Shown here piece after piece: positions 1 to 64,000 of a stretch of DNA of 64,000 bases; positions within the stretch are counted from its first letter, which is position 1; every line of letters starts with the position of its first letter. A program made the translations under genes and the position numbers. The notes under the pieces were generated by a model. That model was not told the DNA's origin and made no database searches. It saw only the letters and a program-made list of their open reading frames with translations. The stretch is from Liolophura sinensis (Eukaryota; Mollusca; Polyplacophora; Chitonida; Chitonidae). The DNA lies in contig NC_088295.1 of NCBI RefSeq assembly GCF_032854445.1, forward strand, positions 6,636,501 through 6,700,500, read 5' to 3'.

Positions 1-36
1 ACACCAATCAAATAAATAAATAAATAAATAAATAAC
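1..36 (+). mobile_element. 3' tail of a SINE-A copy
   Basis: The window opens with the A-rich end and (AAAT)n tail that terminates the full SINE-A copies elsewhere in the window (for example at 59629-59876). Only the last bases before the tail are present; the body lies left of the window. Confidence 0.75.
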
Positions 37-510
37 CACAATAAACGTTCCAATCTTCTGCGCCCAGATCGCCTCATTCTAATAGTTAAACACTTCCTCC
101 TTTGAAATTAAATAAAGCCATTAATATTACATTGATTGCATATTATTTTATTGTTTGCCTGGAAATGAAACGATTGGTCAGCAGAAATGTCTGATAGTGT
201 CTTCTTTAGTGTGTCCGATCTGCCTATCAATCTGTTGATCAGTTGATCCGTAAAGGTCTGTCTGTCATTTGAACCGTGCGGAGCTGCCACCATCCTGTCC
301 ATCGCTTGATCGTTGGTCCGTGAGCCTATCAATTAGTTTATCCACAGAGCTGTCAGTGTGTCCGTCAGTTGGCCCATATTTAAGCTGGTCTATTCTTGCA
401 CTTCTTGTGATCCAACGACCACTTTTTTCAATGTTTGGTTTTCTCCAGCTGTGTCCGACTGAATTTCCTAGACAATTCCGCTTATCCATTTTTGTCTCTT
501 TTTTCTGCAG

Positions 511-3500
511 TCTTGTGACTCAGGTGAAATCTATGGCGAACCGGACAGCCGGGGAGCGGGTCAAGTTTGTGGAGCATCCCCTTGGGGCTTTCCATCTCCT
601 TAAAACTTACTCCAAAATTTCGGGCGAGATAGCCAGGGGAGAGAATACGAAAGAAGGTATAGACTTCACCCAGATATGTACATTGCAATACACTTGATTG
701 TTGATTGACCGTACACTTTGGGGGCAACAAAAAGCACCATACAATTTACGTGGCTTCAGTGAATACCCCTTGTAGGAGAGGCCACGAGGTGACTATACAC
801 AGAAAATGGGCGTTTACAACACTCTTGTAACAGACAGGTACGGCACAAGATATTAGGCCGTAGTAATATAAAATTAATGTATGTTCACACATACATGAAA
901 ACTGAGAGAGGACATCGTAATTTTACAAGAGATGTAGCCGATGCCACATCTCACAATGTGGGTGGCTTCAGTAAGCTGACAAGACTCATGGAAGTAGTAA
1001 GCTCACATGACACCTGACTACACTATGCTCACAGAACACGTGTATGTAGTAAACTTACAGACACTTGGCTTTAGTAAGTTCACAAACCATATGTTGTATT
1101 AATCTCAGAAGACACGTAGCTGTATTAATCTCAGAAGACACGTAGCTGTGATAATGTCACAAGTCACATGGCTGTGGTAAACTCCCCAGGTATGTAATTG
1201 CAGTAAGCTCGAAAGGAATGTGACTGTAGTGAGTTCGCGATACATTTGGCTGTAGTAAGCTCACATGACATATAGCTGTAGTAAGCTCACATGACACGTA
1301 GCAGTAGTAAGCTCATAAGTGACATGGTTGTAGTGACCTCACAACAGTTTATTATTTAAGCAAATTATTTTCACAAGGAAATTATTTTTTCCTGACTTAG
1401 CCAACTAAACAAAAATGGTGATATTTCACATAATAGCTTCGAACTCCCTACTAAGTCGAGGGAAATTATTATAATTATTATATATTATTATAAATTTTTT
1501 TCCTGCAGACAAAAAGAGAACAATGAAACTAAATCCCGCAAACACGAATTTCCGCGGACTTAGTAGCCTGTGAGAAACATTGTTTCAGATATCCCCATTT
1601 TGACTGATTGGCTGAGTAAGGAGGAAAATTATTTTTACTCGTGTTAGCGGAAGAGTTTGTTGTTCTGTTTTTGCTATGGCTAAAAAAAATAAATTTTCTT
1701 TAAAAACTATGTCCCTTCTGTGGTTCCATAGCGTCCTGTTATTTCACCTATTTCGTCATTAAGATGTGATGATTAAGACCATGTATTATGATGTGATATC
1801 TCTTCATATCGGCAGACCTGTCTTCGGCCTTGGAGGCGCATTCCCTCAGTCTCCCCACCCACGAGGACTACATAGGGTCAGCCTCAGCTATCTTACGTCT
1901 ACAGAGGATATACGAGCTGCCCAAACAGGAGCTGATGCAGGGCTTTGTCAGGGATCGCTTCATCCAGCCCTTGAGTATTGACGACGCCCTGGTGCTGGGT
2001 GCAAAGGCTGCTGAACAGCACTTCTTTACCCAGGCCATAGAGTGGTATGACGTACCACTTAGAGTACCCGTGGAGGAAGAGCCCATGTTAGCCAATGAGA
2101 GGATAGAGGCCACCCTGGGTTTGATCAATGTGTACTTACAGGTAACGAAACAATGTGAGTCAGTGTGAGTGCATGGCTCGGTAGAGGAAAGCGGGACAGT
2201 AAGAGTAGGGAATAGACAGCACGAGGAAACAGAGGGTTAGGAGAGCGTGAGTGTGATTGGAGGGAAGCGGGCTTGAGTGGACTAAAGAGAGTGAGATGGT
2301 AAAAGAAGGGCGTGAGTAGAGGACAGAGAGCGTGAATGGAGAATGTGAATGTAATTGGAGGAAAGAGAACGTGAATGTGATTGGAGGAAAGAGAACGTGA
2401 GTGTGACTGGAGGAAAGAATGCGTGATTAGAGGAAAGAGTGTAAGTGTGATTGGAGGAAAGAAGGTGTGAGAGAAGAAAAGAGAGCAAGAGTGTGTTTGG
2501 AGGAAAGAGCGTGAGTGGGGGGGAGATAGCGTAACTGAAAGAAAGAGAACGTGAGTATGAATGGAGGAAAGAGAACGTGAGTATGAATGGAGGAAAGAGA
2601 ACGTGAGTATGAATGGAGGAAAGAGAACGTGAGTATGAGTGGAGGAAAGAGAACTTGAGTATGAGTGGAGGAAAGAAAACGTGAATGTGATTAGCGGAAA
2701 GAAAGCGTGAGCGGAGAAAAGAGAGCGTAAGTGTGATTGGAGGAAAGAAGACGTGAGTAAAGGAAAGAGGGCGTGAGTGTGATTGGAGAAAAGGAAAGAG
2801 ATCGTGCCTGGAGGAAAGAGCGTGAGTGTGATTGGAGGAAGAGTGTGAGTGTGATTGGAGGAAAGAGCATGAGTGTGATTGGAGGAAAGAGCGTGAGAGT
2901 AATTGGAGGAAAGAGTGTGGGTGTGATTGAAAGAAAGAACGTGAGTTTTAGTGGAGGAAAGAAAACGTGTGTGTGATTGGAGGAAAGAAGGCGTGAGTGG
3001 AGAAAAGAGAGCTTAGGTGGAGAAAAGAGTAGAGGAAAGAGAGCGTGAGTGGAGAAAAGGAAAGAGATCGGAGGAGGAAAGAGTGTGAGTATGATTGGAG
3101 GAAAAAGCATGAGTGTGATTGGAGGAAAGAGTGTGAGTGTGATTGGAGGAAAGAGCATGAGAGTGATTGGAGTACTGAGCGTGAGTGTGATTGGAGAAAA
3201 GAGAGCTTAGGTTGAGAAAAGAGTAGAGGAAAGAGAGCGTGAGTGGAGACAAGAGTAAAGGAAAGAGAGCATGAGTGGAGGAAAGAGCGTTTGCGTAATG
3301 AGAGAAAAAAGAGGGTGAGTGGAGGAAAGGGAGGGTGAGTGGAGGAAAAAGAGTGTGCGTAATGAGAGAAAAGAGAGGTTGAGTGGAGGAAAGAGAGGGT
3401 GAGTGTGGGAGAGACTGTGTGTGTGTGATTGGAGGAGAGAGAGCGTTATTGGAGAAAAGAGAGTGTATTTGAAGGAAAGAAAGTGCGAGCGGAGAAAAGA

Positions 3501-6500
3501 GAGCGTGAGTGGAGGAAGGAGAGCGTGAGTGGAGGACAGACAGCGTGAATGCAGAAAAAAGAGCGCGATTGGACGAAAAAGAACTTTAGTGGAGGAACGA
3601 GAGAGTGAGGAAATAATTTGATTGGTGGTTTATGCCGCCTGTAAGTGAAGGAATCCGATGGTTAGTGAAAGAATGACAGTGAGAGTGAGAAAGTGTGTGG
3701 AAGAAGAAGTCAAGGAATAAGTGTGTGAGAGAAGGAATCAGTGTTTTTGTCAAAGATTGATTTAATGGTTAGTTCGGATATTGCCTACTTTTTTTCTGTT
3801 ATTTTCTTTTCAGTTCAACGATTTTGAAAATGCTCTAAAGTTTTCCCGGTGGGCTTTTGAAACATGTATGTATAAATAAAGTATCATGAGTTTATATACA
3901 CACACGCACTTTCCTCCAAACACACCATATATTTATATATTACTTATTCTTCTTATTGTAATGCCTTAGTATTTTGCATAAAGGATTGAATTTCAAATTA
4001 AAATCGAGAGAGCTGTTTTATTCATTGTTCCGAATAACATTTCCATTTAGGTCAATACGGAGACCATTTAGGTCAATATGGAGACCATTTAGGCCATTTA
4101 GGTTCAGACAGGGACAAATTAGGTCCTCGAATGATGACTCCGTTTTAATAGCCCATACTTGCGTTTAATTCTAAATCATTAACATGAGACACCTAAACTA
4201 AACTAACAAGAGACACGAAACAAGGAAAACAAGAAAAAGAAGAAATATTCATGCGTCTCTCTGAATACCAGATGTCCTTTTTCTGTTCGGTAGCTTGTAC
4301 TAATAAAGGGATTCAGGTACGAGTTTATACAGTTGCTGGGCAACAGACAACGGTTCCCCTAAATGTTGTACCTGATCAACACCAAGAACCAAGCTGAAAG
4401 CCATCGTGCATTGACATGTCTTACAGCAACCCTACTACATATGTTGTTATTCATATAAACAAAGAAATCCGGCTTTGGGAACCAGTTGTCTTCACACTAC
4501 GAACTTCCATATTCCATATATCCATATTTAACATTTTCTTTCGCAATGTCTTCAGATTCTTACGACGATAGAGTTCGTGACGTTCATGCCGATGTCCAGC
4601 GAAATATTGATGCGTTGAGATTTGGTAAGATGGAAATGCCGCCTCCAGCGAATCCAGCAGAGTTTGATGAGGAGTACGCTGCTCTGTGCCGTGGAGAAGT
4701 CGACTGGGTAAGTCGGGCACAACGGGGCTAGTAAACAGCTTGATAATAATGTTTTTGATGGAACTTGCCTGATTGCTGAATTTTAAGGAAGGCTAATTTT
4801 AGTGTTGAATTCCCCGTGGTTGAACGGTTGTTGTGTGTCACGGTGTCAAATACATTTCTGAAGGATGCAGGTCTTTCCTTAACTGCGTGTGGCATGACGT
4901 GTTGGACAGTTCGAAACCTTGAAGCCGTAGCTTATAGAACAGTATGTGTATACGTACGGTTTAATTAGAAAACTGTATGGCATTTGACACCGTTCATACT
5001 TAGAGGTGAAGGAGGTACATTTCATGTACAGTTCATATTATTAACTGACTTAAAACCAGTGTGATGTCCGAATTTGTAACACCCGAAACGAATGAGTTTG
5101 TTCACATCAATGCGGTATCAGCATTCTATAATCTGAATACACAGAGTTGTCCGCATCGAGAACAAGAGCAGATACATATTGATATGGACACGGAGAGAGG
5201 ACACGGACACACACACGGCCCCGCACATGGACATGGGCGCGGTAAAGAATAAAGCGACGTATATGAACTCGGATTGTACACAGGGATGGCGAGCGCTCCA
5301 TTTCCTTAACTGTCTGTACGAAACGAAACATCTTCTCCCTAATGAATGAAGAGGGAGCCGTAACAAAGTGATTAAGGTGTTCGTCTTTCACTTTCTAGGA
5401 CACAATGTGCAGATTCAAACCCGGGTACATTTGCACGAAGCCCGCTTAACGTTACGAGCACGTAACTACTATGGCAACCAACATTGTAAGCATTACGTTG
5501 CCATGGCCGTTACGTGCTCTTAACGTTAAGTGGGCTTCGTGCAAGTGGGCCCAGGCTGTAAAAAGAGAATTTGTAGATTTCCCGCTTGTACCACTCGTCA
5601 GGCCAACATTGCATACCTGTACGTGACGTGTGGAGGAAAGTTCCGCCTGCGTATTCTGGTTTCCTCCTTCCACAAAACTAGCTGTACTTATAAAATCTTG
5701 AGAGTGGCGTTAAGTAACAATTAACAAAATAAAAACAATAATGTATTATTACTGGCATGCTGTTGTGTGTTGTGACAGACAAACCAGTACATATCGCAAG
5801 GGCACTGCATCGTGCGGACAGACTCCGTACCGTATCGCCTTGTGAAGCAGGAGATCCTCAGCTTTGACCCATTTATCTCCCTGTTCTATGATGTCCTCTC
5901 CGAAACAGAAGGAAATAAATTCAGGAATGCAGCCAAAGAAAATGTAAGTTTTATTTTATATGAACATACACACCGTTCATCAGTGAAAAAAAACCTGAGC
6001 AACTGTGTCAAGCATATCCATCATAGTGCTCGCTTTAGAAACGGTGTCTGAACGGTGTATTTATTTGATTGGTGTTTTACGCCGTACTCAAGAATATGTC
6101 ACTTATACGACGCCGGTCGACATTATGGTGGGAGGAAACCGGGCAGAGCCTGGGGGAAATCCACGACCGTCCGCAGGTTGCAGTCAGACCTTCTAACTTA
6201 CGGCCGGAGAGTAAGCCAGAATGAGCTGGACTTGAACTCACAGCGACCGCTTTGGTGAGAGGCTACTGGGTCATTGCGCTGCGCTAGCGCGCTAACCAAC
6301 TGAGCCACGGAGGCCCCCTCTCCCGTAAATGTGGAACCCAGTCTGATATACAAGTGTACATTTAACAACACTTTTGTACTTTTTGCAGTTATATAGAGCA
6401 ATGGTTGGAAACCCGTCGGAGGCAATCACGTCAGAAGTTAGAGTGGGACAGCTGTAAGTTTAGTCTTTGAGGGTAGTGTCATATCTGCACGGTATCCGAT

Positions 6501-6510
6501 GTTATAATAT

Positions 6511-6541
<31 letters not shown>

Positions 6542-9500
6542 TTTGATTGGTGTTTGACGCCGTACTCAAGAATATTTCACTTATACGACGGCGGCCAGCA
6601 TTATCATTCCCATTTACGACCGGAGAGGAAGCCAGCATGAGCTGGACTTGAACTCACAGCGACCACATTGGTGAGAGGCATCTGGGTTATTACGCTGCGC
6701 TAGCGGCCCTCCAATGTTATAATAGAACAGCTGTAAGTTCAGTCTTTCAGCATACTGTCATATCTACACGGTATCCGGTGTTATAATAGAACAGCTGTAA
6801 ATGCAGTCTTTCAGCATACTGTCATATGTCTTCCAAGCTATAATAGAACACCTACAAGTTGTGTCATTTTGGATACTGTCACATTTGGATGGAATCCGGT
6901 CATGTGGTATATGAGTCCTTACATTTGGGATACTCCCAGTTCAGCATCGTATCCGATGTTGTGAGATAATATTTGTAGGGCCTGACATTTGTTAGACTGT
7001 CTTACCTGTGTGACACTCGATGTTGAGGTAGAACAGCCGTAAGTTCTTTTATTCGTCGATCGAGGGTAACACTATTTACTATTATGTGTAAAATATTGCC
7101 GTCCTGAACTTTTATTTCGTAGACTATCTCAGTTGATCACATTATGAGATATCATTTACCAGAACTTGGCTGGATGACTCTGAACCTTCCATCAAGAAGA
7201 TCTCGGCTCGCGTGATGGATATCACGGGATTAGACGTGACCATGCGAACAGTACAGTCTTCCTCGGAGTCATTCCAGGTAAACATGATTTCAGTAACTCC
7301 GTTTATTTTCTATTTAAACTGGAGAGTGCTGATACCGTGATAATGTTGTTGAGTCGAAAACTACGACGTGTCGCTTGCTCAGTCAAAACCTTGTATACCA
7401 ATTCTCATGTTTGTAATTAGTGATAAAGCTGTAAAGTTTCGCTCTCAGTATTGAGTTGCATGTTTATATCTCCCAGTAACGACTTCATAATCTCTGAAAA
7501 TTAAAGTTGGATTTAACCTCAAGAAATGAGCTTTGTCGCTCACTGAATGTACAATTGTTGATTACATTTTTGTTGATTTTGTCCATAATTCTTCCAAGCA
7601 TTTTCTAAACGTCCACCTAACATTCGGTGCTCCTATCATAGCAGTGACATTGAGAATTGTTGTATGATCCACTCGTGTTTCCAGGAGTTGATATTGTCAT
7701 CTTCCTATTTTCCATTTGCAGATCGTCAATTACGGTATAGGTGGCCATTACGAACCACACACAGATACATATAGTGTGAGTGATACATAGACTATATACG
7801 TGGCATAAAATAAAACTCAGCATCTTCCTTACCGAAAACAATGGAAAGACCTGGTAAAAACCTACAACAGCACATAGGGTCGTATTGGGTAGGATATAAG
7901 TATCCTACGTTTCGGGCTGCGATCATTTCCTTAATTCCCAACAGTATACTAGACATTTGATTACACTACATTCGTAGTCAACAATAACTTTTAAGATGCA
8001 CCTACGTGTACCACACGTTTCACGTAGGTGTCAATTCCTAAATTGCTCGGCAGTAATGAATCATTACTCTTTGCCCTTGACATTTTACAATCACGCCTGT
8101 AAACACATAACTTACCATCATTGCCGTCAAAGGTTCATCATTACATTATTGCAGTCCGTAATTGTTCCAATGTCCTAGTCAACTAATCGTTGTCTCCTTA
8201 TCTAAGCCATTCGATAATTTCCCCATTATAACAACCCCATTATAACAACTTCCAACATTGTGCTATCATAAAAGTATTTTGTCACCCTTCCATTATTATA
8301 ATCAACACAAGTCATCACACAAGTCCCTATACACCGTTGTCATGAATCATCCACCATAGCACCAACATACAAATCTTGCTGGAACCTTATACACCGTTGT
8401 CATAATTTATCCACCACTGTAGCAACATAACCAACATACTCTCTGGCACCCTATACCGTTGTCATCATTCACCCACCATTGTACCGACATACAAGTCTCT
8501 CTTGCACCCTCTACACCGTTGTCATCATTCACCCACCATTGTACCGACATACAAGTCTCTCTGGCACCCGCTACACCGTTGTCATCATTCACCCACCATT
8601 GTGTCAACATACAAATCTTTTTGGCACCCTACACACTGTGATCATAATTCACACACCATACAAGTCTCTCTGGCACCCGCTACACCGTGATCATAATTCA
8701 CACACCATACAAGTCTCTCTGGCACCCGCTACACCGTTGTCATCATTCACCCACCATTGTACCGACATACAAGTCTCTCTTGCACCCTCTACACCGTTGT
8801 CATCATTCACCCACCATTGTACCGACATACAAGTCTCTCTGGCACCCGCTACACCGTTGTCATCATTCACCCACCATTTTATCAACATACAAATCTTTCT
8901 GGCACCCTACACACCGTAATCATAATTCACACACCATACAAGTCTCTCTGACACCCTCTACACCGTTATCATCAATCACCCACCATTGTACCAACATATA
9001 AGTCTCTCAGGCACCCTACACACCGTTGTCATAATTCACCCACCATAATTGTACCGACCTACAAGTCTTTCTGGCACCCTACATACCGTTGTCGTAATTC
9101 ACCCACCATACAAATCTTTTTGACACCCTCTACACCGTTGTCCTAATTCACCCACCATAGTACCAACATACAAATCTTTCTGACACCCTCTACACCGTTA
9201 TCATAATTCACCCACCATAGTACCGACATACCAGCCTCTCTGACACCCTCTACACCGTTATCATGATTCACGCACCATAGTACCGACATACCAGCCTCTC
9301 TCACACCCTCTACACCGTTGTCATAATTCACCCACCATAGTACCGACATACCAGCCTCTCTCACGCCCTCTACACCGTTATCATAATTCACCCACCATAG
9401 TACCGACATACCAGCCTCTCTGACACCCTTTACACCGTTATCATGATTCACGCACCATAGTACCGACATACCAGCCTCTCTCACACCCTCTACACCGTTA

Positions 9501-11247
9501 TCATAATTCACCCACCATAGTACCGACATACCAGCCTCTCTCACGCCCTCTACACCGTTGTCATAATTCACCCACCATAGTACCGACATACCAGCCTCTC
9601 TCACGCCCTCTACACCGTTGTCATAATTCACCCACCATAGTACCGACATACCAGCCTCTCTGACACCCTATACACCGTTATCATAATTCACCCTGCCGAG
9701 TACCAACATACAAGTCTTGCAGTTATCGTATTATTATTATTAAAGTCAACCCATAAATATTATCGTACAAGTCTTCCTGCTATACAGTTTTTAAGATGTC
9801 AGAGGTGTTGACACTCTGTTTTGTCTTACAGAACAGATCAGTTTTAGCAGATGTACCAGACTTTTTACAGAACACGGGGGATCGATTAGCCACTTTCCTA
9901 TTTTACGTGAGTATACAAGTGTTACAAGTCACGATGACAATGTTTCACGTCCAGTCAGCCACACTAGTTTTCCATTCTTAGAAGTCACAAGTCAAACACT
10001 TGTTTGAGTTTGTTAATGCTGTTACGCAAGCAAAACGCGAAACAAAAAATCGTTTCATGAAACCGGGCGCTGATTTCACTAACTTTCTACTTTTACTGAC
10101 CAATTTATTAAAACACACTAGCCTGTTGAATAACTGCCTAGCTCCATGAATGTGTTATGTTGCAGCTGGGCGACGTTGTTGAAGGTGGCTCTACAGTGTT
10201 CCCACGTGTCGGAATTCAAGTTCCCGTTGTTAAGGTTTGTATACAGTGGAAGTCTGTACAGTTATCTGTACAGCTGCAGTCTGAGCAATCGTTCACACGC
10301 ATTTCTGTAAACCAGTATCTGTATATTTGTTGTCACACTTGATTGCCTTTACTGTGTAGACTGTGCAAACACCTGTTAATACCTATCTGTTTGAGTTGGT
10401 GTGTATGCCAAAATCCCCAAAAGTGAGCAGGGAAAGTTTCAGAAACTGACAACTTTTTTAATAGACATTTGTAAGATGTGCACAGTACTCCATATATACT
10501 CTAAGCATTCTTCCCCCGCAATACTTATATGCCTTTAATGATATACATCCTCTAAATGTTTATCTTGAGTGACTTCGCGCTGCTGCATTTACATTGTCTT
10601 ATGTTGCAGAACGGAGCAGCTTTCTGGTACAACCTGAACCGTGCAGGTGAAAACGATGAAAGGGTCACACACGCCGGCTGCCCCGTGCTGCTCGGACAAA
10701 AGTGGGGTGAGTACAAAATTCAAATCCAGGTAAAAGTGAAAATAATATGTGCTCACTATACATCGCCGTCAATTACATTAATCGTGACGTCAGTCTGTAA
10801 CTGACCGTGAAATAGCTGGAACAAGCACTGTCCAAGCACAAGCCTTCTGGACATGCACAACTGTATTAGTTTAGTATGAAGCTTGAACTTGTCAAGCAAA
10901 AACCGACGTTCGAGGCACATATCGTGTACTGCAGCTCTGTACGAGTTTAGAGTGCACTTCTGATAAGATCGCACGTTTCATATAATTAGGCTGTAACGTT
11001 TCATCTACATATTTGGAAAATGCTGTTTATTCAAACAAATATTTTGTCACGCAGGTTCGTATCAATATATTTCAAAATGTTAGCCTGTGTATATACATGC
11101 ATTACTCATCAATATGTTTTTTTCCCATAACCAATGTTAAGGATCTGATTTTGTTTTTCAGTGGCAAACAAGTGGATCCGAGAGCATGGCCAAGAGTTTC
11201 GACACGGGTGTGGTTTGACCCCCACCACACCCCACCACACATCATGA
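511..11247 (+). CDS. P4HA: Prolyl 4-hydroxylase subunit alpha (5' partial, 12 exons)
   Basis: This is the catalytic alpha subunit of collagen prolyl 4-hydroxylase, an ER-lumen Fe(II)/2-oxoglutarate dioxygenase that hydroxylates X-Pro-Gly prolines with PDI as beta subunit. Exons are 511-656, 1816-2141, 3814-3865, 4556-4707, 5779-5943, 6389-6453, 7163-7277, 7722-7775, 9832-9906, 10166-10234, 10610-10706 and 11162-11247; all phases match across GT/AG introns. They encode 466 aa. The family is usually about 520-550 aa, so the signal peptide and N-terminus lie upstream of the window. The first two exons carry the P4Ha_N dimerisation region (FVEHPLGAFHLLKTYSK). Exon 4 has the LCRGE motif at the domain junction. 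Catalytic residues are present: HTD in GGHYEPHTD (iron), then the second iron His in VTHAGCPVLLGQKW with the 2-oxoglutarate Lys ten residues later. The last coding exon runs into a 76-bp array. For exon 8, donor 7776 (GTGAGT) was chosen over 7774 to keep frame. Confidence 0.93.
920..1350. repeat. Degenerate minisatellite, ~27-36 bp unit, P4HA intron 1
   Basis: Imperfect copies of AGTAAGCTCACATGACA followed by a TAGCTGTAGT-like segment repeat through the first visible P4HA intron. The cleanest copies are at about 1235-1320. The array is intronic and touches no exon. The rest of this intron (657-919 and 1351-1815) is AT-rich, with nothing recognised. Confidence 0.7.
2150..3625. repeat. Purine-rich minisatellite with GTGAGT in each unit, P4HA intron 2
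   Basis: About 1.5 kb of ~24-28 bp units of the type GTGAGTGTGATTGGAGGAAA, starting about ten bases after the exon 2 donor at 2142. The + strand is almost pure G/A with T. Most units carry GTGAGT or GTGAAT, so the array holds dozens of sequences matching a consensus 5' splice site. Variants with an extra GAGAAAAGAGAGC block alternate with the basic unit. The long C/T-rich reading frames on the - strand are by-products of the composition. Confidence 0.9.
5350..5545. mobile_element. Foldback (hairpin) element with tRNA-like B-box flank
   Basis: The arms at 5431-5467 and 5508-5544 are near-perfect inverted copies (TTGCACGAAGCCCGCTTAAC against its complement), and a second inverted pair (TGGCAAC / GTTGCCA) lies inside. 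Together they give a hairpin of about 114 bp in P4HA intron 4. Just left of it, GATTCAAACCCGGG at about 5411-5425 resembles a Pol III B box, so a tRNA-derived short element is possible. No target-site duplication was identified. Confidence 0.6.
6057..6318 (-). mobile_element. SINE-A, near full length, in P4HA intron 5
   Basis: Read on the - strand it starts GGGGGCCTCCGTGGCTCAGT, a tRNA-like head with A- and B-box-like segments. It continues through the conserved body (GAGCTGGACTTGAACTCACA on the + strand) and ends TACGGCGTAAAACACCAATC with a short A/T tail. Full length is about 260 bp. It lies between P4HA exons 5 and 6. Confidence 0.85.
6446..6860 (+). repeat. Exon 6 donor-site minisatellite of P4HA, split by a SINE
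   Basis: The junction of P4HA exon 6 with its intron (ACAGCT|GTAAGT, exon end 6453) and the next ~55 bases recur at 6727-6786 and, more degenerate, at 6787-6850. Each has the order AACAGCTGTAA, CAGTCTTTCAGCATACTGTCATAT, then a GTATCCGGTGTTATAATA-like segment. The unit is about 60 bp. A SINE-A copy (6509-6712) separates the first unit from the rest. The donor copies at 6734 and 6795 are potential decoy splice sites; the second has mutated to GTAAAT. Confidence 0.75.
6509..6712 (-). mobile_element. SINE-A, internally deleted, in P4HA intron 6
   Basis: It begins (+ strand) with about nine TTTA repeats and GATTGGTGTTTGACGCCGTA. It jumps from the GGCCAGCATTAT segment to CCCATTTACGACCGGAGAGG, missing about 70 bp of the body seen in the 6057 copy, and ends in the CGCTGCGCTAGCG head region. 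It sits between copies of the exon 6 donor minisatellite. Confidence 0.8.
8330..9720. repeat. 60-bp minisatellite, P4HA intron 8
   Basis: About 22 copies of a ~60-bp unit (CACCCTCTACACCGTTGTCA followed by TAATTCACCCACCATAGTACCGACATAC-type sequence). There are two subtypes: the left half has AAGTCTCTCTGGCACCC and some units shortened to ~47 bp, while the right half (9190-9660) is homogeneous with CCAGCCTCTCTCAC. The homogeneous half suggests recent local expansion. Sixty is a multiple of three, so reading frames stay open on both strands without coding meaning. Confidence 0.92.
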
Positions 11248-11935
11248 TACACGACACAAAATTAGGCCAACTATTCCCACACTGCGGCGATGTGACTCCG
11301 ACCAAACCCGATACACATAATGATACACGACACCCAATTTGACCAAGAGTTCCCACATCGCGGCGTTGTGACTCAAACCAAACGTCAATACACATAATGA
11401 TACACGACAGCCAATTTGGCAAACAGTTCCCACACTGCGGCGTTGTGACTCTGACCAAACCCAATACACATAATGATACACGACACCCAATTTGACCAAG
11501 AGTTCCCACATCGCGGCGTTGTGACTCAAACCAAACGTCAATACACATAATGATTCACTACACCCAATTTAGCAAACAGTTCTGACATTGCGGCGTTGTG
11601 ACTCCGACCTAACCCGATACACATAATGATACACGACACTCAATTTGGCCAAGAGTTCCCACACCGCGGTGTTGTGACTCCGACCAAACGTCAATACACA
11701 TAATGATTCACGACACCCAATTTGGCAAACAGTTCTCACACTGCGGCGTTGTGACTCCGAACCTAACCCAATACACATAATGATACCACGACACTCAATT
11801 TGGCCAAGAGTTCCCACATCGCGGCGTTGTGACTCAAGCCAAACGTCAATACACGTAATGATACACGACGCCCAATTTGGCCAAGAGTTCTCACAACCGC
11901 GACGTTCGGTCCCCTACCAACCATCATATTCCACG
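11230..11935 (+). repeat. 76-bp array continuing the P4HA C-terminal codons into the 3' UTR
   Basis: About nine 76-bp units (CCAAGAGTTCCCACATCGCGGCGTTGTGACT then CCAAACGTCAATACACATAATGATACACGACA-type sequence). The unit core is homologous to the last coding exon of P4HA at 11193-11224: GGCCAAGAGTTTCGACACGG in the exon against GGCCAAGAGTTCCCACACCG in units. The exon's terminal codons (GQEFRHGCGLTP) are thus the edge copy. Most of the array would lie in the 3' UTR. Confidence 0.85.
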
Positions 11936-12142
11936 CCTTTTCGCACATTAATATATTTATTGAGAGTAGATTCTCTGGTATATGTTGTCCTGCATTTTGT
12001 TATCGTGAATGTGTTATCAGGAATCGGTCCTCATTTTGTCTTCGTGAATATATGCAGTGGTGTCTTTATCCCCATTGATCTAGTGATAAATCGTACGCAT
12101 TGCACCCATTGAAGAGTTGTGTATTTTGTTTAAAAATGTGTT

Positions 12143-12148
12143 AATAAA
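12143..12148 (+). terminator. Candidate poly(A) signal for P4HA
   Basis: AATAAA in TTAATAAAGCAAC, about 0.9 kb after the P4HA stop codon. It is the first canonical hexamer seen after the 76-bp array. It would put cleavage near 12165 and the whole array inside the 3' UTR. Confidence 0.5.
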
Positions 12149-12399
12149 GCAACAGAGGTTTATTGGTATTGTCATGCAGAGTTGGATTTACTTATTTGCT
12201 ACAGTAGGCGTTTTACACAAGACTGTTTCACTTACATAATCATTGCCAGCTGAACGATATAGATTTTGAGACAACTATCTGCATATTTTGTTGCTAGCTC
12301 AAAGCAGGCACAAAACCCACAAACAAAACAAACGTGAAGGACAATCTAACCCGGTGTTGGTGTAAATCTTCCATGAAGAGGGGACTTCTTCCAAATATG

Positions 12400-12685
12400 A
12401 CCGGCCCGGATAGCACAGTTGTAACTTCCTCGCTTGGCGTTCAGCATGAAGGGGATAGTGCAACGACTGGTTGACCCGTATCAGTATAATGGCTCGGGCG
12501 GGGCGGCTTACTTGCCTTCGGTAAGTCGTCTCAGTGATGCAGCACTAAATAAAAGAGCGGTGGAAATCCGTCCTGCAACAAAGAAGGCACATTACACGTA
12601 CATGCACCCTAATGACTCCTTCGTCGTCATATGACTGAAAAATTGTTGAGTACGACGTTAAACCCCAAGCACTCACTCACTCACT
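12400..12685 (+). mobile_element. SINE-B with 12-bp target-site duplication
   Basis: The second SINE family. The body contains GCTTGGCGTTCAGCATGA, ATCAGTATAATGGCTCGGGC and GTCGTCATATGACTGAAAAA and ends GTTAAACCCCAAGCACTCAC with an ACTC tail. Direct repeats CTTCCAAATATG at 12388-12399 and 12686-12697 are a perfect target-site duplication, showing recent retrotransposition. The 66-aa reading frame inside it is not a gene. Confidence 0.9.
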
Positions 12686-13053
12686 CTTCCAAATATGGTT
12701 TAGTCTGGCTCTTTTCCCACCTCACTTTTGATGTTTCATCAAGAATTTTTCAGAACAAATCTTTAAGTCAGCGTGTGGTAGTTACATACTGTAACACCCG
12801 TAAAAACACATACCACATCAATGAACATTTTCAGAAACGATGACATAACACAAAACAAAAAAAAACGAGGATGCAAGAGCCATTGAAAAGAGATCACTTG
12901 TACAATGTCGTCTGCTCACAACGCTATAAAGGTTTTCGAGAGACACTTACGGAAGGGAGCCCTTATGGACAACAGCCTTTATGAATTTAAGCTTTATATG
13001 CAGGCGCCATTATGGAGAGGCATTATTAAGGCATAAGCCAAGGAGGTAAGCCT

Positions 13054-13405
13054 TTATGGACAAAAGCCATTATGGACAGAACTTCTTATGGACAGGTGTC
13101 ATTATGGACATAAGCTCCAAGAGGCTCATGGACAGGAGCCTTTCTGGACAGAAGCTCACAGACAGGAGCCTTTCTGGGCAGAAGTTCACGGACAGGAGCC
13201 CTTCTGGACAGAAGTTCACGGACAGGAGTCTTTCTGGACAGGAGCCTTTCTGGACAGAAGCTCATGGACAAGAGCCTTTCTGGACAGAAGCTCATGGACA
13301 GGAGCCTTTCTGGACAGAAGCTCATGGACAGGAGCCCTTCTGGACAGAAGCTCACGGAGAGGAGCCCTTCTGGACAGAAGCTCACGGACAGGAGCCACGA
13401 CATGA
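13054..13405. repeat. 30-bp minisatellite downstream of P4HA
   Basis: About 12 copies of GGACAGAAGCTCATGGACAG + GAGCCTTTCT, with degenerate copies from about 12960. The period of 30 keeps several frames open on both strands (up to 124 codons), but the frames encode only the repeat and have no other support. Confidence 0.9.
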
Positions 13406-15376
13406 GCAAGCTACCACGTGTTTCAAATAAAAAACATTTCAATTTAAAAGAGACACCATTGTGAAATGTTAACTACATTTTAGATACATTTTAAGCGCTC
13501 ATCCACATAATAAACACTGGACACGTGTTTTTCATAATGCAAGGAAGATATTCCATGTTTAAACATGTGACGTCTGACCAACAATCTTCAGATGCATCAT
13601 CTCGTGGATGACGACAGTTCTTTAGTCAATTCTTTCGTGATTGTTTTTAATGTATACGTAGTAGGATGTACGCAGCAGCCAGGAGACTCCTGGAAAGTGG
13701 TCATTGGAATCCAGCAGTCGGGCTGACTCCGTTTGCAGTTGTGAGAGCGCTTCCACATCACGTTGTAAATAAAATTTCTAAAATGGTCTACATGGTCTAC
13801 AGGGAAAGCTGTGAAGAACTGTGTTTGTAGGATGTTTTGTGGAAGTGGCCTGGTGACAGGATTCGGTACAACATACCAACGCTCGTAAAATTGGCAAACA
13901 TGTTCCCAATTTTAGAATAAACACCTTTGCCTAAGCAAAACGCAAACACTCCAAAAATTTCGTGAAATCGCGTCAAGAAACATATCTGTTGCACCAAACT
14001 AGCCAGTAAGTGGGGCAGCTTCGTCTAGCATGATGTTTCTTACATAGGCCATCCCATTCTGTTGGGTAATGTGGACAACCCTACGAGAAAAGTTCAAGTT
14101 GCCAAGCATACAACAGAATAACAAGTTTCTAGTTATTCCTGGTGAATTCTTTGCCTGTCTTATTTCTGTATTACGCGGAAAATACAACATGCCCCCCACC
14201 CCCTCCAAGACGGAATGTAACACTTGTAGAATGGACAGTTCAAAGTCTGATACAGCCGCTGTTGGGTGTGATAAGAAACGGAAACTGTGACAAGATGGCG
14301 TGTAAGATCTAAAATGTGACTTATGTGACGGTAAGGCGTAAACGCGTGACCCAGCTGTTCAGTGGATCCTCGATGAAGGTAGTTCTGGAGAAGCTTGTTA
14401 GGGACTTTGAGAATTTGTGTTCCTCCTTGTGTTAGGGCGAGATGCATGGCGTGATAAGAATACAGTTTTCCAACTAATAACGAAAGAATATGAGGTTGAC
14501 AACATTTATTCTTTATGTACTTTAGAACATGACAATAGCCTTTGTTTTTATACATATCTTTATTCCCAGAAATGAAATAAAGTTTTTGCAAAAAATATGA
14601 AGGAAAGGAAAACTGATTGAAATTTACTATCAATTTTTTTCCCTAAATTTTACCACATTAGATATTTCTAGGAAAATACTATTGTTTTCAATGTTTTTGA
14701 CATAAACTTTTGTTTGATGTTTTCAGACAGAAATTATGTATTATTACTATTATTATTATATCTCAATTTTTTAATGAAATTTTATCAAAAACAATATTAA
14801 CAGATGAGAAACCCATAATTAATTTAACCCATAATCCCTCATTTAAAATACACAGTTGTGGGCTTATGTTCAGAACTGAAACAAGGACTAAGGGCTCATA
14901 TCAAAGACTTGTGTCATAAGGGCTTTTGTCCAGAAAGAGATTAAAATTCTGATTTGCTGATAATGCAGAGAGGATTGCCCGGCATAAAGCCTATGGCCTT
15001 GGTTCTCCTATAATAAGTGCACAGTGTCTAAACTAAGGGTTACCTAAAGCTTAGTCTGGGTCTGCCTATTTCTCACACCTGCCAATCAGAAATCCCAGCT
15101 GCATTGAGTTATGATTATGGTTACAATAAAACAATACCAAGCAGACTATTACAAGCCACGTTTATTTACCCACAGCTTATAATTATTTTGACTAGATTCA
15201 TAGGCATCCACAAAATTAAATTATGGCAGATGAAAAATTTCTCGTAAACTTTAATATATACAATAAAAAAAAGAACAAATAAAAAAAATAAAAAAGGGGG
15301 GGGGAGATTTTTCAATATTTACTAAGCAACAACAATGGTTTTAATAAATTAAGCATTAAATTAATTGTTCCATGAC

Positions 15377-15378
<2 letters not shown>

Positions 15379-15420
<42 letters not shown>
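15379..15420. repeat. (TA)n microsatellite
   Basis: About 20 uninterrupted TA units, following a stretch of A/G homopolymers (AAAAAGGGGGGGGG at about 15292-15305). Confidence 0.95.
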
Positions 15421-15423
<3 letters not shown>

Positions 15424-16714
15424 CATCAATATAAAAAGGTCATTTATAAAAAGGTAGCAGAATAGCCCATGGTTCTAATTACATTGACTGTCTTTCCTCA
15501 TTGAAGGGTTTATTCAAGGGTTTACAACAAGTTTACAAGATATGTCTAGGTGGGTCTAACACAAATGTACACAACTTATCTCAACAGAGTCCTCATATAC
15601 CAAAGACAATGCCACATAAAATCATCACAGTCATTTCTATATTCATAAACCGTCTGGAACAATGATAACACTGCACTTCATCATGGCATAAGCCAAGTCC
15701 TGTACCATTAGTTAAGTGATATTCATTGTAACAATACCAGAAAACTGTCTGCAAAACTTATAAAATTAGGTGAAAATAAACAAATCAGCGTGAAACTTGA
15801 TCTACATGTAAACTACAAACACTAATGTCAAAAAGGAAAACTCAGATTTAATCTGTAACTTGTCATCGTGAAGTCACATACCAACTTCCAATTCAATATG
15901 ATCAACCACATTGAATAAAATTTGGCAAAAGTCTCAAAAACAGTCAAAAATAACAGAAAAACAGCCTAAGTTACATAGGCTTTAAATGAACGTAACAGCA
16001 TGCAACTTATCTAACAGTTTCTGATAAAGTTATGTTTCATTTGAATTGTTTGTTTTCAACAGTTTTACAGACTTTTACTTAAAATGGTTCAAAAGTGACA
16101 ATAATAGCCTGAAATTTGAATTTGACATCGCTTGTCATCCCCCAGGTTATGGTACATGTAGGAGACTAATAAATAAGATGATAAAAATGTACATGTATTT
16201 GGAACTCTGTAAAATTGAGCACAACAGGGAACAAATATGAAGTACATATGCAATAAAAAAAAAGGAAAAAGCATCATAAAAATATTCCTTACATTAAATA
16301 ATTATCAAATAAAAAAATCACCTGAAACTTCAGATTTTAGAACTAAAATAAAAAGAAAGAGAGCACAATAATATTAAAAGTATATGAAGTTAGTGAAAGC
16401 TCCATCAACCTTAAACAGGCTCAGAGAAACTTTGGACACGTTTCAGATTTCCCCACCAAAGAAATGCCAGAAAGCAGACTAACAACACATGTTTATAATG
16501 TAGATCAGTGTACACAGGCCACACTGTAAGCAGTGAGCTACACATACATGCTCGTTAATAGCTCAGCTCTGTTGTACAAATACATGCACTGAATTGTATG
16601 CTGCAACACTGACAATAAATCCAATGTCTGCCCCACCCTATAGCAACACAATTCTAATAATCAATGTTCTCCTCTATGACGACATAAGCACTGTGCCACT
16701 CTATGATGTCACTG

Positions 16715-16870
16715 TCTCACTATATGGCAACACAATAACTCCCTACTCTGTGGCAACACAATCACTGCCCCACTGTGTGGCAACACAATAACTCCCTACT
16801 CTGTGGCAACACAATCACTGCCCCACTGTGTGGCAACACAATAACTCTTCCACTCTGTGGCAACACAATG
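16715..16870. repeat. Short tandem repeat, CTGTGTGGCAACACAATAAC type
   Basis: Five to six ~25-bp units (GTGGCAACACAATCACTGCC / GTGGCAACACAATAACTCCC alternating) in the DGKE 3' flank. An isolated pair of units occurs again at about 17237-17272. Confidence 0.8.
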
Positions 16871-16929
16871 ACTGTCCATGTTGACCACTGTGGCATTAGA
16901 GGTCAAGCAATCTTGGCACTCAATGACAG

Positions 16930-18185
16930 CATGCATCGTAGGCACATCCCTTGCTGTAAAGACTCTAAGAGTGTGATCTGCACACCTCAATTCAACTTTG
17001 TTTCAAGTGTGTGAAGGTGTGCGAGTGTGATTCATGTGCCATGATTCCAAATCCTGTGCTGGCCTCACTGTTTACTTCTTCCTGATTTTTTAGAATTTAA
17101 TGTCAGAGTAAAAATGTAGTCAGCCCCCAACAGTAGTGCAGATTTTTAATACAGTACACTGAGCAACTACTGTAGCCTGATCAGACATAGGAGAAGGCCT
17201 CAGAGATTAACCCACAGTTGTCAGAATCAATGTCCTCTGTGGCAACCAAATTGTCTTCTATGGCAACACAATTCTAGCCATCTTAGAACTCTTATGATGA
17301 CATGCACTGTAGTTACATCCCTTGCTGTATAAAAGGCAACAGGCGTATGATCAGCAAACCTATAAAATTCAACTTTAAACGAGTGTGATACAAATATCAT
17401 GCCTCAATTTCCAAATCATGTGTTGACTTCTCTATTACACTGCTTTCTGAGAATGACGTCAAAAACATGTGCAACAAATCCCAGGAAAAATTAAAGATTG
17501 CAAACCCTGCTTTGTTATTAAAAGGCAACACAAGCTTTTCTGAGTTGCAAGTCAACGTTCAACATGCATGCAAATGCATTTTATTTTCTCTAAAAATATC
17601 TTGTTAAGGCTGGTTGTTTATTTACCTAGAAAACAAATATTTACCCCTCTCTCCAGCAGTGCAATTACTCTCCACAACAGTTCGCTCATGAGCACTGATA
17701 TCTTGGGTTGATGTACACTGTAGCTAAGGCCTTGTTTTCACCGCAGTCGATCACCAATAAGGTTACGAGCTCAAACACCGCTCTTCCTTGTTCACTGCAA
17801 ATCAGGAGGTCTGTCAGTAACCTGCTGAATGGATGGGGCGTACTCTGATTTTCTCCACCCTGTCACACAAAATTACTGAGAGCATCATTAAACGCTAATC
17901 GCATAAACAGATGAATGAAATTATGCCCCTTCATGCCCTGAATTTCCAAGTATTCCACTCCAGTCATAATAGATACATGTCTGTACATTTGCTGCTGTCC
18001 TCTTAATTTGTCATCTCATGTCTTAATGATTAATGGCATAACAGGGAATACTTAAAATGCCTCTAAATATATAATTTTCTTTACATCAGCCACTAACAGT
18101 AGTGCAGCCTTTTTCATATAGTACACAGAGCAACTAGCCTGATCAGGCATTAGAGAAGGCCTGGGACATTAGCCTACATATACAC
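16930..18185. repeat. Dispersed local duplications in the DGKE 3' flank
   Basis: Two blocks are each present twice. A ~140-bp block starting CATCCCTTGCTGTA is at about 16946-17090 and again at about 17308-17450. A ~110-bp block (AGTAGTGCAG, AGTACAC.GAGCAACTA, GCCTGATCAG, AGAAGGCCT) is at about 17130-17205 and again at 18098-18175. Divergence is moderate, suggesting old duplication of a ~360-1000 bp segment. Confidence 0.6.
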
Positions 18186-18261
18186 GGCCTGAATGGCAGA
18201 TTAGCCCAATCCTATCAGTTCTGCTGAGAACCAGCACGATGCTGGGTTATCTCCCTTTGTA

Positions 18262-21200
18262 TCAGATTTCAGCGTTCACCAGCATTGTTCCCTGTCCATT
18301 GTATGTTAAAACAATCTCTGCGGGATGCTGCTCCCAGGGCTCTCCGTCCACTTGCATTGGAGCATTGCCAGTTAAACTTATCTGCAAAGTACAAATGCTT
18401 TGTATTTAAACAAACCAGTTAAGTAATTCTTCACTCTGTAACATACATGTGATAAGGAACATCATTAGCTTAACCTGGCACAAAACACCAGCATACATGT
18501 ACCTTGACCTCTTAGTCTATTACTTACACACCCACTTCAATTCAGTTTATCACACATCCATAACAACTACAACATGGAATTCATACAACGCTCACTTAAT
18601 TAATTTTTAAAAAGATACAAAAATGTCACTGTCTAATACATAGGGGCAAACCTTTTATGTTATTATTAGATTTCATTGGTCCAATGCCAGCCTCTTCCGA
18701 AAGGCCCTCATGAATGGACAAAGACGGCTGTGGGAAGAACCTTCCAATTAGACAGATTTGATCTTTACCTCACTAATCCTCACGGACAGAAGTGACCACT
18801 CACCTTGACAGAACGACCTTGGGCCAATTTTAGTGGAGCTGCCAGACCCACCTGGAGTTGAGCGATGTGGAAGGAAGAATAGAGGCCCATCACCTCTAGC
18901 AGGCCATCATCAAACCTGGAAAGTAAAATGAATTACAGTTCAGCACATTGCTCCAATAAGCATTTATAATGCCACAGTAAAGCATAACTAATGACAGCTC
19001 ACCACAGTGCTCCAATAAGCACATTTAGTGCCACTGTAGAGTGAGAACAATGGCTGATTAGCACATTGCTCCAATAAGCACACTTAGTGCCACTGTAGAG
19101 TAAGAACAATGGCTGTTTAGCACAGTGCTCCAATAGGCACACTTAGTGCCACTGTAGAGTAAAAACAATTGCTGATTAGCACAGTGCTCCAATAAGCACA
19201 CTTAGAGTCACTGTACAGTAAGAACAATGGCTGTTTAGCACAGTGCTCCAATAAGCATTCATACTGCCAGTGTAAAGTAAGGAAAATACCATTCTCAGCA
19301 CAGCTCAGCACAGTGCTGCCACAAACACACCTATTACCACTGTAAAGCAACAGGAATAACAGCTCAGCTCACAGCTTCCACAAACATATCTTGTGCCAAT
19401 GTAATGACAGCTCTGCTCACTGCTGCACGAAGCACACCTATTCCCAGATATGACAGCTTGCCTCCAATGAACCTGAAGATACATGTACTGAAGTTCATGT
19501 TACCTAATTCCAAATCTTAACAGATTTATCTACATGTACCTTAGGAGATCCTGATAAGGTATGTGTAGTCAGAGAGATTTGTGTCAGCTAAACAGTTTAC
19601 CGTGTAAGAATTTAATACTAGTTGCCTAAATTTTACTGGCTTGAAAGTTCTCTCTATAATGTTACTTAGTTTCACAATTTTCCATCGAGTATCAATCTCA
19701 CCTGACAGTGAGGCATAGTTAGACGGTCTCACTTCTCTACACTTTAGCATTTACCTTCATAAGTATGCCTGGTCAAGAAGAAACTATCCTTAAACTGACT
19801 GTGATAAGGGCATTATGGGTAATTTCACAGCAGATTTCATGTTAGTACATGTACAAGTAAGTAGCTTACCGTGGGGGAAAGAATTGATCACCATCCCCTG
19901 GGGTCCAGGGCTTACAACCACCACCCCAGCTGCTGATGTTCAGAACAACCACCCCCTCCAGCTCTGGCAGAGTCAGTTCCTTCCCATCCACCTCTACCTG
20001 TAAACATAACAATACACACCTGAGTACACACAATAACACGACAGACAGGTATATCACAACCAGTTCCTTCCCATACACCTCTACCTGTAAACATAACAAT
20101 ACACACCTCAGTACACACAATAACACAACAGACAGGTACATCACAACCAGTTCCTTCCCATACACCTCTACCTGTAAACATAACAATACACACCTGATTA
20201 CACACAATAACACAACAGACAGGTATATCACAACCAGTTCCTTCCCATACACCTCTACCTGTAAACACAACAATACACACCTGATTACAGACAACATTAA
20301 CACAACAGACACATACATGACAACCTGCTCTTTCCCATCCACCTTTACCTGTAAACACAACATTACACACTTGATTACAGACAACAATAACAGAAAATAC
20401 AGCCTCAAAAACCACCTCCTTCCCATCCACAAAGGAAACAGTTCTTACCTTTAATTTCTTCTGGAGATTTTTGCACTCTCTCTCAAGAACATCTTTGGTG
20501 CCATATGTAAAGTAACAAAACTGAAAGAGATGAACAAGAATGTATTCATACATATAACTGAACAATCGACATGTAAAAGTGTTATAAAATACCCTCAATA
20601 CCCTCTAGCATAGGTTGGTTGTTTAATTCTGGAATTCTGGTGGCTTTTCCAGGGGTAAAACTCTCAACATATATCATATTACTTCAACCACCTCACATGT
20701 CAAAGTTCAGCCTTAAAGGCAACTTATCCAAATTAACCTTTTGATTATTGTTATAATTTATCTCGAGTAAATTTACCAACACCAGGGCTTCACAGGAAAT
20801 ACATTTGCTTCAGTCTAGGCACAGAAATTACCTTAAGATACACCTCTTCCTCATTATAACAAGCTTCATTAAAACACGTTTCAAAATAACACAATCACAA
20901 ATGTGTCCTCGAAATGTGTGCTGTTTTTGTACACATTTGTAGAAGTTTTTAAAAGCTTCAGTGAAGAAAACTTCAGAGTTTGTAAATATCGTGCACTCAG
21001 AAGCTTGGTTATCATGTAATTATTACAATAAAAACCATGAATTTATGTTGATTTGGCCTACAGTTAACATGCAGTATCACACCATATTATACACGCCACA
21101 GGCTATCCACAGGTAACAAACTTCATTTGTCATGCTTCGCTTAAAGCATGGAGGGTAGATCTGTCCCCAATCAACAGCGCTGTAATGAGGGAGAGGTCTA

Positions 21201-23445
21201 CGCTTAAAAACAGCAACTGGTAAGCATGTGAAAAAGTTGAAGGGATGGGGTATTTACAAAATTCTTAAGCAGATCATTACTATATAAAATATGTCCTCAT
21301 TCTTCAATATACACACCTTAATGATACTACTATGATATCAGGGAAGAGGGGAGGCCAGCTTTGATGGACAGAGTGAGTGACTGAGTGAGTGCTTGGGGTT
21401 TAACGTATTACTCAACAATTTTTCAGTCATATGACGATGAAGGAATCCTTAGGGTGTATGTAATGTGCTTCCTTGTCGAAGGACGGATTTCCATCGCTGT
21501 TTTATTTAGTGCTGCTTCCCTGAGACGACTTACTGAAGGCAAGTAAGCGGCCCCGCCCGAGCCATTATACTGATACAGGTCAACCAGTAGTTGCACTATC
21601 CCACTCATGCTGAACGCCAAGTGAGGAAGTTACAACTTAATCTTTTAAGGTCACGGGTTTGATGGACAGATATATGTATTTTAGCCATTATTCCCCAGTA
21701 TAGGCACCCTATTAATGATTCTATGTGTGAAGAGGGAAGGCCAGCTTTGATGGACAGATACATGTTTTTTAGCCATTATTCCCCAGAATAGGCACCCTAT
21801 TAATGACTCTATGTGTGAAGAGGGAAGGCCAGCTTTGGTGGGCAGATACATGTTTTTTAGCCATTATTCCCCAGAATAGGCACCCTATTAATGATTCTAT
21901 GTGCGAAGAGGGAAGGCCAGCTTTGATGGACAGATACATGTTTTTTAGCCATTATTCCCCAGAATAGGCACCCTATTAATGATTCTATGTGTGAAGAGGG
22001 AAGGCCAGCTTTGATGGACAGATACATGTTTTTTAGCCATTATTCCCCAGAATAGGCACCCTATTAATGATTCTATGTGTGAAGAGGGAAGGCCAGCTTT
22101 GATGGGCAGAAATATGTATTTTAGCCATTATTCCCCAGTATAGGCACCCTATTAATGATTCTATGTGTGAAGAGGGAAGGCCAGCTTTGATGGACAGATA
22201 CATGTTTTTTAGCCATTATTCCCCAGAATAGGCATCCTATTAATGATTTATGTGTGAAGAGGGAAGGCCAGCTTTGATGGGCAGATATATGTATTTTAGC
22301 CATTATTCCCCAGTATAGGCACCCTATTAATGATTCTATGTGTGAAGAGGGAAGGCCAGCTTTGATGGACAGATATATGTATTTTAGCCATTATTCCCCA
22401 GTATAGGCACCCTATTAATGATTCTATGTGTGAAGAGGGAAGGCCAGCTTTGATGGGCAGATATATGTATTTTAGTCCTCATAACTCAATATACACACCT
22501 TATTGATAATCCTATGAGTGAAGAGGGAAGGCCAGCTCTCTCTTCGTCTGTGGAAATTTAGGGTCACCAGAGCATCAACTCCTATAGACGCATAGTTGTT
22601 CATCTTCACTTTCTGAATAAACAAACAGACAACCAAATGGTCTAATACATGTACATATTTACTTAACTTACTGGAGTGGCCAGCTTGAGTGACGGAGTAA
22701 ACCCGGCAGTCAAGAGGAAGCCTCCATCCTGACAAACTTCCAGAAAAATACTCAAAATTTATACCCAAAACACTGAGGGATTGATTCAAGCAGGCAACTC
22801 CACTGGTCAGAAGAGAACTGCTTGTAGCTGAAGAGACACCACTGAGCCAGTTATTGCTATCAAGCTATTTTCACAAAATCTTGTTCTCATATATCAGCCA
22901 TACCAGTAAATGCATTTGGAAGGTAAACACTAAAACAGTAATACCACAACTACTGCTAAAACAAATCAAACATTAATATGCAATATAGCTATCTGAATTT
23001 GTTTGAAATTAATTCTACCTGAAAACAAATGGCGTGAATATAGATCACAGGAACAAAGACAGCTTCCTTAGAAATTTCCACATGTGTGGTACCACTTACC
23101 TTATTTCGTCGGTGTATTCCTGCAAAATGTTTGGCATGTGAGATTGCCACTTGCCACCTGATGAGGAAAGCAAATCAAATTCACTCTTATTTACTGGGAA
23201 ATACCGAAGCCCAGAGCTATACTAGTAAGACCAGCACATCTCATACTGTAAACTTTCCCTAACCACAATTTAAGAAACACCATCTTGCTTTAATTAATTT
23301 AAAGATGCACACATGAAGAACACTAAAAATGTCGTTATAAAAGAACACTTCTTTTGTCATATATGTGTAATACAATAGACATCTTCGGCATGATAATTCA
23401 GTGGTGGCAGGGTTTTGGTGGCATGGACTCTACCTGAAGAAAACA

Positions 23446-23515
<70 letters not shown>

Positions 23516-25231
23516 CTAACGAATCGTAGTCGTCATATGACTGATAAATTGTTAAAGTACCACCTTAAACCCCAAGTATACATACATTCACACATAAAAG
23601 CTTTACATGTAACGTGCACACCTGAACTGATTTCACTCATAATGATATATACAAGTCAAATTGGACATGTCACCCCAGCACAAATCCTAGCCCTCACCTG
23701 TCTAATTTGGTGACCTGTGCAGTGGCCATGGCATCCAGGATTTCAGTCAGTTCCTTGTCTCCTGTGTACCCGTCCCCCCAGCCAAGCACCTGAGAGAGGT
23801 CATTGCCTGTACCTAAGGGCAGGATACACACCTGTGGAGGGGTCTGAAAAGTAATGATCAAACAAACTGTAGTAGTATCACTAGTAGTGTACAAAGCACA
23901 GGCACAGTATACGTACTGAGGTGACAAGGTTGTCCGTACCTAAGAGAAATACTATAATATATAACACGAGTCACTAAAATTTTTCTTATGATTTGGACTG
24001 TACAAGTATTGTACAACAACTGGAGAGCACTAGGTCTCATACAATGAGACTGCTTGGCTGAAACCACAGTCTAGGATGTGACGCTTCATGCCAAGAAGTT
24101 TGTCATGTCATCTTGATGACAACATTGAAATCAACTTCAACTCAAAACAACACTTTTAGTTACATAAATACAATAGATAGGTTTCAAAAACTGTTTAGGT
24201 TTTACCTTAAGTTGAAGCTTCTCTATGGCATTAAGCACCCAGCCCACAGTTCCATCACCCCCGCAAACGAGGATCCGACAGGTAATGTCAGGTAACAAGT
24301 GGCACCACTCTATGGCGCTCTCAGGTGGGATGTCATGAAGGTCAAACACCTACAAATACACACATGACTTATTTACAGGGCCACATCACACCATGTATTA
24401 AATATTACAATCCCTCACAGCATTTAAAACATCTCTTTGTCCATTAAGTCAATACTGCTTAAAAATGATACATCAGACTGGTAATCAAATCAGAAATGCT
24501 ACAAAATGGACATCAAGGAATCAGCAAACACCTGTGTATTTCAGTATTACCTGAGCGGGGTTAAGTAATCCCCGAAACCCCTGCAGCAGGGCTTCCCCGT
24601 CATTGTTTCCACTCTTCCTATTGGCTATCACAATCACAGGACTCCACTCCTTCAGGTTGGGTGGGAACACTGACTTGACAATGAGGTGTCGCCGCCCCTT
24701 CAGTCCCACCCATTTGAGGGTGACGCAGTAAGGTGGTATTATGGCGTGCCTGTACGCCCCCAGATCACAGATGTCAGTGTATGCCCCTGTCCTACAGTCC
24801 TCATGGATGGCCCGTTTACACCAGCAGCACTGATAATCCACCAGCCCAGCTTCCACTCCACACTCCTTACCACACACGTAACACCGGCTCCCTGCCTTCA
24901 GATTACCCTGTACCCAGTGGTGGCTAAGATCATCCCCTTTGATGGACAGGCGTTTACACGGTATCTTCCTATTGGCTACCTTCATGTAGTGATCAGCAAC
25001 ACAGACTCCGCAGGAGTCACACTGGGCACCATGGATGATCAAGTCCTTGCCGATGCTGCAGTATGTGGCGTTGCTGAAGATCTCCACCATGGACCAACGG
25101 TGACCCTTGTTGAAGTCCCGGACTGGCACCTCGTAATGCTTCAACCTCTGTCGGCGGTACAGCTTAGTCAAGATCACCATGATCAGCAGCAGCAACATTA
25201 CATAGACTGCCACACCTAGCAAAGATTCCAT
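18262..25231 (-). CDS. DGKE: Diacylglycerol kinase epsilon, complete (9 coding exons)
   Basis: This lipid kinase phosphorylates diacylglycerol to phosphatidate; the epsilon form is membrane-anchored and prefers arachidonoyl-DAG. Coding exons on the - strand: 25231-24551, 24349-24206, 23843-23698, 23157-23100, 22612-22499, 20520-20449, 19997-19870, 18915-18804 and 18381-18262. They total 1575 nt and 524 aa (human about 567), all phases consistent. The protein starts MESLLG at 25231; an acceptor (GTGTGCAG) directly precedes the ATG, so a 5' UTR exon lies upstream, perhaps ending at 25759. Residues ~5-25 form a membrane segment. Two C1 domains follow (about 45-95 and 110-165), then the catalytic domain with GGDGTVGWV and [16 protein letters not shown] and the accessory domain through MQVDGEPW. 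C1B has intact Cys/His spacing; C1A lacks some expected ligands. Two exons border arrays containing copies of their own ends. Confidence 0.95.
18930..19440. repeat. 58-bp minisatellite, DGKE intron 7
   Basis: About seven ~58-bp units (AGCACAGTGCTCCAATAAGC, then ACACTTAGTGCCACTGTAGAGTAAGAACAATGGCTG-type sequence), starting about 15 bp into the intron upstream of the exon at 18804-18915. Unlike several other arrays here, no exon sequence was recognised in the unit. Confidence 0.85.
19973..20440 (-). repeat. 87-bp array of DGKE exon 7 acceptor copies
   Basis: Units of about 87 bp begin at 19973, 20061, 20147, 20234, 20325 and (partial) 20411. Read on the - strand each contains TGTTTACAG|GTAGAGGTGT + ATGGGAAGGAACTGG. 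That is the polypyrimidine/AG acceptor and first eight codons (VEVDGKEL, or VEVYGKEL) of the real exon at 19870-19997. The real exon is the last unit in transcription order, so four to five decoy acceptors precede it, with intronic filler such as AACACAACAGACAGGTATAT between them. Confidence 0.88.
21290..22500 (-). repeat. 88-bp array of DGKE exon 5 donor copies
   Basis: About ten ~88-bp units extend from the 3' end of the real exon (22499-22612). On the - strand each unit carries GCTGGCCTTCCCTCTTCACA (codons for W-P-S-L-F-T), then an AATCATTAATAGGGTGCC segment corresponding to the real exon end ATTATCAATAAG|GTGTGT. The unit therefore holds about 35 nt of exon plus the donor and ~50 nt of intron. 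The outermost unit at 21290-21371 is closest to the exon on the intron side and is split from the rest by a SINE-B insertion. Confidence 0.88.
21372..21657 (-). mobile_element. SINE-B inserted inside the DGKE minisatellite
   Basis: Reverse-oriented copy of the element at 12400-12685, from the AGTGAGTGCTTGGGGTTTAA tail (left) to the TAACTTCCTCACTTGGCGTT head (right). The repeat-unit sequence TTTGATGGACAG is duplicated at 21360-21371 and 21658-21669, a 12-bp target-site duplication. The insertion therefore came after the array had formed. Confidence 0.9.
23398..23595 (+). mobile_element. Truncated SINE-B interrupted by a TA microsatellite
   Basis: Fragment of SINE-B: GGCATGGACTCTACCTGAAG and AAAACACA on the left, GTCGTCATATGACTGATAAA to ACCTTAAACCCCAAG on the right. 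Where the intact 50592 copy has AATATATGAACACACATC, this copy has about 28 TA units (about 23450-23506) and CACACACAC. The microsatellite grew from the element's own ATATAT seed. Confidence 0.75.
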
Positions 25232-28200
25232 CTGCACACAATAGAGAGACTGTGGTCAGACCATAGAACAAAATCATGGGACAACTCATCAACTGTTGAA
25301 TAGTATCGCAGCCAAAATACCTGGCATGGACCTGTTGTTAACCTGAGCACCGTAGGCTTACATGTATAAGTGCTCATGTCAATCAGTTCTCACAATATCA
25401 ACTCTTATCATGTCACAATCAATAAACAACAATACACATTGCACACTAAGACAAAAGTACAACTTCATTCTTGGAGAAATTATTTTCATATACGTTACAA
25501 AAACAAAAATCACTTGAATACCTTTCCAACACTCTGAACATTGGTCTTTCTAGGACTTTTTTTCTTGTGCTCTTCACAAAAATATATATTTCTTGTTTTG
25601 CCTGCACGTTACTATTAGGAATGCAAATCCAGGTCTTCAGTGAGGGGTGTGACAGGCACATATAAAGGCATGTTTAAGGACTGCCACACAGCTAAATAAA
25701 CACATGTAGTCAGCACTTGCTGCCATGTGATAAACACCAGATCAATCCATAGACCTACCTTCTGTATGTGTGTGTCAGTCAATACAGCCTTCCTATAATC
25801 CTTCCCCTGACCCTTAACTGTCCTAAACACAACAAACAACAAGCCAGGTCAAGCAAGATTTACACAAACATGGAGCATTCTAACTACCCGATACATTTCA
25901 TTTAAAGAGTTAATAAGATCACATTTGTGTTTATATTTTGGCTATAAACATAAGTCATGTTATTTATTTATTTCATTGGTATTTTACGCCGCACTTGTAC
26001 TCAACAATATTTAATGGAAAAGACCTCTAAAAAATCTAAATAGGCATCACTAAATAGACTACTTAAAGCTATGCATAAACATACTTTTATTTATTTGTGA
26101 GGGTGGGGGGGGGGGTGATATTTGTGAAAAGAGTTAAAGGTGTTCAAACATTTGAATTCCAAGGTGGGCCTTATGGACCATACTATCCGAGGTTAGGAAC
26201 TATGACATCAGAGGAAGTTTTTCCAACTCAATAAACGACACTGAATGCTGGAATGACTCTTTTTAACCCTTGAGTAAAAGATTGCAGAAATTACATGTAT
26301 GTTTCCAAAAATTCTTTCCTCTTGGTAAAAATGAAGAAAAAAAAAAGGTGAGGTGAACTCCTAGAGTTCCTATATACTGTCCGTATGGCTCATAAAGCCA
26401 ACCACAGTATTCATATATTTGAATGTCTGTCAGCACTCTTAAAAAAATCTGAAAAAATGAATGAAAGTATTTTTACGCATAATTTTCAATTGTCTGTATG
26501 ATGAACCTTACTTCTTTTACTTTAACTTATACCACGGCATCCAGCATTATGACAGGAGGAAACCCATGACCATCTTTTGGTTGCTGGAACACCCTCCCTA
26601 GAACAGCCCAGAGAGGAATATAAGTCATTTTCACACTGATTGCAATATTATGTATGTGAAACATACACTTCTGCTCACCATCATGACATGACATGAATGA
26701 TGTTGAAAGTGAACCTGCTAGCAAACCTGTAATCATTAAAGTGACATTAAGCCCCAAGCAAACTCCTAAACGTTACAATGGCATTAAACCCTTACCAAAC
26801 CCCACAAGCCTACAGTGACATTAAATCCCTACCCTAGCAAACCCCAAAACGCTACAGTGATATTTAACCCCTAAAAAAAAAAAACAATTAAACCCCTAGC
26901 AAATCCCTAAATGCTAAAGTGACATTCAAACCCTTAGCAAGTTAAAAGTAAATTTTCATCAAAACTAATCAGAGCTTATCATATTCTGCATAAAAATCTC
27001 TTTCAATGCAAAAGCATTGAACCATTCACAATTAACCAAGTAACATTTATAGTAATTGAAAAATCCTGTAATGAGCTGTACTGCAGACGAAGTTCACATA
27101 GATTACCTGGCTTACAAGCCCTGCACACACATTTCTCATCCTCCAGATTTGATGGCATTTTGGTCTAAACAGAAAACAAAAATCAATGTCTATATAATAT
27201 TTATTTATACAATTGGTGCTTTACAGCATACTCAAGAATGTTTCACTTCGAAGACGGAGGCCAGCATTATGGTGGGAGGAAACCAGACCAGGGGAAACCC
27301 ACGACCATAAAAAAGTTGCTGAAAGACCTTCCCATGTACGAAAGGAGAGGAAGGCAGCATGAGCTGGACTTAACTCACATTGGTGGGAGCCTCCAGGGTC
27401 ACTGAGCCGTGCTGGCGTGTTAACACCCTCGGCCACAGAGGTCTCATATATTACTTCAAATACAGGTCTTCTTAGAATATTTCCTTAAAGGCATTTTTCA
27501 TTGGAAAGATTATGATTTTTACTATTGGGACATGTAACAAGCACGAGCTAGCTGATAGCTCTTTGTAAGGCAGCTTGGAAGTTGGAGATCACATGATCGC
27601 CCTAACATGAGCAAAGACAAAAATGCTTTCAAATGTAAGGGTACTATAGACATTGGACTTTGTTGTCAGTAGTTTATCTTTCGAACAGCCAGGAAACTGC
27701 AGAGGCTTGAATTCAAAACATATCAGAGGTTGGTTCAACTTGTTTGATTCAAAAGTTTAAATGGCTGGAGTACTGTTAAAAGATGGTTTAGTAATGCTGG
27801 CTGTGACATACATGTAAATACGTTTCGATCAACTCAGGGAATAAGTGCATACCAAATGTAATGTAGGGTTTGTGCTGCTATTTTTACAAAGTTATGGAAG
27901 CCTACAGGCCGGTGCTGGGCGCTACTTTATTTGTAGTGATCAGCTACATGTAGCTCAACTAGCTCTGGAGTTTGAAATCCATGCCACGCTTATTTAGACT
28001 GACGGACTCACTCAGTGTCACGTGAATAAATTTTAAAACGCCATTGTGACGTGATATTAATTTAATTCAAGCATATGTGGACATGGAGCTCACTACGACA
28101 CTCTGACTAGACACACTGCGCTGTCAACACTTTCTGACATTATGCTGACATGAAACACGCTAATCAAGCCATGATAATGCCAAAAAATGCTGACAGCGCT

Positions 28201-28700
28201 ATCGCTGCATCAGCATGACACGTGACTGGAGTCAGCGCTTGTGTTTTGTTGTAGTTGTTGTGTCAAACTGTTAAAATAATCCAGTCAGCTGACGAAAGGA
28301 AAACTCAGTCATCCAGTCGAAGTGTGTACGCCCACCTACAATTTCCATGCAAAGAAATATCCGTCACCTGGGGTTTTGCTTTAAGCCATTCTCCTTAATA
28401 TCACATCATGGGGATGTAATTTAACGTCCGTCCGAATTTTCGGGAGCATCATTTTTCGATGATGAAGCGTACTTTCACACGGGATTTTCAAACATGTTAT
28501 GACAAGATACGAAGAAGAATTGAATTTAACACAAGACAATATATAATTTCATTGAACATTATTTTTACTGTGAAAGTTACATATATATTAGTTAATTTGA
28601 TACCGCGTATTACAGTCACTGATGAACCACTATATTGTGAAAGATATAGTCCCTGATTCCGGATATTTTATTGATGTCAGTTTTGTACTAGACACACGAT
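25232..28700. other. DGKE-LRPAP1 head-to-head region with SINE-A fragments
   Basis: Region between divergent genes, expected to hold the DGKE 5' UTR exon(s) and both promoters. A possible DGKE UTR exon ends at the donor CAGAAG|GTAGGT (low end 25759, - strand); its start is not visible. SINE-A remnants lie at about 25960-26012 and 26525-26625. From 26750 to 26940 a loose repeat of GACATTAAACCCCTAGCAAA type occurs. The last kilobase (27900-28440) is less AT-biased, as expected near promoters, but no core promoter motif was assigned. Confidence 0.5.
27195..27447 (-). mobile_element. SINE-A, near full length, diverged
   Basis: From the TATTTATTTATACAATTGGTGC tail junction to CTCGGCCACAGAGGTCTC at the tRNA-like head, with CCAGCATTATGGTGGGAGGA and GGCAGCATGAGCTGGACTTA between. 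Small internal deletions relative to the 59629 copy show that it is old. Confidence 0.8.
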
Positions 28701-28701
28701 T

Positions 28702-31700
28702 ATGGGAGGCGTGGACAGAGGGGAAGAAGGAAAGAAAGGGAAAATGACGTCTGCTAAAATATCCACATTTGTTCTGCTTATTTTTCTAAATTATGGTGAA
28801 GGAAGCAAATATTCGGAGGAATTAAACAGGCCGATCTCAGAACTGAACGACCCCTTCCGAATGATGAAAGTTAATTTACTGTGGCACAAAGCAAAACAGG
28901 TACAATACTACAAAGGCACATCTAAAAAGCGATGGTTACCGGTAACAGATCTTTTTTTCTATATATAACCCGACTGCCTTCATTTACCTGTAAACTCAGA
29001 ATTCTAGTCTTATGATAAAAAAATACATCAGTTTAGTTCAAGGCGAAGTAAAGCTCCAGTGTTTGTTAAATGTCAAAGTTAGTCACTTTCAGTTGTCAAA
29101 GTGAGAGCAAATGAAATTTTACTTAATTTTTCTCCATGAATTACTTAGTTGACTTTTATGAGTCATTACATGTTGCTTTTCTCTTTAAGAACCTGCCTGA
29201 GAAGAAACTTGTTGATCTTTACACTGAGTTGAAAATGCATGACAAAAAGGAAGGCGATTTGAAGAAAATGAAGCTGTCTGGCCTTGATGAGGATGGTTTA
29301 AAATCTGCTCAGCTGGAAGAGAAATTCATGGGTGTGTATGACAGATTCCACAAAAGTATGGCAGAGGAAACACAGAGTAGTAGCTGTATTGAGAAAGAGA
29401 AAAGCCTGCAATAAACAAACTGGAACAGCTTTAGAGCCATTACTGAAATTTGGCTAACACAAAATGATAAAGATAACCTCAGAGTGTATACATTAAATTT
29501 GTGTGACCAGAAGTAAACTGCACAATCTGGACTGCATAGTTTGTTCAAAAAGTTTGGCATGAACGTCCAACTTAGGTTTTGAAACATCATGACAATATGC
29601 TGACACTTTTGGCTCATTCATTTACCTGTTTCATTTTATAAAACATGATTGAATGAAGGAGACCACTATAATGCCATGCCGTTCTAAAAATAACGAAAAA
29701 GAAGTGAAGTATCTCATTATGTATCACAAGTGCAATGATTTGTATACATGTATACCTGTAATTATTATTGTTATTTTTTCTTTTCTTTTTTTTTTCTTTG
29801 TTGCACAATGAAAGCTGTTACATTCAGCCTTATGCTGTTGCAGGAGGGTGTACATAAAAGGAGAGGGTTACCTATGAATCATAGCACTTTAATACAAAGT
29901 TACTTTCAGAAGCTAAAATAACACTGTAACTTCAGCAAATTAAGAAAACACTCTTGGAAGTTATGAGTTATACATGTCATGTGTTGTGTTTAACTCATCA
30001 AATAGATTAAGATTATATGTGCCTTCTTTTCTCCAGAAATTGTTGTAAAGTATGGGTTGAATCATCACTACAAATATGAACAGGGTGAGGAGTCAGAAAC
30101 GTCGGGGAAGAAGAGACCCCAACAACTGAAGGACCCCAAACTGAAGGACTTGTGGCATCAAGCTTCCTCCTCAGGTTTCTCTGGTGAGTGTCAAGAGTCA
30201 TGCCCTTGCCTGTGCTGACCTTCACTAGTAAGTGTCTAGAGATTCATACTGTTCACAGTATTATATGTGTCTGTAACCTAAAAGGACAAGACAGCACCTG
30301 GATAAAACATATTTCAATCAAAAGCAGGATACTGAAGTTTTCTAAAAAGTATCATACTTTAACTGAATAACATGAAGAGCGAAATAACAATGCTGCACAA
30401 ATGGCGGGTGTGAGTTAAGGCAGCCATCTTGAGAATTTTATCCAATCAGTCACGTTGCTATCATATTGCGCGGCCTAAGTTATCACGTGGCCTCTACCCA
30501 TTCACTCCATGAAGTTACATATAATAACACACAGAACAACTGCATAAGACATCATTTTGAGATCATTAACAATGATTCAATTACATGTAGCCAAAGGGCC
30601 ATTTCACAAAGTGTTGTGGGGCAGGTCTGTACCATTTACGGACCAACACGGCTTGTAAATCAGCTGATTAACAAGCCATGTAGTATGCAACGACGGAATC
30701 ACAAATGATGTCAGAAAAGTAGCATACCATCTCGGTCCAAACCCCATTCATCTCCCCAAATACATTTTTGTTGATCGTTTTAGCGTTTAGTCAGCAGTTT
30801 CTAAGTAACAAATATCAGTCAATGCAAAATTCTTTAGGAATGCCGAAGGTTTATTGGAGTGAGAAGACGGTATCTCAATGGACCAAGCTTAAAATTAATT
30901 AAATCTTATGATATAATTTTTTTTCTCTGAAGTTATTAAAGCTGAAGAATTTAAATTTTGATCCTTTGTCTTTCTCACGTTCAAGGGATGTTATTTTCTG
31001 TTTTCTTTTATAAAATACAGTAAAATTATTCAAACGCCGTGGTCAAGCAAAGGTGCTTTCTCTGACGTCCGTGATAACTAGGTCAGCACTGCTTTCATCT
31101 TAGAGGCCACCGCTACAAAATTGAAGGATAAAAACCAGCGACAGTCGAATGTCTAGATCAGCCTCAGTTTTGCTTAGATTGATCCATTTGTTACAGAATT
31201 GAGCATGAATCTATTTGCACAACAATCCTATTGTAATTTTTGTAAACATTTAAAAATCACCAGCACAACTTCTCAGGAGGCTACCCCCTGAACAAGGCTG
31301 TGCATATGCCACTAGGTTTAAACAGGATCGCTGGAGTTCCTTGTAAATGACATAGTACATGTAAGCCTACTGTATCAAGAGTTCAAGCAGTGGAAGAAAT
31401 ATTCTTCCAGTATGTCCAGTTTCTGAGAAAAATATATTTATCACTTGGGCCTTCATTGCTGAAGTCCAGAACTAATATATCATAGGCTACTGCTTAGATT
31501 ATTATGTGGGAAGTACCTTCGACATCAGAAATCTAGTGTAAACATGACATCACCTTACTCTCGATAATGGAGATGTGCTGAAGCAGGGCCAAGATGAAGT
31601 TCCACTAAACTTTTACTGGATTGAAAAAGATCTAAAAAAATATTTAATGTCTGTTTAAGATACTTTGGATGGTGGTCTTTGAGTGGACATAAACATTAGT

Positions 31701-34700
31701 CAGGTACTGTCTTTCACTTTAACTTTGCCCAATTCATTCCCTGAATTTTGTGCAAACTGTAATTCAATTACAGTTTTGGTCAATTTCAGGACTTGATTTT
31801 ACCCATCATACATCTTTACGTGTAAATAAGTGATATAAAGAGTAACTATAATGTTTTGTTTGAAATATGTGTATGATTGGGCCTTCTTTCTGTTGCAGAG
31901 AATGAACTGAAGGCGTTGAAGCAAGAGTTATCTCATCATCAGAACAAACTTGATGAATATCACGCTCTTAAAGACGAGATTGATAGATTTCAGGGTACGT
32001 AATGATCAACCCCGATTACCTTGAGCACTGCTTATCAGTGGGTCCATGTGAATATTTAATTTACAGTATATCTTAATTTATTCCAATTCCAATTAATTGT
32101 TAAATGACATATGTAAATGGGGGAAATGTATTGTATAGAAATGTGGATGATCCCCCGTCATTGTATTCATGGGTACTTTTGAGTAGGTGTCCACTTGAGT
32201 ATATTATAGGAGAAAAACAGATTTGGGTGTGTTGCTATGTCACCGGCCTCAAGTATTATTGTTTCATCCGCGTACAATCTTACATCTCAATTTTATATAG
32301 AAACTGAACATAACATGGTGGACTCTGAAGATTATGATGAGTATAAACTAAAGAAGAAGAACGTTATGCTGAAGTCCAAGCACAGGGATCTAAAATCCAA
32401 CTTTCAGAAACTACAGGAGTTAGCATCTGACCCAGAGCTGGCCACGGAAGACTTCTCAGATCTGCGTGTCTACCAGCTGTGGTCTATGGCCAAGAAATCA
32501 AACATGTCGCACACAGAGCTGAATTCACTCAGGGTAAGATTGAGAAGCTAAAGTTATGTCGTTTGAGTATTTACCGTGTTACATGACCTTTAACCACTGA
32601 CAGTTGAAAGCAAGTGCTGCGTGCATTTGCATGTAGTGAGCAGTCATCATGGCATGACGCTATGCCTTGTTTGCAAGGCAATAATCAAAGCACTTTGATT
32701 ATTCTGATTGGACAAAATAATGTCATATGACCAGTCTAACTGAAAACTGCAATGGAGGTGGATCTTAAATTGTTTTGGAGTGAACGGAAGTGATTACATG
32801 TGAAAAAAAGAAACTGCTGGCCATTTTGTATTCCTGCAATTGTTGTCTGTCTGACAGCCCAGGCTATCAACTTTCCTGGCCTTGGGCTTTAATGTGTGTT
32901 GTGATAATTTTGCTGTTCACTGTAAAATGAATGATGAATCAATGATGTGTTTGTGTTTTTTTCTCCACTAATATAGGAAGAACTGAGGCACTTTGAACAT
33001 CGTTTGAAGAAGCAAGAGTTTTTCAAGGAGCAGCTGTCCTTGTCAGAGAAGAGTTTAGACGGACAGGTGAAGGATGGGGATTTCCCGGAAGCACATGTCA
33101 GCTTAGAGCAGAAAGTCAAGGATTATGACTACAAGGTAATTATATACTTGTACACGGAGCCATAGAGCCATAGTCTGACCCTGCTGGGTGTAACCCTATA
33201 GACGGAGCTGTTTAATACAAAAACACCCTGTCCATGGTAACTTTATGCATTAAGGTCTTACAGACAAGAGTGTTAAATTTCTGCACTAGGCTCTTACAAC
33301 CACTCTCAAGCCATGGTAAATTTTATACACTAAGCTTTTACAGTCACACTGTGTCCATGGTAAATTTAAACACTAATCTCTTGAAGCCAGCTCTGCCCGG
33401 TTTCCTCCCACCACAATGCTTGCCGCCGTCGTATAAGTGAAATATTCTTGAGTACGACATAAAACATCAATGAAATAAATAAGTAAATAAAGTCACACTC
33501 TGCCCATGGTAAATTTATACACTAAGCTCTTATAACCATACTCTGTCCATGGTAAATTTGTACACTAAGCTCTTACAGCCACTCTCTGTTCATGGTAACT
33601 TTAAGCACTAAGCTCTTACAGTCACACTCTGTCCATGGTAACTTTAAGCACTAAGCTCTTACAGCCACACTCTGTCCGTGGTAACTTTAAGCACTAAGCT
33701 CTTTCTGCAACACTCTACCCATGGTAACTTTAATCACTAAGCTCTTATAACCATACTTTGCCCATGGTAAATTTGTACACTAAGCTCTTACAGCCAGTCT
33801 CTGTCCATGGTGACTTTAAGCACTAAGCTCTTACAGCCACACTCTGTCCATGGTAACTTTAATCACTAAGCTCTTTCTGCAACACTCTGCCCATGGTAAC
33901 TTCATACACTAGACTGTTACAGCCACTCTCTGTGCTTGGTGAATGTAGGTTTAGCCCTATACACTAAGCTCTAAGCTACATGCTGTTCAGGTTGTGAGTT
34001 TTCCTCAGACATTGCCTGGTTTCCTACCACTGCAATGCTGGCAGCCATTCTCTTTCTACAGCTCTCTGTCCATGGTTACTGCATACACTGGGCTCTTTCT
34101 GCCACGCTCTGTCCATGGTAACTTCACACGCTAGGCTCCTTCTGCCACACTGTGCCCATGGTAACTTCATACACTAGACTGTTACAGCCACTCTCTGTGC
34201 TTGGTGAATGTAGGTTTAGCCCTATACACTAAGCTCTAAGCTACATGCTGTTCAGGTTGTGAGTTTTCCTTAGACATTGCCTGGTTTCCTACCACTGCAA
34301 TGCTGGCAGCCATTCTCTTTCTACAGCTCTCTGTCCATGGTTACTGCATACACTGGGCTCTTTCTGCCACGCTCTGTCCATGGTAACTTCACACGCTAGG
34401 CTCCTTCTGCCACGCTGTGCCCATGGTGACTTCATACACTAGGCTCTTTCTGCCACACTCTGTCCATGGTAACTTCATACACTAGGCTCTTTCTACCACA
34501 TTTTGTCCATGGTAACTTCCTACACTAGGCTCTATCTGCCACACTCACTCCATGGTAACTTCATACACTAGGCTCTTTGTTCCACACTCTGTCCATGGTA
34601 ACTTCATGTACAAGGCTCTTACAGCCACACTCTGTCCATGGCAACTTCATACACTAGGCTCTTTCTACCATACTCTATCCATGATAACTTCATGTACTAG

Positions 34701-35382
34701 GCTCTTACAGCCACACTCTGTCCATGGCAACTTCATACATTAGGCTCTTTCTACCATACTCTATCCATGCTAACTTCATGTACTAGGCTCTTACAGCCAC
34801 ACTCTGTCCATGGCAACTTCATACACTAGGCTCTTTCTACCATACTCTATCCATGATAACTTCATGTACTAGGCTCTTACAGCCACACTCTGTCTGTGGT
34901 AACTTCATACACTAGGCTCTTTCTACCATACTCTATCAATGGTAACTTCATACACTAGGCTCGTACAGCCACACTCTGTCTGTGGTAACTTCATACACTA
35001 GGCTCTTTCTACCATACTCTATCCATGGTAACTTCATGTACTAGGCTCTTACAGTGTGTTTGAATTCAGATCTGCTTGGATTGGCTTGCAATCTATTTCA
35101 GGAGATCTTTTTGTCAGGTACATAGTGAAGAAAATTCTCTCCACCCATAAACCTTACTGCAGTTGTATATCAAGCGAAGTTAGAAATTATTGATCATGAC
35201 ATAAAGTTCCAATCAAACTAACAAACAAGCTGTTTTAAGGTCAGTCATAAATATGCTACATATCATTGTAAATTGACTGTTATAATGACATAGATGATTT
35301 GTTATATTTGTAGGTCAAAAAGCTTCACACAGATCTGAAGATAAGAATAACACAAGCCACGGAGAAACACTCAGAGTTGTGA
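28702..35382 (+). CDS. LRPAP1: LDL receptor-related protein-associated protein 1 (RAP), complete
   Basis: RAP is an ER/Golgi chaperone that binds LDL-receptor-family proteins and blocks premature ligand binding. Coding exons: 28702-28899, 29190-29331, 30037-30183, 31899-31994, 32301-32533, 32977-33135 and 35314-35382; 347 aa with every phase consistent (human 357). An in-frame ATG at 28744 is an alternative start that gives a tighter signal peptide (MTSAKISTFVLLIFLNYGEG). The mature N-terminus KYSEEL and the repeats LLWHKAK, LSGLDEDG, LKDLWHQA and VYQLWSMAKKSNM match the three RAP domains. The protein ends HSEL, a KDEL-class ER-retrieval signal equivalent to HNEL of vertebrate RAP. Exon 2 could read on to a stop at 29414, but splicing at 29331 restores the family sequence (EIVVKYGL). 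Intron 6 carries a large minisatellite. Confidence 0.95.
33225..35055. repeat. 43-bp minisatellite with 265-bp higher-order unit, LRPAP1 intron 6
   Basis: About 40 units of CCATGGTAACTTCATACACT + AGGCTCTTTCTACCACACTCTGT (43 bp). A ~265-bp compound block (GTGCTTGGTGAATGTAGG, a CTGGTTTCCTACCACTGCAATGCTGGCAGC-type segment, then normal units) occurs twice in tandem, at about 33932 and 34197. The CTGGTTTCC..AATGCTGGC segment resembles the SINE-A body, so a SINE fragment appears to have been captured and amplified. Confidence 0.88.
33392..33492 (+). mobile_element. SINE-A 3' fragment within the LRPAP1 minisatellite
   Basis: CTGCCCGGTTTCCTCCCACC followed by the conserved CGTCGTATAAGTGAAATATT and an AAATAAATAAGTAAATAAA tail. 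The 5' half is missing. Minisatellite units continue on both sides. Confidence 0.8.
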
Positions 35383-35674
35383 CAGGTTGTTCACAAACTG
35401 CACATTATTTTGCACTGGAAGTATTTTTAAGAATCTTGTCTTCCAAGGGAGATTACATTTTTCCTTTTCCTATTCTGTCAGTACTGTTCACAAAGGTGTG
35501 TGTCTACAATTGGTCTTTACCTTATCTTTTTGGTTTATTTTTACACTCTTATGTTCTTATGACTTATTCCTGACTTATTTAGTTCTTCCTGCATGTATAT
35601 GTATTGTAAGCTACATCTGATATTGTGACATTTTTATTTGTTTTGTTCATACAGTGCCTGTAGCAAGTATATCA

Positions 35675-35915
35675 GTTATCTTATCCAATGGTTACGTGTC
35701 CATGTTGCCTGTAGCGTGGATACCGGTTATCTTTTTGAATGGTTACATGTTCATAATGAGTTATGCAAGGATATCAGTTATCTTATTAAGTGGTTACATG
35801 TCCATATTGCCAGTAGATAGGATACCACTTATCTTATTAAGTGGTTACATGTCCATATTGAGAATAGTAAGGATATCAGTTATCTTTAGTCTTGTTACAT
35901 GTGCATATGGAGTTT
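35675..35915. repeat. ~51-54 bp tandem repeat in the LRPAP1 3' UTR
   Basis: Four to five units of GATATCAGTTATCTTATTAA + GTGGTTACATGTCCATATTG-type sequence, about 300 bp after the stop codon. Confidence 0.8.
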
Positions 35916-37930
35916 AGCAAATAGATCAGTTACCATCCTTTCACATGCACCAAGTGCTTGTAATGACTAATTCACAATTGTGTAATGTCTGTAGCAAGCG
36001 GATCTGTCATATTACATGTAAATGTACTTTGTGTCTGTAGCAAGCAGGTTAGCCATCCCATATGTACATAGTACCACTAGCAAGCAGAAGAATCAATCTG
36101 TTTTAATGGGAAAGTTGTGACTAAATCAAAAAAAGTTTTGTCAGTAACGTAATGAAAGAAAAGCTTCATTAAATCCATGGGTAAATAAAAAATATTTTAA
36201 CATTTAAATATCTGAGGATGTACGTTTGTCTGATCAGTGGTTCACTCCAATCATCGAGTTTTTAAACTACTTATAAGTTTCTGAAATATGCAAAAGAAAT
36301 TTCATCTCCAAAGCTTGAATACATGGTGCAGACTCTATTCTATTGTAAATGGTTGTGGCTAACATGATTAAGAGCAGTCTTATGTTGCATTATTTACTTG
36401 ATGTAATATTATAACAGTCCTAATTTGATTGTTGAGATAATGTACATTTGATGATAATGCATCTGACATTGTAACCTTTTGAAGGGGCATTATTGTTCGG
36501 GTATTTATGTGTTAAAAATTAGCAATGTTGGGGTTGTGTGTTTTGAGAGGGCACAGAAGCCATACACAGACAAGAGATGTAAAGGATAGTCTTATTTGTA
36601 CAGGAGAGTAACTTGCAGTATTTCTGCCCATACTGTTTTCTCTTTGCCACGTGAAAAACTGAAGGGTTAGAATGCGCCTACATGTAATATGTCCCCTGTA
36701 GGATTAAGCTACTTGTATGTGCATTATTTTTCAACAGTTGTTCACTTTATCAAATTTTTTCAGTACCGGAATTTTCTCGATATTGTTAAGATTTACCTTT
36801 CCAAGATAATTTATGAAACTGCTTAGATGCTCGTATGTATGTCTTTGAAATGTTGGTTATACATGGTCATAATGCCCTCTTATAATAACTGATATATATT
36901 TATGTCTACATTATACAGATGTCCATATTGCAGAGATACTTATAGCTAATAAGTTATGGAATGTAAAGTTTGGTGTGTAATATGCCTTTAAGTTTATATT
37001 ATGATGTAAATATTATTGTAGCAAAGTGTCAGACTTGTGTGCATTTGATGTGCCATCTGATTTTTCCCAAAGACTGCATCCATCCACAGTGGTCACATGG
37101 TAGAAATCATCATGCTGTCAGTATTGTAAGTCACATGGCTGGAGATGGAGCTGGCATGAAGCATAAGCGAAATATTTTAAAGGTGAAAACAATGAAAAAC
37201 ACTAAAGCAATTTATCCGTTTATTAATTTTTAAGACTCCATTGAATTGTTATCAAGATCTGACTTCAAAACAGCTGAGAACCAAGTTTTTCGTTATAAAG
37301 GAGGATATACACTCATATGTACATGTGGAAAGCAATCAGAACTGGTGACTTTCTACTTAAGCACTTAACAATGATTAAAAAAAAAAGCGAAGTGTAGCCA
37401 TGAAGTGTTTTGCAGAGCCTCATTGTGACCATGCGTTTGTTATGACTGCATGTGCAGAATATCTCTGAGATTTCTAATAAAATGTGCCATATAAACAGGA
37501 CGTGAGAATCCACATTTTTCATTGACAGTGATGAACGACCCTAACTGACATGTACATGTGGTGTAAATGAGGAAACATACACGTACTCATTCTGGTTATT
37601 TCCACTTCACAAACTTAGTCAATTACATGTTGCTTCACCGATGACGGATTAGGAGTAAAATCTGTTCTCACTGAAAATATCCATGCAACCAAGATAAGAA
37701 AGTGTCTCAACAAGCTCTTTACATTGTTATCCCAACATTAAATTTCACATTTATTAAAGGGAAGAATTTTGAATTTGAATTTGGTACTCAAGAATATTTA
37801 ACTTATACGATGGCAGTCAGTGGATTTAACCACGGTACTCAAAGTAAACCACTGACCTTCAGCAAGTTAGTGACTTTCCCACGTGATACAAAGATACACA
37901 CGCTTCACCAGTTGAAAACAAGTTGTATTC
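35916..37930. other. LRPAP1 3' UTR and intergenic sequence
   Basis: AT-rich, no gene seen. The first canonical AATAAA after the LRPAP1 stop is at 36184-36189 and would give a 3' UTR of about 0.8 kb. A small SINE-A remnant (TACTCAAGAATATTTAACTT) sits at about 37788-37815. Confidence 0.5.
36184..36189 (+). terminator. Candidate poly(A) signal for LRPAP1
   Basis: AATAAA within GGTAAATAAAAAATATT, first canonical hexamer after the LRPAP1 stop at 35382. Confidence 0.4.
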
Positions 37931-37994
37931 AGTAAATGTATCTTACTACTTACTGTCACCAAGACCCCTTGAACCATGTGAGCAGTGAAAGCAG

Positions 37995-39120
37995 GGAGAT
38001 CCACACTTTGTCTGTCAAAGGCCAGGATAGCTGGGGAGAACTAGGTATAGGATCTCAGCAAATAAGTCACAATTTGTCTGTCAAAGGCCAGGATAGCTGG
38101 GGAGAACATGGTATAGGTTCTCTGCCAATAAGTCACAATTTGTCTGTCAAAGGCCAGGATAGCTGGGGAGAACAAGGTATAGGTTCTCTGCAAATAAGTC
38201 ACAATTTGTCTGTCAAAGGCCAGGATAGCTGGGGAGAACTAGGTATAGGTTCTCCGCAAAAATAAGTCACAGTTTGTCTGTCAAAGGCCAGGATAGCTGA
38301 GGAGAACGAGGTATAGGTTCTCTGCCAATAAGTCACAATTTGTCTGTCAAAGGCCAGGATAGCTGGCGAGAACAAGGTCTAGGTTCTCCGCAAATAAGTC
38401 ACAATTTGTCTGTGAAAGGCCAGGATAGCTGGGGAGAGCTAGGTATAGGTTCTCAGCAAATAAGTCACAATTTGTCTGTTAAAGGCCAGGATAGCTGGGG
38501 AGAGCTAGGTATAGGTTCTCAGCAAATAAGTCACAATTTGTCTGTCAAAGGCCAGGATAGCTGGGGAGAACTAGGTATAGGTCTTCAGCAAATATGTCAC
38601 AGTTTGTCAAAGGCCAGAACAGCTGGGGAGAGCTAGGTATAGGTTCTCTGCCAATAAGTCACAATTTGTCTGTCAAAGGCCAAGATAGCTGGGGAGAACT
38701 AGGTATAGGTTTTCAGCAAATATGTCACAGTTTGTCAAAGGCCAGGATAGCTGGGGAGAACAAGGTATAGATTCTCTGCAAATAAGTCACAGTTTGTCTG
38801 TCAAAGGCCAGAATAGCTGGCGAGAACAAGGTATAGGTTTTCAGCAAATCTGTCACAGTTTGTCTGTCAAAGGCCATGATAGTTGGGGAGAACTAGGTAT
38901 AGGTCTTCAGCAAATATGTCACAGTTTGTCAAAGGCCAGGATAGCTGGGGAGAACTAGGTATAGATTCTCAACAAATAAGTCACAATTTGTCTGTCAAAG
39001 GCCAGGATAGCTGGGGAGAACTAGGTATAGGTTTTCAGCAAATATGTCACAATTTGTCTGTCAAAGGCCAGGATAGCTGGGGAGAACAAGGTATAGGTTT
39101 TCAGCAAATATGTCACAGAC
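37995..39120. repeat. 66-bp minisatellite between LRPAP1 and NFU1
   Basis: About 17 units of TCTGTCAAAGGCCAGGATAG + CTGGGGAGAACTAGGTATAGGTTCTCAGCAAATAAGTCACAATTTG. Some units lack TCTG (62 bp), which breaks the frame. Because 66 is 22 codons, frames of about 80-110 codons stay open, but indels between units and the lack of any flanking coding signal argue against a repeat protein. Confidence 0.92.
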
Positions 39121-39429
39121 TAAAGTAACAGTAAATATGGAAAAAATAATGGTTTCTGACATAAGTGCACAATAAAAACTTTCTATAAAAGTTCTGGTAA
39201 ATAATTTGACTTGAGAAATCAAAAAGAAAAAAGTACCAATTAACACAGACAAAGACTCCTTTTATTGTGAATGGGCATTACCAGCACAAACTGATGGTTT
39301 TAAGGTCTAATGACGCTCTCACAGGTATTCTCTCACTGTATTTACATTATTTACATTGTGACTATGTCAAACCTACTTGGCACAGTTCACAACAAAATAC
39401 TTGCATTCAGCTCACAAGTAACAGATATA

Positions 39430-39680
39430 GACAGGTTGATTTCTCCGTTGTCATACACGGTGGCTGTACAACATTTACAGCACTTTTTCAAATGTACAGT
39501 ATCTCCGTTGTCATACACAGTGGCTGTACAACATTTACAGCACTTTTTCAGATGTATAGTATCTCTGTTGTCATACACAGTGGCTGTACAACACTTACAG
39601 CACTTTTTCAGATGTACAGTATATCTGTTGTCATACACAGTGGCTGTACAACACATACAGCACTTTTTCAAACGTGTACA
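39430..39680. repeat. 60-bp tandem repeat, 4 copies
   Basis: Four highly similar 60-bp units (GTTGTCATACACAGTGGCTG + TACAACATTTACAGCACTTTTTCAGATGTACAGTATCTCT). The units differ by only a few bases, so the array is young. It lies downstream of the NFU1 stop. Confidence 0.92.
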
Positions 39681-40387
39681 GTATTTACTTTAATATTGGT
39701 AACCCAAGACAAGCCCATCACCTTTGATAATAGCTTATCTGACGGCGATTCTATCCAATTACAGTAGCCCTGTACACAGCCACTATCAGACAATCACTCA
39801 CCATCTATTTCACCCTAACAGGCACATCACACACATATACATACACAAAGTTAATACTCTGTCACAGATCAAGTACAGCTGCATACCCTCTGTGAATCAG
39901 ACAAATACATGTGAAATATTGTGCTATGTGTATATGTTACATACAGTTGTAAACATACATACATGTATGATGTACATACATACATACATGTAAAATAAAT
40001 TTTTGGAACTGTATTGATCAATAAAACATGATAGCCAGGGTATTCTGCCTGGCTCTGATATCTCTTCTCTCCTTCAAAGAACAAATTAAGTGACACAATT
40101 CTAAATAGCTTGTCACCATGCAAAATCCTACAACATGAAATACACAATTCTGCTGAGTTTTCTTGATTCTTTATCGTATTATATAACTATACACAGCTTT
40201 AATGCTGCGTCCACTCTTCTGAAAAGTGTGGACCCAACATCAGGAAATTTCACGTCATGTAAGCCAGCGTGTACCGAAAATAACCATAACAACCCAAATA
40301 AGAGCAATGTGACACTGTGGTTAAGGGACTGGGGGAAGCGTATGCAGTTTGTTTGATTAGGTAAGAGCATTACACGTACATCCAGCT

Positions 40388-43300
40388 TTAGGTTTCCCCA
40401 AGTTTGTCCTCGAGTTTCTTGAACTCAGACTCTGTCACATTATCCGCTTCATCATATACCTACAATGCAAAACACAAGTGCCATTAGAACTCCTTCCAAA
40501 TGGAAGATTCCTTATTTAAAGAATACATGAAGACAAATGGGGGATGCTAAGCTGGTTCTGCATCCTAATAAGTTCAATGAACACATTTCCGAAATTTTTC
40601 ACCTATGCACAAAACAGACTGGTTATTACAAAATGTAAAATATGCCTCATTTTGTTTGGTATAACTTTCTTCCCTATCCTTAAAATCTTTCATTTATCCT
40701 TTAAGAATGACAAATTGCAGTAATTCCACCTACATTAACCATGTAATACAAACTGCGTAAAACTAAACTTTATTCAAGGATTGAGAAGTAAATACATCTA
40801 TTGGTCAAAGACGAAAGCAAAAAGAGGTCCCAATTATACGCAACAGCATCCAAGAAATTTGACACGTATTTAGTGAAAAAAAAATGCTTAATTCCAGATA
40901 ATTACTGAACATTTTTATCTCTCATCGGTAGCGTACTGTACTGTATTTGAAAGTCAGAGTAGGTAAACTGTAATAGATCTAGTTATAATCTAATTAAACT
41001 TTGATACAATCTACTCTAGCATTATCTATTTTTGTATACTGATGCATTTAATAGCTACATGTAGGTTCTTAATATCAGTATTTTATACCCGTATTACGCT
41101 ACTCTCCCACTGGCCACGACTATCTTCACATCTGCTTCATGTCTAAAATCGGCTTAATATCGGTATTTTATACCAGTATCATGCTACTCTCCCACTGGCC
41201 ACGACTATCTTCACATCTGCTTCATGTCTAAAATCGGCTTAATATCAGTATTTTATACCAGTATCATGCTACTCTCCCACTGGCCACGACTATCTTCACA
41301 TCTGCTTCATGTCTAAAATCGGCTTAATATCAGTATTTTATACCAGTACTACACTAATACTCTCCCACTGGCCACGACTATCTTCACATCTGCTTCATGT
41401 CTAAAATCGGCTTAATATCGGTATCTTATACCAGTATTACACTACTACTCTCCCACTGGCCACGACTATCTTCACATCCGCTTCATGTCTAAAATCAGCT
41501 TAATATCAGTATTTTATACCAGTATTACACTACTACTCTCCCACTGGCCACGACTATCTTCACATCTGCTTCATGTCTAAAATCAGCTTAATATCAGTAT
41601 TTTATACCAGGATTACGCTACTACTCTCCCACTGGCCATGACTATCTTCACATCTGCTTCATGTCTAAAATCCGCTTAATATCGGTATTTTATACCAGTA
41701 TTACGCTACTACTCTCCCACTGGCCATGACTATTTTCACATCTGCTTCATGCTATAACCAGCTTAATATCAGTATTTAATACCAGTATCCATGCAACTCT
41801 CCCACTGGCCACGACTATCTTCACATCTGCTTTCATGTATAAAATCAGCTTAATATCGGTATTTTATACCAGGATTACGTTACTACTCTCCCACTGGCCA
41901 CGACTATCTTCACATCCGCTTCATGTCTAAAATCGGCTTAATATCGGTATTTTATACCAGGATTACGCTACTACTCTCCCACTGGCCATGACTATCTTCA
42001 CATCTGCTTCATGTCTAAATCGGCTTAATATCGGTATTTTCATACCAGTATTACACTACTACTCTCCCACTGGCCATGACTATCTTCACATCTGCTTCAT
42101 GTCTGAAATCGGCTTAATATCGGTATTTTATACCAGGATTACACTACTTACTCTCCACTGGCCACGACTATCTTCACATCCGCTTCATGTCTAAAATCGG
42201 CCTAATATCGGTATTTTATACCAGTATTACGCTACTACTCTCCCACTGGCCATGACTATCTTCACATCTGCTTCATGTCTAAAATCGGCTTAATATCGTA
42301 TCTTATACCAGTATTACACTACTACTCCCACTGGCCACGACTATCTTCACATCTGCTTCATGTCTAAAATCGGCTTAATATCGGTATTTTATACCAGTAT
42401 CATGCTACACTCCCACTGGCCACGACTATCTTCACAACTGTTCATGTCTAAAATCCGCTTAATATCGGTATTTTATACCAGGATTACACTACTACTCTCC
42501 CACTGGCCACGACTATCTTCACATCTGCTTCATGTCTAAAATCGGCTTAATATCGGTATTTTATACCAGGATTACGCTACTACTCCGACTATCTTCACAT
42601 CTGCTTCATGTCTAAAATCGGCTTAATATTGGTATTTTATACCAGTATTACGCTACTACTCCTCCCACTGGCCATGACTATCTCACATCCGCTTCATGTC
42701 TATAACCGGCTTAATATCGGTATTTTATACCAGTATCATGCTACTCTTCCCACTGGCCACGACTATCTTCACATCTGCTTCATGTCTAAAATCGGCTTAA
42801 TTCGGTATTTTATACCAGATTACGCTACTACTCTCCCACCTGGCCACGACTATCTTTCACATCTGCTTCATGTCTAAAATCGGCTTAATATCGGTATTTT
42901 TATACCAGTATTACGCTACTACTCTCCCACTGGCCACGACTATCTTCACATTCCGCTTCATGTCTAAAATCGGCTTAATATCGGTATTTTTATACCAGGA
43001 TTACGCTACTACTCTCCCACTGCCACGACTATCTTCACATCTGCTTTCATGTCTAAAATCGGCTTAATATCGGTATTTATACCAGGATTACGTTACTTAC
43101 TCTCCCACCTGGCCACGACTATCTTCACATCCGCTTCATGTCTAAAATCGGCTTAATATCGGTATTTTATACAGGATTACGCTACTACTCTCCCACTGGC
43201 CACGACTATCTTCACATCTGCTTCATGTCTAAAATCGGCTTAATATCGGTATTTTATACCAGGATTACGCTACTACTCTCCAACTGGCCACGACTATCTT

Positions 43301-46300
43301 CACATCCGCTTCATGTCTAAAACCGGCTTAATATCGGTATTTTATACCAGTATCATGCTATTCTCCCACTGGCCACGACTATCTTCACATCTGCTTCATG
43401 TCTAAAATCGGCTTAATATCGGTATTTCATACCAGTATTACACTACTACTCTCCCACTGGCCATGACTATCTTCACATCCGCTTCATGTCTAAAATCGGC
43501 TTAATATCGGTATTTTATACCAGTATTACGCTACTACTCTCCCACTGGCCACGACTATCTTCACATCCGCTTCATGTCTAAAATCGGCTTAATATCGGTA
43601 TTTTATACCAGTATTACGCTACTACTCTCCCACTGGCCACGACTATCTTCACATCCGCTTCATGTCTAAAATCAGCTTAATATCGGTATTTTATACCAGT
43701 ATTACACTACTACTCTCCCACTGGCCACGACTATCTTCACATCTGCTTCATGTCTAAAATCGGCTTAATATCGGTATTTCATACCAGTATTACACTACGA
43801 CTCTCCCCACTGGCCACGACTATCTTCACATCTGCTTCATGTCTAAAATCGGCTAATATCGATATTTTATACCAGTATTACGCTACTACTCTCCCCACTG
43901 GCCACGACTATCTTCACATCTGCTTCATGTCTAAAATCGGCTTAATATCGGTATTTTATACCAGTATTACACTACTACTCTACCACTGCCACGACTATCT
44001 TCACATCTGCTTCATGTCTAAAATCGGCTTAATATCGGTATTTCATACCAGTATTACGCTACTACTCTCCCACTGGCCATGACTATCTTCACATCCGCTT
44101 CATGTCTAAAATCGGCTTAATATCGGTATTTATATACCAGTATTACGCTACTACTCTCCCACTGGCCACGACTATCTTCACATCCGCTTCATGTCTAAAA
44201 TCGGCTTAATATCGGTATTTTATACCAGTATTACGCTACTACTCTCCCACTGGCCACGACTATCTTCACATCCGCTTCATGTCTAAAATCAGCTTAATAT
44301 CGGTATTTTATACCAGTATTACGCTACTACTCTCCCACTGTCACGACTATCTTCACATCTGCTTCATGTCTAAAATCGGCTTAATATCGATATTTTATAC
44401 CAGTATTACGCTACTACTCTCCACTGGCCACGACTATCTTCACATCTGCTTCATGTCTAAAATCGGCCTAATATCGGTATTTTATACCAGTATTACACTA
44501 CTACTCTCCCACTGGCCACGACTATCTTCACATCCACTTCATGTCTATGACCGGCTTAATATCGGTATTTTATACCAGTTTTACATTACTCTCCCACTGG
44601 CCACGACTATCTTCACATCTGCTTCATGTCTAAAATCGCTTAATATCAGTATTTTATACCAGTATCATGCTACTCTCCCACTGGCCATGACTATCTTCAC
44701 ATCTGCTTGATGTCTAAAATCAGCTTAGTATCGGTATTTTATACCAGTATCATGCTACTCTCCCACTGGCCACGACTATCTTCACATCCGCTTCATGTCT
44801 ATAAACGGCTTAATATCGGTATTTTATACCAGTATCATGCTACTCTTCCACTGGCCACGACTATCTTCACATCTCCTTCTTGTCTAAAAATGGCTTGACT
44901 CCGGACTCGACTCCTAATGCGGCCTTCTAATTGTTCTGGTCATGTCTTGGCATGTCGGCTTTATACTTGTTGAATCTTGTAAGGTCAGCAAACTTGGCCA
45001 GGAATTCACAGTTATGATACTGTCTTTGGTTGTGTCGAAATTTAATCCTGCAATTATCTTGATTCGGTCACAAAAATCAGCATTTGGTCTGGGTTTGTCG
45101 TCATTAAGTCGTGTTGTGCCGGGACACTTTTTTGGACAAGAGTGACCATGACCTTTTACAACTATCCCCACTGTCATTCCATGTTGTCCAGCCAAACAGA
45201 CAATGTGATGGTAACAATGGAAATGGCGTCAAAGGCACCAAAAATGTCATTTCCAGTCAGGTCTTGAAACAGTGTTAAAGGTCTTGAACACTTGTGTTCA
45301 GTCCTGGAACTTTGATTGCTGAGTGACCACGATGGGCTACGACATCTGGGTCAAGAACATTCTGGATGTCGTAAACACCCGTGAATATAGTTGTGGGCAG
45401 TGGGAGGGACTGACGTCTGTGGTGGTAAGACCCACCTCCTAATGACCCAGTGGGAGGGACTGACGTCTGTGGTGGTAGGGTCCACCTCCTAACCACATAC
45501 CTGGATGACGCCCATGACCTCTGGCACATAGAACTGTAACATGTTCTGAACTCCATTCTTCAAGGTAACCACTGAGCTTGGGCAGCTGGTGCATGAGCCC
45601 TGCATCTTCAGCTTCACAATACCCTCCTCAAACCCCTGGCAATAATACACACATCACAGAATAGTAAGCACACAGAACAGCTAGTACACAAGCCCTCCTG
45701 ATTCAGCTTCACCCTTCTCAGACCCCTGTAATAATACACACATCACAGAACGCTAAGCAGACAGAACAGCTGGTACACAAGCCCTCCTAATTTACCTTCA
45801 CCAACACCATCCTCAAACCCCTCTAATAATACACATATCACAGAACGGTAAGCAAACAGAACAGCTGGTACACAAGCCCTCCTGATTCACCTTCACACCT
45901 TCCTCAAACCCCAGTAATAATACACATATCACAGAATGTTAAGCAGACAGAACAGCTGGTACACAAGCCCTCCCTGATTCAGCTTCACAACACCCTTCTC
46001 AAACCCCTGTAATAATACACACATCACAGAACGGTAAGCAGACAGAACAGCTGGTACACAAGCCCTCCTGATTCACCTTCACACCTTCGTCAAACCCCTG
46101 TAATAGTACACATATCACAGAATGTTAAGCAGATATAACAGTTTGGTACACAAGCCCTCCTGATTCACCTTCACACCTTCGTCAAACCCCTGTAATAGTA
46201 CACATCACAGAATGTTAAGCAAACAGAACAGCTGGTACACAAGCCCTCCTGATTCACCTTCAAACCTTCCTCAAACCCCTGTAATAGTACACATCACAGA

Positions 46301-49300
46301 ATGTTAAGCAGACATAACAGCTGGTACACAAGCCCTCCTGATTCACCTTCACCACCTTCCTCAAACCCCAGTAATAATACACATATCACAGAACGGTAAG
46401 CAGACAGAACAGCTGGTACACAAGCCCTCCTGATTTAGCTTCACAATACCCTCCTCAAACCCCTGTAATGGTACACATATTACAGAATGGTAAGCAGACA
46501 AATTAGCTGGCACACAAGCCGGCCATATCCAAGTTCAAATTAGCCTCATGTTTGAGTGGCATTAAGATGTTGGGAAGGAAGTACACTGGGAAAGTCTTTC
46601 TTCTGGATATACAATATCCAGGTCATTAAAAGGGAAGGAAAACATAAAAATGATGCCAAAATCAGATGGAGTGCCAAAACTTATTTGCAAATATGATCTT
46701 TAATAGTTTTTTGGGATTTTTTTTTTCACGAGAAAAAGGGTATTTGAAAATATTTTTGTATGGTGGGTATTTGGGACCAACTTTTGATATTTATCGTTGT
46801 TGCATAAGAATGTTCTAAATAAGGATGTAATGCTTGTCTAAAAAAATTGATTTGAATGTAAATTTGTTGTTATTGTTGTTGTTAATATTTCTGAACATAT
46901 TAAAAATATAGATATGATCCAAATTGAGGTAATACATTTGTTAGCTGAAAAGAACAAATTCTAGTGCAAAAATATTTATTAAACCTGTGTTACATCCTCA
47001 TTTATGACATTATTAAACAAAGACTATAAATACCAAAAGGTGGTCCCAAATACCCAAAATACAAAAATTATATGTAAGTGTCTTTTTCTCCTTAAGAAAA
47101 ATTGGAAAAAATACTAAAGACCACATTTAGGAATAACTTTTCGCACTCTTTCATCTGAACTTTTTGTCATTTTTATGTAGTTACTTACATCATTATTACT
47201 TTTGATGTTAGTAACTACATCGAACCGTCATGTTAAAGAAAATAGCTACAGGGTTCATACAGAAATGGGGTTTTAAAATTCCACGATATTTCATGATTTT
47301 CCAGTCCATCAGTACTAAATTCCATGATATTTCTTAATTTTCCAGTCCATTATTACAAAAACTCCAGGATGTTCCATAATATTCCAGTCCATCATTACTA
47401 AAATTCCTGGGTGTTCACCTGTAAAATTCAAACTGTCGAATGGGTGTTTGGTGGGACTGTTAGTGCAATTTGATGGAACAATAAAGTTTGGATTGTTTGT
47501 GTATGGTTTTTCTATGCTTTCAACATTATTTCAGTCATATCACTTTATTTAACGAGTGTTAAACATCATACTCAATGAATCAAATGCCTATGGTTTCTGT
47601 CTGTTCTACCAAAGCTGCAATATTTAAATAGTCATGCAAAGCATGACAATAAAACAATATACAGTTCTATTTTTACTGACAGGAAGGCCCAAGCAAGTAA
47701 CATTAATTCATGTAATTCTAGTAATATTAAATGAAACCCTTGGCATGGCCTACATCAGGTGACAGTACAAATGAGGAAAATATATTTATTTATTTATTTG
47801 ATTCTTCTCTGACGCCATACTCATCAAGATTTCACTTCATGAATGCTGCTGGTAATTAAGACTAAAGACTGGAGCAAAACGGATTACCTAGAGTAAACCA
47901 TTAACCTTTTGCAAATTACAGACAAACTACCCACATGCAACACTCAGAAAAATGTATACATGTTGTTTTGTTTTTTTTTGGGGGGGGGGGGGTGGGGGTG
48001 GGGGTGGGGGGGATGCTGGAAGACAAGTGATCTTAATGAACAATACAGTATGCAACTGGCTACACAAGTATCATAAACTGCTTGGCCTTACTGTCACTAA
48101 GGCCTCACAATGGTACTAATAATAACAATATACCACGATTTATTAACACTTGTTTAATATTCTCATCCCTGAAGTTGAATAGAAGAGAATCCATGGTGAT
48201 TCATCCCAGATACAAAGGATGTTTTATATAAGGTCTCTAGAATATCTTCTGCTGTAGCTCATCGCATGAATTCAGAGCAAGTGTCTAGTGGTGACAATGT
48301 TGCCTTCCCACAACCGAATATGAACATCCATCTATTTGTTTTGTGTCCTCCTATTTTTGCTTTCATCAAACAAAATCACTTTCATTTTTATGTGAAATGA
48401 TGTCTCCCTCATCCTGCTGCACTGTCCATTCACACACATAAGTTACTATCCACACACAGTGTACATTTTACCATTCACACACAGTGTACATGTTACCATC
48501 CACACACAGTGTACATTTTACCATCCACACACAGTGTACATGTTACCATTCACACACAGTGTACATGTTACTATCCACACACAGTGTACATGTTACCATC
48601 CACACAGAGTGTACATGTTACCATCCACACACAGTGTACATGTTACCATCCACACACAGTGTACATTTTACCATCCACACACAGTGTAAATGTTACCATC
48701 CACACACAGTGTACATGTTACCATCCACACACAGTGTACATTTTACCATCCACACACAGTGTACATGTTACCAATCACATAAAGTGTACATTATACCATT
48801 CACATACAGTGGACATATTACCATCCACATACAGTGCACGTTACCATTCACATACAGTGGACATATTACCATTCACACACAGTGTACATGTTACCATCCA
48901 CACACAGTGTACATGTTACCATCCACACACAGCATAAATGTTACCATTCACACACAGTGTACATGTTACCATCCACATACAGTGTACATGTTACCATCCA
49001 CACACAGTGTACATGTTACCATTCACATACAGTGTACATGTTACCATTCACACACAGTGTACATGTTACCATTCACATAGACTCACCATGTAAATAATGT
49101 CTCCCCCATCTTCCTGCACAGTGGGACGAATCCTAGTGTCAATTAGCTCCTTAATCATTTGTACAGTCTCATCATCTTCACAGTCTGCAGCTGAAACAAC
49201 AATCAGCAAAGGACACTAGTCATTCACAGGGCCTGTGTGCTCATGACTGATCACATAATTTACACAGTGACACTATCTGAAGCATAACAATCGGTAAAGG

Positions 49301-51230
49301 ACACTAGTCATTCACAGGGCCTGTGTGCGCGCGATTGACCACACAATTTACACAGTGACACTTGCTGGAACATAACAATCGGTAAAGGACAACAGTCATT
49401 CACAGGGCCTGTGCGCCCGCTATTGACCACACAATTTACACAGTGACACTAGCTGGAACATAACAACAGGTACAGGACAACAGTCATTCACAGGGCCTGT
49501 GTGCTCAGAATTGATCACATAATTTACACAGTGACATCAGCTGCAACATGTATGAATACACCTATTATTAAATATGAAATAATGGTGAAATATAAATTTT
49601 AAAGCACTGAGATTTATCCTAGTTCCCAGCTGCCACGTTTACCTGTTACTGAGTTCCAGTACCAAATTCTACAGAGAAATCACAAACTGTACAGAGTTTA
49701 TCTGTATTGGAGTTCCCAGCCAGGGTCTGCAGATTTTACCTTTGTCAGAGTTCCCAGCCAGACTTCAAAGTATTTACCTGTACTAGAGTTTACAGCCAGG
49801 CTCTACAGATTCTCACTGTATCAGAGTTCCCAGTCAAGGCTCTACAGATTTTACCTGTGTCAGAGTCCTCTGTCACAAATGTTGAAGTATTTACATGTAC
49901 CTGAGTTCCCATTCCCTAACATGACAGTCTTTCCTAGCTGCATTTGGGTTTGCAGTCATAAACTACAGTCTTTCCCTGCACCAGGTCATAGTCACAGACT
50001 CAAGTATTTACCTGTGTCAGCTGGAGCCTCCTCCTCAGACATCACAGGTAAACCAGTTGCAAAGAAATCCATAATGGTGGCAAAAATCTGAGGCTTTAAC
50101 ACCTGCCAATCTACATCATCATGAATCTAAAATACAAAGGACTTACATGTATTAAACATTAATGGGTACACCCAAATGTGCAGGATAAGAAAAGCAATGA
50201 AATTACAAATTTCATAATAGTAACTGGTGATGCAATAAGACTGTAAGCTATGAGAGTGTGGGAGAAATCCTACATGCTTGAGAGAAATCCCTACAGGCAA
50301 AAATGCATGTACAACACATCTGACATGATCATAACATACCCTTGTTACAGTAATGAAGTCTGTGCCAAAGAAAATACCTCTCACTCCATCTATTCGAAAC
50401 AACTGCCTGTTGATAAAGGAAGAGCACATATTAAAACAACAGAATATTAAGCTATACACAAAATACTTGAAACCACAATGCAGTGGAAGTCGTTTCTAAA
50501 AAACACTCTGTGCTGATTCATTTAAAGACATATTACCTTACTTACAAATGCAATACAATAAACAAAGACAGTTTTAATAAAGTTTTAACTGCGTCGGTGG
50601 CCTATTGGTTTAAGTGTCCGCTTTGAAGTCAGGAGACCCTGGGGTCAAACCACGTCAGGTTATTCCAAAAATTACAAAAATGGTACTTGTTGCTGCCTTG
50701 CTTGGCACCCAGCACTGAGAGGTTACAACAAGGAAACATGACTGGTTGGCCCGATGTCAGTATAATGTGACTGGGTGGGGTGTTACGTCTATGTCTTCAG
50801 CATTATACTTCAGTGGCAGCAGCACTATGGCAGCATGGACTCACCCTGCCACAAGAAGACACAATATATGAACACACATCTAATGACTCGTTGACATCAT
50901 ATGACGGACAAATTGTTAAGTACGACATTAAATCCCAAGCACACATATACATATTTAATAAAACTCACTATAATTACACAACCAACTGACGCCTTATTTC
51001 TGCTGAAAGCAAACTGGTGATTAACCTATACACATTATGTGAATCTCATACTATCATATATTAAGTATGGCATAGTAACAAAAAAGTCACTGACTTTGCT
51101 AAGGGTGAGATCTGTGCAGATTTGGCCGTGGGAAAGTCCCTGGTGCCCGACTCAAGAATGGTTCTGCCTGGGATAAACTTAAGACTGTTTGGATTTGGAG
51201 TTTCCTGTGTCTGAATGAAAATCTGTCGTT
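40388..51230 (-). CDS. NFU1: NFU1 iron-sulfur cluster scaffold, 5' exon(s) uncertain
   Basis: NFU1 is the mitochondrial scaffold that passes [4Fe-4S] clusters to targets such as lipoyl synthase and complex II. Exons on the - strand: 51230-51095, 50406-50340, 50126-50012, 49190-49087, 45635-45501 and 40459-40388 (stop at 40388); 208 aa with consistent phases. The Nfu N-terminal domain is clear ([44 protein letters not shown]), and the NifU-like domain carries the cluster-binding Cys pair in GSCTSCPSS. The C-terminus is [21 protein letters not shown] further upstream exon, 51717-51599, fits in phase (ending LLRDDVRLSQILLQ, basic and Ser-rich like a presequence) but is tentative, and the start codon is not located. 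Donors at 51094 and 51598 read GTCAG, unusual at +3. Four exon borders merge with tandem arrays. Confidence 0.93.
40985..44885. repeat. 88-bp satellite, ~44 copies, in the last NFU1 intron
   Basis: Head-to-tail units of 88 bp: CTAAAATCGGCTTAATATCG, GTATTTTATACCAGTATTAC, GCTACTACTCTCCCACTGGC and CACGACTATCTTCACATCTGCTTCATGT. The sequence is homogeneous with many single-base indels, which may be partly real and partly long-read error. The array fills 3.9 kb of the 5.0-kb intron between the CxxC exon and the last exon. No exon sequence was recognised in the unit. Confidence 0.95.
45400..45492. repeat. Two-copy ~54-bp repeat next to the NFU1 CxxC-exon donor
   Basis: AGTGGGAGGGACTGACGTCT + GTGGTGGTAAGACCCACCTCCTAA occurs twice in tandem, ending about 9 bp before the donor at 45500. 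It is intronic. Confidence 0.8.
45600..46515 (-). repeat. ~91-bp array of NFU1 CxxC-exon acceptor copies
   Basis: About ten units of ~91 bp. On the - strand each carries a pyrimidine-rich acceptor (TATTACAG), then GGGTTTGAGGAAGGTGTGAA and GTGAATCAGGAGGGCTTGTG + TACCAGCTG. These match the first ~55 nt of the real exon (45635-45501: [18 protein letters not shown]), including the codons around the cluster-binding CxxC. The unit at about 46428-46470, furthest from the exon, is almost identical to it over GGGTTTGAGGAGGGTATTGT. All copies precede the real exon in transcription order. Confidence 0.9.
46643..47177. mobile_element. Foldback element with ~180-bp terminal inverted repeats
   Basis: The left arm (46643-46830: CATAAAAATGATGCCAAAAT ... 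GGGTATTTGGGACCAACTTT) is the diverged inverted copy of the right arm (about 47000-47177: ACCAAAAGGTGGTCCCAAAT ... TGTCATTTTTATG). About 170 bp of AT-rich spacer lies between; there is no coding capacity. Non-autonomous DNA transposon (MITE/foldback) structure, inside an NFU1 intron. A separate 17-bp-arm hairpin (ATGTAGTTACTTACATCA and its complement) sits at 47175-47220. Confidence 0.7.
47270..47410. repeat. ~52-bp tandem repeat, 3 copies, NFU1 intron
   Basis: Units containing AATTCCATGATATTTC, a TTTTCCAGTCCATCA-type segment and a TACTAAA junction recur at about 47277, 47328 and 47380. Confidence 0.75.
47780..47870 (-). mobile_element. SINE-A tail fragment
   Basis: TTTATTTATTTATTTGATTC, then TCTGACGCCATACTCATCAAGATTTCACTT, matches the 3' end of SINE-A in reverse orientation; the rest of the element is absent or too diverged. 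Confidence 0.65.
47966..48013 (+). repeat. Poly-T/poly-G tract with G-quadruplex potential
   Basis: A T run followed by thirteen or so G, then repeated TGGGGG/TGGGGGTG blocks to 48012. Several runs of four or more G within 40 bp could form a G-quadruplex on the + (non-template) strand of an NFU1 intron. Confidence 0.85.
48430..49095 (-). repeat. 25-bp minisatellite abutting an NFU1 exon donor
   Basis: About 25 units of GTGTACATGTTACCATCCAC + ACACA (25 bp). The last unit runs into the exon 49190-49087. On the - strand the exon end TTTACATG|GTGAGTCTATGTGAATGG aligns with unit sequence AACATGTACACTGTGTGTGAATGG, so the true donor seems to be the degenerate edge unit. Since 25 is not a multiple of three, every frame through the array is open in turn. 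Confidence 0.85.
49185..49560 (-). repeat. ~88-bp array of NFU1 exon acceptor copies
   Basis: Four units of ~88 bp (CAATCGGTAAAGGACACTAG, TCATTCACAGGGCCTGTGTG, then CACACAATTTACACAGTGACAC). On the - strand each contains GTTATGTTCCAG|CTAGTGTCACTGTG, aligning with the real acceptor and exon start GTTGTTTCAG|CTGCAGACTGTGAAG at 49190. About 14 nt of exon plus the acceptor are copied. Confidence 0.78.
49620..50022 (-). repeat. ~40-60 bp array of NFU1 exon donor copies
   Basis: Irregular units contain, on the - strand, CTCTGACACAGGTAAAATCT or CTCTAGTACAGGTAAATACT. The real exon (50126-50012) ends GCTGACACAG|GTAAATACTT. Copies of the last ~9 exon bases plus a GTAAA donor appear near 49738, 49777, 49855, 49893 and 50010. 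Some copies have lost the G of GT. Confidence 0.75.
50592..50952 (+). mobile_element. SINE-B, longest copy, with tRNA-like head
   Basis: Starts with a tRNA-like segment (GGTGGCCTATTGGTTTAAGT; B-box-like GGGGTCAAACC at about 50641), then the SINE-B body (TTGGCACCCAGCACTGAGAG, ATGTCAGTATAATGTGACTG, GCAGCATGGACTCACCCTGC) and the TACGACATTAAATCCCAAGC end. About 360 bp, in an NFU1 intron. It shows that the shorter copies at 12400 and 21372 are variants lacking part of the left half. Confidence 0.82.
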
Positions 51231-51888
51231 CTGAAACGTGCAAAGTTAGAAATATCACTTCCAAGAGCTGAACTATAAATTATAATTAATATAATAAAAA
51301 AATGACTATGGACTATGTGTGCATTCATGCAGTACACATGTACTCATAAGAACTAGAGTAAATCATGACTGTTTGGAGAATGTTAGAATTAATACGAATA
51401 GCTAGAATCTGGGACTAATATAAATGTTATATTAGTCCCAACTAGAATCAGATGGGTCTTGAAATTTGCTTAATCTTTAAATCACTTCAATCTTAAGACA
51501 AACTTATAGAAGCATGAAAATGGTTTGCTTTCTGATTAACAACCACTTATCAGGACAAAAAGCCCCATGCAGCGTAATGATTACATAAGAGCTCTGACTT
51601 TGGAGAAGAATTTGAGAGAGTCGGACATCGTCTCGCAGCAATGAGGGCTGACCACCATTCTGAGTGAAAAGGGAGAGTGATCGGGCTGAGCACTGGCACA
51701 CTTTCCAATTCCAATTCCTGCAAGTAAACAAAAGATTAAGCTAAATAACTTCAAGGATAACAGGTTGTGTTTCCAATACAGACATTTTTATCCTGACTCA
51801 TCTACTGATTGGTGTAATTGTTTGCTCAAGGTGTAACATTATATTCAACCTCTTTCTGGCTGGCTGGTTCCAGAGCAGACATCTTTCA

Positions 51889-52145
51889 AAATTTATTTAT
51901 TTATATGATTGGTGTTTTACGCCGTACTCAAGAATATTTCACTTATATGATGGCAGTCAGCATTATGATGGGTTGAAACAGGACAGAGCCGGGGAAACCC
52001 ACGACCATCCACAGGTTGCTGCAAGACCTTCCCATGTACGGCCGGAGAGGAAGCCAGCAAGAGCTGGACTTGAACTCTCAGCGACCGCATTAGTGAGAGA
52101 TTCCTGGGTCATTATGCTGCGCGGGCATACCAACCAACTAAGCTC
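51889..52145 (-). mobile_element. SINE-A, near full length
   Basis: TTATTTATTTATATGATTGG through GTGTTTTACGCCGTACTCAA, CACGACCATCCACAGGTTGC and GAGCTGGACTTGAACTCTCA to the AACCAACTAAGCTCTT head. It lies upstream of the last supported NFU1 exon. Confidence 0.88.
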
Positions 52146-52439
52146 TTGTAAAATGGACGGATATTTACCTTTGGGACAACTAGTAGCTCAAGATTTTAGT
52201 CTGGTCTGGTGTCTGAGGGTCTAGAACCGTAAACATTGTAAATATTTATTGGACAGGTGGAGGAGGTTAACATCTATCCTACAGGGGTGAATAAGACCAA
52301 ACCATGACTATACAAGCACCAGAACAAATATAAAAATGCAAACATATAGTCATCCAGGACTAGTCAGATATGTGATTCTAATATTTATTTGTGGAAAATG
52401 CTTCACTCAAGCATATGGTTCGTGTGAAAATCAAATAAA

Positions 52440-52597
52440 AAACAGAGGCTAGGAGAAACCCACAATCATCCGCAGGTTGCTGCCAGGGCTTCACACATAC
52501 AGTCGGAGAGGAATCTGGCATGCCTTGCACTCACAGTGACCCCACTGGTGCGAGCCTCATGGGTCACAGAGCCTCACCTCAGCCACAGAGGACTCCC
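52440..52597 (-). mobile_element. SINE-A, degraded head half
   Basis: GAGAAACCCACAATCATCCG, CAGGTTGCTGCCAGGGCTTC, AGTCGGAGAGGAATCTGGCA and CTCAGCCACAGAGGACTCCC match the 5' two-thirds of SINE-A with many substitutions; the 3' part is missing. Confidence 0.75.
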
Positions 52598-52866
52598 CAG
52601 ATGGTTATCATTTAAATAATAAAATTGGATAGATATACACATATCTGATTTATGACACAGTCAGCATATTCAATATTCTTACCATATACTCTTTTGTTAA
52701 ATGCATATATTTTGCACATGGAGCTAAGTTTTGTGTTACCTGTTCTATGTTGTTTTTAACTTCATTATTCAATTGTTTTTATGTCATATACATAAAAAAT
52801 CAATTATAAATCGATTTTATTGGTAAACAAAACAAGATAAAACTCGGAGAAAACCATTTGTCATAC

Positions 52867-52985
52867 CTCCCTAGGTAGCTTGTCTGACACTTTGTGTTGA
52901 GCGTTACACCCATCAATCAAGTCCATCACATGCTTTTTAGCATGTTCTTCAATTGTACTTATAGTACACATATACTCTCTGTATC
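52867..52985 (-). CDS. Unidentified candidate exon
   Basis: A 119-nt stretch is bounded on the - strand by TTATTTTAG| and |GTATGA, with one open frame (incoming phase needs one base, outgoing phase 0). It encodes 39 residues: YREYMCTISTIEEHAKKHVM, then DLIDGCNAQHKVSDKLPRE. The composition looks like real protein, but I do not recognise the family. It does not join in frame to NFU1 through the exon at 51717-51599, so it may be an NFU1 5' exon read differently, an exon of another gene, or chance. Confidence 0.35.
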
Positions 52986-54402
52986 CTAAAATAAGTAGTA
53001 ACATGCAAATTATATTACATTTTCATACTAGGATAATTCAATGAAACCACGATTTTAGGATTCGGCATGGGACTGAACAGTGACCGTCTGTCGAAAACTT
53101 GGCGTCTGGCCATCCACAACACGTCTGCAGTAATGTCAGTCATCCTGCACTAAGCCAAGGCACTTGGCAAAAGTAAAGACAAGTATGTCATGTTCAAATA
53201 TTTGAGATCAAAAGCGGGTTGGGTTTACTCAGAATACATGCAGAAGCGAATTTATTTCGACTTCGATACTGGTTGTGAAAACTGGACACTCTATAACCCA
53301 CACGATTTCAATCATCACATACATTATCTGGCTACACAAAACAGCATTCACTGTCATTTCAAAGCCTGGTAAACTTCAAGTATCCAGGAGTGTTAAAAAC
53401 CATGTTGAATATCCTACCATGCATGGCTGTTGTTTGCAAATAATCTACTTCGTAGCAGCCGACCTGTCAGACGGGAAGCCATGATGAAACCGCATACAAC
53501 CTTGCCGAAAATTCGCCAAAATCATATCATTCTGAGAAAAATTATTGTCTATTATTTCTTTGAAAAAAAAATTGATTAGGTTTTTCTCCTGTATGCATTT
53601 TAAGATATTGTTCGTAATAATTAGACCAATAAATGCACCAAATTTCAGCAGTGCTTCATTTGTCAACATCCGGTTTTCCTTAGAAACACCACGCTAAAAG
53701 TAAGACAATCGCACAAATCCCTTTTAAATCAAATGAACCGAGGTTTTTCAGGCCGAACGAAACCGGAGAACCACTGAGGTGAGTTTGACGACGAAAATGT
53801 TTTCATTGTGACCTAATAGATAAGGATAACTGATTAGGCTACGTTTAGAATATTACAACATTTTCTATGTTGGCCGCGATGTGGCTGAAATATACTGCCA
53901 ATGTGGAGTTATACGTCATAATCATTCATTTTCATTTTCGAGTTCATGTAGACTTAGCTCTGAGATCAGATGGCCATGCTTCCAGCTTAGCTTTCACATC
54001 GTATATTTATCAAAGGTGGAAAGAATGAAACAGACTTCAGATCAAGTGAAGACTAATCCATTTGGTACATGGACTCAGTCAGCATGCTATTTCATTTCAG
54101 TTCAGGCTGTTTCTAGCTGGATTAGTTTGTAAACTAGTTTCCTTATCGCAGTGTATGCTGAAAGACTACTTATGGTAAATCTGACATGCAATGTCAAGAT
54201 TAATATGTGGGCATTTGAAAATTCAAATGGCATACTGAGCCATTCTAGATTTCCATATAAAATCGCATCTCAAGCTCATCATAAAGTAAAAATCTGCGCC
54301 TGGGGCTTCAATAGTATTAATTATGATCCCTCACAAAGTGAGTTGATGGTAGTCAGTGGCTTCATTCTGAAGAATTTTGGCTAATGTTAATTTGTTGTTT
54401 AG
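52986..54402. other. Head-to-head region between NFU1 and the C10orf53 homologue
   Basis: This gap should contain the promoters of both divergent genes. A donor-like GAG|GTGAGT at about 53778-53785 could end a non-coding first exon of the + strand gene, whose first coding exon begins after an acceptor at 54402. No TATA box or initiator was assigned. Reading frames up to 83 codons here resemble no known family. Confidence 0.45.
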
Positions 54403-54410
54403 GTTTCAGA

Positions 54411-56496
54411 ATGCCATCAAACGCCAAAGTTTTTATTCACTATGGCCCTTATGAGGCCTGTGGTTTAGTTCATCATAGGAAGACACGCCTGGAAGGACTG
54501 GACAGTAAGTAGATGGTGATGATTGAGACATGTTTACCATTGTACATGTACTGTTGTGGGTTATCAAACTGTGATAATGTGCTCATATTATTACGTGGAG
54601 AATTTGTTGAACGTGCAGTGTTTTAAATTTTAACCAATAATTTAGTGAAGAAATAGCCCTGTTTTGGATAATGCATTTAATGCATGGAATTTTTGGTGGA
54701 ACCAACTTAATTTCTGATATTTGCATTTGGTATGATATTTCTTTTATCTCCAGCTGTTTTGACACAAGATGGACACACAGTGGAAAAAGTTGAAGTCCCA
54801 GATAGAAATGTTGTACAACTCTGGGTTAATGGAGAGATGGTCTTTAGCTGTGATATTCGAGACTTAGATTATGGTAAGTTCCCTGTTTGAAAAGTATATG
54901 CTATAAAGAATTATAAAATTTTTGAGTCAGCCAATATGTGGGAATGTCTAGGAATGACATTTTTATTGCTTGGAGCTATAAACTTTTTTGCACCATGGAG
55001 GTTCATGTGTTTTGTGAAACTTGAGACCGTATTTCCAAACATTAAAGTTTATGAGTATTGATGCTAATGTATAACTGATATTATTGTGTGTATTCACCTT
55101 TTTAAACTGTGCCCTAATTTGCTGCAATGTAACAACAAATTACTACAAAGATACATCACTCAGATGTTTGACATCCGGTGTTGAAATCTCAATACCAGAA
55201 TGACATGGCTGAAACTAATGTCTTCAGCAAAATCAAATGTATCAAATGAAAATCTCCATATTTGTTTAATTAAACCAAGGACATTAAGCCAAAGAAAAGA
55301 AGAAAAGATATATATGTAAAACTATGTCTACACTTTTGTTAAAAATAGATGGTTCAATTTTAATATTTGAATTGTAGAGTTTGCTTCATCATGCTTATGT
55401 AACATGTTAATAGGGTTTGGATGGTGATGGTGTCACAAACCTTTCTTTTTTGCTCTAAATCAAGTATTAATGGTCATAATAGGTCTTTGTGTGTATGAGT
55501 GCTAATTATTTAAAGGAGAAAACAATTTAAATATCAGTCAAATACCATTGAAAAGAGTATGCATTTCCTCACAGGTGCATGCCATAAAAAATTTTAATAT
55601 GTACCTCAAGTGGATAAATTATAAATAAAGTCAGCGCCAAAATTTGCTGTGGGCGACTCCATTTTGCCTAAGAACTTGTCCTGAAGTTTTCTGTGTTAGG
55701 AGGAAAATTGCCGCCAGAAACCAATGAAGTGCACTTCGTACATTTCCCGTAGAGCTCTTCTTCTCATAAGGTAGCCAACAGTACAGTTCGTTTTCTGCTT
55801 GACGATCAGGAAACCGGAATGTTGGACGTAGGTTCCAAGTTTACACGAACAAGCCGGCAGTTTTAACGACTGTCATTGGCTGAGAGGCAAAACACCCTCA
55901 GCATAAATTTCGGGGTGTTAAAGATGGAGGACGCAATGGACTCAGCGATTTATGCCAGTTTTGCCATTTATAGGCCTTACGTGTGTGGCGAGGAAAAATC
56001 GCAAAATTATGCAGCAGCCACCACTAGATAGAAAAAAAATGTGCTCATTTCAGCCTATAGTGTCATTTTTCTTAAATTTTATTCTCCTTTAATGCACTTT
56101 ATAAGAATTTCTAAGTTGCAGTACATGTATACATAAAAAACTGTGGTGTCATTGATGCTTAACAGTATCTGTTTAATGTACACGTATATCTACTTTCTCC
56201 TGCAGTTTTCAGAAAATTATTTTTCCATCATTTTATCTGAAAAAAATCTTGAGTATGGCAAAAACACCAATCAAGTTTTAACTAAATGATGTTAACACTT
56301 GAAATAATATCTGCTGCCTGTAAATCATTTGTCTTTATTCTTATATTAAATAAAATTTATGCGACTGTGTATTAACTATGAATGACTTCACCAGAAAAAT
56401 AATCAGTTTTTTGTGTTTGTTCATTGTTCAGGAGGGGATGGAGACTTAGATGAACTGTGCCACAAAGCCCGAGATGCTGTTCAAAAGGCCTTTTAG
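54411..56496 (+). CDS. C10orf53: UPF0728 family protein, C10orf53 homologue, complete
   Basis: Small protein of the UPF0728 family (human C10orf53, 93 aa); its molecular function is not established. Coding exons: 54411-54504, 54754-54873 and 56432-56496; 92 aa with matching phases. The exon with the ATG starts after an acceptor at 54402, so a 5' UTR intron is likely. Conserved features visible: the start MPSNAKVFIHYGPYEACGL, then LTQDGHTVEKVEV, the core RNVVQLWVNGEMVFSCDIRD, and the C-terminal GGDGDLDELCHKARDAV. All four match the human protein in order, with no gaps beyond a few residues. No signal peptide or membrane segment is seen. It lies head to head with NFU1 and converges on OGDH; human C10orf53 likewise neighbours an OGDH paralogue (OGDHL). 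Confidence 0.93.
55625..56040. other. Composition-shifted block in C10orf53 intron 2
   Basis: About 400 bp with clearly higher G+C and more CpG than the flanking AT-rich intron. It includes AAGATGGAGGACGCAATGGA, after which about 35 codons stay open. It looks inserted (a transposon piece, regulatory block or old promoter-exon), but no terminal repeats or family were recognised. Confidence 0.35.
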
Positions 56497-56762
56497 AAAA
56501 CTGAAGAAAGCAATCACTCATCACTCATGTCAGAGATCGAACACTGTGAAGCTCACATACATGTGGATCATGTAGTTGATTTCATCCAAAATTGTGATAT
56601 CTCAAACATGCCATTTCCTAGTTTTAATGTATATATGTAGGCCTATTTACTGTTGAACAACCATGTCCCTTGACAAAAGAGAACCTTAGCTCAGTTTTGT
56701 GTCAGGCAGTGGTTACAATGTTACAATATCTACTTAATTTTTTGTATACCTGTGCATTTGTC

Positions 56763-56768
56763 AATAAA
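56763..56768 (+). terminator. Poly(A) signal of the C10orf53 homologue
   Basis: AATAAA in TGTCAATAAATAGTCC, 267 nt after the stop codon and followed by a T/G-rich stretch (TTCTTGTTGTTGG at about 56786). It is a good canonical 3' end. Confidence 0.7.
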
Positions 56769-56789
56769 TAGTCCTTGCAGAAATTCATT

Positions 56790-57980
56790 CTTGTTGTTGG
56801 CAGTAATAATGATGCATCAACATGGGCATCAGAATGCTGGAGGGGGGAGGGGCACAGTGGAAAATGTATTTTCAAGTGATGATTAACTTTGAAAGGGGGT
56901 GCTCAAGAGGAATGATAGCAGCCATTCTAATCTGAAAAATGGTATATGAAAATGGTTGATGTATGTCTTTCAGGCAATCTAGATGTATAGGGGTTTCTCT
57001 TAGCTTGGTTTGTTGTCATGGCAGATTTGCCCCTTCCCATGTCAAAAACCCTTTCCGACACCTATGATCAATCAATAAAATGCATAGGCCATTGCCAAGA
57101 CATAAAAGATGGGTATTTGGATTTTGTAGATTCACCCACTTTCACTGATTGTGGGGCCTTGATGACAATATGCAGTCCACCATACTATCATTCGCTGAAG
57201 ACCACTTGTCTTCCATTATTATGGTGTACATAAGTTCAGTGGTTTATGCTGTCCATGAAAGGTACCATGATCATATAGGTTAAAAAGTCTTCACTATGAC
57301 ATTAAACAGCAATCAAATAAATAAAATAATATTCCAGTATAAAATTTTTGTTTGATAGCTTGATAGGTGATCTTGTCAGTTGACATTTTCGTTATGACCC
57401 CCTTTGGAATGATGAGGCAGCATACTTTTTAATCCCTTGAGCAGGTGCTAGTGTGAAGCAGACCCTCGAGCCTTTGTTACGTCAAGAACGGATTTTGGCG
57501 TAACATTGACACCGTTACAATGTATCAGTTTGTATTGTAACATCGCACTGTCTTTAATGTGAGGTCATCAAGGTGGACTGGGATAGGAACTCTTGATGTC
57601 AATAAAATGAGGTCAAGGTCCTGCTGCTGGACATTTGACAGGTCCCCATTGAACCCAGTTCTCCTGGTTAACAGGCGGATGCTCTAACCTCTCGACAACT
57701 TTGGTAAGCTTATTGGTTAAAGCAAGTAAACCGCTAGGCTGGAACCAATTGTGATAATGTGGTAGACTACTGTTGCGAGTTGGAAAAACCAAAGCACTCT
57801 GTCAGATAATGAATCAGTTCTGTAGGTTGATCAGCTGGTCAAACTGCTGAGGCAACAATACCTGCACCTCGAACACAACTACTGGTTCATTTGAATAGGA
57901 AATTTCCTTCAAATCATCCCGTTCAGCTCCTCTATTGTTTCATTTAGTACAATTAACACAATGGTGTAATGTGTAAAATA
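56790..57980. other. Intergenic sequence between convergent genes
   Basis: No gene recognised. At about 57225-57330 a worn repeat tail (ACATTAAACAGCAATCAAAT, then AAATAAAATAA) resembles the end of a SINE-A copy. A 71-codon frame at 57018-57233 has no support. Confidence 0.5.
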
Positions 57981-57983
57981 TCC

Positions 57984-57989
57984 TTTATT
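57984..57989 (-). terminator. Candidate poly(A) signal for OGDH
   Basis: TTTATT on the + strand reads AATAAA in GTTGAATAAAGGATA on the - strand, about 1.28 kb after the OGDH stop codon. Another TTTATT occurs near 58568 and would give a shorter 3' UTR. Confidence 0.4.
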
Positions 57990-59263
57990 CAACAACTAAC
58001 ACCCTCCAGTCAACCACACAACATGAATGACACAAGAGTTTTTATGGCTTTTCATATAAAAATGAACTACAGCTGTCTACTACCTGCAGTCTCAGCTCAC
58101 ATAATAATAATAATAATCAACATAATTATATCAACACCTGAAGAGGTAAGCTCTGGCTAACAGACAAGTGTGTGATTGCTACTGACTACTCTGCCCACCC
58201 CCAATTATATAGCAACTGTAGGGACAACATACAAATGTAAGACAAACAGTTGTGTTTGTGAAATTTACCAGGCGCAAAACCAATCCAGATCCTCTACAGA
58301 CCAGCTTATCTTTGGTTAATAAGGCAGAAAGGTGCCAAAAGCACTGAATATCGGTAAATTTATGACTTTCTGAATTTATGATTAAGTGCATAGGCGACAT
58401 CTCCAAATAAAGAACTGTTTGTGCAATTTTATAAACTCAGTACATCTAGACCACAGTGTAAGCTGAAGTGATCAGACTTGTGGGGTGTTTATCACAGGCT
58501 TTATGTAGGACAATTAGAAGCAAAATACAACGTTCACAATTATAGAAAATTTACATGGCTTTAGGCAATTTATTCAAAAACATGATGCATGTATTTAAAA
58601 TAAAGTTTCTAGGCTACCTGATAAAATCACAGAAACAACCAAAAACATGCTACATAAAATTCCTGAGAACAACTTGTTTTCACATGCAGTTACTGAGTCT
58701 GGCCAGCCAAAAGAGTTGTCACTACACATCTGAGGATCACACAGTACAAACCATTATACACTACTGTACTGGAAAGTTACACACCAAAACACTTAAATGT
58801 CTGTTGTCTTCGAAACACTTTTAAAAGTACCAAACACCGAAACAATCCATAATTCAATACCTAAATCCATATTTTACAGCAAACATGGGACTCTTTCATG
58901 CTAAATCATCTTAACTAAAGAAAAAAAAGTCATTCTTTCAAAAACAGTTACTGCGCGATATCATTACCGGACATCACACAATAGTTCCAGCTGTGTCAAT
59001 GAATCGGATGTAACGTATGGTATTAGCACACAACCACTGTACACACTACAACATGTCCACTGAAATGTTACAGATGTGCTAAAAAAGCTTCCTAAAATAG
59101 GAAATATTTTCAGATCCAAATAAATCCATCTCCATTTACATGTTCATATTAAACATTCCACTGTTGCATCAATAAATAAATCTGTGAATATAAATATTGC
59201 AGTGTTAAAACTTTAGCTGTTGATTCCATCATGGGCTACCTTCTCTGTCTGCCTAGCTTAACT

Positions 59264-62200
59264 CTATTGTAGAGATATTGAGTCCCGTAAGAGGTTTGCC
59301 AGTTCTATTAAGTGCATCTGTTTATTTCCTGTTGCAGCTGCGGCAGATGCAAAACGTCCTGCATATCTGAAACACATCAGATGTACAATGTATTTGATAT
59401 GTGCACATAATAGACATCATTATGATACCTGTGCTATGAATTTAAATCAAAGCAAGACAGAAAGTTTGGCCTGGTACTTATTTTCATGCAATCAAATTCA
59501 ACCAGTTTTTGAATTAGTTTTATTTCCAATTTTCTTTTTGTCAGAATAGGAAGAATCAGAGACAGACCCATGGCTTAAGATGTGTAGAATTGCTCAAACA
59601 TGAAGTTTACAGCCTTCAAAACAAAACAGGGGGCCTCTGTGGCCGAGTGGCTTAGCACGTCAGTGCTGCGCAATGACCCAGAAGCCTCTTATCAATGTGG
59701 TTGCTTTGAATTTAAGTCTTCCTCTCGGACTGTACATGGGAAGGTCTGCCAGCAACCTGCAGATGGTCATGGGTTTCCACTGGGCTTTGCCCGGTTTCAT
59801 CCCACCATAATGCTGCCCGCCGCCGTATAAGTGAAATCTTCTTGAGTATGGCGTAAAACATGAATCAAATAAATAAATCAAACACAAACTTTTCACATTC
59901 AATGTATGGTGTAAGAGTAAACTGTAAAGTAGGTTATCACACACACTTAATATCCACATTATGAATATTCCTCATAGCAACCACATTGTGGATAAATATC
60001 TATGTATAGATGGACAAAACACTGATACTCACTGTATTTCCTTGTCCACTTCCATCTTCTGCAAAACAGTTCTCATGCGAGGTTCCACATAAAACCAGGC
60101 CCCCATGTTTTTGTGTTCCTCTTGTGCCCAACAGAGCCGTGCCTTTGGGTACTTGCTGATCTCAGCCTTGACTAGGTCAAATGGGAATGGGGAAATCTGA
60201 AACAGACAGGTCTCAGGTCAGATGGGGAAATGTGAAACACACAAGTCACAGGTCAAATGGTGAAATGTGAAACAGGCAAGTCATACGTCAAACAGGGCAT
60301 TTAAAAATATACAAGGAACAAGAGAAATCTGAGACAGGCAAATCATAGGTTAAAAACTGTGATTAGAAACAGACAAGGTACAAGGGAAATCTCAGACAGA
60401 CAAGTCATAGGTCAGCTGTCACAGGTCACAAAGAATGATCAGAGATAGACAAGGAACAAGGGAAATCTGAGACAGATGAGTCACAGGTCAACAGTCACAG
60501 GTCAAAAGGAGTGATTATAGATAGACAAGGCACAAGAGAAATCTGAGACAGATGAGTTGCAGGTAAACCCATCACACGTAAAAAAAAAATGATCAGAGAT
60601 AGACAAGGCACAAGAGAAATCTCAGATAAACAAGCCACATGTCAAACGTCAAACAGTGCATTTACACATACACAAGGGAAATCAGAAACAGTCACAGGTC
60701 AGCTGTCACAGGTCAAAGAGAGTGATCATAGATAGATAAGGAACAGGGGAATTCTGAGACAGACAAGTCAAAGGTCAAGCTGGGTGAATAGAGACAGAAA
60801 AGGTACAAGGGAAGTCTGAGACAGATGTCACAAATCAAACGCACCTGTAGTCTGTAATTATTTGCAGCTAGGTCCTGACAACTGTAAGTTTTGATTTTAA
60901 ATGACGACGACGGTAGCTCACAAGAGTACAAGAGGGAGTAAGTTGATAGTGAAGCCTATGATCACTACTTTCATGATTTATAATCAACTCAGGCTTACGA
61001 TCCCTTTGTGCAAACAACCCTAGGTAAATAATTATTTAATTTATAAAGATAATGAAGTTGTTTCATAATTATACTGACAAATCCCTACAGTTTATTCAGA
61101 ATTCCAATCTACAGAAAATGTGCAATACTGTTCTTGTTGACAGATCCTGCTGTGATGTTAGCTATCTCTCCACATACCTGTTCAACCCTGGCTATGGCAA
61201 TGCTCTCCACTCTCTCCTTCTTTTCTCTCTCCTTCACCAGATCGTAGTACACTCGGCCTGTGCAGAAGATCAGTTTCTTCACCTGGTCGGGGTCCTGAGA
61301 AGCGGGGCCTTCCTCTGGGATCAGCCGACGGAATTTTGACCCCTCCGACATCTCATCAAAGCTAGACCTGGCCTCAGGCAAACGCAACAAGCTTTTTGGT
61401 GTCATGACTATAAGCTGGGGAGAAAGGAATCGTCAAGGTCAGTAACATTTCACACAAGGTCTATATGCTAGTGTCACAATCTTGGGACACTTTCTCACAG
61501 CAAACTGTGATACAGTTTTGGATACACTAATGACAATAATGTCATATAACCACATGTGCTGAAGTACACTTTTTGTAACACTATTTTGAAATAAATAAAT
61601 AAATATGTTTACAAACAATTACAAACTAAAATGACTTACATTTTCCTTTGGTATATGTCACTATCTCTGTTTCATGCAAACTATAACGAAATACTTCTTA
61701 AGGGAAGAAAAAAGCCAAAGACTTACAGGTTTTCTAAATGGAAGAGCAATTTGTCGTCTCATGGCATGAAAGAAATTGGCCGGCGTGGTGAAGTTACACA
61801 CAAACCAGTTGATCTCGTGCAACTGTTGCATTTCAAAGTTGGGGCCTTCAGGCTGGCAACAAAAATGTACACTGACTTCAGGCAACGAACTGGTAGCATA
61901 CTTAAGACAAACAGTAACTACACTGTATCTGATGACAATATATATGTACCTAAAGTACACTTATAGCATTTAACAAGCTAAAGATAAAGACAGCAGATAA
62001 AAGAAAAAGCTACACAAATACTAACTTTGACAGAGGATTAAGAATTAATTTTCATATTTTACTCTTGATCAACAACACAGTCCAAGTACTTACCATCCTT
62101 TTAAAACCTATCCAGGTTCAATTTTCTCACTCATCTCCTTGTTGCATAAGAGATCATGTAATCTGCTCTTGTCTTTTATGCTCGCATTCAAGATGAGGTT

Positions 62201-63641
62201 ACACTAAGATATATACATTCAATTGGACTCTCCTATATGGTGGCTGTAATGATTGTATTAGCATAACAATACCAAACAGGTCAAATCCCTGTATTTACAG
62301 TATGAAGCAGAGTGTTTAGTTTGTGAGGGAGGGGGTAGGGAGTGGTGTACTCACAGGAAAATACTCATGGTCATCGTTGCTCATCTGGAGGAATCTCTCG
62401 GGGCGGGCACTTGAATGTTCAGGACCCTGGAGACATGGTACAGGTACAGTATGACAGATGTGTCAATGACAGGCCCATGTACAGGACTGTCAAGGTCCAG
62501 TTTTGAGCACAGTACGACAGGTGTACAGGTCAGGTGAGTTACAAGCGACAGAAGAAATGTACAGATACATTCATGTGAAAGACAAAAGTTTACATATCCA
62601 GTTTAGTGTCAAAAAGACACTGAATTTACATATATTCATGGCAGAATGGATAAAATAAGAAATAACCTTAAAATATGGTAACCTTGACACTTGACAACCT
62701 GCTTAGTGTTATATCCCGAGAATACACCTGTGTATATTGCTAAGTAAAACCTATGTACATGTAATAACATGAGAACAAGGCTACTGTGTGATATTTATTG
62801 AGTGGTCTGTCTTACCATTCCTTCGTAGCCGTGGGAAGCAGCAGGACTAATCCACTTTGCCGGATCCACTTGGACTGACCACTGCTGATAAACTGGTCAA
62901 TAATACACTGAGCTGTGTTGTGGAAATCACCAAACTGAGCCTCCCAGATCACCAGGGCATTGGGGTTGGTCATGGAATAACCCAGCTCAAACCCTGAAAT
63001 AATGCAATACAAGTATGAAAAGACTGTCTATGTCTAGTTGGATATCAACTGTGGCCAGTTGTTCAGAAGTGTACTGGAAGTGAGATAAAATTGTGGTCAG
63101 TTGTTCAGGAGTGTACTGGCAGTGAGATACAATTGTGGCCAGTTCTTTAGAAGTGTACTGGAAGTGAGATACAATTGTGGTCAGTTGTTCAGAAGTGAAT
63201 TGAAAGTGAGATACCAACTGCAACCAGCTGTTCAGATGTGAATGTCTGATTACGCCAAATAAGTCATCACCAAATGACTTAACAGCAATAAGAATTGGAA
63301 CACCTCATTCAATAACCCTTTGCATTTTATTAGTGCTGTTGGCTGTGCCAATTTTCCACTCACTGTAACGGTAGTTGCTGTCGTATACGCGAAAAACAAT
63401 GAAATAAATAAGTACTATCAGATCATCGAATGTTCATAGAAAATTGATGAATGACATCAATAACATTGTGAAATGTCAAAACTGGAAGACGACCTTGTCC
63501 ATCACTGCCTTACCGAGGACTCCATACTCTGACAAGGAGCTGTTACACACAGTGTACATGGCCTGGTCCTGACTCAGATGGTTGAGGGGCACGTACGTCA
63601 TCTTGTCCACGTTCTGGTTGTGCAGGACACTGTGACGGTGG
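59264..63641 (-). CDS. OGDH: 2-oxoglutarate dehydrogenase E1, C-terminal part (5' partial, 1-bp frameshift)
   Basis: This is the thiamine-diphosphate-dependent E1 subunit of the mitochondrial 2-oxoglutarate dehydrogenase complex (TCA cycle). Exons on the - strand: 63641-63514, 62993-62816, 62426-62355, 61852-61727, 61414-61178, 60196-60033 and 59366-59264 (stop). They give about 335 residues from [15 protein letters not shown] to the C-terminus; the rest of the ~1000-aa protein lies right of the window. Diagnostic segments: [68 protein letters not shown] and [29 protein letters not shown] and the ATGNK end identify OGDH/OGDHL rather than DHTKD1. Exon 62993-62816 is one base short: LLLP is followed by TATKEW, where the family has HGYEGM. 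Restoring one C in the CCC run at about 62833-62835 would recover the frame into the next exon. Confidence 0.94.
59629..59878 (+). mobile_element. SINE-A, full length, + orientation, in the last OGDH intron
   Basis: Begins GGGGGCCTCTGTGGCCGAGT with a tRNA-like head (GGCTTAGCACGTCAGTGCTG) and continues GGTCTGCCAGCAACCTGCAG and CCCGGTTTCATCCCACCATA. It ends TATGGCGTAAAACATGAATC + AAATAAATAAATC. It is the best reference copy here for the element's orientation. Confidence 0.9.
60180..60860 (-). repeat. Array containing OGDH exon acceptor copies
   Basis: About nine irregular ~60-80 bp units of GGGAAATCTGAGACAGACAA + GTCACAGGTCAAA type. On the - strand the real junction is TGTCTGTTTCAG|ATTTCCCCATTCCCATTTGACC (exon start 60196). 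Units read GTTTCACATTTCCCCATCTGACCTG, so the acceptor region and first ~20 exon bases are copied with a 7-base deletion. The nearest unit (60205-60235) is the most exon-like; farther units are more diverged and carry CAGAGATAGACAAGG inserts. Confidence 0.75.
63040..63235. repeat. ~42-bp tandem repeat, OGDH intron
   Basis: Four to five units of GTTCAGAAGTGTACTGGAAG + TGAGATACAATTGTGGTCAGTT, about 50 bp into the intron upstream of exon 62993-62816. No exon bases are recognised in the unit. Confidence 0.85.
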
Positions 63642-63734
63642 CTGAAAACACAGCATGCATCACAATCAGTACTAACAGAAACAGAATACACTTATTTCTT
63701 TCTTTCAATGCTGTTTCATGCTGTGAATATTTCA

Positions 63735-63950
63735 CCTGCCCCACGGCAACCAGCGTTATGATTGACGGGAATCCGTCTGGGGTTGGGGGAAACCCACAAC
63801 CATCCGCAGGTTGCTCACAGATCTTTCCATGTACGAGTGGAGAGGAAGCCAGCATGAGCTGGACTTTAACTCACAGCGACGGCATTGGTGAAGGGCTCCT
63901 GGGTTGTTGTACTACACTGGCACACTAATCACTGGGCCGTGGAGCCCCAA
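63735..63950 (-). mobile_element. SINE-A, 3' truncated, diverged
   Basis: CACGGCAACCAGCGTTATGA, CCGCAGGTTGCTCACAGATC and GAGCTGGACTTTAACTCACA to CACTGGGCCGTGGAGCCCC. The tail with the AAAT repeats is absent. It lies upstream of the first visible OGDH exon. Confidence 0.8.
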
Positions 63951-64000
63951 ACAGCTGATGCATGTACTAGAGTACAGCGAGTGTGGATCTATCACAGCAG

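Follow-up and report, generated by a model that had tools for sequence, protein, structure and literature searches.

The window, by which we mean the whole 64,000-nucleotide stretch of DNA analysed here, comes from the chiton Liolophura sinensis (published as L. japonica; G000:C1:6636501-6700500), the genome of which was assembled from HiFi reads (609.5 Mb in 632 contigs). It contains the genes for P4HA, a DGKE-like diacylglycerol kinase (DGKE below), LRPAP1, NFU1, UPF0728 and OGDH, and tandem arrays make up about 25% of its length. The DGKE model has nine exons with a single open frame throughout, and exons B to J of P4HA also read in a single open frame up to the stop; for this reading the acceptor of P4HA exon E, which is absent from the border set described below, was added from phase. 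In both models the frame remained intact across the outer, real edges of the exons, which fits undisturbed splicing.

A total of 64 splice borders was curated in the six genes. For each border, 30 intron and 60 exon bases were aligned locally with a 1.5-kb stretch of the intron concerned, and 384 cross-gene alignments against introns of other genes served as control (best score, 31). Five of the 64 borders (7.8%) were crossed by an array that copied 10-53 coding bases together with the splice site, and a sixth array copied the coding end of P4HA across the stop codon. Array units were about 25-110 bp long. Donors and acceptors were both affected, in the window as well as in the independent genes described later. 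The original prediction had listed nine borders at which an array runs into the exon with its splice site. Six of these behaved as described, and the remaining three, all in NFU1 (50011, 49190 and 49086), were weaker, being merely reached by arrays with 0-9 coding bases copied. Its claim that the arrays resemble exon edges above background held: the crossed cases of the window and the independent sample scored 49-180, against the control maximum of 31.

Arrays across exon ends in the window

P4HA lies on the forward strand. The donor of its exon D (6389..6453, the exon 6 of the original prediction), whose phase agrees with the next exon, was crossed at 6453 with 17 coding bases copied (score 49). 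The array involved, with units of about 64 bp, begins within exon D and spans 6437..6846, and two copies were recognised by alignment and direct reading, at offsets 279 and 343. A TATT-rich, SINE-like interspersed repeat containing GGTGTTTGACGCCGTACTCAAGAATATTTCACTTATACGACGGCGGCC splits this array at about 6508-6718; its position within the array indicates that the array is older than the insertion. Further copies of the same repeat lie at about 6060, 51900 and 59780. At the other end of the gene, the last coding exon (11162..11218) has its end, GQEFRHGCGL and the stop, copied. About 32 coding bases recur at offsets 76, 153, 229 and onwards from the coding end at 11218, in an array of 76-77-bp units in the 3' UTR (11187..11906; called by TRF as 11237-11906 and extended into the exon by alignment), and the first unit is the coding end itself. 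The array predicted at this exon was thus confirmed, and the border it crosses proved to be the coding end rather than a splice site. The copied peptide GQEFRHGCG is conserved and aligns with human P4HA2 (prolyl 4-hydroxylase alpha-2, 7zsc). A separate large array in a P4HA intron (2339-3609) has units that repeat the perfect 5' splice consensus GTGAGT many times over, about 200 bases past the real donor at 2141.

DGKE, NFU1 and OGDH lie on the reverse strand. DGKE exon 7 (19870..19997) was crossed at its acceptor, 19997, with 24 coding bases copied at 96% identity (score 98); the TRF array of 87-bp units (19974..20384) holds four copies, all with the AG intact. Exon 5 of the same gene (22499..22612) was crossed at its donor, 22498, by ten copies of an 88-bp unit (21658..22537; TRF), with 39 coding bases copied (score 68). 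A possible further case, missing from the original prediction, is the acceptor of exon 8 at 18915, beside which TRF found an array of 59-bp units (18938..19281); these units align as far as the CAG, with a score of 28 that falls within the control range.

In NFU1, the acceptor of exon 6 (45501..45635) was crossed at 45635, with 53 coding bases copied (score 103), by an array of nine copies of about 90 bp (45583..46520; TRF, 45607-46520). The copied motif is conserved and aligns with the NifU-like protein HIRIP5 (1veh). Exon 5 (49087..49190) has an array at each end. At its acceptor, 49190, the array of 88-bp units (49198..49549; TRF) copied the splice site and no coding bases (score 37); at its donor, 49086, the array of 25-bp units (48442..49077; TRF) ends seven bases short, and the donor is absent from the unit. 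The donor of exon 4 (50012..50126), at 50011, is reached by a degenerate array (49690..50020; TRF, 49690-49866, with copies at offsets 158 and 236) that copied 4-9 coding bases (score 34). Near the 3' end of NFU1 lies a 3.8-kb array with 44 copies of an 88-bp unit (41068-44896), in which no exon similarity was seen. Between this array and exon 6, positions 45000-45410 resemble several places on other chromosomes at 71-90% identity, which indicates that they hold a dispersed repeat; related loci (L004-L008) were listed with 24200-24550 and 45000-46000. In OGDH, the acceptor of the C-terminal exon (PF16870; 60033..60196) was crossed at 60196 with ten coding bases copied (score 53) by a degenerate array of 35-76-bp units (60186..60850; TRF, 60186-60645, extended by reading).

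The copies bear substitutions and stops, and the copied exons retain conserved protein motifs. This indicates that the exon was the source of the array and not the reverse. Identity among copies ranged from about 76% to 100%, which shows that the arrays are of many ages. In five of nine arrays the inner copies were closer to each other than to the edge unit, clearly so in those at NFU1 exon 6 and DGKE exon 5, and this pattern was absent elsewhere, a mixed picture as regards escape of the edge unit from homogenisation.

Frequency of crossed borders in independent genes

An independent sample was drawn from genes picked regardless of arrays, all outside the window. Exons of kinesin, TCP1 and ALDH genes yielded 53 stretches (219.5 kb) with 174 predicted borders after correction, and three myosin regions, selected for how many exon matches were listed in them, irrespective of arrays, added 34 borders for a total of 208. 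The sample borders are predicted ones, and inspection by eye was limited to positives; on such inspection the donor at C8:53412069, the acceptor at C9:4628084 and the coding end at C11:29422443 were found to be wrong or misclassed predicted borders and were corrected or removed. Alignment hits at 1000 and 1994 of myosin locus L083 were assigned to duplicated alternative exons rather than arrays and left uncounted. The myosin exon there occurs as two similar copies in tandem, L083:896-1000 (...LEDQIVQANPVLEAYGNAKT...) and L083:1992-2087 (...LEDQIIQANPVLEAYGNAKT...), which are probably alternative exons.

Array units spanned the boundary at 11 of the 208 independent borders (5.3%, CI 3.0-9.2%), a count that includes the uncertain acceptor at C1:4562919. 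How many such cases should arise by chance depends on the array content; in the first 53 stretches, arrays occupied about 15% of the non-coding bases. With array content this high in the sample, and higher in the window, random non-coding points scored in the alignment test as one-sided array edges in 2.5% of cases in the sample stretches and 3.2% in the window. Array-rich introns alone thus predict that about 2-3% of borders are crossed, and the premise that chance arrays should rarely straddle coding sequence does not hold in this genome.

In the same alignment test 6 of 173 sample borders (3.5%) were crossed, compared to the 2.5% of random points, and in the window the 5 of 64 borders (7.8%) compare to 3.2%. 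A second test counted TRF array edges that fall within the terminal 60 bases of the exon, with the expectation taken from the edge density 100-900 bases into the intron; a short unit is unable to extend 60 bases into the exon, which makes this expectation generous. Over the 208 borders, 11 edges were found compared to 4.1 expected, a ratio of 2.7 (p 0.003; CI 1.1-4.6 from bootstrapping 46 gene groups). Much of the significance came from the myosin regions, in which three donors among 34 borders were crossed, and before these regions were added the ratio was 2.4 (p 0.02). The predicted overlap of arrays with exon borders above random was thus seen in this sample, and we consider a true excess probable, though a modest one.

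The excess is the main support for the view that exon borders are true hot spots, where arrays would be seeded by breaks or slippage due to transcription, R-loops, splicing or the shift in base composition. A preference of arrays for G+C was considered as a cause of the excess and not supported, as exon-free arrays have a mean G+C of 0.382, near the 0.374 of other non-coding sequence; this counts in favour of hot spots. On the other side, the point test in the first sample gave the small difference noted above, and part of the excess could come from constraint on one partner, which makes similarity fade more slowly: constrained edges would stay recognisable for longer and might raise the count. 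No array lay wholly inside the coding matches examined, about 14 kb; the 173 array bases found within this coding sequence all came from border-crossing arrays.

Breakpoints, coding ends and decoy splice sites

The share of the unit that is exonic had a mean of 0.47 in the independent set and did not differ from uniform (KS p 0.63), and no preferred distance of the breakpoint from the splice site was detected in that set. In the window set the exon share was skewed low (mean 0.23, KS p 0.036). Coding ends were also hit. One ALDH gene (G000:C11:29422443-29422616, L080) carries 79-bp repeats of its coding end, stop codon included, in the 3' UTR, and in the two cases, this gene and P4HA, the structure matches that of the arrays at splice borders. 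The involvement of coding ends and the lack of a preferred breakpoint distance argue against a splice-specific trigger, and hence against exon-junction sequence as the seed, the first of two options that had been put forward for these arrays. Both observations also weigh against hot spots at exon borders, an explanation that we consider unlikely overall.

The original prediction also held that the arrays produce rows of decoy splice sites, and they do. Among 133 copies that cover a border, 114 had an intact AG or GT, compared to 103 expected from mean identity, so that decoys are not purged. When scored with a position matrix from this genome, most decoy-bearing arrays contained at least one decoy that scored as high as the real site. 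Site strength alone therefore cannot separate the edge from its copies, and, if splicing is accurate, exon context would have to pick the edge site. In a CCT (TCP1) subunit gene (G000:C8:53405971-53406162; L045, L053), the exon end LVPGGGATEMALAQ with the donor GTGTGT recurs in 66-bp units that are in frame, mostly without stops, and have intact donors. Use of these decoys would insert 22-residue repeats, which makes this gene a candidate for exon extension.

The slight retention of dinucleotides above expectation, together with the many decoys that score level with the real site, might suggest that selection keeps the rows, for instance as regulators of splice-site choice or of expression. 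The excess is small, however, and alignments that stop at the site bias it; moreover, the copies drift, and the unrelated housekeeping genes concerned have the structure in common and no sequence. Selection for decoys is thus very unlikely to account for the arrays.

Relation to amphioxus mirages and origin of the arrays

The original prediction knew of no named system of this kind. Tandem repeats of exon-intron boundaries have, however, been named "mirages" in amphioxus, where they were described in the globins BflGb6 and BflGb9 (PMC3087553) and noted again in PGBD5, Adh and troponin C (PMC3902484); PMC3087553 also cites Canestro 2002 for a mirage in Adh3. Mirages are also characterised by undisturbed mRNA splicing, by differences in length between haplotypes, by somatic instability and by an edge unit that escapes homogenisation. 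Those of amphioxus, like the chiton arrays, are minisatellite-like duplications across the boundary, at either exon end, with copies of the AG or GT, in unrelated genes, and their unit sizes (10-72 and about 150-160 bp) overlap those found here. By these structural features, as read from the genome, the chiton arrays are mirages. They differ in occurring in a chiton and not a cephalochordate, in also involving coding ends at stop codons, and in having a sampled rate (5.3% of borders) and a random control. A literature search that covered few subscription papers turned up no earlier mention of such arrays for any mollusc, which is weak evidence. Mirages are common in this chiton, and their frequency is probably somewhat above chance.

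We consider it probable that these mirages arise by near-random tandem duplication, tolerated at exon ends and purged within coding exons. The near-uniform exon share in the independent set, the involvement of both site types and of coding ends, and the array-free coding interiors all point to near-random duplication filtered by coding selection. An array would be seeded when a local tandem duplication, presumably through replication or repair slippage, chances to extend across the end of an exon. Additional copies would be inserted on the non-coding side, intron or 3' UTR, so that the outermost unit would still be the exon's own edge, with its splice site or stop codon, and the frame would be preserved. 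From then on the array may grow and change by slippage or unequal exchange while inner copies drift. Purifying selection would remove duplications that lie wholly within coding exons. Duplications in introns would be tolerated, and so would those at exon ends, since the original edge is not displaced, as long as splicing goes on selecting the edge beside the intact exon. Here we assume that the spliceosome chooses the edge site correctly. Tolerance of arrays that preserve the edge, the second option put forward originally, fits best. Two observations count against near-random duplication: the 2.7-fold edge excess, which pure random placement does not predict, and the low-skewed exon share in the window set. 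The 2-3-fold border excess may reflect local fragility, or longer detectability of arrays with a conserved edge.

Intron gain by tandem genomic duplication (the Rogers model; potato RdRp, PMC4974935) likewise involves a duplication with a splice signal and leaves exon-like sequence beside the exon, at intron ends, and it has been suggested that new introns can come from mirages (PMC3087553). In that model, coding sequence around a proto-splice site is duplicated to make a new intron, whereas in the chiton an existing border has been multiplied, in an intron that is old or at least pre-existing. Each unit contains both intron and exon, so that the border already existed when the duplication occurred. 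The hallmark of intron gain, in which the intron ends duplicate coding sequence across the new intron, was not found in these arrays, whose units are one-ended and contain intron; every array tested had its similarity at one intron end, in many copies. An origin of the arrays in recent intron gain is thus highly improbable. Internal tandem repeats in human segmental duplications (PMC2812944) also represent minisatellite expansion at exon-intron boundaries, but these are largely exonic and alter the coding sequence or create novel introns, whereas the chiton coding sequence is intact. Chance similarity, low complexity or an assembly artefact, for which the array-richness of the genome and the three borders merely reached by arrays might speak, is the least credible explanation of all, given the cross-gene control scores and the presence of diverged copies, which cannot be assembly duplicates, in a HiFi assembly.

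In the literature searched, mirages have been a curiosity of amphioxus genes only. That a mollusc has them at about 5% of the borders sampled points to a general by-product of array-rich genomes, in which gene finders and RNA mappers may misplace exon ends. It is conceivable, although we hold it unlikely, that exon ends in this lineage are genuine duplication hot spots, tied to transcription or to the change from coding to non-coding sequence; thousands of borders would then carry rows of decoys equal to the real site, among which the spliceosome would have to choose by exon context. The chiton mirages offer natural test cases for how the spliceosome ignores near-identical adjacent sites, and they provide material from which introns and exon extensions can newly arise.
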